Positions 1 to 64,000 of a stretch of DNA of 64,000 nt are shown here, piece by piece (the first letter of the stretch is position 1; each line of letters begins with the position of its first letter). The stretch spans positions 90,204,571 through 90,268,570 of the forward strand of contig NC_134846.1 of the NCBI RefSeq assembly GCF_965363235.1, read 5' to 3'. Position numbers and translations under genes: made by a program. Below the pieces are notes generated by a model that was not told the origin of the DNA, did no database searches, and saw only the letters and a list, made by a program, of their open reading frames with translations. This stretch comes from Mytilus galloprovincialis. Taxonomy: Eukaryota; Mollusca; Bivalvia; Mytilida; Mytilidae.

Positions 1-47
1 CATACTTCAAAACTGTGCTTGGTTCATCAATGCTCTATTGATTACAG

Positions 48-3000
48 GTACCAAATATCAACATAATTAACATAGACTTGCAAGACTGGGATAAAACAAG
101 AGAAGAAGTTAGTAAGATCGGACACATAGACTTACTGGTCAATAATGCTGGTGTTGGCTGTGCATTTCCATTCCTTGACACACCAAAAGAAGAGATAGAT
201 AGGTGAAAATATATACAGAAATAATTTTGATTACTTTACAGTCTTCATACAGATATTTGTTCTGTCTGTTTTGTAACAATCATTGAAGACGACTTCATTC
301 ATCAGATTGATACAAAGTAGAAAAACATCTAACAAAAAAAAACAGTCCTTACATTTGAAAGGTATTTATACATTCCTAACAAGACACAGTATCCATGTTA
401 AATTTTTGTTTAGCTATATTAAACACATTGTCCTAAATGTTATAAACGTTGTAGTACACACATTATTCGTATATAAGACAAACTGTTGCATATCCCTGAA
501 AACCGAGCAACATGAATCACCACAAACTGGGAGTGATATCAGGTACTCCGTGAGGGACAGCAGAACCTGCTCAATATGTAATCTTTACAAAATAAAACAA
601 AACAAAACAAAACAAACATAAGAAATTATGAATTGAACCTACAAATTTCCCAATCATTGTCATTCTTAAATAAGGGGTAGGATAAGACGCCCCCAACTCC
701 ACCTTTATTTTCCCTTACTTCTAAACGAAAATCAATAAATGTTCCCAAAAATATCCCAATTACTACCCCTCTTAGCTCAGTTTCCGCCCCTAACTTCCCC
801 ATTACTAAGGCTTCCCTCAAACTGATTCCAGCTTCCCTTATGACCCCATCCTAAAGATACTGATATTTTAAGGTAAAATGTTATAGACTACTTTATCTAC
901 AATCCTTTATATTCTGTCATTGATATCGATATTGATTCTCAGTAAACATTCATTTTCGCATTGTTTCAGGTTCTATGATGTCAACGTTAAAGCAGTGTTC
1001 AATGTTTCGCAGGTAATTATTATGACCCGCAAACGATAATTTTCATTTCCAGGGCTATCCGTAAGTTTATTTGGCTGTACCGTATCAGATTAAAGTTTGA
1101 ATTGAAACTTAATGTGCATTATGTTTTGAATACTACCAGGACTCGGTAGGGGATACGTTATTATCATTACATATTATGTTGTTGTCTTATATCTGTGAAT
1201 TTCATTTACTTACTAAGGAAAGTATTATGTATTATGCTTACTAACGAGATACGGCACACGGCGTATACAACACATTCTGACGTGGACAATCATGACAGCA
1301 CACGGCGTATACAAAACACTCTGACGTGGACAATCATGACAGCACACGGCATACACTAAACAATACTGTGTGGATGTGGCTAACGCCATACACCAACCAA
1401 TAATATGTAAACGAAGCACACACCGTACACCAAACAATACTGTGTGGACGTGGTTCACGCTGTACACCAACCAATACTATGTGAACGAAGCACACACCTT
1501 ACACCAAACAATACTGTGTGTGCGTGTATTACACGACGTACACCAAACAATCATTTGTGGACGTAGATAGAAGATATAATTTTCGTACATTTCATCCACC
1601 TTTTTTCATTTATATACATATTTTCTTTTTCTTTCAATGAATAAGAGTTATCATTTAACTTATTTCAAATTATTTTTATTACTTAGTCCATGTTAGTGAC
1701 AGTTATAAATAATAGCAGGATTTGGGTGTTCGTCAATTAGGCAGCAATCAAACAACAAAAACAACTTATGAGTTGTATGGGTCAACATTAAGACTTTGAC
1801 AATTGACATATGACTGTATATACACATTATACAAGAAAGTAGTATTTATAACTTGCTGTTGTATTCTATACATAGGCGGCAAATTAGAATAAACAATGTT
1901 ATAAAAATCAAATGTGTCATGATTGCCAATGAGACAATTACAATAACGGTAAAGCGATTGATCACTGTACGGTCTACAACAATGATGAAAATCCATAACA
2001 TATAGTCATCAACAAAGGTCAAGCTACTTCCCTGTACAGCCAAAATTTATGATAGATTTACGTTTTAAATTTCTATACTCGACAACATCTTCGAAAAGCA
2101 CAAAACTCCCGTCCACTTCCTTCAAAAAAAGTCCACCGATTGTATGTCTTGTTTTACATCTTTTACTTGCTCTTACTTGAACGAGTACCAGGATGTCCTA
2201 CCACAGAGCGGTAACCATGGTAACCTATCGAAAAATCATAAATACCGGAGTCGAAAGTTGGTATTATGAAAACAGTATATAATTTAAGCAAAACAAAATG
2301 TGTTTATATCAACGAAAAAATGTATCGACCAATGGCTAAATTATAGGATGGGGGCTAATATCTTATTCCTGTTGAAGGTAATCGCCAAGCGCATGATAGA
2401 AAAGGGGGAAGGCGGCTCTATAGTGAATATTTCCAGTATACTATCAAGGACAGCTCAGCCTAATACCAGCGCTTATTCTTCTACAAAAGGTGCCGTCGAT
2501 AATATGACCAGATGTATGGCTTTAGAACTTGGACCCCATAATGTAAGCTCAATAAATTTAGAACTGCACATTTATTTCATACAGCAAAAAAAATATTGAA
2601 TAGATCCAATAGAAATTAGGTTTTAGAAGGTTTTACATCGGACAGGGCACATTGAGTTGGGTTTTTTTTTCCTAGGCTAAGGGTAATATATATATTTGAA
2701 AACAAGGGTTACATGAAAACAACATGTTTTCAAGGGAGTCAATTTGTTGATTCCTTAGATTTTCTGTAATCTTAGTATTCAATAATCATTCATTCCAGCT
2801 AAATAAAGATATACTTTTGTAACCCATTTCTGAATTGAAACGGAAAATTTTCCCATCAATGCGTTAGTGTTTTAGTTGGTTCGATTTACTTTTTAAGCAA
2901 TGGCCGATATTTGCAGACTAAAATATAGATTATAGTAGAGTAATATGCTTTAAGTAGATTTTATGATATACGAAATATTGAACTCTTTCATCAAAAGGAT

Positions 3001-6000
3001 GAGATCGGGATTCTGTATAATATATATTAACATGCTTTGTATTTCTCTCCCTACTCTTTAATTTTTCGACCCAAATGGTTTGACAAAACAATTATTTTAT
3101 TAAATAGTAAATAGTAACGAGAGCCTTAGCAAACATTTGATTTGGGCAAACTTTTGTAAGAGAATGGAATCGAAAAGTGAAGCATAAAATTGAGAAAGGA
3201 AATGGGGAATGTGTCAAAGCGACATCAACCCGATTATAGAGCAGACAATAGTCGTACGCCACCAATGGGTCTTCAATGTAGCGAAAAACTCCCGCCCCCG
3301 GAGTCGTCCTTCAGTTGGCCCGTTAAAAATATGTATACTAGTTCAGTGATAATGGACGTCATACTAAACTCCGAATTATACACAAGAAACTAAAATTAAA
3401 AATTATACTAGACTAACAAAGGCCAGAGGCTCCTGACTTGGGACAGGCACAAAATTGCGGCGGGGTTAAACATGTTTATGAGATCTCAACCCTCCCCCTA
3501 TACCTCTAGCCATTGTAGAAAAGTAAACGCATAACTATACGCACATTAAAATTCAGTTCAAGTGAAGACCGAGTCCGATGTCCGAAGATGTAACAAAAGA
3601 AAGCAAACAAAATGACAATAATACATAATTAACAACAGACTACTAGCAGTTTCCTGACATGCAAGCTCCAGACCTCAATTAAACTGATTGAAAAATTTTG
3701 TCTTCATCATATGAATATCAGGCCCATTCCCTCCCGTTAGGGGTTTAGTATCATACTATCATATAATGTATGAGAAGAACATAACCCGGGTCATGCCAAC
3801 ACCTGTTTTTTTTTTTTAAATAAATGTGTTTAGGTCCGATGCAGAGACCTTATAAGTGAATCAATATTAAAGCCAAAATATGCAATCTTTAATGACCTGA
3901 CAACAGTATCGTAACTATACCCCTTCTAAATAAGTCTGTATAAAGGTTTTGTAAGCTTTTGAGGTGAATGCTGACATTTCTGTGCTTTGTAAAGAATATC
4001 ACCATAAAAGATTGGATGTAAAATACCTGAACGAATAAGATGTCTGCATGTTGAGTTATACTTATGAATTATTTACTTATACCGATGATAAAATTTAGTA
4101 AATGTTTTGACTAGTTTGTGATATCGAAAACCCTGGTGTAATAATTTTTCAGTTATACATAAATTTCTCTCGCTAAAATCTAATACGTTGTTACATACAC
4201 GAGCGAATCGTACAAGTTGAAATATTATATAAACACCATAAGATGGTGACAAGGGAACTATCCGCACCCCCAAAAAAACATACATTGAGAACGAAAACCA
4301 GTCTTTCTTTTGGTAAATTGCATTAAGGTATTTCAATTTCAGTTTTAAATTACAAAAAAAAAAACATATCTAATTACTTAAACAAGAATAATAAATTACT
4401 TCATACTTTAGTATTGTATTTTCTTGCATTTTTTATTTACGATTCACTGTATTTTTATCACCATAGATACGGGTCAATTCAGTAAACCCAACTGTCGTAA
4501 TGACAAAGATGACGGAAGGACACGAGCATTCAGTGACAAACTTACTGAAGAGAACACCAATGGGGAGGTTTGCTGGTAGGTAGACTAGAGTTTATACTTT
4601 ATGGGGAGGTTTGCTGGTAAGTTTACTAGACAGAATACCTCATGGGAAGTTTTGCTGGTTAGTATACTAGACCGATTACCTCATAAGGTTTGCTGGTAAT
4701 TAAACTAGACCGAATACCTTACGAAAAGGTTTGCTGGTAAGTAGCTAGACCGAATACCTCATGGGAAGGTTTGCTGGTAAGTGTACAAGACTGAATACCT
4801 CATGAGAAGGTTAGCTAGTAAGTATAATAGACAGAATACCTCATGAGAAGGTTTGCTGGTAAGTAGACTAGACCTAACACCTCATGGGAAGGTTGCCGGT
4901 AAGAAGCTAGACCGAATACCTCATGGGAAGGTTTGCTGGTAAGTGTACAAGACTGAATACCCGATTGGAAGGTTTGCTGGTAAGTAGACAAGACATAATA
5001 CATCATGAGAAGGTTTGCTAGTAAGTAGACTAGACCGAATACCTGATGAGAAGGTTTGCTGGTAAGTATACTAGACTATAATCTCATGGGAAGGTTTGCT
5101 GGTGAGTAGACTAGACCGAATACCTCATGAGAAGGTTTGCTGGTAAGTATAATAGACTGTAATATCATGAGAAGGTTTGCTGGTAAGTATACTAGACTGT
5201 AATCTCATGGGAAGGTTTGCTGGTAAGTAGACTAGACCGAATACCTCATGAGAAGGTTTGCTGGTAAGTGTACTAGACCGAATACCTCATGAGAAAGTTT
5301 GCCGGTAAGTATACTAGACTATAATCTCATGGAAAGGTTTGCTGGTAAGTAGACTAGACCGAATACCTCATGAGAAGGTTTGCTGGTAAGTATAATAGAC
5401 TGTAATCTCATGAGAAGGTTTGCTGGTAAGTATACTAGACTGTAATCTCATGGGAGGGTTTGCTGGTAAGTAGACTAGACCGAATCTCTCACGAGAAGGT
5501 TTACTGGTAAGTATACTAGACAGAATACCTCATGAGAAGGATGCTGGTAAGTAGCTAGACTAAATATCTCATGTGAAGGTGTGCTGGTAAGTATACTAGA
5601 AAGAATACCTCATGAGAAGGTTTGCTGGTAAGTAGATCAGACATAATACCTCATGAGAAGGTTTGCTGGTAAGTATATTAGACAGAATACTACATTAGAA
5701 GGTTTGCTGGTAAGTATACTAGACTGTAATCTCATGAGAAGGTTTGCTGGTAAGTAGACTAGACCGAACACCTCATGGGAAGGTTGCTGGTAAGTAGACT
5801 AGACCGAATACCTCATGGGAAGGATGCTTGTAAGTAGCTAGACCGAATACCTCATGGGAAGGTTTGTTGGTAAGTAGACTAGACCGAATACCTCATGGGA
5901 AGGATGCTGGTAAGTAGCTAGACTATATACCTCATAAGAAGGTTTACTGATAAGTATACTAGACTGTAATCTCATGGGAAGGTTTGCTGGTAAGTTTACT

Positions 6001-7849
6001 AGACAGAATACCTCATGAGAAGGTTTGCTGGTAAGTAAACTAGACTGTAATCTCATGGGAAGGTTTGCTGGTAAGAAGACTAGACCGAATACCTCATGAG
6101 AAGGTTTGCTGGTAAGTATACTAGACTGTAATCTCATGGGAAGGTTTGTTGGTAAGTAGACTAGACCGAATATCTCATGAGAAGGTTTGCTGGTAAGTAT
6201 ACTAGACTATAATCTCATGGGAAGGTTTGCTGGTAAGTAGACTAGACCGAATATCTCATGAGAAGGTTTGCTGGTAAGTATACTAGACTATAATCTCATG
6301 GGAAGGTTTGCTGGTAAGTAGACTAGACCGAATATCTCATGAGAAGGTTTGCTGGTAAGTAGACTAGACCAAACACCTCATTGGAAGGTTGCTGGTAAGT
6401 AGACTAGACCGAATACCTCATGGGAAGGATGCTGGTAAGTAGCTAGACTAAATACCTCATATGAAGGTTTGCTGGTAAGTATAATAGACTGTCATCTTAT
6501 GGAAAGGTTTGCTGGTAAGTTGACTAGACAGAATATCTCATGAGAAGGTTTGCTGGTAAGTATACTAGACTGTAATTTCATGGGACGGTTTGCTGGTAAG
6601 TAGCTAGACTAAATACCTCATGTGAAGGTTTGCTGGTAGGTAGACTAGACCGAATACCTCATGAGAAGGTTTGCTGGTAAGTAGACAAGACATAATACCT
6701 CATGAGAAGGTTTGCTGGTAAGTATAATAGACAGAATACCTCATGAGAAGGTTTGCTGGTAAGTATACTAGACTGTAATCTCATGGGAAGGTTTGCTGGT
6801 AAGTAGACTAGACAGAATACCTCATGAGAAGGTTTGCTGATAAGTATACTAGACTGTAATCTCATGGGAAGGTTTGCTGGTAAGTAGACTAGACCGAATA
6901 TCTCATGAGAAGGTTTGCTGGTAAGTATACTAGACTATAATCTCATGGGAAGGTTTGCTGGTAAGTAGACTAGACAGAATACCTCATGAGAAGGTTTGCT
7001 GATAAGTATACTAGACTGTAATCTCATGGGAAGGTTGCTGGTAAGTAGACTAGACCGAATACCTCATGGGAAGGATGCTGGTAAGTAGCTAGACCGAATA
7101 CCTCATGGGAAGGTTTGTTGGTAAGTAGACTAGACCGAATACCTCATGGGAAGGATGCTGGTAAGTAGCTAGACTATATACCTCATGGGAAGGTTTGCTG
7201 GTAAGTATACTAGACTGTAATCTCATGGGAAGGTTTGCTGGTAAGTAGACTAGACCGAATATCTCATGAGAAGGTTTGCTGGTAAGTATACTAGACCGAA
7301 CACCTCATGGGAAGGTTTGCTGGTAAGTAGACTAGACCGAATACCTAATGGGAAGGTTTGCTGGTAAGTGAATCAGACAGAATACTGAAAACTGTTTAAC
7401 ATAAAGATTCGAAACTATACGTAGCACACATGGTTAGTATGTTTATATCTTCAATAAGGCAGCATAACCGAAACTTTAAATTAACATTTTTTGTAGAGGT
7501 TGCCTTTAAGTAATGAATTTTCTCCTTTTTTATTTGTGGTTTAAGACCATCTTTGATAGATAACTTAACTATTTGTGTGGTTCAGTTGGCGACTTTTCGA
7601 CATATGTTCACATTTAATTTAGTAATATTTTCTGATAATGAAGCTTCTGAAAAATCCCACATAATGTTTGTTTTCTTTTTTATGCACGAAACAAAATATT
7701 CTGTAATAAAAAAAACTATGAATTAAGCTAATATTAATATTGTAGACATAAAAGATGTTGTGAATGCCGTAGTATTCCTACTGAGTGACGAAAGTGGCAT
7801 GATAAGTGGCGAATCTCTTCGTGTCGATGGAGGATTAGGAGTTTACTGA
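48..7849 (+). CDS. DCXR-like: DCXR-like short-chain dehydrogenase/reductase, last five exons
   Basis: Exons at 48-202, 970-1012, 2378-2542, 4467-4575 and 7746-7849 have GT-AG borders and compatible phases, and together give 191 residues plus a TGA stop. Known members (human DCXR, 244 residues) are NADP(H)-dependent cytosolic reductases of L-xylulose and dicarbonyls. Visible hallmarks are VNNAG in the first exon, the catalytic serine in NISS, the YSSTK active site (Tyr-x-x-x-Lys) in the third exon, the VNPTVVMT stretch in the fourth and FLLSDESGMISGE near the C-terminus, all in DCXR order. The N-terminal Rossmann glycine motif (about 50 residues) lies left of the window. The acceptor before 2378 (GTTGAAG) is weak in pyrimidines. 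Another carbonyl reductase of the same clan is possible. The last intron is almost filled by a tandem array grown from the preceding exon end. Confidence 0.85.
203..969. other. Intron of the DCXR-like gene, no feature recognised
   Basis: AT-rich sequence with a short AAACA-type simple repeat near 590-617. Open frames here are short, show no family motif and are interrupted by the splice phase of the flanking exons. Confidence 0.5.
1250..1360. repeat. Short minisatellite, 50-bp unit, about two copies
   Basis: The unit contains ACGGCGTATACAA and TCTGACGTGGACAATCATGA and recurs at a spacing of about 50 bases inside the intron after exon 970-1012. It has no link to an exon border. Confidence 0.6.
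1361..1566. repeat. Minisatellite built on TACACCAAACAATACTGTGT
   Basis: About six half-units of 34-37 bases share CACCAAMCAATA followed by TGTGWACG and a variable linker. Alternate half-units resemble each other more than their neighbours, which suggests a dimer of about 70 bases. It adjoins the 1250-1360 array and shares its GACGTGG/CACACGG vocabulary. Confidence 0.6.
1905..1990 (+). repeat. Fragment of the 'GCCAATGAGAC' bivalve interspersed repeat
   Basis: The core TGATTGCCAATGAGACAA and a downstream 'acggtctacaac' stretch match the same family seen at 8195-8400 (minus), 31545-31690 and 61266-61390. This copy is short and diverged. Confidence 0.45.
3150..4345 (-). mobile_element. Penelope-like element, C-terminal coding part and 3' tail (minus strand)
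   Basis: On the minus strand 4336-4073 encodes a peptide with SYGVYI, QLVRFARVCNNVLDFSERN and LLHQGFRYHKLVKTFTKFYH, the C-terminal block that follows the reverse transcriptase in Penelope-like elements of molluscs. The reading continues weakly to about 3850, and 3850-3150 matches the long untranslated tail usually joined to it; part of that tail recurs at 8400-8725. It sits in the intron between exons 2378-2542 and 4467-4575. It is a 5'-truncated, non-functional fragment lacking the polymerase core. Family assignment is from recall. Confidence 0.65.
4560..7385 (+). repeat. Exon-anchored minisatellite of about 70 units, each with a 5' splice site
   Basis: The first unit starts inside coding exon 4467-4575: ATGGGGAGGTTTGCTG followed by the donor GTAGGT. 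Units of 40-41 bases then repeat to 7385, nearly all keeping AAGGTTTGCTG|GTAAGT. Two unit types alternate: one has GTATACTAGACTGTAATCTC after the junction, the other has GTAGACTAGACCGAATACC. This makes a higher-order dimer of about 81 bases over much of the array. The array fills most of the last intron. Antisense open frames rich in LTSKPSHEV are by-products of the repeat. Copy number is length divided by unit size, not a unit-by-unit count. Confidence 0.9.
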
Positions 7850-7889
7850 ACCTATGCTATTCGTACTGTATTGACTTAGAATAACTATG

Positions 7890-7895
7890 AATAAA
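7890..7895 (+). promoter_or_regulatory. Polyadenylation signal AATAAA of the DCXR-like gene
   Basis: A canonical AATAAA lies 41 bases after the TGA stop, followed within about 30 bases by a T- and GT-rich stretch. It fits a very short 3' UTR. No transcript evidence is available here. Confidence 0.6.
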
Positions 7896-8194
7896 GATAT
7901 AACTTCAGTTTTACTAATGGTGTTTGTTTTGTTTTGAAGTGGAGATCTTATTTTTAGAATCAAATCAAATATGTGTAGCTCTTAAATGACAAAAACAAAA
8001 TTTAGGTAAAATGAAAATTCGTAAAATCGTATTTGAGTTATTATACGAACTGTTGACATGAATATCAATTATATGGTCATTTTTATAACAGGTTAAAAAA
8101 ACAAAAAATCAAATCAATCAATCTTTTTAGGTAATGGGTTACCATCGGGTTTAGTTTGTAACCCGGTTTTGTTTTCTCAAAATCGATTTATGAC

Positions 8195-8400
8195 TTTCGA
8201 ACAGAGGTATAGTACTGTTGCCTTTATTTACACTAGTCATTTTAGGACCCTTTATAGCTTGCTGTTAGGTGTGAGCCAAGACTCCGTGTTGAAGACCTTA
8301 CTTTGATCTACATGTATAATGGTTTCCTTTTACAAATTGTGACTTGAATGGAGAGTTGTATCATTGCCACTCATACCCTATCTTTCTATATCTAAGACTT
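8195..8400 (-). repeat. Bivalve 'GCCAATGAGAC' interspersed repeat, minus strand
   Basis: Read on the minus strand it runs GATAGGGTATGAGTGGCAAT, then a segment with GGTCTTCAACACGGAGTCTT and GGCTCACACCTAACAGCAAG. This is the same order as the plus-strand copy at 31545-31690. No coding potential. It is probably a SINE-like or MITE-like family, but its ends are not defined here. Confidence 0.6.
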
Positions 8401-8725
8401 ACAAAGGTCAGAAGTCCTGACTTGAAATAATCGGCTTGGTTTGACATCGTTTGTAAGATCTCAACCCTCCCCCTACACCGATAGTCAAAGTGAAATGAAC
8501 AAACAGACAGTAAAACCAGGTTTAAAAGAAGTCCGAGTCCGATGTTGGAAAAAGTAAGAAGGAAACTAAGAAAAACGCCAATGATACATAGATTAACGAA
8601 GAACTACCAGTGAGTTACTAACATGCCAACTCCAGACCTCAATTAAACGGATTGAAAGAATATATCTTCATCATATGAATATCGAGCACAATATCTCCCG
8701 TTATAGGGGTTTAGTGTCACACCTT
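8401..8725 (-). mobile_element. Second 3'-tail fragment of the minus-strand Penelope-like family
   Basis: It matches 3415-3755 in the same orientation: shared stretches include AGATCTCAACCCTCCCCCTA, CTCCAGACCTCAATTAAAC and CTTCATCATATGAATATC. Only the non-coding tail is present. It lies just downstream of the DCXR-like gene. Confidence 0.6.
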
Positions 8726-9299
8726 TCTGTGTTATCTTCAACCTCTATTTTTTTCACAAGGAAGATGGACAATTGATCTCATCGAAAAATATCAATGGGA
8801 TGATGAGACAGAGAACATATATCTGATTTACCTCCCTTTATAAGTTCTAACACTTCTGATGGAGGGTCAAGTAATAGTTTGTGTTTTGTGTACTATTGTT
8901 TGGTTTTTTGTGTTTTAGCCATGCATGTGAAAGGTGATCCGACTGATCGACCTTTCAATAGAAGAAACTGTATCATACATTTTAAGAAAAGAAAAGATTT
9001 GATTGATTTACAAACAGGAATGTGAAGTCGTGAAGATTGATTGTACCTGTAGAAAGACTTCGAAAATATCGGGATTTCCGTAAATAACCATTCCAGGAGT
9101 GACTGAATTTCTTTACTTTTCTAGTTGCACCTTAATAAAGCATATATTCAATTGTGACACAGTATTCCGTGTCTCCGAAGAACGAGTAAGAACAAAAATT
9201 ACAAGGAGGTAAACCTGCATGGCAGATGACGTGTCTCTAAAACTCCATGCGAGATCGTCAAGACATAGTGTTCTAACAAATAAAAAAGCAGTCCTGTTG
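8726..9299. other. Intergenic DNA, nothing recognised
   Basis: There is no open frame with family motifs and no tandem structure. Parts may be the decayed 5' side of the Penelope-like element that follows. Confidence 0.4.
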
Positions 9300-9950
9300 G
9301 CAGATGTCATCACATAAATTTGGTGACCCTGTATACACCATTCCCCATGGGAAATCGAAAAATTGCCTGAAAGAAATAATCCACAATGCCTTTCAACAAA
9401 AAAATGGTAGCATACGCTTTAAATGTATTCCTTTGGGATATCAAAAGGCATATTATGTTAACTTAATAGTGAAAAACAAAAGGTTAAAACATGCTACACA
9501 GAAGAACAAGTGATCAATATATTGGAGTTTCTTATCGACAACATATTTGTTGAATTTGGAGGTAGACTCTTTCAACAAATTGTCGGCATTCCTATGGGAA
9601 CGAACTGTGTGCCTCTCCTTGCCGACCTCTTTTTATTTTCACATGAATCGGGGTTCCTTCAGACACCTGTCAAAAACACGAAGATCAAAGAAACCAGATT
9701 ATTTAATTTCACTTTCAGATATATTAATGATGTTCTTTCCATAAACAATTCGAACTTTTCTGATTGGGTTCCATTAATATATCCCCCAGAACTAGAAATT
9801 AAAGAAACAACAGACACGGCTTCTTCCGCCTCATTTTTAGACTTATATCTCGAATTTGATATACACAGTCATCTCAGTACCAGAATCTATGACAAAAAAG
9901 ACGATTTTAATTTTCAAATTATAGATTTCCCCCTTGGTTTTGATGTATAG
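9300..9950 (+). mobile_element. Penelope-like element fragment with reverse-transcriptase motifs
   Basis: Two adjacent pieces encode a PLE-type polymerase core. The first (9304-9513) has KLKEIIHNAFQ-like sequence. The second (9510-9950) has LIDNIFVEFGGRLFQQIVGI followed by PMGTNC, then the FRYI..DVL palm segment, then LEIKETTDTASSASFLDLYL and DKKDDFNFQI. The order is typical of PLE reverse transcriptases. The palm catalytic box and the frame are disturbed and the GIY-YIG endonuclease part is absent, so it is a dead fragment. It differs in sequence and orientation from the copy at 3150-4345. Confidence 0.75.
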
Positions 9951-10484
9951 ATTCTGCGTACTGACGTTGTTTATCATCTTAACATCGTGTTATATTGTTC
10001 TTTCATTTGTCTTTGTTCTATTATTAATATTACTTTTACTGTTTGTCATTAGGTTATAGTTCTATTATAAATTAGAAAATACTTTGAACGAAAAACGACA
10101 AAATTATTTTAATTGCGAAGTAGTATTAACCATTTGTAGATTCTTAAAAATTCTAAAGAACTTCTTGACAATTTTAAATCTCGGTCTATTTCTGAAATTA
10201 ATTTTAACATACTTTTGATTTTTTAACCCTGTATGCCAATATTCCCAATGTGAAATTATAAAATTGTTTTGTATAAACATTGAACGATAAAATGTCTTCC
10301 TATGTGACGTATATTTTTTTTCTGACGTCAGACACACTAAGCAATGAATGTGTTTTTAATTTAATAGATGCTTTTGTGCTTTCTTGAAAAATTGTTTGTT
10401 TTAAGATTGTAACACAGTGATGACTGCTGTACCCATAGTTTGACTATTTTATTTATTATGTCTGGTTTTTTCACGCATCGTTGT

Positions 10485-10735
10485 AAGTATAACGGAATTT
10501 GATGAGACTGTCGTATAAGTGACAGGTTTAGCGCTATAAAACCAGGTTCAATCCACTATCCTCTACATTTGAAAATGCCTGAACCAAGTCAGGAATATGA
10601 CAGTTGTTGTCCATTCGTTTGATGTGTTTTGTCATTTGATTTTTCCATTTGATTAACTTTAAAGGACTTTCCGATTGAATTTTCCTCGGAGTTGAGTATT
10701 TTTGTGATTTTACTTTTTTTTAAGGACTGAATAAA
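10485..10735 (+). repeat. Bivalve repeat, probable 3' tail of the plus-strand Penelope-like family
   Basis: It contains ACGGAATTTGATGAGACTGT, AGGTTTAGCGCTATAAAACC, GACAGTTGTTGTCCATTCGT and TTTTCCTCGGAGTTGAGTAT, a sequence I recall as very abundant in mussel genomes and often downstream of PLE coding regions. The link to the fragment at 9300-9950 is inferred from orientation and distance; 9951-10484 between them shows nothing certain. Confidence 0.55.
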
Positions 10736-10841
10736 TATACCAGTCAGAAAATAAGCAGGCAATATTGTGGCGGTTTATTTGTGAGTAAAAGACTGTTGAC
10801 TTATATATTATACTGACCGCAAACAGTAAGAAAGACTAGCA

Positions 10842-10847
10842 TTTATT
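10842..10847 (-). promoter_or_regulatory. Candidate polyadenylation signal of the BTB-BACK-jacalin gene
   Basis: AATAAA on the minus strand, about 130 bases after the stop codon. This hexamer is common by chance in AT-rich DNA. Confidence 0.35.
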
Positions 10848-10976
10848 TTTTTCATGACACATTCCCTATTTGCTGGGATTCTGACTTTTGTTGCCGAACT
10901 TCGCTAGGAGATATAAACTGTGTAACTTTCCTCCAAAGGAATCATGTACTTTTTGTATACCCTGATATATGTCAAT

Positions 10977-12392
10977 TTAATCACTCTCTGATCCATCATA
11001 ACTTGCGTCCCAACTATCACTGTCTGTGGTCACTTCATTACACTGATTTTCACCGTAACTCACCCATACAAATTTCAAACACGTAATTCCAAGATAACCC
11101 TGGGCCATAACGACCTTTCCATCGAAGGAATGTAAATAACTTATTCCATCATTATTCGATGATGCAGTAATTTCTGATCCACCAGAGCCCCCAAATGGAC
11201 CATACTCTCGTCCAAAATTTGTGAAAAATTTTAAGCTGTCAATCATCCACCCACTACGAACATTTATTTTAGTGATAACTTCATTTTCTTCCAGTGAAAA
11301 TTCATGTTCTGACACAAATATTGATTCTAACTTTGGTTTTTCACCGTAAATTAAAAGTTTCCCACTTCGATACTGTACATAAATTCCTCCTAGTACTGGT
11401 CGACCATCCCACCTCCTTATCCACAGCTTGAAGTTTATAGGTCTGTCATTTATATCCTTGCCATCTTCCCAAGCTTCAGAAAACTTTTCAAGAACATGAT
11501 GCTCCTGACCACCACAAGCAAAACCTTTTCTTCCAGTTTGAAGCGTTTTACGACAGTTTGCAAACTTGCGATCCAATAGATCTGATTTCGTGTTGGATTC
11601 AGCAGTTATGGCATTCTGAATCAAATCACAATTTAGAATCGGATAAAGATCGGTAACTGATTTCAAATCTTCGGGGTTGTGTATATCACTGAAACGGATT
11701 TCACCAAGCAACTCATGTACGGTTGATGCTTTGAAATCAAAATGACTAACACTTGTAATACTAAGGTACATACCAACTAATTTCAAAATTTCCAGTTCAG
11801 GATTTTCTACAGGAACATTATGATCAAAAACAGTCAGAATATCATTGTGTAGCACTGTTTTAAAGTCGTCTTTCGATAACTTCAAAAATGCTCCATTATT
11901 AATAAGGTCTTTAAAATCTTTCGAAATAAAACTGCATACTGCGTCCAATAAACGTTTCAAATTAAACAGATTACTGAAAGAAACTAAGGCAATCACATTG
12001 TCAGTTTCGATATTATGAGTCATGAACTTTTCACATTCGGTTAGAACAAATTTTATTTGCAGAAAACTTGCTGCCATAAGTAATTCTTGAACAAATCCAA
12101 CTTCTATTTCAATTCTTCCGGTGTAACCATATTCGATAATTTGATTTAAAGTGTCCTCTTTGAACATACTAGGATCTAAATCATACTCTTCAATGTGAGT
12201 GTCACTTTGTTTATTATGATATTTAAAAAGATTTTTGAAATAGTCAGATAATGACGCCAGAACAATCTTATGTGCTGTGATTTGTTTTGTTCCAAATTTT
12301 AATGTAACATCACAATACAATCCTTCTTCCCATGCTTCTAGCATGTTCTGTACTGTGCTATCAGAATGGTTGTCGTCAACCACCTCTGTCAT
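10977..12392 (-). CDS. BTB-BACK protein with C-terminal jacalin-like lectin domain
   Basis: The protein has 471 residues, encoded without introns. Residues about 17-125 form a BTB/POZ domain (YCDVTLKFGTKQITAHKIVL, then ASLSDYFKNLF). Residues about 128-260 match a BACK domain. Residues about 320-446 look like a jacalin-type beta-prism: ITKINVRSGWMIDSLKFFT, a YGPFGGSGGSE loop, then LGITCLKFVW. BTB-BACK proteins normally bind CUL3 and recruit substrates through Kelch repeats; here the lectin-like fold takes that place, so a sugar-directed adaptor is a guess only. The start is the ATG at 12392, because TATTTCAG just upstream at 12413-12420 (minus strand) looks like a 3' splice site and no ATG lies between. 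The acidic, serine-rich tail ends with SESD. Confidence 0.85.
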   Translation of the reverse strand: MTEVVDDNHSDSTVQNMLEAWEEGLYCDVTLKFGTKQITAHKIVLASLSDYFKNLFKYHNKQSDTHIEEYDLDPSMFKEDTLNQIIEYGYTGRIEIEVGFVQELLMAASFLQIKFVLTECEKFMTHNIETDNVIALVSFSNLFNLKRLLDAVCSFISKDFKDLINNGAFLKLSKDDFKTVLHNDILTVFDHNVPVENPELEILKLVGMYLSITSVSHFDFKASTVHELLGEIRFSDIHNPEDLKSVTDLYPILNCDLIQNAITAESNTKSDLLDRKFANCRKTLQTGRKGFACGGQEHHVLEKFSEAWEDGKDINDRPINFKLWIRRWDGRPVLGGIYVQYRSGKLLIYGEKPKLESIFVSEHEFSLEENEVITKINVRSGWMIDSLKFFTNFGREYGPFGGSGGSEITASSNNDGISYLHSFDGKVVMAQGYLGITCLKFVWVSYGENQCNEVTTDSDSWDASYDGSESD

Positions 12393-12412
12393 CTTGTATA
12401 GAAGTCTTGTTC

Positions 12413-12420
12413 TCTGAAAT
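12413..12420 (-). promoter_or_regulatory. Probable 3' splice site before the BTB-BACK-jacalin coding exon
   Basis: On the minus strand a pyrimidine-rich run ends in TATTTCAG, 20 bases before the ATG. It implies a separate 5' untranslated exon upstream on the minus strand (to the right). That exon was not located. Confidence 0.5.
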
Positions 12421-12489
12421 ATAAGCAATTATAAAATTAGGGTATGTTGCATGATGTGTGTATAAATAGGAACAGAACTTTCTTGTTTT

Positions 12490-12690
12490 AACCCTTCTAT
12501 ACACTTGAATTGGTGGGGTTAGTTCATGCTCTATCTTTCGTTTTCTATGTTGAGTGTTGTTTAGCTATTGTTCATAATTTTTCGTTTTTTTTTATTGAGT
12601 TTTATTTCGCCATGGCGTTGCCAGTTTGTTTTTGACTAATGAGTTAGAGTGTCCCTTTGGTATCTTTCGCCTCTACTCTACATCATTTGG
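12490..12690 (+). repeat. Bivalve interspersed repeat fragment
   Basis: It carries ATTTCGCCATGGCGTTGCCA and GAGTGTCCCTTTGGTATCTT, recalled as a frequent mussel repeat. Non-coding. Confidence 0.5.
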
Positions 12691-13023
12691 TCTCATCATT
12701 GCCATTACAATCATACCACATCTTTGAGAGTATTGCATCACAATACATACATGTAGTACACTACCGGTTAAAAAGTCAGTGTACTGGAACAAACAGAACA
12801 ATAATAGGATCTTAGTGCATTACAGCATACACATTGGTGTTCTCTGAGGCTCTTCATACCCCACATCTTCCTTTTATTTATACTTACCACACTACATTCT
12901 ATATACCAATATCAAGTCAATATCTTCACACATGACAAAAAAAAGTGTGGAAAACTTAATATTTAAATTTCATTTTTTTAATTAGTCCAAACACCATTAC
13001 TCTTCACAAAATCATCAAACCGG

Positions 13024-13104
13024 AACAAAATTCAAACTTAATCTTAACTTCGTCTAAAAACGGGAACAAAATTCAAACTTAATCTTAACTTCGTCTAAAA
13101 ACGG
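13024..13104 (+). repeat. 41-bp tandem duplication
   Basis: Two near-identical copies of a unit containing CAAAATTCAAACTTAATCTT and AACTTCGTCTAAAAACGG lie head to tail. The surroundings (12691-13300) show nothing else I recognise. Confidence 0.7.
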
Positions 13105-13299
13105 GGCTAAACAAATATTAATTGTTTATAGTTATACAGAATGATGTAATGTCTACAGTACAGTGCCATTTGATACCCAGGCAAATATGTGATGATAATG
13201 GCAAAATAATTGTAGACAAGTTGCTGTCAAAAGAAATGCAACACATGGAACTCTATAGGCGGTTTTGTTTGAAAGATCAGAAAATTTTAATATATAGAT

Positions 13300-14110
13300 G
13301 CGTAATTTAACCTCATTTGTAAATGCATAGTGATTTCTATTATATTCTATATTTCTAAGGGCATATATGTTGTTAATTTTTTTTTGTCAAATTTAATTTT
13401 CGAAAATATCCAATCATTGCTAATATAAACCTTTGGTTGTAAGTTTTATGAATTTTGGCAAGAATTGTACACATGAGCATGATGAGAGCACTAACAATGC
13501 TGATATAAACCTATGATATAAGGTTCATGAATTCTGGCAAGAAGAATACACATGAGCATGATGAGATGAACAATTTCAGAGAGATCCTTACACTTAAACA
13601 CAAGTTATTTTTTGGAAACTACAAAAATGCTGTTTTTGGCCCCCTTTTTACCCTTATTCCTTCATTTTTGGAAAATTACCCAAGCTCAAATCTAAAGTTC
13701 CCTGTGTGACATAGAACCTTGGTGTATAATTTCAGAGAGATTCATACACTAACACAAGTAATGGTCCAGAAACTACAACAATGCATGTTTTTGGTCCCTT
13801 TTAGGCTCCTAGTTCCTAAACTGTTGGTACCATAACCCCCAAGATTTATCCAAACCTTCCTTTTGTGGTATTGACTTTAACTTAAGTTATTGTCTGGAAA
13901 CCAAATGTGTCTTCGGACATGGAATATTCAGAAGATGACGACATCATAGCATTATAATATATAAACCCTAAAACATTTTTGCAGTCGTATAAAAAATATA
14001 AAATATAACCAAAAGTCATCATTTAAGGGCAATACAATTTTGACTCCATCAGGCCCAGCCCCACCTCACATGTAGGTGAGTTAGTGCCGCCCTCTTTTAT
14101 GAAAAGTTCT
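13300..14110 (+). repeat. Diverged internal duplication, probable interspersed repeat
   Basis: Segments near 13440-13560 repeat (GAATTYTGGCAAGAA, ACACATGAGCATGATGAGA). Segments near 13575-13620 and 13725-13790 also repeat (TTTCAGAGAGATYCWTACAC, then ACAAGTWATKRTCCAGAAACTAC-like text). The block ends near TTCTGGATCCGCCACTGTA. No coding motif seen. Confidence 0.4.
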
Positions 14111-14164
14111 GGATCCGCCACTGTATCTGATAATATTGGTGTAAACAATAAGTAGGTAGATTTT

Positions 14165-15975
14165 CACATTTAATTTTTAGGCTTATGACGAAAACAGAAC
14201 CAACAAGAGGGAAAACACTATCGACCTTATGTTCACATCTCATCCTGGTCATCTTGAGAGATGTAAGACACTTCCTCCAATCGGAAACAGTGACCACGAC
14301 ATCGTACTATTAGACTTAGCAGCAAAAGTAACAAGACCAAAACCAACCAGTAGAACCATCAACCTCTGGAAAAAAACCAATAAGGAGGGAATTAAGAAAA
14401 GCCTTACTAATAACTTCAATTTCAAATTTCAAATTTTGAATTTCAAACCACCAACTTCAGTGATATCAACGCAATGTGGAATAAATTCATGAACATCATC
14501 ATAAATGCAATGACCACATACGTACCAGATAAACTAACCAAGGAGAGATACAGCCACCCTTGAATGAACACATAGTTACGTAAAATTAGAAACAGAAAAC
14601 AGCGTGCATACACCAAGTCTAAAAGATCTCAAAACACTCAAGATTGGAACAAATTTCTGAAGGCAAAGCTACAGAAAGAATCCAGGATTGCTCATGGAAA
14701 ATACATGGAAGACATCATCAGCACAGAACATAAGGAGCAACCAAAACGAATTTGGTCCTACATTAAGAGCAGGAAACAAGAATCCACAGGCACTGTTACA
14801 CTCAAAGACAAAGCCGGACTTCTCCACAGCGATACACAAACTAAAGTTCAATTTTAAACCACCAGTTTCAATCTGTCTACACCAAAGAAGACATACATAA
14901 CATGCCACATATGGGACCAAGTCCATTCCCGACTACGGACAGCATCAGAGTCAGCAAGGCCAGAGTTTACAAGCTACTTCGTGGACTAAGACCATTCGAA
15001 GCCACTGGGCCTGATGAAATTCCAGCCTATACACTCAAAGAAGCAGCTGAATACATATCACCATACCTGACCATACTTTACCAGAAATCTGTGGACACTG
15101 GAATTATCCCTGATAACTGGCGGGCTGCCAACATTGTCCCAGTCTTCAAAAAAAGAAGAAAAACACAAAGCCTAAAACTATCGACCAGTCTCATTGATTT
15201 CAATCTGCTGCAAACTATTGGAACATATTGTTCACAGCACCATCATGGATCACTTTGACCGCCAGCAGATCCTTTGTGACCATCAACACGGTTTCAGATC
15301 CAAAAGATCTTGTGAAACCCAACTCCTGATAACACTAGATGAAATTGGCAAGAATTTAGACCATGGAGAACAGAGAGACATCGTCCTGCTTGATTTCTCC
15401 AAAGCTTTTGACAAAGTGCCCCACACAAAGTGACTCCTCCAAAAAATGGACTACTAGGGAATACGTGGAGTAACACTCAAATGGATTCAAGACTTCCTAA
15501 GCAAGATAACACAATACGTATTGCATGAAGGGCATAAATCCAACCCCCTAGACGTCATCTCAGGGGTGCCTCATGGAACAGTCATCGGACCCCTATTATT
15601 CCTGAATTATATTAATGACCTGCCACAATCAACAACTTCTGAGGCAAGGTTATTTGCAGACGATTGCCTAGTTTATAGAAATATAAAGAACGTAAAGGAT
15701 AGCGAGACACTACAAGACGACCTCAACAAACTCCAAGAGTTGGAATTACGATGGCAGATGAATTTCCATCCTGAGAAGTGCATCGTGATACGGATAACCA
15801 ACAAAAGAAACCCACTGATAAGGAACTACCAACTGCATGGTCACACCCTAGATGCACTTGAGCATGAGAAATATCTGGAAGTCAACATAAATCATGACCT
15901 ACAGTGGAAGACACATATCAACCAGACGGTAGGCAAAGCAAGATTTGTCATATCGAAAACAAAGAGTGATAGTAG
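14165..15975 (+). mobile_element. LINE (Jockey/CR1 group) fragment: endonuclease end to RT thumb
   Basis: Reading frames broken by stops and shifts encode in order: the end of an APE-type endonuclease (NSDHDIVLLDLA near 14287), a linker, the RT entry RPFEATGPDEIPAYTLKEAA, AANIVPVFKK, the segment LISICCKLLEHI, QHGFRSKRSCETQL, IVLLDFSKAFDKVPH, then SGVPHGTVIGPLLFLNYIND and the catalytic RLFADDCLVYR. This order is diagnostic of Jockey/CR1-type non-LTR retrotransposons. At least four frame breaks are visible and ORF1 and the endonuclease catalytic part are missing. The exact clade is not resolved. Confidence 0.85.
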
Positions 15976-15984
15976 AAGGCTCTA

Positions 15985-16615
15985 CCTCAGAGAATCTAGA
16001 TGTTCTTCTGGAGTTCCTCAATGCACTGTCCTAGGTCCACTCTTGTTTCGGGTATACATTTACGACCTGCCTGATACAGTTTCATCTTCTGCGGTTCGCC
16101 TTTTTGCCCATGACAGCTTGTTATATAAGCACATCAGGAGTCAAGCAGATGCAAATAACCTTCAACAAGACCTGACTGCCCTAGAGCAATGGGAACATGT
16201 ACATGTATGGCAGATGAGCTTTCATCCTTCTAAATGCACAGTCATCAGAATAGGCACCAACCGAAAAAAATCATTTTGGAGACACAGTACCACCTACATA
16301 GATACCAACTCGAAGTTGTGGACAGCAGCAAATAACTTGGTGTTACTCTTAGCGAAGACCTAATTTGGAAAAAGCATGCAGAGATAACAGCAGCCAAAGC
16401 ATCAAGAACTCTAAAATTCTTGCGCAACTTCAGGGACTGTAACAAAACTGTCCAAGAAACAACCTACAGATCCATGGTCCGACCATCATTGAAGTATGAG
16501 TCTGCTGTATGGGACCCCTACAAAGTGGAAGACATGAACCGACTCGACAAAGTGCAAAGAAGGGGAGCCCATTATAACCACCATTTGATGAAGATAGTTT
16601 TAACTGTAAATACCA
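15985..16615 (+). mobile_element. Second LINE fragment: RT palm and C-terminal part
   Basis: The RT palm appears again directly after the first copy: SGVPQCTVLGPLLFRVYIYD, then VRLFAHDSLLYKH (the usual ADD reads AHD) and WQMSFHPSKCTVIRIGTNR. After a frame break it continues to ASRTLKFLRNFRDCNKT and AVWDPYKVEDMNRLDKVQRR. Sequence differs enough from the first copy to be another family member rather than a recent duplicate. Confidence 0.8.
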
Positions 16616-16711
16616 GCTTTTTATTTGTACATATTAAACCTGTGTGGAGAGTGGCTCCCTCAGACCTACACCTGGTCAATATTGACAGTCCTCCACGACT
16701 CCTGACCATTA

Positions 16712-17500
16712 TTGGAAGATGAAGCATCAAGGACACTAGAGTTCCTGAGAAGGAACCTAGGACGGTGTAAAACAGAAGTCAAAGCTAATGCCTACATCAC
16801 CTTGGTCAGACTCACCCTTGACTACGCTTCCTCTGTATGGGACCCTTACGAACAAAACCTTGAAAAAGATCTAGAACAAGTACAGAGAAGGGCAGCTAGG
16901 TTCGTGTTCAATGAATACCAAGACGTATCCCCAGGTTGTGTCAGCTCTTTAATGGAGAGACTGAGATGGGAGCCTCTTAAAGATCGCCTCACCATGTCCT
17001 ACAAGATCCACAATAGATTGGTAGATATTGACCCCTCAAACTATTACAAACCCGGAGATTCACGGACCAGAGGAGGCCACCGCATACACCAACAGCGTAC
17101 TCTGAAAGACCAATTCAGGTACTCCTTCTTCCCAAGATCAACCGGGGAATGGAACACTCTAGATACCGGAAAAAGCAACAAAAGCAGCTACACTAGAAGA
17201 GTTCAAGGCCAGCCTTACCATCCTGCCAGAGGCCTTGACAGGAGCTTCTCATACCTAGAACTCTTTAGATCCCAGATGTACATTGTTTTAATTTGTAAAT
17301 AATATTCCTGTAAATACTAGTTACTGCTGTTTTTATTAATTGAGGAGGGAAGGCCTCATGATTTCACGAGCAAGAGTCATTTTTATATCGTCAAGAAGAG
17401 TCCAACTCTGTACTGAAAGAAGAAGAGAACCCATGTCATTGTGATAGCTATCCCTCACTTTGCCCTATGGACCAGGTAAGCTAAAACACAAAAGGGGGAC
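16712..17500 (+). mobile_element. Third LINE fragment: C-terminal domain and 3' tail
   Basis: One open stretch (to 17302) encodes ASRTLEFLRRNLGRCKTEVK, SVWDPYEQNLEKDLEQVQRR, RLRWEPLKDRL and YSFFPRSTGEWN, the conserved C-terminal end of Jockey/CR1-group ORF2. A non-coding tail with GAGGAGGGAAGGCCTCATGA follows. This piece repeats the region already present at 16390-16560, so three partial LINEs lie head to tail. Confidence 0.8.
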
Positions 17501-17534
17501 GGTTCAATTGTAGGGAGGTAAGATATTGTTTTAC

Positions 17535-17665
17535 ATAGACATTAGACATTAGACATTATTTTATTAAACCAAATATGGGCCCTTGTCGGGCAAGATACAA
17601 AAACATCATACAATGATTATATAAACATTAGTGAAATACACAATATTATAAGTAATACATAAATA
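17535..17665 (-). mobile_element. Possible 3' end of a minus-strand LINE with heptamer tail
   Basis: On the minus strand TATCTTGCCCGACAAGGGCC leads into a short TAATGTC-type heptamer repeat (17537-17557). Such microsatellite tails are known at CR1/L2-type LINE ends. No coding part is attached. Confidence 0.35.
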
Positions 17666-17945
17666 ATAAATTGATGATATGAGCAATGTAGGATATAATT
17701 AAGGTAAGAGGCATTGAGTGCAATGAGGTATTGAGTGCATAAGAAGTATTGTATAAATATCTTTTTTAACATTTTTGTTCATTCAAGATAATAACTAGAG
17801 CATTTTAATTAGATTAATAAGTCTAAATTTAAGATAATTATTATGAATTGAAATTCTTATACCAGGGGGAGGGGGTAACTAAGGCCGTAACCATAGTAAC
17901 GGGGCGTGGCATTTAATGACCATAAAAGGGGCATTTTACAATGGT

Positions 17946-18720
17946 TAAGGTTCATCATAACAAATGGACAAATTATTGAAATATGGCCGTATTTTCACCT
18001 CAAAAACTACTCTGTGTACAGACTTACCTCTGCTGTTTGGAAAGTTTTAATGCCTAGCATCCACTAGATATATAAAAGTTAAATGCATTTTGTGTTAAAG
18101 AAAGATAAAATCTTTTTTGGTTTTTGCTGGGCATTTTTTTTCCTTTCTGCAGAAGGTGTAAAAATAAACAAACACCTGAATTACTTTGATACTGTCCACT
18201 CACTGACTCAGATGAACTCTTTAACTCACCTGTAGTTGTAACGATACCTCTTGTCCATGTCAATTAAGGACAATCAAAACAATACACCTTATCGCTATTC
18301 CCGGCTGACCCGTCCGCTTGAACTTTTGACGTCATACAACAATCACTTTTCCATTGTGGCGTCAGACATTTTGTTTTATGACGTCAAAATTTTACGGGAA
18401 CCTGTGTGATTTCCAGCAATGGCGGACAAATAGCGATAAGGTGTATACAAACCGGTTTTTTACCTGAGGGAGCATCTCATAGTTGTACCACAACTTAGTT
18501 AATTTTCAGACCTTTTGCATGAAGGAAAAAAAATGCCCATCAAAATCTAAAAGAGATTTTATCTTTCTGAAACACAAAATGCATTTAACTTTATTATATC
18601 TAGTGGATGCCAGGCATTAAAACTTTTCCAACTTCACAGGTAAGTCTGTACTCAGAGTAATTTTTGGCATTTAAATGCAGCCATATTTGTCCGTTTGTTA
18701 TGATGAACCTTAAATATCAG
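17946..18720. mobile_element. Foldback element with arms of about 240-300 bp
   Basis: The left arm (17946 to about 18170) and right arm (about 18480-18720) are inverted copies. Shared stretches include GGTTCATCATAACAAA, GTACAGACTTACCT, CATCCACTAGATATA and TTAAATGCATTTTGTGTT. Identity is roughly 80 percent by eye. The loop contains the separate MITE at 18285-18443. No transposase is visible. Confidence 0.8.
18285..18443. mobile_element. MITE with CACCTTATCGCTATT termini and TA target duplication
   Basis: The ends CACCTTATCGCTATT and AATAGCGATAAGGTG are perfect inverted repeats flanked by TA on both sides, as in Tc1/mariner-type insertions. The 159-bp body holds two TGACGTCA octamers. A second full-length copy is at 24822-24984. 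Superfamily assignment rests only on the TA flanks. Confidence 0.8.
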
Positions 18721-19606
18721 TGTGATTTGTCTTTCCATGTTATATGAGAGATAACGCAATAGCAAAACTAACAAAACTAGTATTTACTATCCTATAACCA
18801 TAACTTACCTGTCCTTCACATGATTTCCAAATATTGCGCAATGCCGGATATCTTGCAATAATTTTTATATTGCTAAAATACGGAAACGAATACGTACTTG
18901 AAAAATGTAAACTGGTTTATAATCGTTGTGTCTATTTTTTTGATTTTTTTATGTATCAACATTTCTCAATTCAGTGAATAAAGTACTGGTGCTAAAATAA
19001 TGTAATTTAAGGTACCGTTAGGCATCAGACATTATTCTTCTTTCTACTATAACGGCCTCCAATACAGTTGGAGTACACCTACCTTATTAGGTATTAAACA
19101 TGTATTAAATGATCTGTTAATATTATATTGTGTTTTATATCAAATATTTTAAAGAGGTGAGACTCTAATAAATTTTTTGTCGTTGTTGTTGTTGTTGTTA
19201 AAGGTGCAGGGTTAAACCGTAAATGAATATATTGGTAAAAAAAAATTATACAGTTAAATCCTCGTTAAATCACTGCAACAAAAATAACTACAAATTCCTA
19301 ATCATCAAGATATGAGAAACGCCGGATTTCTTTAAGCTTTATCAAAAAAACTTCAAGAAAGTTATATTACATTTAAGAACATTTTCCTTTTTAATGATGA
19401 CAGTTCAAAAAAACAAACTTAGAAAATTTTAGAAAATTTAAAGTAAACTATACAAAATATCTTATCTTGTCATATAAACAAATACAAAACAATACCATAA
19501 TTCCAGGAATGGTCAGGAATGGTCAGGAATCAGTCGTCTAATAAAGCATAAATTACAGTTGCCTTATTCACCACCATTTGCAAACAGGGAGTATTTGATT
19601 TGCATG

Positions 19607-20471
19607 TGTAACCGGAGGGGTTTTTACGTTGTGTATTTTCCGTGTCAACTTTAACATATTTTACCCCAGACCGTGTAAAGAGTAGGTATAGGAATCCTGA
19701 GTCTCTGATCCTTCATATTTGGCTTTGCAAAACTTAACACTAGCAAGTTTTCATAGTTTATTAGCAAACTACATAATTCAACAAATATCAACAATTTGTA
19801 AAGATAAAAACATGAAACATGAATATAAAAAGCAAGTTAAAATTCACATAAAAGTGACATAGCTTAATCTGTCATTTTAACCTTTGATGCATTATAATGC
19901 TAGACACAATAGCGACATTGTGTCTAGATGCCGTGAAATGCATTACACCTTTCGTGTAGACTGAGTTAGGTCTGTGCAAGACCAGTGAGTCGGTGAAGTC
20001 TGTGCTAGACCTTTCGTGTGGACAGTGACTGAGGTCTGTGCAAGACCAACTAGACATTGAAGTCTGTGCCAGACCTTACGTGTAGACAGTGACTGAGGTC
20101 TGTGCAAGACCAGTTAGGCAGTGAGGTGTGCAACACCAGTAAGCTCTTACTAAAAAGCTAAAATAAGCGGTTGTTTTATCAACCAAATGGCTTATGAAAA
20201 CAAGCCCAGTACAATTATTTAAATCATCAGTTATTTAACAAATACTATTCAAATATAAACACTCTATAACTAAATTATAAGTTGCAAATTCAACAAAATA
20301 TGAGAATAAATTCAATGAATTATAGCACCATAATGTAACTAAATATATAAACATGTTAAACAACAATTTTTATCAATAATTCATATTAACAATAGTAATT
20401 AAATGTTAATTTTACAACAGTCCATTTTAAAGGGACATAATACTGTTCCAAAACATAGGGTCGCCGTTACA
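19607..20471 (-). repeat. Left LTR (3' LTR of the minus-strand element)
   Basis: It contains a strong hairpin (CTAGACACAAT paired with ATTGTGTCTAG near 19903-19930) and a short internal array of GGTCTGTGCAAGACC-type hairpins near 19966-20113. It abuts the polypurine tract at its right edge. Confidence 0.9.
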
Positions 20472-21514
20472 TTCCTCCCTCCTTAAAAAAAACTGAAGCC
20501 ATGAAGTTTAAAAACAAGGCTGGTATGAATCTCCATTATATACAAACAGTATATTCATCCATATATATTGCACACGGAACACATTCCAATTCCTTTATCA
20601 ATTGAACACTAGAAATGCTGGCCATATCATCTCCAATATCAGTTATAACACTCGTATATATTATCTCATATCATCACCATCACTGAAAACAAGTGCTGAA
20701 AAATTTAATAACAAAATTAAACAAATAGTTAAACTGAATCGTCACCCAGTAAACTGTTGTGTCAAATGCTATGGAAATAATGTAACTGTCTAAAATGTAC
20801 TAGATATTCTGTATGTGTTTAAGAGATATTTACTATAGAATAAAACAATCATGCAACAACCAGCACTTTATTATAAAAGGCCAAAAGCGATTACGTGAAT
20901 CAGAGGCTCACATTAGCGATTAAAACACGTCAATCGGGCAGAAACAATTATGTTGGCATCCAAGCTTATATCCACATAAACATGATAATTTTGAAGCAAG
21001 TTAGCATAAAATAAAATGATGTAAGCGACAGCCCTTTTCATGGGTCTAAAGGATACAACAATGAGGTACTTTACAATGCTGTTCCTGTCGATTCATACAC
21101 ATTCATCTTGAGCTATGTGTAATTACTGAATGTGTTAAGTAAGACAAATATGATCAAAATATACCATTCTATCTAAACAATCTAAGTTAAGCTTTCTTTA
21201 AACCATTTGAATTTTTTCATCTATGCAATTAATTGCTTATACATTCTATAACTATCAATACATACTTTATCTCTGTGCCAATCTAAAATCAGTCTTTGTA
21301 AAGTTAAACTGAAATGATTACTCATCATTATTACATACATATACATGGCAATATCTTTTAAAATCAAAATTAACATCAAGCAAGCATAATGACATTTATT
21401 TCACAATATTAAAATTTGACAATTTTTCTTAACATATTTAACTGTATCAATAGCATTGCCGCCTAATGAGAAGATCAGATGTTTCACCTCAGGATCCCAC
21501 CGCTGCCACCAAAA

Positions 21515-22356
21515 TGTAACCGGAGGGGTTTTTACGTTGTGTATTTTCCGTGTCAACTTTAACATATTTTACCCCAGACCGTGTAAAGAGTAGGTATAGG
21601 AATCCTGAGTCTCTGATCCTTCATATTTGGCTTTGCAAAACTTAACACTAGCAAGTTTTCATAGTTTATTAGCAAACTACATAATTCAACAAATATCAAC
21701 AATTTGTAAAGATAAAAACATGAAACATGAATATAAAAAGCAAGTTAAAATTCACATAAAAGTGACATAGCTTAATCTGTCATTTTAACCTTTGATGCAT
21801 TATAATGCTAGACACAATAGCGACATTGTGTCTAGATGCCGTGAAATGCATTACACCTTTCGTGTAGACTGAGTTAGGTCTGTGCAAGACCAGTGAGTTC
21901 GTGTGGACAGTGACTGAGGTCTGTGCAAGACCAACTAGACATTGAAGTCTGTGCCAGACCTTACGTGTAGACAGTGACTGAGGTCTGTGCAAGACCAGTT
22001 AGGCAGTGAGGTGTGCAACACCAGTAAGCTCTTACTAAAAAGCTAAAATAAGCGGTTGTTTTATCAACCAAATGGCTTATGAAAACAAGCCCAGTACAAT
22101 TATTTAAATCATCAGTTATTTAACAAATACTATTCAAATATAAACACTCTATAACTAAATTATAAGTTGCAAATTCAACAAAATATGAGAATAAATTCAA
22201 TGAATTATAGCACCATAATGTAACTAAATATATAAACATGTTAAACAACAATTTTTATCAATAATTCATATTAACAATAGTAATTAAATGTTAATTTTAC
22301 AACAGTCCATTTTAAAGGGACATAATACTGTTCCAAAACATAGGGTCGCCGTTACA
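21515..22356 (-). repeat. Right LTR (5' LTR of the minus-strand element)
   Basis: It repeats the left LTR almost base for base, including the hairpin and the GGTCTGTGCAAGACC array. Its left edge abuts the tRNA-Leu primer-binding site. Confidence 0.9.
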
Positions 22357-22649
22357 CATGCATTGTTTTGTTAAACACATCGATAGTTGTCCTTATGATA
22401 TCAAGAGAAAATAATAAACCATATTTGAAAAAGAGATATTAAAAGTGCTCAAGGAATATACAGGGTATATACTGTATTAAGATGTGCTCTTCGATGTTGT
22501 ATAATTGAGTATTATTAATTGTAGTAGATTGATACGTCACCGATTTTGTGTTACTGTAGTTTTCGTACATTTCAATGTAGTGGTTTTTTTTCATTGTAGT
22601 GTTTTTATTTCATTGTAGTGTTTTTATTTCATTGTATTTTTTTTTTATT

Positions 22650-22923
22650 TTGAAGTACACATCTAGATATTATGTGAACAAAACAAAGATCAACAAAGAT
22701 TTTCGTTACCGTGTAAGATCAAAATCGCTCACGCCCGCTTGGTAAGTACCTATATCCGCTGTACGATGATACACGGTGATTCTATTAAAAAATACATAAA
22801 TGGTGTAACATTATTCAAGGTACTAACCAAGCGGGCGTGAGCGATTTTTATCTTACACGGTAACGAAAATCTTTGTTTTGTTCACATAATATCATATAAC
22901 ATATGCATCTATGTGTACTTCAA
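22650..22923. mobile_element. MITE with about 100-bp inverted repeats (TTGAAGTACACAT ends)
   Basis: The ends TTGAAGTACACAT and ATGTGTACTTCAA frame long inverted arms that include AAGATTTTCGTTACCGTGTA and GCTCACGCCCGCTTGGT. The loop is about 70 bases. No coding potential. A partial copy lies at 23598-23697. Confidence 0.8.
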
Positions 22924-23597
22924 TCTAAACATAATTGCTGTTTTAAGAAATGATTTGGTCGTAGGTTGATGATTAGAGATGTCTCATTATTTTCCCAAAA
23001 CAAGAGGGATTACTAAAACATTTTAAAAGCATGTGCAAATACTTGTCAAAGAAAGTAGCCCTCGTCTCATCCGATATAAATCTATATTCATTGCAACTCT
23101 TTTTCTGATAAAAGGTCAATGTGTGTGTGTAATAAATATAGCTGTTTCAATAATTGGCATTGAAATCTTTCATACATATGTTATTTTTCGATATTTTATC
23201 CCTAAAGAAGAGTTGTGTACGGTGTTTAGCTGACCACATAAATCCTTATGTACGGTGCATAGTTAAGTTGTTGTACACCGTACACAAAAACTTTATTTTC
23301 CTACTCGTTTATTACCCAAAAAGTTTTAAGGAATAAGTAATCACAGGTAGGTTTGTGATTGGTAACTATTACTTTTGCCCTGTATTAGGTTTCTTTCAGA
23401 TAAAACATGTAAATGTCTCAACAACTGTATCGAAATTGAAAGTGGGTGTTGACTTTCACAACTATTTGCGCATGTACAAGTAAATTGTTCTTATTAGAAT
23501 ATCAAAGTTGTTTTATGAATAGAAAAAAATCGATGCGAAAATTATTTGGGAGCAGGAATTTCAAATGTTGAGAAATGTACATTGAATAATGATAAAG

Positions 23598-23697
23598 CAA
23601 AACAAAGATTTTCGTTACCGTTTAAGGTCAAAATCGACCATGTCCGCTTGGTTAGTACCTATATCCGGTGTACTGATGATACACGGTGTGGTTATAG
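23598..23697 (+). mobile_element. Half copy of the 22650-22923 MITE
   Basis: It shares AAAACAAAGATTTTCGTTAC, GTCCGCTTGGTTAGTACCTA and GATACACGGTG with the left arm and loop of the neighbour. The terminal part and the whole right arm are absent. Confidence 0.65.
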
Positions 23698-24820
23698 TAT
23701 CGAAGCAGGTCCAATTGACATAGTTCATTGTAGGTTTGGTACTAAAACTGACCTTAAAAAGTTTCAACATGTATATATTCGCATTCTGACTTTTTAAATG
23801 ACCGTGTAAAGGGCTGTCAAATTCATGTTCACCGATTTGACTTTTAAAAATTCTCAATTTGATTTATAACATACTAGCACTTCTAAATAATAGAAAGTCT
23901 AAAAACAAACAATTTACAAGCATGAGGTCGATACTCATGATACTATCATATACTATGTATCATCGTTCCGTGTGTATTTTAATACACACACTATCTAATC
24001 AACTATCGAGTTGACCACCGAAGACTGTTGAAGGTCATATAAAATTTAACGATATAAAAATTGTCCGAAAATCGTTGTCCGTTTTTCAGTCATTTTCGGT
24101 AGGAGCCGCAATTTTGTCTCAGTTTTAAAAAATATTATATTTGTTATAAAAATATAATTTACGGGTACATTTCTTCCATTTCAGCCATCCTTTGAAGTTT
24201 TTACACCTCAAAATCCTTAAACGGCGAAATTGTGTCCCCGGCGAAAATGAGCACCCCACTCTAGTTCGTTTGTATTGTAGTCATTTAATTGGTATAAATA
24301 TGTGACACTCCGACTTGATAAATTTAGATTTGATATACTTGGAATCATTCAAGAACGTCGGGACTGCAGGGGACCTATCATTTTAGGTGTACCCATATTA
24401 TTTTACATTTCAAAACTTCCGGTTATCTTACGGGATTCCCCAAAAAATGCATTTTCATACTTATTATGGACAGTTTTGATTTCCATGCGGTTCCTGAGGT
24501 TAAAGATAATGTAAGACTTTAAACCATTCATCTTTTGATTGCGATTTTAGTGCAGACGAAACGGATAAAAGCGCACCTGTTAAAATTAAGTGGAAAAGTG
24601 GACTTAAACTGGCAAAACAGCTAAAGGCTTGATTAAGCCTCTTTACATTTGCACCTGTTGTTTATGTTTACTTATAAGAAGATACTTATTAACTAGAAAC
24701 GACTTCCACATTCGTGTATTTTCCCCACATTCACATGGATCTATCTGTATTCTATAAAATGATTATAGGTCGTCTATTAAATTTTATGTACATGTGTAAT
24801 GAAGAGTTGAGACTCTCAAT
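23698..24820. other. Intergenic DNA, nothing recognised
   Basis: No gene-like frame, no tandem structure. A segment around 24060-24260 has mixed GC content and may be an old repeat, but I could not match it. Confidence 0.35.
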
Positions 24821-24821
24821 A

Positions 24822-24984
24822 CACCTTATCGCTATTGTTTGCCTTTACTGGGTATCACACAGGTTCCCTTAAAATTTTGACTTCTTAAAGCAAAAATATC
24901 TGATGCCACAATGAAAAGTGATTGTCATTGTTGTATGCGTCAAAAATTCAAGCGGCCGGGTCAGCTAGAATTAGAGATAAGGTG
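24822..24984. mobile_element. Second copy of the CACCTTATCGCTATT MITE
   Basis: It begins CACCTTATCGCTATT and ends AGAGATAAGGTG, flanked by TA. The internal sequence (GGTTCCCTTAAAATTTTGAC and CACAATGAAAAGTGATTGTC) is the reverse complement order of the 18285-18443 copy. A decayed third end is visible at about 25495-25556. Confidence 0.75.
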
Positions 24985-25494
24985 TACATTTGTGTATTTG
25001 GCTCAATAGGACTTAGGTCATTTCTAGAAATATGTCTCTCACTGGAAAAGATCGTCAATTTGGCATGCTTTATGACTTCATTTACCAGATAGAAGGACTG
25101 CGCCTGTTTCCCTGTTCTATTAAAAGTTTCCAGTACTTTCATAATCGTCATTCTGTAGGGTAGCATAGAAATAATTTACAAATGTATGTTCTGTAAGTAC
25201 ATACATCTTGATTCATGTACGACTGAGGGAGGGTGACCTTCTTATTAGATTTAATTTCCCAAATATTTTGTGCAGTATAAAAACAAACTTTTTCACCCCT
25301 TTGCTCAACATGTGTTGGAAAGTTCTATGCATACATTTTTGTCACGTGGTGATGGAAGTCACATAACAAATTCGTCTAAAAACCGAATCCTGAAACTGGC
25401 CTATTGGGGATTTTATAGTCTTGTAAATACTGTTTTATTTATCGACACATATTGGTCGATTTAACATGTTTAACTAGGTGCCAATATGACTAAA

Positions 25495-25556
25495 TTTGAC
25501 GTCATACTGTAATACAAAATATCTGACACCCCAATTTCTAAATAGCAATAAGGTAT
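25495..25556. mobile_element. Remnant of the CACCTTATCGCTATT MITE
   Basis: GACGTCATACTG, AAAATATCTGACACC and AATAGCAATAAGGTATA match one end of the family with several differences. The other end is gone. Confidence 0.45.
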
Positions 25557-26006
25557 ATGGCTCCAATCTTTAAATTAATTCATTCAATCAGACTTCCCAT
25601 GATAAAAATTTACACTACATGCATAATTGCATTTAGATAAGATATTATGCACAGTAAGAGCTAATAAAATCAACGGTACCAATTTTGTTGCACCAGATGC
25701 GCATTTCGACAATATATGTCTCTTCAGTGATGCTCGTGGCCAAAATATTTGAAATCCAAAGCTTATATAAAAGATGAAGAGCTATAATCCAAAAGGTCAA
25801 AAAAGTATAGCCAAATTCGTGAAAGGAATCAGAGCTTTGCACGAGGGAGATACATTCCTTAATTTATAATAATTTCTAATATTTTGTAACAGCAAATTTT
25901 AATAACACAAAACATCCGTATTTTCATTCCAGTAATGGCATAACCATGATACATCATGAAAGTTTCCAGCAGCCTGAGCAGGATTCAAACCCTACATGTA
26001 TATGTT

Positions 26007-27344
26007 AGACTCAGATCGACGTCCGGCCTCTAATGGATGTCCGTTCCTCAAATCGACGGCTGTTTCTCAAATAGACGTCCAAATCGGACGTTACATTCTC
26101 AAATCGACGTCCAATATTTTGATACTCTAATCGACGTCCAGTATTTTGATACTCTAATCGACGTCCAATGTGACGGCATGTATTGACAAAACTACGTCTG
26201 ATTGGTTTTAGTCGTTTTTAATCAATGTCCAATATCAATAATTAATAATTAAAAGTACTGGAAATAATTGCTTACACTTATACATGTACATGTTTGTATG
26301 GTTTAGTCATTTATACGTATTTACATATAGATTTTTTCAACCCGAAACAGGTATCATGCATATTAAACTTTATCAAATCGATCTACAAAGTAGTGTGTCA
26401 TTCCTAATCATGTTAAAATGATATCCATGGAAGTGTATGTCAAGGAGAAAACAACATCACAACAAAGAAAACCGAACGACATCTACGGGGCATTATTCAA
26501 TCTTTAACCAATTGACAAAATAAAGAAGTACAGCCATTTTTTTGTGTCACACTACTTTTCCAGGTAAAGTACTCAAACAAATGTTTAACCCGACATATTC
26601 TTTATGGCCTATAGTGAAGTGGTTTCCGATGGTCACGATGGTTCGTGTCTGTCATATTTTTTTTTGTTTTTTTTTGTTATAAATAAGATCGTCAATTTCA
26701 TAATTTGAACTGTTTACATTATTCAAGTCATACTACATCTCCTTATTTTTCATGTAACCTCTAAAATAAATAAAAAAAAATTGATATCACAACCTGTTAA
26801 CATATAAAAGTCTAGTATGACAATGTTTATATAAATCTTTAAAAAAAAAATTTTGAAAATAGATTCATTTGTTGCACAGAATATGTTCAAAGGTCTAAAG
26901 ATTTCAGCTGCTGTCGGTTCTGGTCACTTTTCAATTTTCTGTGTCCGAAACGGACGTTGATTAGAGGACTTACAAATTGGACGTCGATTAGAGAAGCCAA
27001 AACATGGACGTTGATTAGGTAGACATATAGCATTGGCCGTCGATTTGGAATGTATTTTATTGTGACGTCAGATTTGAACATCGATTTGAGGAACGGACGT
27101 TGATAAGGGACTGGACGTCGATTAGGTAGACATATAGCATTGGCCGTCGATTTGGAATGTATTTTATTGTGACGTCAGATTTGAACATCGATTTGAGGAA
27201 CGGACGTTGATAAGGGACTGGACGTCGATTAGGTAGACATATAGCATTGGCCGTCGATTTGGAATGTATTTTATTGTGACGTCAGATTTGGAAGTCGATT
27301 TGAGGAACGGACGTCGATAAGGGACTGGACGTCGAACTGAGTCT
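26007..27344. mobile_element. Foldback-type element made of GACGTC-rich repeats
   Basis: The ends AGACTCAGATCGACGTCC and GGACGTCGAACTGAGTCT are inverted. The left 170 bases are short repeats of TCTAATCGACGTCC and TCAAATCGACGTCC; the right 400 bases carry the same motif inverted, inside a tandem array. The AT-rich middle has no coding motif. It lies about 230 bases before the first recognised TRAF7 exon. No clear target duplication. Confidence 0.7.
27005..27330. repeat. Tandem array, about 109-bp unit, three copies, each with a TGACGTCA site
   Basis: The unit contains ACATATAGCATTGGCCGTCG, TTTGGAATGTATTTTATTG, TGACGTCAGATTTG and GAGGAACGGACGT. TGACGTCA is the palindromic CRE octamer bound by CREB/ATF proteins in animals; use here is unproven. 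Confidence 0.7.
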
Positions 27345-27574
27345 TGCATATATATCTCAGATTCTAAAGGCTGATCAAGGCTTCACAAAGATATTTTCAA
27401 ACACTATATATCACAGTCATTAAATGCCTCTCAAATTATCATTATTATACAAGTTAACATTTCTGAGATGGTTAGAACATCACAATATTACAAACACTAA
27501 ATTATATATATATCTATATATAAATGTATAAAATTGTCATACCTCAATGTTTTTTTTTTTATTTTTTGCTTCAG

Positions 27575-30500
27575 GTTTTTGTAGAGACAACATTTGGTGC
27601 TAATAAACCTGTGACAACAGTTAAAGTTGTAGGTTTGTATTAATTAAAATCTTATCAGAAACAACAAATAGGTAAATAATATGTTACTGTAGATGATGTA
27701 ATTTACATATTACTCTTAAAAGTATTTATTAAATCTGAAGGGCATTTATTTAGGTAGACAAACTTTAATCATAAAATCACAACACACACAGGTACATCAT
27801 GTACATAATAAAAATCAGTTTAAACCTAAATATTATTTGTCACTAAGGTGTATCCATATCTACAAATGTACATATATTTATATACATGATATACGGGTAT
27901 CATGTATTATACCAACAATTCTTTATATTCATGTACATGTACTTCATTCATTGTCATTATTTACAGAAAACTTCTGATCTACCAGAAAAAGGGTTAACAA
28001 ACTGATATTTTTCTTCCTTTATTATTGCAGACATCAGGACTGCATTTACAACATGTAGATATATAAACAATGTTACATTATACTAATATGATCTATTATG
28101 TATGTCAACAATGAACAATATACTTGTATAATTTATTTTTAGAGCCAGGAACTAGAGAAGTACAGATACCATCCCAAGTTAACAGTTTAACTCTTTCTTC
28201 CTTAAATTCATTAGAAATAAAGGTAATTCATTGTAATTAAGTCTGGTACAAGTTGCTATTAGAGTGTAAAAAGTAAATGTGCCAGCTATCCAGCATTTAC
28301 ATAAAAGCAACTACACAAGTGTTTATCACGAAAAAGAAATGTACATGTCTGAATGACAACTGTTGGCATTTACTAATCTTGAAAGTGAAGAATTCACTAT
28401 CATTGAATCTGTGATTTCAATTTAACCCAGTAGCTAGGGTTTCACATGAATTGGGCGTGTTCAATTGTTCAAAAGAACTGATTAAACATTTGATTGATTT
28501 GATCCACAAAAACTCATTCTTATACCAGTCAGATATATAACTCTATAGGGTTATTACAGAAAAATAACATACATATTTTACTGTGGACCTGAAAATGAAA
28601 GAACTGTGATAACATATGTATGTTACATGTTTCAAAGGGGCAATATACATCATTAGTTTAGTAAAAATGTATACAAGTTCAATTGATATTACTATTGTTT
28701 TTATTTATACTTAACTACAGAAAGATATAACAGTTCATAGTTTGTAAATTATGCATAGTACACCTATGTTATTACAGAAAAAATATGCCTGTAATAACTA
28801 AAGGGTGTTATCACAGCTTCTCTATATCACTTCAAAGCATTTGCTCAGACATAGATCATGCTTAATTACAATGTATTTTAATTCATTGTAAGAAATAATG
28901 ACCAGAGCATGTAATGAGGTTCTGTGCAAGCTTCCCAGTAATTCCCAAGTATCTCATATAATAAGTTACATTCCTTTAATAACTAAGCCATGTTATTACA
29001 GCTAAGTCTATCCCTTAATAGCCTTGTCTCATTGATTTACCATGGTTAATCAAAAATGTATTAAACTCATTTAAAAATTAGTTATCAAGGCTATGCATTT
29101 AGTTTCTGCGCAAAGTCTCAAGAGTTCCATAGAGCCCACAATAGATTAGAATATTTTACAAATAACAAACATATGTTATTACAGATTTAGAAAATTAAAG
29201 GAATAAAGAGTAGACAACTCATAAAAATATCTGTAATAACACATGCAAGTTATTTTCTGTAATAACCCTATAGAGTTATATCCCTGACGTATACTATGAT
29301 ATTATTATGTAAGTATTTCTGTATTGGCCTTGTTATTGGTCCGAGGCTTGCTGTATTGGCCTGAGGCGAAAACCCTATAGAGTTATATCCCTGACGTATA
29401 CTATGATATTATTACGTAAGTATTTCTGTATTGGCCTTGTTATTGGTCCGAGGCTTGCTGTATTGGCCTGAGGTGAAGCCGAAGGCCAATACAGCTGGCC
29501 GAGGACCAATAACAAGGCCAATACAGAAATACACGTAATAATATCTTTATTAATTAACTACAGTGTTACAATATTTTTTTAATTTCTTTTCAAAAGAGAT
29601 AAATATTTTTACCTTGAAGTGGAACTATCCAAATCTCAGTTTGTTTCTTTTTATTAGATGCAATACATAATGATCTCGTGCTGTTTCCAGGTGTCTTCAG
29701 CATTTTCTCATCAGATGAATTTTTCTACCCTTTTCAGTCACTATAAAGTGTTACAACTTAAATTTAGACGCAACACATAAATAGTAATTGGAAAGGTACT
29801 GCCATTGCATGTGTTATGCAGAAACTGATTTAAAATCGATGTGAAATTATGAGGTCGTCAAGAAATGAACGTTGTGATAATCTACTCGTTCCCCAAACCT
29901 GAAATAGTTCTATCGTCTGCTTTCAAAGTACTTTTTAAATTGATGTGACCGTCTTTCGCCTGAAATGTATGCCATACTGACATTTTCAGCATGTTTAAGA
30001 TAACTAAATGACAACTGCGTCTTCAAAACAACTGTTTACTTTCAGTTTGTGTTTATCGTGTCTTTCGATGTAAAATCTAGAGACGTTCCGAAATCCTGCA
30101 CTTGTGTCAACTCGGCCAATATAGAATTACTCGGCCAATACAGGAAAAAATCTGTATTGGCCGAGTTATTCTGTATTGGCCCAGTTTACACATTATATTG
30201 CATTGGCAGTTTTCATCATATTAAGTCCAATTACAGTGTAGTTAGTTAATAAAGGTAAAAACGATGATTAACATATTTTCAATCTATATTTATATGAAAT
30301 CAAACAACACTAAAAAAAATCCAATTGGACAGGTTCATTATCTATAAATATGTTTATAGCAGGTTATGTGATTGTTGGCAGTCATCAAAGGTCACCTTAA
30401 AAGTGAGGTAGATTAAAATATACATAAAACAATGATACATATCATCTAGCCCATTCATTATAAATTGTTTATGTTAGACTTTAGAATTTGGATATACATT

Positions 30501-33500
30501 TGAGTATGTTATAAAGCAAATATGAGCATTTGAGTAAAATCAGTGAAAACAAATTTGACAGCTAATACCTCTTTAAAACATACGATTAAAGCTGTCAGTG
30601 ACTTAAGTCTTATCTACTAATGCCTCTATAAAACATATGATTAAAGCTGTCAGTGAATTAAGTCTTATAAAACATATGATTAAAGCTGTCAGTGACTTAA
30701 GTCTTATCTACTAATGCCCCTTTAAAACATATGATTAAAGCAATAACTGTCAGTGACTTAAGTCTTATCTACTAATGCCCCTTTAAAACATATGATTAAA
30801 GCAATAACTGTCAGTGACTTAAGTCTTATCTACTAATGCCCCTTTAAAACATATGATTAAAGCAATAACTGTCAGTGACTTAAGTCTTATCTACTAATGC
30901 CCCTTTAAAACATATGATTAAAGCAATAACTGTCAGTGACTTAAGTCTTATCTACTAATGCCTCTTTAAAACATATGATTAAAGCAATAACTGTCAGTGA
31001 CTTAAGTCTTATCTACTAATGCCCCTTTAAAACATATGATTAAAGCAATAACTGTCAGTGACTTAAGTCTTATCTACTAATGCCCCTTTAAAACATATGA
31101 TTAAAGCAATAACTGTCAGTGACTTAAGTCTTATCTACTAATGCCCCTTTAAAACATATGATTAAAGCAATAACTGTCAGTGACTTAAGTCTTATCTACT
31201 AATGCCTCTTTAAAACATATGATTAAAGCAATAACTGTCAGTGACTTAAGTCTTATCTACTAATGCCTCTTTAAAACATATGATTAAAGCAATAACTGTC
31301 AGTGACTTAAGTCTTATAAAACATATGATTAAAGCTGTCAGTGACTTAAGTCTTATCTACATACATGTAGTTTGTCAGAACAATCATTGTAAAATAATTT
31401 ATATACTGTCATTGACTGTCAGAACTCAGAAGTAGTAATTAGGTTATGATTTCTTTATGATTTCACTTCTAATTTTGTTATTTATGTTTAAAATTTTCCT
31501 ATTTCATTTGATTTGAAGAAGCAGATAATGATCATTTTCACATTAGATATATATGAAGATGTGGTATGAGTGCCAATGAGACAATTCTAAATCCAAGTCA
31601 CAATTTATAAAAGTAAACCATTATAGGTCAAAGTACAGTCTTCAACACGGAGCCTTGGCTCACACCAAACAGCAATGTCTTCTTAGTTGCTATGTAATAA
31701 AGCATTAAACACAAGTTTATGGATTAAATTGAATTTTCTTATTATCCAGGCACCCAGTACATCGACTACTAGTTCTTTATCAGTACCTACTAACAGTGCA
31801 TCTCATCCATCACATACAAGGTCCTTATCAAATGATTCAAGTGAATTCACAGCCTGGAAATTCATGTCAGCCGAAGATAAAGAGGTATGTGTTATATACA
31901 ATTAACTAGTAAGATATAAAATGTTAAAATATTTTAGGCACACTTCTAAATCTCCACAACAAGTGTGTTCATAAAAAATAACATGTACATCTGAACTAAT
32001 AAAGTGTATTAAGATGTCTGAGCAATAAGTATCTAAAACCTAATGCTAATTGGGATGAGCTGTTGAGCTCTAAAAGTAGCAAAAGTAAAGCCAACCCAGC
32101 TGAGAAGTCTTGTACCAGCCCATTTAACTGAGGTTTTTTTTATCAGTCACAAGCTGAGCCTTTGTGTACTAAACTGTAACATTATTTATTTCATCTTTTT
32201 TTTTATTTTAGGATATCTGTGTTTTTGTTGATGAACCTAACAAGAAGTTATTTTGTAAACTATGTAATCAAGTATTCAGAGATCCAGTGATAGTATCATG
32301 TGGGGTATGTATATCAGGTCATGTGATCCAGTGACAGTATCATGTGGGGTATGTATATCAGGTCATGTGATCCAGTGATTGTATCATGTGGGGTGTGTAT
32401 ATCAGGTCATGTGATCCAGTGACAGTATCATGTGGGGTATGTATATCAGGTCATGTGATCCAGTGACAGTATCATGTGGGTTATGTATGTCAGGTCATGT
32501 GATCCAGTAATAGTATCATGTGGGGTATGTATAACAGGTCGTGTGATCCAGTGACAGTATCATGTGGGTTATGTATATCAGGTCATGTGATCCAGTGACA
32601 GTATCATGTGGGGTATGGATGTCAGGTCATGTGATCCAGTGACAGTATCATGTGGGGTATGGATACCAGTTCATGTGATCCAGTGACAGTATCATGTGGG
32701 TTATGTATATCAGGTCATGTGATCCAGTGACAGTATCATGTGGGGTATGTATATCAGGTCATGTGATCCAGTGACAGTATCATGTGGGGTATGTATATCA
32801 GGTCATGTGATCCAGTGACAGTATCATGTGGGGTATGTATATCGGATCATGTGATCCAGTGACAGTATCATGTGGAGTATGTTTGTCAGGTCATGTGATC
32901 CAGTGACAGTATCATGTGGGGTATGGATGTGAGGTCGTGTGATCCAGTGACAGTATCATGTGGGGTATGTATATCAGGTCATGTGATCCAGTGACAGTAT
33001 CATGTGGGGTATGTATATCAGGTCATGTGATCCAGTGACAGTATCATGTGGGGTATGTTTGTCAGGTCATGTGATCCAGTGACAGTATCATGTGGGGTAT
33101 GTTTGTCAGGTCATGTGATCCAGTGACAGTATCATGTGGGGTATGTATATCAGGTCATGTGATCCAGTGACAGTATCATGTGGGGTATGTATATCAGATC
33201 ATGTGATCCAGTGACAGTATCATGTGGGGTATGTATATCAGGTCATGTGATCCAGTGACAGTATCATGTGGGGTATGTATATCGGATCATGTGATCCAGT
33301 GACAGTATCATGTGGGGTATGGATATCAGGTCATGTGATCCAGTGACAGTATCATGTGGGGTATGTATATCAAGTCATGTGATCCAGTGACAGTATCATG
33401 TTGGGTATGTATGTCAGGTCATGTGATCCAGTGACAGTATCATGTGGGGTATGTATATCAGGTCATGTGATCCAGTGACAGTATCATGTGGGGTATGTAT

Positions 33501-36500
33501 ATCAGGTCATGTGATCCAGTGACAGTATCATGTGGGGTATGGATATCAGGTCATGTGATCCAGTGACAGTATCATGTGGGGTATGTATATCAAGTCATGT
33601 GATCCAGTGACAGTATCATGTTGGGTATGTATGTCAGGTCATGTGATCCAGTGATAGTATCATGTGGGGTATGTAAAACAATCATGACTGTAATAGGGTA
33701 TTCCAAGGTCTAGTGATTGTATGATATGGTGAAAGTATAAGGTTATGCAACCATGTTCACAGATTATTACTGTGATGAAAGGTAATATCACAGTACCCAA
33801 ATGCACCTCTGTTGTTAGAAATTGACAGAATTCCTATAGATTATCTCAGTTAATAAACTTTTGTACTTTTATCATTTGTTATTATGAACATTTTACAACA
33901 TAGTTAAAAGATTGGAATACAGTTACCAATACAGTTACCGATGAAAAAACAGGTATCCATTTCCTTAATAATGCATAATAACATGAATAAGCAAGGACTT
34001 ATGTCAAATTGTTTACAAAATATGGAGAATTTAAACAAAACATCATTTATTTATGTTTATTGAGGCGTAGTTAATCATGTGTGCAATTGAGATGCTTTTT
34101 ATATTGGACATTCATAGTTAGGGACTATTATCTTAACTTTTATCAGTAGCAATAATGACATAAATAAAACCTACATTTATATATATATATATTTCAGCAC
34201 ACTTACTGCAGGCAGTGTGTGGCATCACATGATGATGGTAAGTCTCTCTAGCTATATATAGAGAATAAGTAATTAATAAAAGCAGATTTGGGGGCAAATT
34301 TCTATGAAACAACAACCAAATAGCTTCTTTAAACACAAAAATTGAAATGTATAGGCTGTCTATGGTCCATACTAGTGTAATTTTATGTTTTGGGAGATGG
34401 AGGAAATTCTCATGTATATGTTATATCCTCAGAACACTTAATTTTTAATTGTGTTTATTTCTATAAAGGTTAAAATTTAATATTTTCCCCTAATTTTATA
34501 ACCATGACTAACAGTACCTTAAAAATATCATTGTATGATGTACAAATTATATGCATGATGTTTTTAGATGTAAATTTTGTGTCATTGAAAGTTTTGAAAT
34601 ATAATATCTAAGATCATGAAGATTTGCAACTAAAACATATGGACATTTATCCTGAAATAAGATGTTATTGGTGAAACTGCAATATGCTATTTACTGTAAA
34701 TTCAGATATTATTGGATGCATTTATTATTGCAATTTTGTCATTTTGAAATGCGAGTTTAAATTATTCTTATTATAACCATGATAACCCAGTCACATTTTT
34801 CGCAATAATGAAAACTGCAATAATTTCAGAATTTACAGTATATAACTAACTAAACTGTTTGTTTCTAGAATCACAGTGATTTAATTGTCCTTATTTACAG
34901 GTGTTTGTCCCGTTGACAACTCTAATATGCAGGTAGTTGTGGCCAACATAGCTGTATCTGAACAGATTGGTGAGATGTTTATACACTGTAAATATGGCTG
35001 CCAACTAGCAGACGACGGACAATCTTATGTTGTGGATACAGCCACCTGTCCTGTTACGCTCAAAATAAGTCATAGAAAGTAGGTCAAACTTTTATAAGGA
35101 AATATCAATCAATCTATCAATCAAAACATGATTCTTTAATTATGTCATTGGTTATTAGTTTAAGAAATAAATTATAGTTCACCATCTATTAATAATTCTG
35201 AATCTTTATAATTTCTCATTTTAATATAAGTGTGTTCCAATTTTTATTTCAGAGAACATGAAGATATGTGTGATTTTATGAAAGTAAAGTGTCCCAATGG
35301 TGCAGGCTGTGCTCCTGTTTTAAGGAAGGTAAGATCCTGTGTGAGATTTTCCAAAAGACCAAAAATCAACACACCACTTATACATTTAATGAAAAAGATA
35401 CATACACTAGAGTGTATAGTGTATTCATTGTATAGACACAAGAGCATCACCTTTGAAAATAAGATAGGAGGAAACTATTTTAAAATGATTTTTGATAACA
35501 TGAAGCAAAACTTTTAAAGTTTATTTTTAAATGAGGTAAACCATATGTTTCCTGTTTTGGGAAATACAATTTAATTATATACAGCAGAACTAATTTATTT
35601 TTTAATTCTTCGTTAATAATAGGACATAGAAGATCACCTAAGAAGTTGTAACAATGTCAGATGTCCACATCATAAACACAGGTACACATTTTGCATTATT
35701 TTATGGACAGCAAAGTTAGGGCAAATAAACATTTCTAATTTTCAGCATAATTTTGTTGCCCGCCTGGAAAACTTCACATTTAGACATCCACGTTACATTT
35801 AGTGAATCCTGAACTCCTTGAAAATGGCTTACAGAATCAAATCAAACTGTCACTGATCCTTTATAGGAAATTTAGTTTGTGATCAGAGTGAAGTTTGGGT
35901 TTCCCTACACTTTGCCACTTCTACTACACATGAGGTGCTTTATACACTCACACATATTATGCTTTGCAATTAAAGAAAAAGGAAAAAAAAAAACAGCTTT
36001 TACCATCATTGACTATACTAATCTTAGTTCAGTACAAATTAATGCAACTACTTGAACTACTTCACTGATCTATTTGTACATTTTTGGACTACTGTGCTAT
36101 TTAAAAAAAAATGACAATGACAAAGGCTATTTGTTAAGCTGAAATATTTGTCAACACAATAACCACGTTATATTAGTACCATTGCTCAAATCTTTAGACT
36201 TAAATAATTTTTCTTTATTTGCGCAGTGTCACCTATTCATTCTATTTAAAGACATCTAGTTATGGTTCCTTACTTTGACTTAAGGGAGTTCGCTTCTTAG
36301 TTTCAAAGTAATTAACTTTTCAAATCACTAGTTTATATTGGTCAGGAATTAATAAAGGAATCCAAAGAGCAAAAAAAATATATAGGTCACCGTGCTTGTT
36401 TTCGAGATTTGAGCCATTGAAATTTTGGGGGGAAAATATTCTCTCGACTTTTCATAGCTTTATCACTGACAAGTTAAAGTTCTCAAAAACTGTTAAAAAG

Positions 36501-39500
36501 TAATTAAAATTTTATAAGACTTTTACAGATGGCTTATCATTATACATCTTACAGAATTTCAAATAGAAAAATGGGGGTCACTGGGCAAATTTGTTCAAGG
36601 CATTCAAATGGATAAAACCAGAGGATTCCGAAAATCTGACAAAAAATCCAAAACATGACAAGCCAGCTTCCTTAAGTTTTCATAAATTTATTACAATAAT
36701 GATAAATAGTTCTGTTTTATAGTTGTGAGTTTGTGGGCACATCAGATGAGTTAGAAGACCACCTCAGATCATGTAGATTTGAAGGAATGAAAGAATTTCT
36801 GGTCAGAATGGATGAGAAAATGACAGACATGCAATTTTCTCTCAACCAGAAAGATCAGGAAATACAGTTCTTACGATCAATGTTAGGCAAATTAGCTGAA
36901 AGGTTGGAGGCATTAGAAAAGTCATCAGATATGAAAATCGGTATGTTATAATGTCAAATTCTCTTTATTTGTAATTCTAACTGTGAAATATAAAATTTAA
37001 TATTTCAGCAATTGCTACATTTGCCAGAAACCAGTTTGATGTTTAGGACTTTTTGGAATCCTAAAAGAAAATTCAATTTTGATAAAACAAATATTTTTGA
37101 TAAAAAAAAGTCATTTTATGTTTATTTAAATCTTATGTGGCAAAATATGGATTTGTCTTTCCAATGATTTAAACCATAAAATATTTTACCATTTCTATCA
37201 CATCTTATAATAGCTGAAGATTGCTTTTTTATATTGGCAAGTGAATTCTTTACACAATGTCAGGTTCCATAAATTAAAGATAAAGAAAGAAATCTCTCTT
37301 TCAATCAATATTCAAGTTCTCATCCTTTTATAGTTTGTTGTCGAGCCTACAACTTTAGTTGCAGAAAGCTTGACATAGAGATAGTGATCCGGCGGCTACG
37401 ACGGAGGTGGCGGCATTAGCTCACTTCTTAAAAGCTTTATATTTTAGAAGGTTGAAGACCTGGATGCTTCATACTTTGTATATAGATGCCTCATGTTACG
37501 AAATTTCCGTCAGTAGCATGTCCAATATCCTTGACCTCATTTTCATGGTTCAGTGACTACTTGAAAAAAAGTTAAGATTTTTTATAATATTAAATATTTG
37601 TTTTATCAAAATTGAATTTTCTTTTAGGATTACAAAAAATTCCTAAACATCAAACTGGTTTCTGGCAAACGTAGCAATTGCTGAAATATTATTGTGTTGA
37701 CAAATATTTCAGCTGAACAAATAGCCTTTGTCATTGTCAATTTTTTTTAAATATAAGTAATAGGATAACTATATTTGGTATGTGCATACCTTGCAAGGTC
37801 CTCATGCCCGTCAGACAGTTTTCACTTGACCTCGACCTCACTTCATGGATTAGTGAACCAGGTAAAGTTTTGGTGGTCAAGTCCATAACTCAGATACTAT
37901 AAGCAATAGGTCTTGTACATTCGGTGTATGGAAGGACTTTAAGGTGTACATGTCCAACTGGCAGGTGTCATCTGACCTTGATCTCATTTTCATGGTTCAG
38001 TGGTTATAGTTAATTTTTTGTGTTTTGGTCTGTTTTTCTTATACTGTATGCAATAGGTTAACTATATTTGGTGTATGGAATGATTGTAAGGTGTACATGT
38101 CTAGCTGGCAGATGTCATCTGACCTTGACCTCATTTTCATGGTTCAGTGGTCAAAGTTAAGTTTTTGAGTTTTGGTCTTTTTTTCCAATTCTATATGCAA
38201 AAGGTCAACTATATTTGTTGTATGGAAGAATTGTTAGCTATTCATGTCTGCCTGGCATTGTCCGTCTTACCTTGACCTCATTTTCATATGGTTCATTGGT
38301 CAAAGAGGGGGGGGTAAGAGGGGTCCTGATCCCGAAATCCTGGGCTAAAAACACGAAATCCTGAAATCCCAGGCTTAAAAACACAAATTCCTGAGGTCCC
38401 GAAATTCGAAAAAAGAATTCCCTGATCCCGAAAGGGTCAATCCCGAAATCCCAAGCTTAAAAACACCCGATCCCAGAGTCCCCATAAAGGTCCTACTCCC
38501 ACCCCGTCAATGTTTAGTTTTCTTGGGTAATGTTAAGTTTATGTGACAGTTGTAATAAAGCTTTATATTCAGGACTATCAACATAATATCAATGATTAGT
38601 AAAGAAGGCGAGACATTTCAGCGTGTGCACTCTTGTGATTTTACTTATAAAGACAAGTTTTGGTATGTCCTTTATAAAGCCAAGATACTGTTGTATGGAG
38701 TTATGTCTTCAACAATATTCTCCAATGGACAACTAAAACATGATTTGAAATCATGCACATACCTTGTCAAATCTTTAATACATTCAAAACTATCCTTATT
38801 TAAATAGTGACAACATTAGAAACTTCTAACATCTTTCAGACTATGCACTATATTATATATATATATATATACATCAAATTTTGAAAGTTTTCTTTCAACC
38901 AAGTATTCTTACGTTTTTCATTTTCTTTATAGATTTATTGGAACATAATCAAAATAAAATAATGACCACTATCATGGATTGTCAGAGAGATTACGCTGTT
39001 ATACATGTAAGTTCAAAGTAGTTTCAATCAATTGTTAATTTATTGTTATTCTTTTTTTTTTAATATTTCTTATACAGATTTTCAATTAAAAAGTTAGATA
39101 GTATGATGTGTGTTCTATTATGCAGTTATTTTAAGTTTTTCTTTTAAATGAAGATTCTGGGTGATAGTTTAAGTAGACATTTTTGTGTCTATGTTAAAAT
39201 TCTGACAGAAGAAAGTATAGTTATCTCACCATTTCTGAATTCTTGTAACAAAACTGTGTTTTATTTATTTCAGGATGATTTAGCACATCTCAACAGTATT
39301 GTAAATGGCCGTAATGTTACCATCGGAAGTAAGTGTGAACAGATAACTGTATATGTATACATTTATAAGTAAAATGAAGCTTGTCTAAAATTTGTCTTTT
39401 ACAAAATCTGATTAGATAATTAACAGTTACTCAAACCACAACATGTAAACTGATTTGTTGATATGGACATATCTTAAATATTCCTTCCTTATTTTCAGTT

Positions 39501-42500
39501 AAACAGTGAGTACCTTTCTCATATGCATCCAAATTAAACATTAAGAAATATTTGAACTATTTATAAGTTTTGTATTAGAATATGTATAACAGACTGTAAA
39601 TAAAGAGTTGCAAATCTCAATTAGAAAATTGGCTGCTGCAAAATCTGTTTTACTAAATTTCGTGTAAGATTTCAATGAGACATTTTTCAAGTGAAAAAAA
39701 GAACATCTGCCAATAATATTGACATGTAAGTAATGTTATAAAGCTGAACATAATACAAGATGTTTTATTTAGTAAAATATAACCTAAATATATAATGTAA
39801 ATTTCAGCGTATGACCCACAACAGGTGATCAGATGTAGAGGTACCTTTGTAGGACACCAGGTAAATAATCTTAACAAGAAATATATTCCATTTTAAATCC
39901 AATAAATTTATACGATATCAGTTTTAGAATAGATGCTATTTGATTAAAATATAATCATGATAATAAGACCAAAAGATAAATCATTTTCAAACCAATTTTC
40001 AAAATCAAAAGACAGAGCTGTTAAAATTTTGCAACAATAAATAAAACACATTTACACATTTCAAAAATACTTTTGATTTTCTGCTATTTACTTTTTTTTT
40101 AAGTACAAAAAGCTGTAGGATTCTGCAAAATTTTAGAAAAAGAATTAAATTATGATTTATGGTGTGTTTTCTATTACAGGGTCCAGTATGGTGTCTGTGT
40201 ATGTCTGGTGATTTGTTGTTTAGTGGGTCTTCAGATAAAACTGTCAAGGTAAGATAAGTTACATACATTTGTATTGAGCTTTTTAATCCTCTGAACTTTA
40301 TTCTTTTTTTGTGTAATAACATTCAAAATTACTTCACTTTATTGACATGGATACATATTCAGGTCAGTAACATGTTTTTAATGCCATGAGTATATAAAAT
40401 GCTTTGTACTAGACCAACATGCCGAGTCAAATTTTTAATGTGCTAATTGTCAAGTATGATATTGTATCTTCTATTTTAGGTTTGGGATACTGGCAATAAT
40501 TACAAATGTTTGAAGACTCTCGAGGCTCACACAGGAATTGTCCTGGCATTATGTACATATGGTAACAAATTATTCAGTGGCTCACAGGATTGTAAAATTA
40601 TAGTAAGTAATGTTTTTGCATAGATGTTTCGTAAGTTGTTCACATGATAAAAGTATAGTTGAAATAACTGAGAACCAATGTCTGAATCTCAAAATGTAGT
40701 CAGAGGTCAGTAAATTTAAAATAATCACTTAAAACTAACACAACTTTATATGCTGATGAATTTAGGAGGGTATGTCTTCAAGACTTTTTATGGCGCTTCA
40801 TGTCAGCATACACCATGTGATATGTTTTTATAGCTTATCAACTTCCTGATTACCAAATTATTAAAGCAGGGGTATCATAAGGGTGCAGAAGCTCACAGTA
40901 TTTTTTATATATTAAAAGGATCATTTTTTTTTTCCAGATTTGGAATATTGATACACTGGAAAAGGTTGCTGAAATTGAAGCTCATGAAAATCCTGTTTGT
41001 ACTCTAACTGCTGCCAAAAATATGATCTTCAGTGGATCACTAAAAGTTATTAAGGTATGTAATGTGGTTGTTGATTGGATACTGTCACTCTGAAGAAAAC
41101 AAAACAACCAGAAACAACAAATCCAACAAGTTTTATTGAATACTCATTATTAAAATCAATCGAAATCAGCTGTATTTGTGAGAGGCCACTTAGTATTATA
41201 ACCTTGATATGTTAAAAATTAATAATGCTTCACATTATAATATGCTATGTTTTGTTTTATCTAGCTGTGTTTTTTATATTGTACATAACTATCTGATTCA
41301 TTGGCAAATATGAGTTGTTGATTTGGCCAAAATAAACAGTATTTTTGTGCATATGTTGGTTCATTTAATACACAAGATTAATTGATGCGGCCACAGAACA
41401 CAAGAATATATATCCCTTATATTTTGGTTTGTTACACAAAAAGGTATATAGTGTTTTTCATCCCAGTACAACATGATTACCACAGTCTATATTATATTTC
41501 AGATATGGGATGTACATACATTGAAGTTAAAGTCTATACTATATTTTAGATATGGGATGTACATTCATTGAAGATAAAGTCTGTATTATATTTTAGATAT
41601 GGGATGTACATACATTGAAGTTAAAGTCTGTATTATATTTTAGATATGGGATGTACATACATTGAAGTTAAAGTCTGTATTATATTTTAGATATGGGATG
41701 TACATACATTGAAGTTAAAGTCTGTATTATATTTTAGATATGGGATGTACATACATTGAAGTTAAAGTCTGTATTATATTTCAGATATGGGATGTACATA
41801 CATTGAAGTTAAAGTGTGAACTGACAGGTTTGAACCATTGGGTGAGAGCACTTGTAGCCACACAGAACCATCTATACAGTGGATCATACCAGACAGTCAA
41901 GGTAAGCTCATACATTGTAGCCACACAGAACCATTTATACAGTGGATCATACCAGACCGTCAAGGTAAGCTCATACATTGTAGCCACACAGAACCATCTA
42001 TACAGTGGATCATACCAGACAGTCAAGGTAAGCTCATACATTGTAGAACATCTGTATTTATAGATTATGGTTGATCATCTCAACGAGATTGATTTTCTCG
42101 CTTGGGCTGGTACAGCGAAAGTGAGAAAAACAATCGAGTTGAGATGACCAATGATAATCTGTTTATCTCTATTGTACCTATGACGACGTTGTCAATTTCA
42201 ATGTCAATTTCGTTAGCAACGCCACATGTCCTCCTTAGTTTCTAGCGATAATTTTTCCATCTCAAGCGAGAAGCATGATATGAAATTTATCACAAAAAAA
42301 GATCAAAAGAAAAATGCACAAAATAGCGATAATTATTTTTATCGCTATTTTACGAATTTTTCCTTTTGATCTTACTGACTGATAATTTCCTTTCTCAGTG
42401 GAGTCAAGTGATATGATAAATTATCCCTAGAAATTAAGGGAACATGTGCTGTTGTCAATGAAATTAACAACGTCTTCTTAGGTAAAATAGTGATAAACAG

Positions 42501-42795
42501 ATTATCATTAGTCATCTCAAGTAGATTGCTTTTCTCACATTCGCCATACTAGCTCAAGCAAGAAAATCAATCTTGTTGAGATAATCAACTATAATTTATA
42601 ATTTTCATATATTTATAAGTTGTTACATTTAATTCTAACTGCAGATATGAGAAGTTTCAATGTTGAAGCCCGCCTTGGGATGTGGGATTTTCTCGCTGTT
42701 TTAAAGACCCATTGCTGGCCATAGGCTTTTTTCTGCTCTTTTCCTCAGATTGTTATTTCTTTGACACATTCCCTTATTTCCATTCTCAATTTTAT

Positions 42796-42844
<49 letters not shown>

Positions 42845-45800
42845 TTAGTTTTGTGTGTACATGCATTCCATTTTAGTGAATTTTTTTTCTCCATATTTCT
42901 TAAAATTGCGGTTATCACCACTACTAATTTTTCATTGGAATTTTATTATAGATATGGGATTTGGAGAAATTAGAGTGTGTTGATATCCTAGAGACTTCTG
43001 GTGGCAGTGTGTATAGTATAGCCATTACACCTCATCACATACTGTGTGGAACATATGAAAATGTCATACATGTAAGTTTTTCACACTGTTATATCTACCG
43101 GTAGTAAGTATTCAATACTCTGTTATATTATTGAGATTGAATAACATACTGATATTCATGTAAATAATTGCTTTGTAAAACCTGTCACTTTTGCAATTCT
43201 TAACATGTTTTGGTAAAATTTATATCAAAGATTTAAATTAATTACATTCTGATCAAGTTAAAAAAAACTGAGGTAACTCTATAATTCAAATGTGTATAGG
43301 AAGAGTTGAAATTGGCCCTGACATTCTAATAATTTTTTAAACAAGCCAAAAAAGTACACATTTTCGAAAAAATAGTTTGATGGAACTCAGTAGCACCTTT
43401 TTGGTCTCAGCTACAGGTTGAGGCGAACATTTTTCTTGAATTTATTTTTAGCACAAAATCAAGATTTTTCTATGCCACTTTCCAAATGCGATGACTATGA
43501 AGCCTACAATATAGAATTATGAAATGATAAGTTTAACTAAGCAATGAGGCTTCTGAAATGATTAATTTAAGGTGAATTATCAGTATATATTTTGTCAGAT
43601 AGAATTTTATTTAAACTTTTCCAGAATGTAGATTTAACCATGCTGTTTTTCAAAAATATAATAAAAAATATGGGTCACTGTGCTATTTTTTAAGAAACAA
43701 ATTGTACAAAATTGCCAAATTCTGCATAGATGATTCACAAAAAAATACTATTGTAAATTAAAATTTTGTAAAAAATGGAGAAGATAGGATTTAAAAGTAT
43801 GCTTTATGCTTTATAGAGTTTTTACTTTAGAGTTATCTCCCTTTAAATGGTTAAAATGAAAAATTGATTTGAAAAAAAACCCAAATTGTTGGTATTTATT
43901 AAAACAGTGTGAACAATGCAATTAACCACTTTTTTTTTGTTTATTGAAGTAAACAATCTTTCACCACATTAATTGCCAATCGTTCTCAAAATCTGCAGAT
44001 TTAAGACCTAGACTGATTGTTTACTGCTATTTTTCAATCTATGATGGCAGTATACAGTTAGTCTACCTAATGAAAGAAATTGTGACCTCTTTTTGAAAAT
44101 TTATGATAAAGTTGAAATTAAAGGCCATATTTGACATAGTTATGTAGTATAATAACACACTCATTTCTTTATTGATTATACCCCCGCTTTAAAAAAGGGG
44201 GGTATACTGTTTTACCTCTGTCTGTCAGTCTGTCCGTCCATCAGTCCGTCAGTCAGTCCGTCCCATGAAACTTTCGTCACATTTTTCTCAGGAACTACAC
44301 ATCCACCCTTTCTGTAATTTGGTATCAACATTTATATATGTCAGCCATACAGTGTGATGCGTTTTCAGATTCATCACTTGACAACTTCCTGTTTACCGAA
44401 CACTTGTCTGATTTTACACATGATAGCCAAGTTGAAATTTTTCGTCACATTTTTCTCAGGAACTACAATACAAGGATTTCTGAAATTTGGTTTCAGGATT
44501 TATATAAGTCAGCTATACCGTGGGATGCGTTTTCAGATTCATCACTCGACAACTTCCTGTTTACCGAACACTTGCATATTTTTACACTATTAATATTATC
44601 CACTTGCGGCGGGGGTATCATCAGTGAGCAGTAGCTCGCAGTTTCACTTGTTTGAATCAAGTTTGATTATTCTATTTTTAGCTCACCTGACCTGAAAGGT
44701 CAAGTGAGCTTTTCTCATCACTTGGCGTCCGGCGTCTGTCGTTCGTAAACTTTTACGAAAATCTTCTCCTCTGAAACTACTGGACCAAATTTAACCAAAC
44801 TTAGCCACAATCATCCTTGGGGTATCTAGTTTAAAAATGTGTCCGATGACTTGGTCATCCAACCAAGATGGCTGCCATGGCTAAAAATAGAACACGGAGG
44901 TAAAATGTATATTTTGGCTTATATCTTTGAAACCAAAGCATTTAGAGCAAATCTGACATGGGGGTAAAATTGTGATCAGGTGTTTGGTTATTATCTTGAA
45001 TACTATTATAGAGATAAACTGTAAACTGCAATAATGTTCAGCAAAGTAAGATCTACAAATAAGTCAACATGCCCAAAATTGTTAGAGGACCCCTTAAGGA
45101 GTTATTGCCCTTTATAGTCAATATTGAACAACTTTCCGTCATTTTTTGTAACTTGTACAAAAATCTTCTTTTCTGAAACTACTGGGCCAAATTTAACCAA
45201 ACTTGGCCACAATCATCATTGTGGTATAAAGTTGAAAAATGTGTCCCATGACCCTGCCTACCAAACAAAATGGCTGACTTGGCTAAAATTAGAACATAGT
45301 GGTAAAATGCAGTTTTTGCTTTATATCTTTAAAACTAAGACATTTAGAGCAAATCTTTCAAGATTTAAACATCCATCAGAATAAGATTCATCCCCTAACA
45401 AATTTTCAGATAAATCGGACAACCCATTGTTGGGTTGCTGCCCTAAAATTGGCAATTTAAGGAAATTTTGCAGTTTTTGGTTATTATCTTGAATACTATT
45501 ATAGATAGAGATAAATTGTAAACAGCAATAATGTTCAGCAAAGTAAGATCTACAAATAAGTCAACATGACCAAAATTGTCAGAGGACCCCTTAAGGAGTT
45601 ATTGCCCTTTATAGTCAATATTGAACAACTTTTTGTCATTTTTGTAACTTGTACAAAAATCTTCTTTTCTAAAACTATGGGCCAAATTTAACCAAACTTG
45701 GCCACAATCATAACTAGGGTATCCATTTAAAAAAGTGTCTAATGACACCGCCTACCAACCAAGATGGCCGACATCAGTAAATACAGTAACAGGTGAGTGA

Positions 45801-46885
45801 CACAGGCTCTTGAGAGCCTCTAGTTTAGTAAACCATTTCAAAATAAAAAAAAATGTTTTGACCTTATACTTAATGTTAATTAAAGATATTTGGACAAAGT
45901 TCAAAAGCCAGAGCCTAACATTTTAATTAGATTTTATGGATCTATGGCAAGCATAGAGTAAATAAAAGTTTGGATCACAATTGCCTCTGAAACAATCTTT
46001 AGTTAAGTTAACAATTTTCGGTAAGATATGCAATGTTTATATTCACACTGAGTTCAAAAACCAATGCATATTGGATATATTTATACTGGTATTTGAAGTG
46101 TAAATTATATTCCAAGTTGTGAATGTTATGTGTAAATGATAGGACAAATCGTCTAATTAAATGAACTAAATAATGTACATTCTTTCGGTTAATAATAGAT
46201 GAATAAAACAATTTCAGGTCACTTTATGACCTTGAGAGATAATATTTAAGCTAAGCATTTTATAATGAGTTGAAAGATACTGCATGAGTTGTCTTTTGGA
46301 GGAAGAGTATATTAAAAGGATACAATTTTAATAATATAACAAGCAAAGCTAGAATTTACAAATAAATATAAATAAATTGATCATTTAAAGAAAATAAAAA
46401 TCTGTTATTCAGCCATGAGATTTCTATGTTTTTATGCTCCATGTATGGGAATTATGTTTTCTGGTCTGTGCATCCGTCTGTGGGTCCATCCGTCTGTTCA
46501 TTCGTCTGTCTGTCTGTATGTCCTGCTTCAGCCAGGTGAAAGTATTTGGTTGAGGTAGTTTTTGAAGAAGTTGAAGTCCAATCAACTTGAAACTTAGTAA
46601 ACATGTTCCCTATGATATGATCTTTTCAATTTTAATGCCAAATCAGAGATCATACCCCATTTTCACGGTCCACTGATCATAGAAAATGATGGTGCAGATG
46701 GGGCATCCATGTACTTGGGACACATTTTTGTTACACCTGTATTTATATTTTAGGTATGGGAGATAGATAGCAAAGAGAATGCCAAGACATTGAAAGGCCA
46801 CAGTGGCACAGTGTATGCCTTAGCCACGTTACAATCTCCTACGGGTATTAAAGTCTTCAGTGCATCATATGACAGATCTTTAAGG
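27575..46885 (+). CDS. TRAF7: TRAF7, E3 ubiquitin ligase (RING, TRAF zinc fingers, coiled coil, WD40), 18 exons
   Basis: Exons: 27575-27632, 28143-28222, 31750-31884, 32212-32304, 34198-34237, 34901-35078, 35253-35328, 35623-35681, 36723-36940, 38933-39006, 39274-39328, 39808-39860, 40180-40248, 40480-40602, 40938-41054, 41785-41901, 42952-43071, 46754-46885. All borders are GT-AG and phases join, giving 599 residues without a stop. TRAF7 acts in MEKK3/JNK and NF-kB signalling by ubiquitin transfer and scaffolding. Hallmarks: [17 protein letters not shown] near the start, [60 protein letters not shown]. Human TRAF7 has 670 residues; roughly 30 N-terminal residues and the last WD40 blade (about 45 residues) are missing, the latter presumably to the right of the window. 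Confidence 0.95.
28528..29289. mobile_element. TIR element with repeated TGTTATTACAG motifs
   Basis: The ends (GTCAGATATATAACTCTATA and the inverse TATAGAGTTATATCCCTGAC) are inverted repeats of about 46 bp that continue through GGGTTATTACAGAAAA. Inside, TTATTACAG or its complement CTGTAATAA recurs about eight times in both directions, as subterminal transposase-binding repeats do in hAT-like elements. No transposase is present. It lies in the TRAF7 intron after exon 28143-28222. Confidence 0.75.
29264..29545. repeat. 107-bp tandem duplication joined to a palindrome
   Basis: The segment starting AACCCTATAGAGTTATATCC at 29264 recurs at 29371. Each copy holds TTCTGTATTGGCCTTGTTAT. The second copy is followed by its inverse (GGACCAATAACAAGGCCAAT at about 29503), so it can fold into a long hairpin. 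The first copy overlaps the right end of the 28528-29289 element. Confidence 0.75.
30110..30190. repeat. Palindrome of TATTGGCC motifs
   Basis: CTCGGCCAATACAG and CTGTATTGGCCGAG face each other around a short AT-rich loop. The motif is shared with 29300-29545 and may mark the other end of one element spanning about 29300-30190. Confidence 0.5.
30562..31360 (+). repeat. Minisatellite, 61-bp unit, about 13 copies
   Basis: The unit contains TTTAAAACATATGATTAAAG, CAATAACTGTCAGTGACTTA and AGTCTTATCTACTAATGCC. Central units are almost identical; outer ones lack CAATAACT or are truncated, which suggests recent expansion from the middle. It lies in a TRAF7 intron and carries no exon sequence. Confidence 0.9.
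31545..31690 (+). repeat. Bivalve 'GTGGTATGAGTGCCAATGAGAC' interspersed repeat
   Basis: Fragment with ATGAGTGCCAATGAGACAAT, CCATTATAGGTCAAAGTACA and TCTTCAACACGGAGCCTTGG. Same family as 8195-8400. It ends about 60 bases before the acceptor of TRAF7 exon 31750-31884. Confidence 0.65.
32212..34237 (+). CDS. TRAF7: TRAF7 RING finger, split by an intron between its cysteine pairs
   Basis: Exon 32212-32304 carries the first zinc-ligand pair ([17 protein letters not shown]) and exon 34198-34237 carries HTYCRQC; the last pair CPVD is at the start of exon 34901-35078. The spacing fits a C3HC4 RING that recruits E2-ubiquitin. The intron between the halves begins with GTATGT and is mostly the tandem array that repeats the exon end. 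Confidence 0.93.
32281..33680 (+). repeat. Exon-anchored minisatellite in TRAF7, 44-bp unit, about 32 copies, each with a 5' splice site
   Basis: The first unit is the last 24 coding bases of RING exon 32212-32304 (GATCCAGTGATAGTATCATG then TGGG) plus the donor GTATGT and TATCAGGTCATGT-type intron sequence. The unit then repeats about 32 times. Most copies keep TGGG|GTATGT; some carry changed donors such as GTATGG or TTATGT. Unit length is not a multiple of three. Confidence 0.9.
34691..34842. mobile_element. MITE with TACTGTAAATTC termini
   Basis: TACTGTAAATTCAGATATTA at the left is mirrored by CAATAATTTCAGAATTTACA plus GTA at the right. About 150 bp, AT-rich, no coding potential. It ends about 60 bases before TRAF7 exon 34901-35078. 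Confidence 0.65.
34901..36940 (+). CDS. TRAF7: TRAF7 zinc-finger region and start of coiled coil
   Basis: Exons 34901-35078, 35253-35328, 35623-35681 and 36723-36940 encode [20 protein letters not shown], then TRAF-type Cys/His fingers ([40 protein letters not shown]). A heptad-rich helix [20 protein letters not shown] follows. In the family this part oligomerises and binds MEKK3. Confidence 0.93.
36280..36675. mobile_element. 395-bp interspersed element with TTAAGG/CCTTAA ends, copy 1
   Basis: It matches 61594-61985 along its length: TTTTCATAGCTTTATCA, AAAGYTCTCAAAAACT, AAGGCATTCAAATGGATAAA and TCCAAAACATGA are shared. Termini are short inverted repeats. It ends 47 bases before TRAF7 exon 36723-36940. 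Confidence 0.7.
37598..37746 (-). repeat. Inverted copy of two separate pieces of the same TRAF7 locus
   Basis: The reverse complement of this block equals 36105-36165 joined directly to 37003-37100, with only a handful of differences. In the locus those two pieces are 840 bases apart and flank TRAF7 exon 36723-36940. The junction shares only AATA-type microhomology. Confidence 0.75.
38305..38515 (+). repeat. Nested 'GATCCCGAAATCC' repeat
   Basis: A G-run is followed by repeated TCCCGAAATCC and GCTTAAAAACAC motifs, ending in a C-rich stretch TCCTACTCCCACCCCG. It interrupts the surrounding family between GGTCAAAG and TGTTTAG. Confidence 0.6.
39808..46885 (+). CDS. TRAF7: TRAF7 WD40 propeller, blades 1 to 6
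   Basis: Each exon from 40180 on encodes about one blade and starts with the strand-d tryptophan motif of the repeat (VWD, IWN, IWD, IWD, VWE): 40480-40602, 40938-41054, 41785-41901, 42952-43071, 46754-46885. Exons 39808-39860 and 40180-40248 supply the first blade. This one-exon-per-blade layout is typical. The seventh blade, which closes the propeller, is not in the window as far as I can read. Confidence 0.92.
41485..41814 (+). repeat. Seven 47-bp copies of a 3' splice site plus exon start, before a TRAF7 WD40 exon
   Basis: Copies begin after AG at 41503, 41550, 41597, 41644, 41691, 41738 and 41785. Each holds a TATTATATTTYAG acceptor and the first 30 exon bases (ATATGGGATGTACATACATT then GAAGTTAAAG). 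Only the last continues into exon 41785-41901. Using an upstream acceptor runs into an in-frame stop. Confidence 0.9.
41854..42042 (+). repeat. Three in-frame 63-bp copies of exon end plus 5' splice site, TRAF7 WD40 exon
   Basis: Each unit is 48 exon bases (starting GTAGCCACACAGAACCAT, ending AGACMGTCAAG) plus GTAAGCTCATACATT. The reading frame stays open through all three, encoding [16 protein letters not shown] plus the linker VSSYI. The third unit reads on to a stop near 42061 if its donor is not used. Confidence 0.9.
42064..42600. mobile_element. Foldback element of about 535 bp in a TRAF7 intron
   Basis: The ends are inverted copies: ATTATGGTTGATCATCTCAA at the left and TTGAGATAATCAACTATAAT at the right, with further inverse pairs (GATAATCTGTTTATC and GATAAACAGATTATC; AAAAGATCAAAAGAAAAA and TTTTTCCTTTTGATCTT). 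The centre is a hairpin AAAATAGCGATAATTATTTT. No coding potential. Confidence 0.8.
42799..42842. repeat. AT dinucleotide microsatellite, 22 units
   Basis: An uninterrupted AT run, 110 bases before TRAF7 exon 42952-43071. Confidence 0.95.
43090..44170. other. TRAF7 intron, no assigned feature
   Basis: AT-rich DNA. A stretch near 43645-43690 resembles a common AT-rich repeat (AAAAATATGGGTCACTGTGC), not delimited. Confidence 0.35.
44178..44655 (+). repeat. Bivalve 'TATACCCCCGCTT' interspersed repeat
   Basis: It starts TATACCCCCGCTTTAAAAAA (then GGGGGGTATAC, a terminal hairpin) and ends GCGGGGGTATCATCAGTGAG plus CAGTAGCTCGC. A 190-bp internal segment with GATGCGTTTTCAGATTCATC is duplicated. The open frame across it is a repeat artefact. 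Confidence 0.7.
44675..45824 (+). mobile_element. 'TTTTTAGCTCACCTG' bivalve element, copy 1
   Basis: The left end forms a hairpin (AGCTCACCTGACC against GGTCAAGTGAGCT); the right end reads GGTGAGTGACACAGGCTCTT followed by GAGAGCCTCTAG. Internal 400-500-bp segments with CTTCTYYTCTGAAACTACTG are repeated three times. Non-coding, mobile by unknown means. Confidence 0.75.
46429..46731 (+). mobile_element. 'TTTTTATGCCCCAC' bivalve element, copy ending 22 bases before a TRAF7 exon
   Basis: It starts TTTTTATGCTCCATGTATGG with CTGGTCTGTGCATCCGTCTG, and ends GGGGCATCCATGTACTTGGG plus ACACATTTTTGTT. Non-coding. Its right end supplies most of the sequence where a branch point for exon 46754-46885 would lie. 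Confidence 0.75.
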
Positions 46886-48385
46886 GTAGGTAACTCTGTT
46901 GTAAATGTATTTCTGTGCTATACCTGGAATATGTTCCCAGTTACAGGTTACCAGCTGTAGTCCAGTATCCATGAATGAAGTCCTTGGTATATCTGAAATC
47001 TTATATGGGATGTTGTAGCACGATGAAAATTATGTAGAGATGTTTTGATATGTAGTATATACAATATTATTCAACTTCTTTTAAATTTAATGTGATACTG
47101 AAATGTATAGGGTGAATGACTCTCTTAAATGCTGGTCATAGCTTTTCAAGAACTCTCTGAGAAATTATGAGTGGGCTTTTAGTTGATGAAATTAATGGAA
47201 ATTTGGCTGTCAAATATAGGGAATAAAAAATCTTCCCTTCAATTATTATAACGTTTCATTTAAGTAATGGGGGAAATGGTTGGGTCCCTATTCTATCTTC
47301 ATGTTAAAAGTATGGTTGATCTTCGATTGTAAGAGTTTATGATTGACCTTATCATATTAGTCTCAATAAAATTCATATATAACATTTCTCTATCGTACTT
47401 GCCGCCCTCTGAAGTCGACAGTATAAAGTGATAGTGGAGATTTTCTCTTTGCTTTTAATGTACTGTGTATTACCATGTTATAATTGTTTCCTGTTCATTC
47501 ATATGCCATCTTTTCCTTAAAACTAGTTATTATTCATTTAATACTTTATCCAATACTTTATCCATTACATTACCCATTACATTAGCGCTTTTTTACGTCA
47601 TTTGGTCTCATTCAGCAAGCATACCACATCTTATTTTAATACTGTAGAAAAGAATCTCATTGATAAGAAACTTGACAATAGAAATTGGTGTAGATCTGTG
47701 AACAATAATTGCTAAAGCTGTACTTAATTTACCATTTTTACAATAAAAAGATTTGATAAAAATAACATTTTCAGAGACAACAATTTGTATTAACAATTTA
47801 TTGTTTATATCAGATAATAATGTTATCGTTTCTTTCCGATGTCCGCCAATAAGTAGACTAACTTATGCATGTAGTTATCAATGTAGTTATCTTGTTGGCT
47901 CTGTAGGAAAGGATTGAACTTAACTGAAATAAAAAAAAAAAAAATATTAACTATAGTAACATCAATTAATGTACTTTTCGTATTCTGAGAAAGAAAGAGG
48001 TAACGTTTTCCCCATTAGCAATAAGATTAGTTTTGTCTTTAATACAATGTTCAGCTATAGGTGGTAAAAAATATAAAACACAATATAACAACAAAACAAA
48101 AAGGAATTTCAGATTGCTGTCCCTTATCCATTGTGGCTTGTAATTTATTGGTGGCTTGGTTGTCAAAAGCCACTAGTGTCCTATTGAATTATGGAAGTAT
48201 GACACATAAAAGACTGAACCCTATCAGGCAGAAACAAATGCTCCCATTGTTTACTCTGAGTTACAAATTCTCCCTTTAACTAAAGCAATCTTATGTGGAC
48301 AATATTGAAACCTAAAGATAAAAAGAACACAGTCTAAATGTTAAAAAAACCTGTTTGACAGATTAGAATTTACCTAACTTCCATG
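46886..48385. other. Intron-like DNA after the last TRAF7 exon seen
   Basis: No WD40-like exon or other family motif found on either strand. Short open frames show no similarity that I recognise. Confidence 0.4.
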
Positions 48386-48536
48386 TTTTTATGCCCCACA
48401 TACAATAGTAGAGGGCATTGTGTTTTCTGATCTGTGTGCCTGTCCATCTGTTCGTTTGTTCGTCTGTTTGTTCATTTGTTCGTCTATTTTTCTGTCTGTC
48501 CTGCTTCTGGTTAAAGTTCTTGGTCAAGGTAGTTTT
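48386..48536 (+). mobile_element. 'TTTTTATGCCCCAC' element, truncated copy
   Basis: It starts TTTTTATGCCCCACATACAA, carries a TCGTCTGTTTGTTCATTTGT-type tract and breaks off after GGTCAAGGTAG. Only the left half is present. Confidence 0.65.
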
Positions 48537-49024
48537 TAAAGGCAGTGCTTTAAGGCCTGACTTTCAAGTCATGAGGTTCATCTTTCCTTACGCAAATCTT
48601 TGCTGGGGGTCATTTTGCAAGAAATAGATCCGGAAATGTTTAAATTTCTCCTCTACTTTTTGTGGTATGTATTGGTTTTTGTTCTTTTCATTTACATTGG
48701 GAAATAAAGAAACGATCAGTGTGTATTGTTCGTTTTAAAAATCTGTTTATTAATGTGTCTTTTGCATTATAAGCAGTCAATCTGATTACAAACTATCATT
48801 ATTCGAATTCCGTGTGGAAAGAGGTCCGTTCAATTTCGAGTACTATTTGCGATCTAAAGATAATTTAAAATCATTTCACTCGTTGATATAACATGATATT
48901 ATAATTAAAAGTCGACTGACCGTGAATTATATTGCATAATATACAATTTAAAGTATTTCTGTGAAGCCGTATATGACGTTATAGTTATTTCGGTCTCAGT
49001 TATGTAAAATATGAAATTATCGTT

Positions 49025-49645
49025 CCTGAATAGGGTTCCACTAATTAAAGACAAGAAGCGTCAAAAAGTGATAAGAAGCGACAATAAAATTATAATAGCG
49101 AGATGAAGCGACAATATAATTAATTTAGCGAGAAGAAGCGTCAAGAAGACTATATAGCGACTATACATAAATAAAAAAAATGTCATTGCAACAACTTATT
49201 CCCCATAGATATTAAAAAAAAACATGCATTATTTTTTATTATAGGGGCGGTTATAAAACATTTTTTATATTACTGTACATTGATAGATAAAATATGATTT
49301 TATTAAGAAGAAAGGGATTAGTTTTTATTAGATATAAAAAAAATATATTTTATGCACACGCTAAAAATTGGCCATCAAAACAAAAAAATTTCAATTTCCT
49401 TTTAAAGAATATATTGAATCAAAACCATGCAATATCATTTCCTTTCTAACAGTGAAATTCTTCTTTTTCATAGGGACATATTTGATAGGTGTAGCTTCAC
49501 CCTATCACATCAAATGAGAATAGCCTCGTGAGAGAATTACGATTCGCTTGTCCCTTGTTAGTTATTGTCGCTTCGTCACTAAATTAAACTTCTTGTCGCT
49601 GTTTGTCTCTAAAATTCTTCTTGTCTCTTATTAGTGAGACCAGTC
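49025..49645. mobile_element. TIR element built on AAGCGACAATA and AGACAAGAAG motifs
   Basis: Left end CACTAATTAAAGACAAGAAG is mirrored by CTTCTTGTCTCTTATTAGTG at the right. Subterminal AGAAGCGACAATA-type motifs recur at least four times at the left and inverted at the right (TTGTCGCTTCGTCACT). The centre is AT-rich and non-coding. Confidence 0.7.
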
Positions 49646-49698
49646 AGTTCCGTCCTTAACTTCCGTTTTTGCACTGCAAAACAATCACACAATTAACG

Positions 49699-49909
49699 AT
49701 GCCTAGTCCTTGTTGGTGTGTACCTGAGTGTCATTTAAGAGGAGGACTTGCATTTCTTAATGACTTAATAAGAAGGAAAAGTTGGATCAACGCCATGGCT
49801 CAAACGTAGATTGTCATGTGCGATGCAATCGTAGAACCCATATCAATCAGCTGTTGTTTGCAAGGCACATTTTACTGAAAACGACTACGTTCAGGAAACT
49901 ATTCATGGT
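49699..49909 (+). pseudogene. Decayed THAP-type zinc-finger exon
   Basis: From the ATG at 49699 the frame reads MPSPCWCVPECHLRGG and later RRKSWINAMAQ, then stops. After one frame shift it reads CKAHFTENDYVQETIHG, the C-x-x-H part of a THAP domain, followed by GTAAAA as a possible donor. The C2CH spacing and the CxxHF..DY signature support THAP. One stop and at least one frame shift make it a relic. A weak continuation at 50348-50500 includes GRCPVKPKEL-like text. It could derive from a host THAP gene or from a P-element-like transposase. Confidence 0.6.
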
Positions 49910-50698
49910 AAAACTTTATTTTCTTTAAGAAATATATACTGTTATTTATATAATCGCCATGCAAGTAAACCAAAGTCTGTTTGCAACCGCAATTATCGTT
50001 TTAGAATAAAAAGGGGGGTGAATTCAAGACGTCATAACTTTTGGGATTACGATTCAATATCATCTGTTTGACATTTTTTGGTTAATACTACAATTGTATG
50101 GTTTTTCTACAAGAGATATATTATACTGATAATTATTTTAGCAGTAATTATGTAAATTTCGGTTGTAATGACAAGAATTCATGAGCTATGCCTCGGGCTT
50201 TCTTGAAAAATACCAATGACAATGTAAACAGGAACAAAACATTGACATGAATGATGCTCTCCACCTATGTTATAGTTATTTAGGTATGTGTGTTGCACAA
50301 GTCTTTCACAAGTTTCAAAAAAGCTAATGTTATAAAACTTTTTTCAGGGCACATACCCACTTTATAGAGACTTGTCTACTGCCATGCATTCCCATCCTAT
50401 TTTCATGCACCATTTGTAAGCAAGAGACTGAATGGTTTACAAAATTAAAAATCAGGACGGTGTCCCGTTAAACCAAAAGAACTAAACTGGATGAATATTG
50501 TAGGAGAAATCTAGAGGAAAGTTTTGATTTGTGAAATTGGTTTTCCTGAACAGATGTACATTCATCCTGCAGGAAAGATTTATAACTGTCCACCACCAAC
50601 TGACGAGCTAATGTTGAGCTTCACAGATGGAATTACTCAAACACCATAAATGCCTATGTTTTCAGCACAGATTTCACAAATCATGACACAGCTGTGCA

Positions 50699-51003
50699 TT
50701 TTTATGCCCCACCTACGATAGTAGGGGGGCATTATGTTTTCTGGTCTGTGCGTCCGTTCGTCTGTTCGTCCATTCGTCCGTCTGTCTGTCCCTCTTCAGG
50801 TTAAAGTTTTTGGTCAAGGTAGTTTTTGATGAAGTTGAAGTCCAATCGACTTCAAACTTGGTACACATGTTCCCTATGATATGATTTTTTTAATTTTAAT
50901 GCCAAATTAGAGTTTTTACCCCCAATGTCACGGTCCACTGAACATGGAAAATGATAGTGCGGTGCGAGTGGGGCATTCGTGTACTGGGGACACATTCTTG
51001 TTT
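50699..51003 (+). mobile_element. 'TTTTTATGCCCCAC' element, full-length copy
   Basis: It starts TTTTTATGCCCCACCTACGA with TAGTAGGGGGGCATTATG, and ends GGGGCATTCGTGTACTGGGG plus ACACATTCTTGTTT. About 305 bp, non-coding. Confidence 0.75.
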
Positions 51004-51463
51004 ATACCTGTTAAGAGTCGAAAACTAAATATTATTTTTATGTAAATAAACATATATTGTGTCATTTTAGAACTTATATTTTTCCAAAGGATGCATGAAT
51101 GAAAGTAGTGAAATTCATTTTGCTTTGATATATAGATTTGAATTACAATTGTTCATGTTATTGTAATGCATATAAAAATAAGGATATGTGGCACAATGTA
51201 AATATATGATATTCTGTGAGTTTATCAAACAAAAGGGGATAAGAAATGGGTATAAGCAGTTACAGGACTGTACTACTGTACAATCTCCAACAATGAGAAA
51301 AACTCATACTGTAAAGAGAATTTCATATTTACAAGTAAGTTTTGTTTTTGCATTGAATAATTTTCTTCTATTGTCTTAAAAGCAAATATGGGAAGTGGTT
51401 AAAATGCTAATAAGACAGCTTTTATGGCCACCAGATGTCATTGTTACCTTGATTAAAAACTCC

Positions 51464-52226
51464 TTTTTAGCTCACCTGACCTGACTCATCATTTGGTTTC
51501 GTCGTCCATAAACTTTTACAAAAAATCTTCTCTGAAACTACTGTGCCAAATTTAACCAAACTTATCCAAAATCATCATTGCGGTATCTAATTTTAAAAAT
51601 GTGTGGTTAGACCCGGTCAACCAACCGAGATGGCTACTATGGCCAAAAATAGAACATACAGGTAAAATGTAGATTTTGGCTTATAACTCTGAAACCAAAG
51701 CATTTAGAGCAAATCTGACATATGGTGAAATTGTCTCTTCAGTGAAGATCTATCTGCCCAGGAATTTTCAGACAAATCTGACAACCCGTTGATGGATTGC
51801 TGCCCCCAAATTAGTAATTTGAAGGAAATTTTGCGAATTTGGTTATTATCTTAAATATTATTATAGATAGAGATAAACTGTAAACAGCAATAATGTTCTG
51901 CAAAGTAAGATCTACAAATAAGTCAATATGACCAAAATTTTAAGTTGACCCCTTAAAGAGTTATTGCCCTTTATAGTCAATTTTTAACAATTTTCATAAA
52001 TTTTTGTATTTTTTTGTTAATTTTTAAAAAATATTTTCAACTGTAAATACTGGGCCATGTTTATTATAGATAGAGATAATTGTAGCACCAAGAATGTTCA
52101 GTAAAGAAAGATCTACAAACACATCCCCATCATCAAAAACACAATTTTGTCATTTTATATGTGTCCGTTGTTTAATATGCACATAGACCGTCCAAGGTGA
52201 GCGACACAGGCTCTTGAGAGTCTCTA
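51464..52226 (+). mobile_element. 'TTTTTAGCTCACCTG' element, copy 2
   Basis: It starts TTTTTAGCTCACCTGACCTG and ends GAGCGACACAGGCTCTTGAG plus AGTCTCTAG. It lacks the hairpin partner near the left end and has one internal unit. Confidence 0.75.
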
Positions 52227-52695
52227 GGTCATTAATACAGGTAGATAACTTTATCATGTTTATACTGAAAAATAATTTTGCTTGGAGGGAGAATTTTAAA
52301 AAAGTTCTGTCTTCAAAAGAGTTGACATGTTACTATGTACATTAACCATTATGTTACTTGATGTTCTAGCAATACACACAGAACGGAGACAAGTCAATCT
52401 TTGTGAATTATTTTTCATAGGATAGGAGTAATTGAATATGTGTATATAATCAATAATTAAAAATAGTTTTATTTACATTAAAAAGGAAAAGTTCTTATGT
52501 CTTAAAAATGCATTTCATGGCGAGGTACAGAAAATATACTGTAAACAGTAGACTATAGATATAGGTGAACTAGGTACAAGAGAACTCTAAATCTTAAATA
52601 CTACAAACCACCTCTGTTCTATGGAAGATAATGATATAACTGGACTAGAAATACACACAACCTGTAATTAACTGCCTTTACAGCGCTTTCGCGCT

Positions 52696-54655
52696 TTGAT
52701 TGATGAAGCTGAAGTCCAATCAACTTGACACTTAGTACACATTTTTAGCTCACCTGGCCCGAAGGGCCAAGTGAGCTTTTCTCATCACTTGGCGTCCGTC
52801 GTCCGTCGTCCGTCGTCCGTCGTCCGTCGTCGTCGTCGTCCGTCGTTAACTTTTACAAAAATCTTCTCCTCTGAAACTACTGGACCAAATTAAACCAAAT
52901 TTGGCCACAATCATTATTGGGGTATCTAGTTTAAAAATTGTGTCCGGTGACCCGCCCAACCAACCAAGATGGCCGCCATGGCTAAAAATAGAACATAGGG
53001 GTAAAATGCAGTTTTTGGCTTATAACTCAAAAACCAAAGCATTTAGAGCAAATCTGACGGGGGTAAAATTGTTTATCAGGTCAAGATCTATCTGCCCTGA
53101 AATTTTCAGATGAATCGGACAACCCGTTGATAGGTTGCTGCCCCTGAATTGGTAATTTTGAGAAAATTTTGCTGTTTTTGGTTATTATCTTGAATATTAT
53201 TATAGATAGAGATAAACTGTGAACAACAAAAATGTTCAACAAAGTAAGATCTACAAATAAGTCAACATGACCAAAATGGTCTGTTGACCCCTTTAGAAGT
53301 TATTGCCCTTTATAGTCAATTTTTAACCATTTTTCGTAAATCTTAATTATCTTTTACAAAAATCTTCTCCTCTGAAACTACTGGACCAAATTAAACCAAA
53401 CTTGGCCACAATCATCATTGGGGTATCTAGTTCAAAAATTGTGTCCGGTGATCCGGCCAACCAACCAAGATGGCCTCCATGGCTAAAAATAGAACATAGG
53501 GGTAAAATGCAGTTTTTGGCTTATCACTCAAAAACCGAAGCATTTAGAGCAAATCTGACATGTAGTAAAATTGTTTATCAGGTCAAGATCTATCTGCCCT
53601 GAAATTTTGAGATGAATCGGACAACTCGTTGATAGGTTGCTGCCCCTGAATTGGTAATTTTAAGGAAATTTTGCTGTTTTTGATTATTATCTTGAATATT
53701 ATTATAGATAGAGATAAACTGTAAACAGCAAAAATGTTCAGCTAAGTAAGATCTACAAATAAGTCAACATGACCAAAATGGTCTGTTGACCCCTTTAGGA
53801 GTTATTGCCCTTTATAGTCAATTTTTAACCATTTTTCGTAAGTCTTAGTTATCTTTTACAAAAATCTTCTCCTCTGAAACTACTGGACCAAATTAAACCA
53901 AACTTGGCCACAATCATCATTGGGGTATCTAGTTTAAAAATTGTGTCCGGTGACCCGGCCAACCAATCAAGATGGCCGCCATGGCTAAAAATAGAACATA
54001 GGGGTAAAATGCAGTTTTTGGCTTATCACTCAAAAACCAAAGCATTTAGAGCAAATCTGACATGTGGTAGAATTGCTTATCAGGTCAAGATCTATCTGCA
54101 ACAACAAAAGAAAGAGAGTTTTTAACGACCTCAGCTGACTATACAACCCTTGCACAATCAACTGAATTTTGCAGAAATCATTAATAGGATAGATTGCCCT
54201 TATATGATAATTTTTTATTACCTTTTTGGTTTTTTTGGCAAAGTGGGGGGGGGGGGGGGGTTGCGCAAAAACAAAACTACTTCACAACTTTCTCATTACT
54301 TTGCATTTCTTGTTAGATAAATTTTACAAAAATTCTCCCCTGAAACAACTGTTGAATTTAAACAAACTTGGTTTAAATCACCACTAGGATATCCAGGGAC
54401 CACTGTGTATGATGACCCTGCCTGCCCACATGGCTGAAATTAAACATAGGTTTCAAATGCACTTTTTAGTATTATATCTCTGAAACTAAACGACAGTACA
54501 ACAGTTGCATTTATCATGCAACAATTGTAAATAAAAATATCAGGTGAGCGACACAGGGTCCTTGGACCCTCTAGTTTTTATTATATGACCTTTCTAATTT
54601 TAAAGCCAAATTAGACTTTTGACTCCAATTTCACAGTCCACAGTCCACTGAACAT
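52696..54655 (+). mobile_element. 'TTTTTATGCCCCAC' element split by insertion of another element
   Basis: The left piece 52696-52741 (GAAGTCCAATCAACTTGACA then CTTAGTACACAT) and right piece 54580-54655 (ATATGACCTTTCTAATTTTA, CCAAATTAGAC) are adjacent in intact copies such as 50699-51003. Between them sits the element at 52742-54577. Confidence 0.65.
52742..54577 (+). mobile_element. 'TTTTTAGCTCACCTG' element, copy 3, with 501-bp internal tandem units
   Basis: A near-perfect hairpin opens it (AGCTCACCTGGCCC against GGGCCAAGTGAGCT), then a GTC-rich simple repeat (52792-52848). Units with ATCTTCTCCTCTGAAACTAC start at 52861, 53362 and 53864, about 501 bases apart. A run of 16 G lies at 54245-54260. 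It ends GTGAGCGACACAGGGTCCTT plus GGACCCTCTAG. Short open frames repeated once per unit are artefacts of the array. Confidence 0.8.
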
Positions 54656-54880
54656 AGCGCAAGTTTCAAGTTAAAGTTTTTGGTCAAGGTAGTTTTTGAT
54701 GAAGTTGAATTCCAATCAACTTGAAACTTAGTATCATGTTCCCTATCATGCCTATGGTATGACCTTTCTAATTTTAATTCCAAATTAGATTGTTTACCCA
54801 ATTTCACGGTCATATGAACATGGAAAATGATAGTGCAAGTGGGGCATCCATGTGCTTTGGACACATTCTGTTCTAGAAGA
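54656..54880 (+). mobile_element. 'TTTTTATGCCCCAC' element, right-hand part of another copy
   Basis: It begins within the family at TTAAAGTTTTTGGTCAAGGT and ends GGGGCATCCATGTGCTTTGG plus ACACATTCTG. It follows the split copy directly. Confidence 0.65.
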
Positions 54881-55299
54881 GCTAATAAATAGGTTTGGAT
54901 ATGACGTTACTGGAGAGAAGTTATTTCCCTTGGGCTCCATTTTAGAATTTGACTAACTAGATTGAAACATACTGTACCACCAAGTCCTTAATAGAAAATA
55001 TATTGATGAATCAAGCAAAGCTAAAGGAAATTAAATTGTTCAGAAAACAACTTTTTCTAAAGTCTGGTGGTCAGTATAGCAAGTTGAATTTGGTTGATTA
55101 ATGAAGGAATTATGCACATATATACTATTAAACATTGCAACAAATTGCTATCAAAATCTATCTATTGCTTCTGGTAATTATAAATTTATAGAGCTATCAC
55201 TGCCTAATGACCATGTCTGAAAGAGTAACCTTATTGGAAATGTTTTGTAAGCATTTCTAAATTATTCCTGTTAAACCATTAACACTCTATTTATTCTAG

Positions 55300-55425
55300 T
55301 TTTGGTGTTGAAACATGACTTAGAATAATTACAATATTGGTTTCTAGCTTCCCACGTGGCAAATATTTACAATATAGGTTTCTAGCTTCCGAAGTGGCAA
55401 ATTATGAATATGTTCTATTACTAGC
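55300..55425 (+). repeat. Short tandem duplication around GGTTTCTAGCTTCC
   Basis: TTACAATATTGGTTTCTAGC and TTACAATATAGGTTTCTAGC lead two copies of about 50 bases, each ending GTGGCAAAT. Confidence 0.6.
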
Positions 55426-56988
55426 TATACCCTGACCTGAACATCCACTGATCTGTACTATATTATGATAGAGAAGGAGCAATTTACTAGACTAAACGAT
55501 ATAAAAATAGTTTAAAAACAATTTGATTTGTAAATCTTCAAGGATGTTATAAGGTATTACCTAAAGTCACAATCAGATAAATTAGATATGAGCAAACTTT
55601 AAAGGAGTATTAGCTGACATTTAGATGAAAAATTTAAACAAAAAAAGTGGAATAATGAAATAGTATTTCGCTATTAGCAGTCACATTTGCAACTTGTAAG
55701 CCAATAATTAAACCTCATTTGAATCCATGATCATGTAACCCTCACTTGACCTTACACTGAAGATGGGATATGTATGCCTTTATCATGTTCATTTATCTGG
55801 AGCCCATGCAATGTTTATTGTTTCTTTTGTAATTCGGATTTACATTTTAGTAAGATGTGAATCAAATATGAGAATTTAAGTCAAATCAGTGATCATGAAC
55901 TTGACAGCTAGTGCCCCTTATGATTTATCATCTCCAAATGTGTTTTTGAGAACAAGACTGAAATATGTAGCTTAAATACGGTTACACAGTTAGTTGTTTA
56001 AGACCCCAAGGTACTTGTTTACAATGGTCAAAGCATTGAATTGATAGTATTTCTTATTTATTAACCGTAGTATTCTTGTTGGGAACATTACTTTTGAGCT
56101 AAAGTGTATTTCTCTTTTTACAAAAAAATATTACAATAAAAATTGATCGTAAGTAATAATCAAATGAGACACAGATATTTCCAGACTTAGCTTTATGAAG
56201 AAAAAAAAACTCTTATAAGGTTAAATTTAAAAGGGGCATCAAACTCCAAAGATCTTTTTAGCTTTTATATAATATGAAAAGTTCTTATTACATTTTTCTA
56301 TGCCAGGAATATTTTTTTCCATTCTCATAGCCCAGTATAAGTTGATAACAATGAAGAAACTGATATATCCACCTGAGACGTCATTTTATATTATAACAAA
56401 AGACGCAAATTGATTTCAAATAATTGTTATAATATGAAACTGATTTCTAATAATTGTTAGTATGAAATTGAATTCAATAATAGTAATAGGTTCAGTAGCA
56501 GTCATCCAATTTTATTGACAACATTTATGTCTTCAAAGGAGAGTACAGAAGATTGTATTGGTCTTTCTTGAGAAATTTAACAGTCAATATATAATTCATA
56601 TGCCTTTGTAATTCTGTTCATAATTACTTCTCAATGTCTAAATTAATAAATTATTGTTATTTGGGAGAACTATTGGAATTTATATCAATGAACAGAAATA
56701 ATCCCTATCCATCTTGCAGTCTGTCAGTTTTATTTAAAAATACCAACTCTACACTTTGGATAGTGTCAACAGTATTTGATTGATTGATCATGATGTCACT
56801 TATTAATGTCCCCTAAGCCTATTGCAGCTGTTTCCTGGGTTTTCAGTGCCTATATTATTTACATGCTGATAATGTAAGGTCTGTGTTGGGAGCATTTGGT
56901 TTGAATATAAGAAGTTGTGGGTGTTACTCACGGGACAGCTGTCCAACCACACAAAACAACCAAGAAACATCTGGGGAAAAACTAGATT
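55426..56988. other. AT-rich DNA, nothing recognised
   Basis: No coding exon, tandem array or terminal repeat identified on either strand. Confidence 0.35.
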
Positions 56989-57084
56989 GGGAACTGTAGC
57001 TCTTATGGTCCTTATGATATATTTTTTATACGACCGCAAATTTTGAAAAAATTTTCGTCGTATATTGCTATCACGTTGGCGTCT

Positions 57085-57119
<35 letters not shown>

Positions 57120-59176
57120 CGGCGTCCGAATACTTTTAGTTTTCGCACTCTAACTTTAGTAAAAGTGAATAGAAATCTATGAAATTTTAACACAAGGTTT
57201 ATGACCATAAAAGGAAGGTTGGTATTGATTTTGGGAGTTTTGGTCCCAACATTTTAGGAATAAGGGGCCAAAAAGGGCCCAAATAAGCATTTTCTTGGTT
57301 TTCGCACCATAACTTTAGTTTAAGTTAATAGAAATCTATGAAATTTTGACACAAGGTTTATGACCACAAAAGAAAGATTGGGATTGATTTTGGGAGTTTT
57401 GGTTTCAATAGTTTAGGAATAAGGGGCCAATAAAGGGCCCAAATAAGCATTTTTCTTGGTTTTTGCACAATAACCTTAGGTTAAGTAAATGGAAATCTAT
57501 GAAATTTAAACACAATGTTTATGACCACAAAAGGAAGGTTGGTATTTATTTTGGGAGTTTAGGACCCAACAGATTAGGAATTAGGGGCCAAAAAGGGACC
57601 CAAATAAGCATTTTTCTTGGTTTTCGCACTATAATGTTAGTATAAGTAAATACAAATCTATGAAATTTAAACACAAGGCTTATGACCATAAAAGGAAGGT
57701 TGGTATTGATTTTGGGAGTTTTGGTCCCAACAGTTTAGGAAAAAGGGGCCCAAAGGGTCCAAAATTAAACTTTGTTTGATTTCATCAAAATTGAATAATT
57801 GGGGTTCTTTGATATGCCGAATCTAACTGTATATGTAGATTCTCAACTTTTGGTCCCGTTTTCAAATTGGTCTACATTAAGGTCCAAAGGGTCCAAAATT
57901 AAACTTAGTTTGATTTTGACAAAAAATGAATCGGTTGGGTTCTTTGATATGTTGAATCTAAAAATGTACTTAGATTCTTGATTATTGAAGTTTTTTTGGT
58001 CCAGTTTTCAAATTGGTCTACATTAAGGTCCAAAGGGTCCAAAATTAAACTTTGTTTGATTTCATCAAAAATTGAATCCTTGGGGTTCTTTGATATGCCA
58101 AATCTAACTGTGTATGTAGATTCTTCATTTTTGGTCCTGTTTTCAAATTTCAAATTCTACATTAAAGTCCAAGGGTCCAAAATTAAACTAAGTTTGATTT
58201 TAACAAAAATTGAATTCTTGGGCCTCTTTGATATGCTAAATCTAAACATGTACTTAGATTTTTTATTATGGGCCCAGTTTTCAAGTTGGTCCAAATCAGG
58301 ATCTAAAATTATTATATTAAGTATTGTGCAATAGCAAGTCTTTTCAATTGCACAGTATTGTGCAATGGCAAGAAATATCTAATTGCACAATATTGTGAAA
58401 TAGCAATTTTTTTTTTAATTAGAGTTATCTTTCTTTGTCCAGAATAGTAAGCAAGAAATATCCTATTTGTGCAATAGCAAGAATTTTTTTTAATTGGAGT
58501 TATCTTTCTTTGTCCAGAATCAACTTAAATCTTTGTTATATACAATATACAATGTATATACACTTTTTACTACCAACTGATAAATTTAAATAATCTTTAC
58601 CATTCAGTGATAACAAGCAGTTTTTTTACATCTTAATATTTTATTATGTATTTAAATGAGTAGTTATTGTTGCAAACTCCATTAGAAATTTGAATTGATA
58701 TCAGTTTTGAAAAAGGGAAACGGGGATGTGAAAAAAAAGGGGGGGGGGGTTAAATTTTTCTCATTTCAGATTTCATAAATAAAAAGAAAATTTCTTCAAA
58801 CATTTTTTTGAGAGGATTAATATTCAACAGCATAGTGATTTGCTCAAAGGCAAAAAAAACCTTTTAAGTTCATTAGACCACATTCATTCTGTGTCAGAAA
58901 CCTATGCTGTGTCAACTATTTAATTTTAGATTTAAAAAGTTTGAAGAAGAAATCTTTAATTGATTTGTAAAATCTTGGCATTTGTTTTGTGTAAAAAAAA
59001 CCATGTAATGTCAAAAATTTGATCACAATCCAAATTCAGAGCTGTATCATGCTTGAATGTTTTGTCCATACTTGCCCCAACTGTTCAGGGTTCGACCTCT
59101 GCGGTCGTATAAAGCTGCGCCCTGCGGAGCACCTGGTTTACGATAATTTTATAAGGACCATGAGAGCTACTGTTCC
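56989..59176. mobile_element. 2.2-kb element with two nested pairs of inverted ends and internal arrays
   Basis: Outer ends: GGGAACTGTAGCTCTTATGG at the left and CCATGAGAGCTACTGTTCC at the right. Inner ends: TTTTATACGACCGCA at 57025-57039 and TGCGGTCGTATAAA at 59100-59113. A GTC-rich tract follows the left inner end, then a 158-bp unit (CACAAGGTTTATGACCA, TGATTTTGGGAGTTTTGGTC) about four times and a 135-145-bp unit (CATTAAGGTCCAAAGGGTCC) about four times. No transposase motif. The family is recalled from mussels. Confidence 0.75.
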
Positions 59177-60117
59177 ACAGCTCACTAGAGATTTAAAATT
59201 TGCAAGGCCATAATTTGCTAATGTGAATTATTCAAAGTATAATACTGAGGTTATTATATATAGACCACACACAAGAAATAAATTGTTTGTTACATTCAAG
59301 GTATTGTCTTTCAAGCAGTGCCACCTACATTGAATTAGTATTATATTGGATGTGAAAAACACTGCTTTTAATGACTGCTCCAGAGTCCAGAATCCTGTAT
59401 TAAACATTATGTAATATCATCATAGAACCTTCATAACAGCTATGATGTCATAACAAACATTATAAATGTATATTATCTATAGAAATGTTAAACATGACAG
59501 TTATATAATTAAGTATTTATTGAAATACATTATGATACCAGCAGTACCGTGAGAAATTCATTATTATATTGTATACCGTTGTAATGATAGTGGGAATATG
59601 GCCATGACAGTTTTACAATTTTATCAATTAAATGGTTGAAAGGATCTACTATCACGTCAATGGGGTGATTTTGGTAGGATAGATTTGTTGTATAGCTAAT
59701 GAAGTCTTCAATAATTTATCATGCTGAGTTATACATTAATATTCTTCCCATAGTTTATGAATAACCTGTGGTCATAGCTATATATATAGTTTGGACAGTC
59801 CAGTCTTGAATTCAAACTTTGTATGCATTGTTACGTCCACTTATCTTAAAACAAAAATATAGTTTAACTTAGGGTCATTGTGTTTGCTATTGTTTTTTTC
59901 TAATGAAGAATTGTGTTGACCCGCTGTGGGTCTAACTAGTAGTCACTTGAACCATTTCATCAACTGTTCTTAGAATTAATCAAAATCATTTTAAATAAAT
60001 TCTTTTAAGACTGTAGTTCTGATTATTTCCTTAGATTATAATAAGGCATGTAATGAAAAAAATAATAATTTTAAACTATAATATACCACTAAACTTCTTT
60101 AGATCATAGAATGTTTA

Positions 60118-61165
60118 TTTATCATGGAAAGCTATGGCTTAAAACTAATCTAATGAAAATTCCTTAGATCAGAGAAAGTGGAGAGTACTGGAAAGCTATT
60201 TGGTCTAAAGCTAATCAAATGAAAGTTCCTTAGATCAGAGAAAGTCAAGAGTATTGGAAAGCTTATTTGGTTTAAAGCTAATCAAATGAAAGTTCCTTAG
60301 ATCAGAGAAAGTCAAGAGTATTGGAAAGCTTATTTGGTTTAAAGCTAATCAAATGAAATTTCCTTAGATCAGAGAAAGTCAAGAGTATTGAAAAGCTTAT
60401 TTGGTTTAAAGCTAATCAAATGAAATTTCCTTAGATCAGAGAAAGTCAAGAGTATTGGAAAGCTTATTTGGTTTAAAGCTAATCAAATGAAAGTTCCTTA
60501 GATCAGAGAAAGTCAAGAGTATTGGAAAGCTTATTTGGTTCAAAGCTAATCAAATGAAAGTTCCTTAGATCAGAGAAAGTCAAGAGTATTGGAAAGCTTA
60601 TTTGGTTTAAAGCTAATCAAATGAAAATTCCTTAGATCAGAGAAAGACAGTGTATTGTGGAAAGCTATGCTTTATATAAAGCTAATCAAATGAAAATTCC
60701 TTAGATCAGAGAAAGACAGTGTATTGTGGAAAGCTATGCTTTATATAAAGCTAATCAAATGAAAATTCCTTAGATCAGAGAAAGACAGTGTATTGTGGAA
60801 AGCTATGCTTTATATAAAGCTAATCAAATAAAACTTCCTTGTATCAGAGAAAGTCAGTATATATATGAAAGAAAGCTATGGTTTAAGGCTAATCAAATAT
60901 GTGTTCTCTATATCAGAGAAAGTCAGTGTATTATTTTAAAAGCTATGGTGTAAAGCTTATCAAATAAAACATTTTTAGATAGAGAATTTAGTGTATTATT
61001 AAAAGCTATGGTTTAAAGCTAATCAAATATAAGTTCTCTATATCAGAGAAAGTCTGTGTATTATTAAAATCTATGGTTTAAAGGTTATAAAATAATACTT
61101 CCCTAGACCAGAGAAAGCCAGTGTATCTGGAAAAGCTATGGTTTTAAGCCATCAAAAGAAGCTTT
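60118..61165 (+). repeat. Minisatellite, 66-67-bp unit, about 16 copies
   Basis: The unit holds AGTTCCTTAGATCAGAGAAA, GTCAAGAGTATTGGAAAGCT and TTAAAGCTAATCAAATGAAA. Copies at 60225-60640 are nearly identical, those after 60840 diverge. A sub-group near 60650-60830 shares GACAGTGTATTGTGGAAAGC. It is not linked to any exon. Confidence 0.9.
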
Positions 61166-61265
61166 AAAGAGTTAAGAGAAAGTCTGACAAATGTTGATTG
61201 GTATTGAATTTAAGACAATTTTATGTTTATGAATCTTATAATTTTGGAATTATAGATAATATAAA

Positions 61266-61390
61266 ATAGAAGATGTGGTATAATTGCCAATGAAACAATT
61301 CTCCACAAGAGATCAAATGACACAGACACTAACAACTATAGGTCACACATTATAGGCCCTCAACAATGAGCAAAGCCCATACCTTATAGT
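61266..61390 (+). repeat. Bivalve 'GCCAATGAGAC' repeat fragment
   Basis: GAAGATGTGGTATAATTGCC then AATGAAACAATTCTCCACAA, TATAGGTCACACATTATAGG and CCTCAACAATGAGCAAAGCC. A family variant of 31545-31690. Confidence 0.6.
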
Positions 61391-61593
61391 CAATGTCCAC
61401 TTTATCAGATCACTATTATAAAGCCATAATGTATACACAAAGAAAGATATTTATTATCACATTCTCTACGTTTTTGCAATGTTATTAAATTTTAAATTCA
61501 TTGAAAATTGTGTATTGTCGGCATGATCTTTTGTCATTATTGTCATTTATTGTTGTTTGACAGTCATCCTAGGGGGGTTTATTAATAACAGGA

Positions 61594-61985
61594 TTAAGGA
61601 TGTCTGCTGCTCAGTTTCAAAATAAATAACTAGTATATACTGATAGGGATTCAATTGAGGAATCAAAAAAGCAAAAAAAATATAGGGGTCAATATGCTTG
61701 TTTTAAAGATATTAGCCATTGGAATTATGGCGGGAAAATGTTCTCTCTTGATTTTTCATAGCTTTATCATTGGCCAGTTAAAGCTCTCAAAAACTATTAA
61801 AAAATAAATAAGATTTTATAACACTTTTACAAATGACTTATGATTATACATGTAAAAGATAAATAAAAAGAAAAATGGGGGTTCATGGGCAATTTTTTTT
61901 AAGGCATTCAAATGGATAAATCCAGATCTAGAGGATTTCAAAAATCTGACAAAAATTCCAAAACATGATAAGCAAACATCCTTAA
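61594..61985. mobile_element. 395-bp TTAAGG/CCTTAA element, copy 2
   Basis: It begins TTAAGGATGTCTGCTGCTCA and ends AAGCAAACATCCTTAA, so the ends are imperfect inverted repeats. It matches 36280-36675 along its length. Confidence 0.75.
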
Positions 61986-62204
61986 GTGGGTGATGAATAG
62001 AAAAGAATTTTAAGGCTTCCAACATATATTGTTAAAAAAAAATAATAGCAGGCTTTTAGCATAAACTAAAGTATCAATTTAATTTATTTAAATTCTCATA
62101 AATAATGGAATTCATCATAATAACATTTGTGTTACATGGAGTACTAAGAATATTATTTCTTTTACATTACTCTTGCCTTTGAGTGGTATAATTTTGAAAA
62201 ACAG

Positions 62205-62480
62205 CCTTTTGATGCCCCACCTACGGTAGTAGAGGGACATTATGTTTTCTGGTCTGTGCATCCATTTGTCAGTTCCTCTATCCAGCTTCAGGTTAAAGTT
62301 TTTGGTCAAGGTATTTTTTGACGGAAGTTGAAGTCCAATCAACTTGGAACTCAGTACACATGTTCCTATGATATGATCTTTCTAATTTAAATGTCAAATT
62401 AGAATTTTAACCCAAATTTCACAGTCCGCTGAACATAGAAAATGAGAGTGAGGCATCTGTGTACAGTTGACACATACTTG
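62205..62480 (+). mobile_element. 'TTTTTATGCCCCAC' element, diverged copy
   Basis: GATGCCCCACCTACGGTAGT, TTCTGGTCTGTGCATCCATT and GGTTAAAGTTTTTGGTCAAG lead to a shortened end GAGGCATCTGTGTACAGTTG plus ACACATACTTGG. Confidence 0.65.
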
Positions 62481-62870
62481 GTATTTTGCTGTTTAAAGGT
62501 ATAAATTGAGTACGACACATACTTGGTATTTTGCTGTTTAAAGTTATGATATTAACTTACTTTTATCTGAACTTTTTATTTTTCTGTTAAAAGGTAAAGT
62601 TTGAGCAAACATATCTCCTGGTCCACCATACAGTCGAAAACCTGGAATTTATAATATATAAGTAATAACATGTGACTTGTGAAGTGTTTAAGGAAGATTA
62701 AGAAAACCTGGAATTTATTACGGTATATAATAGTAATTACATGTCATTGTGAAGTGTTCAAGGAAGCTTCAGAAAACCTGGAATATAATTATAATATATA
62801 TATATATAATAACTTGTCATTGTGAAGTGTTCAAGGAAGCTTCATGATATCTAATCTTATTATATCGAAA
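62466..62870 (+). repeat. Two small tandem arrays: 53-bp unit (two copies) and about 85-bp unit (three copies)
   Basis: The first unit is GACACATACTTGGTATTTTG plus CTGTTTAAAG. The second holds AAAACCTGGAAT, a TATATAAT-rich stretch, then TTGTGAAGTGTTCAAGGAAG. Confidence 0.75.
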
Positions 62871-64000
62871 TCATGCCGGCATAAATATATTTTTATACAG
62901 GCTGCTTAACTTTGGGGTGTTCAGTTTTTAGTTTAGTTTTCTGTGCTGTGTTTCGTGTTCTGTTGTTTGTCTTTTGGTCTTTCTTATGCCCCCACTATTG
63001 TGGAGGGTGCTTTTTAGTTTTACTCTTGTTATTTTATACCATTGCCTTGTAGATTTGTCTTTGACTTATAACTTTAAATGGCCTTTTGCTATCCCTCTCC
63101 TTTGTCTGTTTTTCCCAAAGAGACTTTATTAAGCAAAATTTATAAATTTGGTAGGAAAACATGGTCTCACATTTCTGTTCAAAATAAATTTTAGTACAGA
63201 ACTCTGATACAGAAAAGAAAGACAGATGAAACATGCAAGTTTCAAACTTAACACCATAATCATGATAATTTTCAATTAATAAAGTGTGAAGAAAAGGGAA
63301 TGTTATTTGTACATCATTAAGGTTAGCAACACAGCACTATAGTTAAATGCCAGAATATTTTATTTTTTAATCGTATTTCAATTAACAACATTTGAATACC
63401 TGTAGAGGGTAATATATCTGTCTCAATGAAATCAATTAAATTTCTACTCAGAAAGCTTTTCTTTAGGATTATGTTTAGAACAGCTTTTGGACTAAGTTTT
63501 AAAGTCGCAGAATAAACTACCGTTTAGATAATTTCATATTAAGTGCAGCATTTTTATAAAGTACTGCAATTACTGCCAAATGATGTCATTACACATCTAA
63601 ATTGCAGTAAATAGATAATTTGTAGATTCTGTTTGTCATTTCAATCTCCATCTTTGTATTTTAATGTCCACATAATCAAATAGAATTTGATATAATCTAA
63701 CAAATATAATTTTGTATTTGGAAGTTTTTATTTTATTTCAGAATTTAAAGTATGAAAAAAAATAGTATGATCTGAAATTCAGAAATCCCAAAATTTTCGA
63801 TGTTGTTTCTTTCATACTTTATTCTTATTTCTTATTTAGTCTTTTAACATGTAATATGAGAAGTTTTTTAGAATTAAAGTCCTTAAAAAGTGTATCAGGA
63901 ATCACCATAAATACTGCACAGTATAACTGACCATATTAATAAATATAATCAACATTTTTCCCACCCCACAATTTTGAATGAAAAACTACATTTTTTAATA
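62871..64000. other. AT-rich DNA, nothing recognised
   Basis: A small fragment TTATGCCCCCACTATTGTGG near 62987 resembles the start of the 'TTTTTATGCCCCAC' family. No exon-like segment was found up to the window edge. Confidence 0.35.

Follow-up and report, generated by a model that had tools for sequence, protein, structure and literature searches.

Within the window, as we call the whole 64,000-base stretch of DNA analysed here, four tandem arrays each repeat one splice junction, as confirmed using TRF together with spliced gene models. Arrays of this kind recur outside it, in kinesin, chaperonin and myosin genes, where they lie at 8 of 208 sampled junctions. We consider it likely that these are minisatellites of the type termed mirages in lancelets, produced by a general duplication process and tolerated through use of the exon-proximal splice site. 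They look like something that a repeat-rich genome produces in passing and tolerates, and not like a new splicing device.

Junction-spanning arrays in two genes

Two genes in the window carry the four arrays, and all features are on the + strand:

48 to 7849, +, 3' part of an SDR-like gene, with a spliced reading frame that stays open up to the native stop
48-202, 970-1012, 2378-2542, 4467-4575 and 7746-7849 (stop), +, exons of the SDR-like gene
4560 to 7385, +, array 1, 41 bp x 69.9 (about 70 units), unit with a 5' splice site
27575 to 46885, +, TRAF7-like gene (RING, TRAF zinc finger, WD40), 18 exons modelled, 599-codon open frame
32281 to 33675, +, array 2, 44 bp x 31.7 (about 32 units), unit with a 5' splice site
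41484 to 41815, +, array 3, 47 bp x 7.1, unit with a 3' splice site
41785 to 41901, +, WD40 exon of 117 nt in the TRAF7-like gene model, both ends multiplied (arrays 3 and 4)
41852 to 42046, +, array 4, 63 bp x 3.1, unit with a 5' splice site

The first gene presumably encodes a short-chain dehydrogenase/reductase (SDR), a name given from motifs read in its translation. The second matched the Pfam families zf-RING_UBOX, zf-TRAF and WD40 as well as the TRAF7 segment in PDB entry 8ims (E 3.2e-29), and probably has more exons outside the modelled part. Together, the modelled exons of both genes amount to 2,373 bases, 3.7% of the window; the original prediction had put coding exons at about 6 percent.

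The original prediction had placed arrays at these four positions, with a 5' splice site multiplied in three of them and a 3' splice site in the fourth, and both statements agree with the spliced models. It also had them beginning exactly on an exon border, whereas the arrays straddle the border and include 16 to 50 nt of exon. The stretch of exon at the start of arrays 1, 2 and 4 measures 16, 24 and 50 nt, respectively, and array 3 terminates 31 nt into its exon. In all four, as at the eight counted sample junctions, the unit spans the exon-intron boundary and is part exonic, part intronic, and in the spliced models the functional junction lies within the outermost unit. The units of arrays 1, 2 and 4 join 16 nt of exon end to the first 25 nt of intron, 24 nt from the end of the RING exon to the first 20 nt of intron, and 50 nt of exon end to the first 13 nt of intron, respectively, and the unit of array 3 consists of 16 nt of intron end followed by 31 nt of exon start. 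Assembly error is an unlikely source of the arrays, given that their copies diverge (copy-to-copy matches of 83-96%) and that arrays built alike occur in unrelated genes.

Among the sites tested in arrays 1 to 3, only the outermost preserves the reading frame. The functional donor of array 1 follows position 4575, in copy 1; 62 sites of this array fit the donor pattern, and the native stop is reached from the first alone. GT is retained in 67 of its 70 units, and by matrix score 60 of the 69 intronic copies surpass the functional donor. In array 2, where 25 sites read GGG/GTATG, the first, after 32304 in copy 1, is the only one that avoids a premature stop. The functional acceptor of array 3, before 41785, is the last of seven, and each of the six upstream acceptors gives a stop. 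In array 4 all three donors keep the frame: that after 41901 yields the plain exon, and use of those after 41964 and 42027 would lengthen the protein by 21 and 42 residues, in frame and stop-free.

Two paralogs of the SDR-like gene do without array 1. One of them has one unit plus the beginning of a second, exactly one period further (1.3 units), which may represent a seed state or a remnant. In the other, which looks frameshifted, an array of 71 bp x 6 lies within the last exon, which means that the process also acts away from junctions. When a query from array 1 was used in a genome search in which the best candidates were scored, the matches were array 1 itself and, 30 kb upstream, a junction of a paralog; queries from arrays 2 to 4 matched only themselves in the same kind of search, with very common words skipped. 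A dispersed or mobile minisatellite was rejected on these results, which cover the best candidates scored.

Recurrence in kinesin, chaperonin and myosin genes

The eight counted sample junctions comprise five donors and three acceptors. The junction arrays found away from the window, counted or not, were the following:

L045, kinesin, 3' splice site, 82x2
L050, kinesin, 5' splice site, 41x8
L053, kinesin, 5' splice site, 90x8
L064, kinesin, 3' splice site, 133x6, with a weak donor repeat at the other end of the exon
L070, kinesin, 3' splice site, 94x3.2
C8, kinesin donor array, 83 bp x 8.9
C12, chaperonin donor array, 87 bp
L088 and L112, myosin junction arrays

Arrays at both ends of an exon were seen on two exons, the one at 41785-41901 in the window and that of L064, which suggests local hot spots and counts against the reading favoured below. 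Use of the next copy would bring in a stop in seven of the eight sampled arrays tested, with the L064 donor row unreliable because the TRF period misses the next donor; in L112 (63 bp) the next copy keeps the frame and is stop-free. A search by eye for microhomology at the duplication ends of L045, the only array so inspected, gave nothing firm, and no tandem partial exon matches stood out when the list of helicase matches was inspected in the same way.

Alternative splice sites that yield protein variants, as in human IFI6, would be one use for such arrays. Array 4 and L112, both of 63 bp, are in frame and stop-free, and IFI6 is said to use two downstream repeat donors (PMC4526556). The stops predicted in arrays 1 to 3 and in seven of the eight sampled arrays tested point the other way, and a 21-residue insertion in a WD40 blade would likely be harmful. 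Of all the readings considered here, we regard this one as the most improbable.

Splice-site conservation and donor strength

If the splice sites of the arrays were under selection, as redundant donors or as U1 snRNP decoys suppressing premature polyadenylation, conserved donor columns might be expected. The donor columns of array 1 are its least variable (2.9%, vs 8.0% in exonic and 15.5% in intronic columns, P 0.073), and those of L053 are invariant (0.0% vs 2.0-2.1% elsewhere, P 0.37). The opposite was obtained for array 2 and L050, whose donor columns vary more than the other exonic columns (4.2% vs 0.9%, P 0.27, and 3.9% vs 1.7%, P 0.28, respectively). Across these four arrays there is no consistent signal of donor-column selection, with P at or above 0.05 throughout, and this part of the original prediction therefore found no consistent support. 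In addition, 3' splice sites are also multiplied, which a U1 decoy leaves unexplained; the extra sites of arrays 1 to 3, if used, would truncate the proteins; and both SDR paralogs do without the array. Selection for splice-site arrays, for which the GT retained in nearly all units of array 1 also speaks, is accordingly rated very unlikely.

The donor scores of array units do not differ overall from background (99 arrays, P 0.48). A strong donor-like site was present in the unit of 5 of the 99 array rows (5.1%), vs 2.0% of background segments, and at a higher cut-off in 1.0% of array rows vs 0.5% of background. All five rows are junction arrays (L053, L064, array 4 of the window, C8 and the far end of the C12 chaperonin array), and two of the five are probably the two ends of one array. 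This concentration of strong donors in junction arrays, and the low variability of the donor columns of array 1, were counted against the reading that we favour.

Frequency of arrays at splice junctions

The original prediction reckoned with about thirteen tandem arrays, a number that was not borne out: merging of TRF rows gave 32 distinct arrays of period at least 15, covering 10,631 of the 64,000 bases. Under a terminal-unit null, the four junction arrays of the window compare with 1.35 expected for 45 modelled junctions (P 0.046), with 0.83 expected when arrays of at least 2.5 copies are considered (P 0.009), and, for arrays of at least 5 copies, three were seen vs 0.14 expected, all of these figures being biased by the choice of the window for its junction arrays.

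The exon sample comprises 115 matches, drawn from 30 of 49 chaperonin, 30 of 125 kinesin and 40 of 93 myosin matches plus 15 further matches within the sampled loci. The 40 myosin matches are the first 46 of the list minus six passed over, mostly one paralog pair on C10; the 15 further ones include only list rows apparently near the sampled loci, with the repeated partial matches of the L064 array omitted. Tandem arrays cover 18,124 of the 205,142 bases of these loci (52 arrays in 205 kb). Junctions were placed with simple splice matrices, which gave a weak score in 44 of 181 cases, some of them probably wrong. Shifting the L112 junction by hand from its second donor to its first brought the count up by one, from 7 to 8. 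Omitted from the count were L053, by a domain-end rule, the C8 kinesin array, whose junction had no annotating match, and L029, a 24x2 repeat that ends at an acceptor with less than 3 nt on the exon side.

Measured against random intronic points, that is, against plain coverage, there was no excess: 7 of 181 junctions vs 11.0 expected, with a lower-tail P of 0.058. This first count was uneven by family (kinesin 5/51, chaperonin 0/55, myosin 2/75). Plain coverage was judged too generous a null, because a tolerated junction array needs its outermost unit on the junction, and the test was therefore repeated with a terminal-unit null. The 8 of 208 junctions then compare with 4.4 expected from the pooled background (P 0.077) or 3.4 from the region-matched one (P 0.023), and, after removal of the 11 of 52 background rows known to be junction arrays, with 3.9 (P 0.044) or 3.0 (P 0.012); these P values are uncorrected for the several nulls tried. 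Relative to the terminal-unit expectation the enrichment is about 2-2.6-fold, which is modest at best.

These counts bear on whether exon-intron junctions give rise to tandem duplications more often than other sequence, for instance via transcription- or splicing-linked breaks, a seeding process that had been proposed for the window and that is borne out weakly by the terminal-unit comparison and not at all by plain coverage. The sampled and window excesses argue for it, as do the two exons of which both ends are multiplied and the strong-donor rows, all of which are junction arrays. Against it stand the weakness of the P values and their dependence on the null, the unevenness among families, donor scores of array units that do not differ from background and the array lying wholly within an exon of the frameshifted-looking paralog. 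We judge such seeding unlikely. In its fuller form, minisatellites would arise by preference at junctions, through a process tied to splicing or transcription and 2-3 times as often as in the background, at about 4% of sampled junctions and in some cases at either end of one exon, and would steadily lengthen introns from their edges; this too we hold to be rather improbable, if far less so than selection or protein variants.

Probable tolerance of a general duplication process at exon borders

According to the explanation that we favour, local tandem duplication and expansion would strike sequence anywhere in the genes of a repeat-rich genome. Where the duplicated piece lies across an exon border, the surplus copies would land in the intron, and splicing would stay with the copy next to the exon, be it the first donor or the last acceptor, which gives the shortest exon, as exon definition would predict. 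The surplus copies could then drift and expand as an ordinary intronic minisatellite. In favour of this reading are the anatomy of the arrays, their recurrence in other genes, the frame kept by the outer site alone among those tested in arrays 1 to 3, the self-matches of arrays 2 to 4 among the candidates scored, the wealth of tandem arrays in the background, a junction count that stays near the terminal-unit expectation and below plain coverage, the exonic array of the second SDR paralog and the matching anatomy of lancelet mirages. Junction arrays would be tolerated because splicing continues at the exon-proximal copy; the site used in the cell, exon definition as the reason and neutrality are what we infer here. 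The excess of junction arrays (8 vs 3.0-4.4) speaks against neutrality combined with purifying selection, which would not predict one.

If about 4% of junctions edge arrays of the same splice site, as the sampled count indicates, they form a natural experiment on splice-site choice, in which dozens of donors, often with higher scores (as in array 1), lie just downstream and yet the protein needs the outermost. Exon definition would thereby become directly testable in living animals. For annotation pipelines, the arrays are a warning of false exons.

Comparison with known systems

The original prediction knew of no described system of this kind, which proved wrong, since lancelet mirages and the human IFI6 donor minisatellite are already described. 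Mirages are junction-spanning minisatellites in Adh3, globins, troponin C and PGBD5, reported to have no effect on splicing and to show length and somatic instability. The mussel arrays share their anatomy, with part-exonic, part-intronic units and both 5' and 3' boundaries affected, and differ from the mirages described there in occurring in a mussel genome, in reaching 70 units, in affecting both ends of an exon and in having a per-junction frequency. What is new relative to known systems is the array size, the frequency estimate and the multiplication of both ends of one exon. Literature searches, some aimed at mussels or bivalves, found no mollusc mirages, which does not prove their absence; the minisatellite of an abalone paper (PMC6905558) is described as intronic and not as junction-spanning.

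Isoforms of human IFI6 are said to arise through use of two downstream repeat units as donors. Tandem-repeat units acting as splice donors are common to both cases, here as predicted from sequence; unlike in that account of IFI6, the other tested sites of mussel arrays 1 to 3 would truncate the protein. In human paralogs, published work indicates that tandem repeats at a boundary can convert exonic copies to intron (PMC2812944; model in PMC3087553). The mussel arrays likewise are tandem repeats at exon-intron boundaries, but, in contrast to the intron formation described there, what they show is existing introns lengthened at the ends and no new intron. They represent a possible route for intron growth or for pieces of exon to turn intronic.

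Host genes and their junction arrays

The genome comprises 1.385 Gb in 331 contigs, and the window (G000:C9:90204571-90268570, C9 being the contig and G000 the genome) carries the two host genes. The first, seen as the five exons of its 3' part, is SDR-like judging by its translation, and its spliced model has a joined frame open as far as the native stop. The second is TRAF7-like. Its 18 modelled exons join into a stop-free frame of 599 codons that encodes RING, zf-TRAF and WD40 domains, and the product matches the solved TRAF7 segment 8ims (E 3.2e-29). The four arrays of the original prediction were all recovered by TRF, array 1 in the SDR-like gene and the others in the TRAF7-like gene.

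Array 1, 4560-7385: 70 units, each 16 nt of exon and 25 nt of intron
Array 2, 32281-33675: 32 units, each 24 nt of the RING exon and 20 nt of intron
Array 3, 41484-41815: 7 units, each 16 nt of intron end and 31 nt of exon start
Array 4, 41852-42046: 3 units, each 50 nt of exon and 13 nt of intron

A single 117-nt WD40 exon has array 3 on one side and array 4 on the other. Further features of the window are:

30686-31317: 61 bp x 10.4 array (99% matches) in a TRAF7-like intron, probably very recent
10980-12428, minus strand: 483-codon open frame, putatively BTB/POZ-like from its translation read by eye
14181-17299, plus strand: broken frames, reverse-transcriptase-like by eye, probably non-LTR retroelement remains

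The copy required by the reading frame

In array 1 the native stop is reached from the first donor only, among 62 donor-pattern sites; likewise, a premature stop is avoided only by the first of 25 sites in array 2 and by the last of 7 acceptors in array 3. In array 4 each of the three donors keeps the frame, at the cost of 0, 21 or 42 extra residues. Using a simple donor matrix, the functional donor of array 1 scores 4.1 versus a median of 6.8 for the remaining copies and is outscored by 60 of the 69, so the choice of site there is not accounted for by splice strength. The outer site gives the shortest exon, a choice which we infer to be in line with the established idea of exon definition. 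Among arrays at the sampled loci, using the next copy would introduce a stop in seven of eight tested, the exception being the myosin locus L112; the donor row of kinesin locus L064 is unreliable in this test, whose scope excluded the arrays on contigs C12 and C8.

Recurrence in other gene families

Exons were sampled from three unrelated families, chaperonin (PF00118, 30 of 49 matches), kinesin (PF00225, 30 of 125) and myosin (PF00063, 40 of 93); contigs C1-C14 carry all the family matches listed, a number that would suit a mussel with 14 chromosome pairs. Multiplied splice sites are evident at five of the 30 kinesin loci (L045, L050, L053, L064 and L070), and in a sixth kinesin array, located on C8, a coding-stretch end with its donor is present in about 9 copies. 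Donor repeats also occur at myosin loci L088 and L112, and an 87-bp donor array in a chaperonin gene on C12. Both ends of that chaperonin intron (~4801148-4807539) carry the 87-bp unit, about 6.4 kb apart and with 96-98% identity; if continuous between these ends, the repeat may form one array of ~70 units and ~6.4 kb. Like the TRAF7-like exon of the window, one kinesin exon has repeats at both ends:

L064, 819-1775: kinesin exon with its 3' splice site in an array of 133 bp x 6 at one end and a weaker repeat of its 5' splice site at the other

Frequency at junctions

Junction arrays are frequent. Across 205,142 bases of sampled loci there are 52 array rows (18,124 bases covered), and in the window 32 arrays that cover 10,631 bases.

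Junctions straddled by an array's outermost unit, observed versus expected by chance
All: 8 of 208 versus 4.4 pooled (P 0.077) or 3.4 region-matched (P 0.023)
At least 2.5 copies: 6 versus 3.2 pooled or 2.4 region-matched
At least 5 copies: 3 versus 1.2 pooled or 0.9 region-matched
Background without the 11 known junction-array rows: 8 versus 3.9 (P 0.044) or 3.0 (P 0.012)
Window alone, picked for its arrays: 4 of 45 versus 1.35 (P 0.046)
The same, at least 2.5 copies: 4 versus 0.83 (P 0.009)
The same, at least 5 copies: 3 versus 0.14

As to the original prediction that duplication may be seeded at junctions, 8 of 208 versus 3.0-4.4 suggests a bias of about 2-2.6-fold; this bias is not established. 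By plain coverage there is no excess, with 7 of 181 junctions inside arrays versus 11.0 expected from points within introns (lower-tail P 0.058). Overall, the 99 array units did not differ from background in donor score (P 0.48). Strong donors occur in 5.1% of these units versus 2.0% of background, and the five array rows holding them all turned out to be junction arrays.

Origin and maintenance

Two SDR-like paralogs lie ~12-29 kb upstream of the window. The farther has no array; its intron begins with one unit-like sequence, and exactly 41 bases on comes the start of a second, 12 bases long, 11 of which agree with the array consensus. This is either a direct repeat able to seed an array or an array remnant. 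The nearer looks frameshifted and has no array at the corresponding junction; its last exon carries another, stop codon included:

L011 (locus upstream of the window), 3872-4295 (G000:C9:90192442-90192865): 71 bp x 6 array

Among the candidates scored in genome searches, arrays 2-4 matched only themselves. These observations fit tandem duplication as a general process, with survival of those products that straddle a junction; a moderate junction preference of duplication would fit too.

Selection for splice-site arrays, also proposed, found no consistent backing. Donor columns are less variable than the remaining columns in array 1 and L053; in array 2 and L050 they are more variable than the remaining exonic columns. 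P 0.05 is reached in none of these four arrays. Besides donors, acceptors are multiplied too. There was no consistent sign that surplus sites are kept up.

Related systems

The arrays had been thought to lack any described counterpart; precedents exist in the lancelet mirages (PMC3902484) and in a human IFI6 minisatellite, which is reported, according to citations of a 1995 paper, to supply multiple splice donors. Arrays 1-4 share the anatomical features of mirages. New here are the genome, the 70-unit size, the involvement of both ends of one exon and the frequency estimate of 8/208 junctions.

Elsewhere in the genome, the Pkinase list contains two dense tandem clusters of protein-kinase frames with near-equal scores:

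G000:C1:45763305-45812657: spacing ~1.85 kb
C3:92336287-92352768: spacing ~1.73 kb
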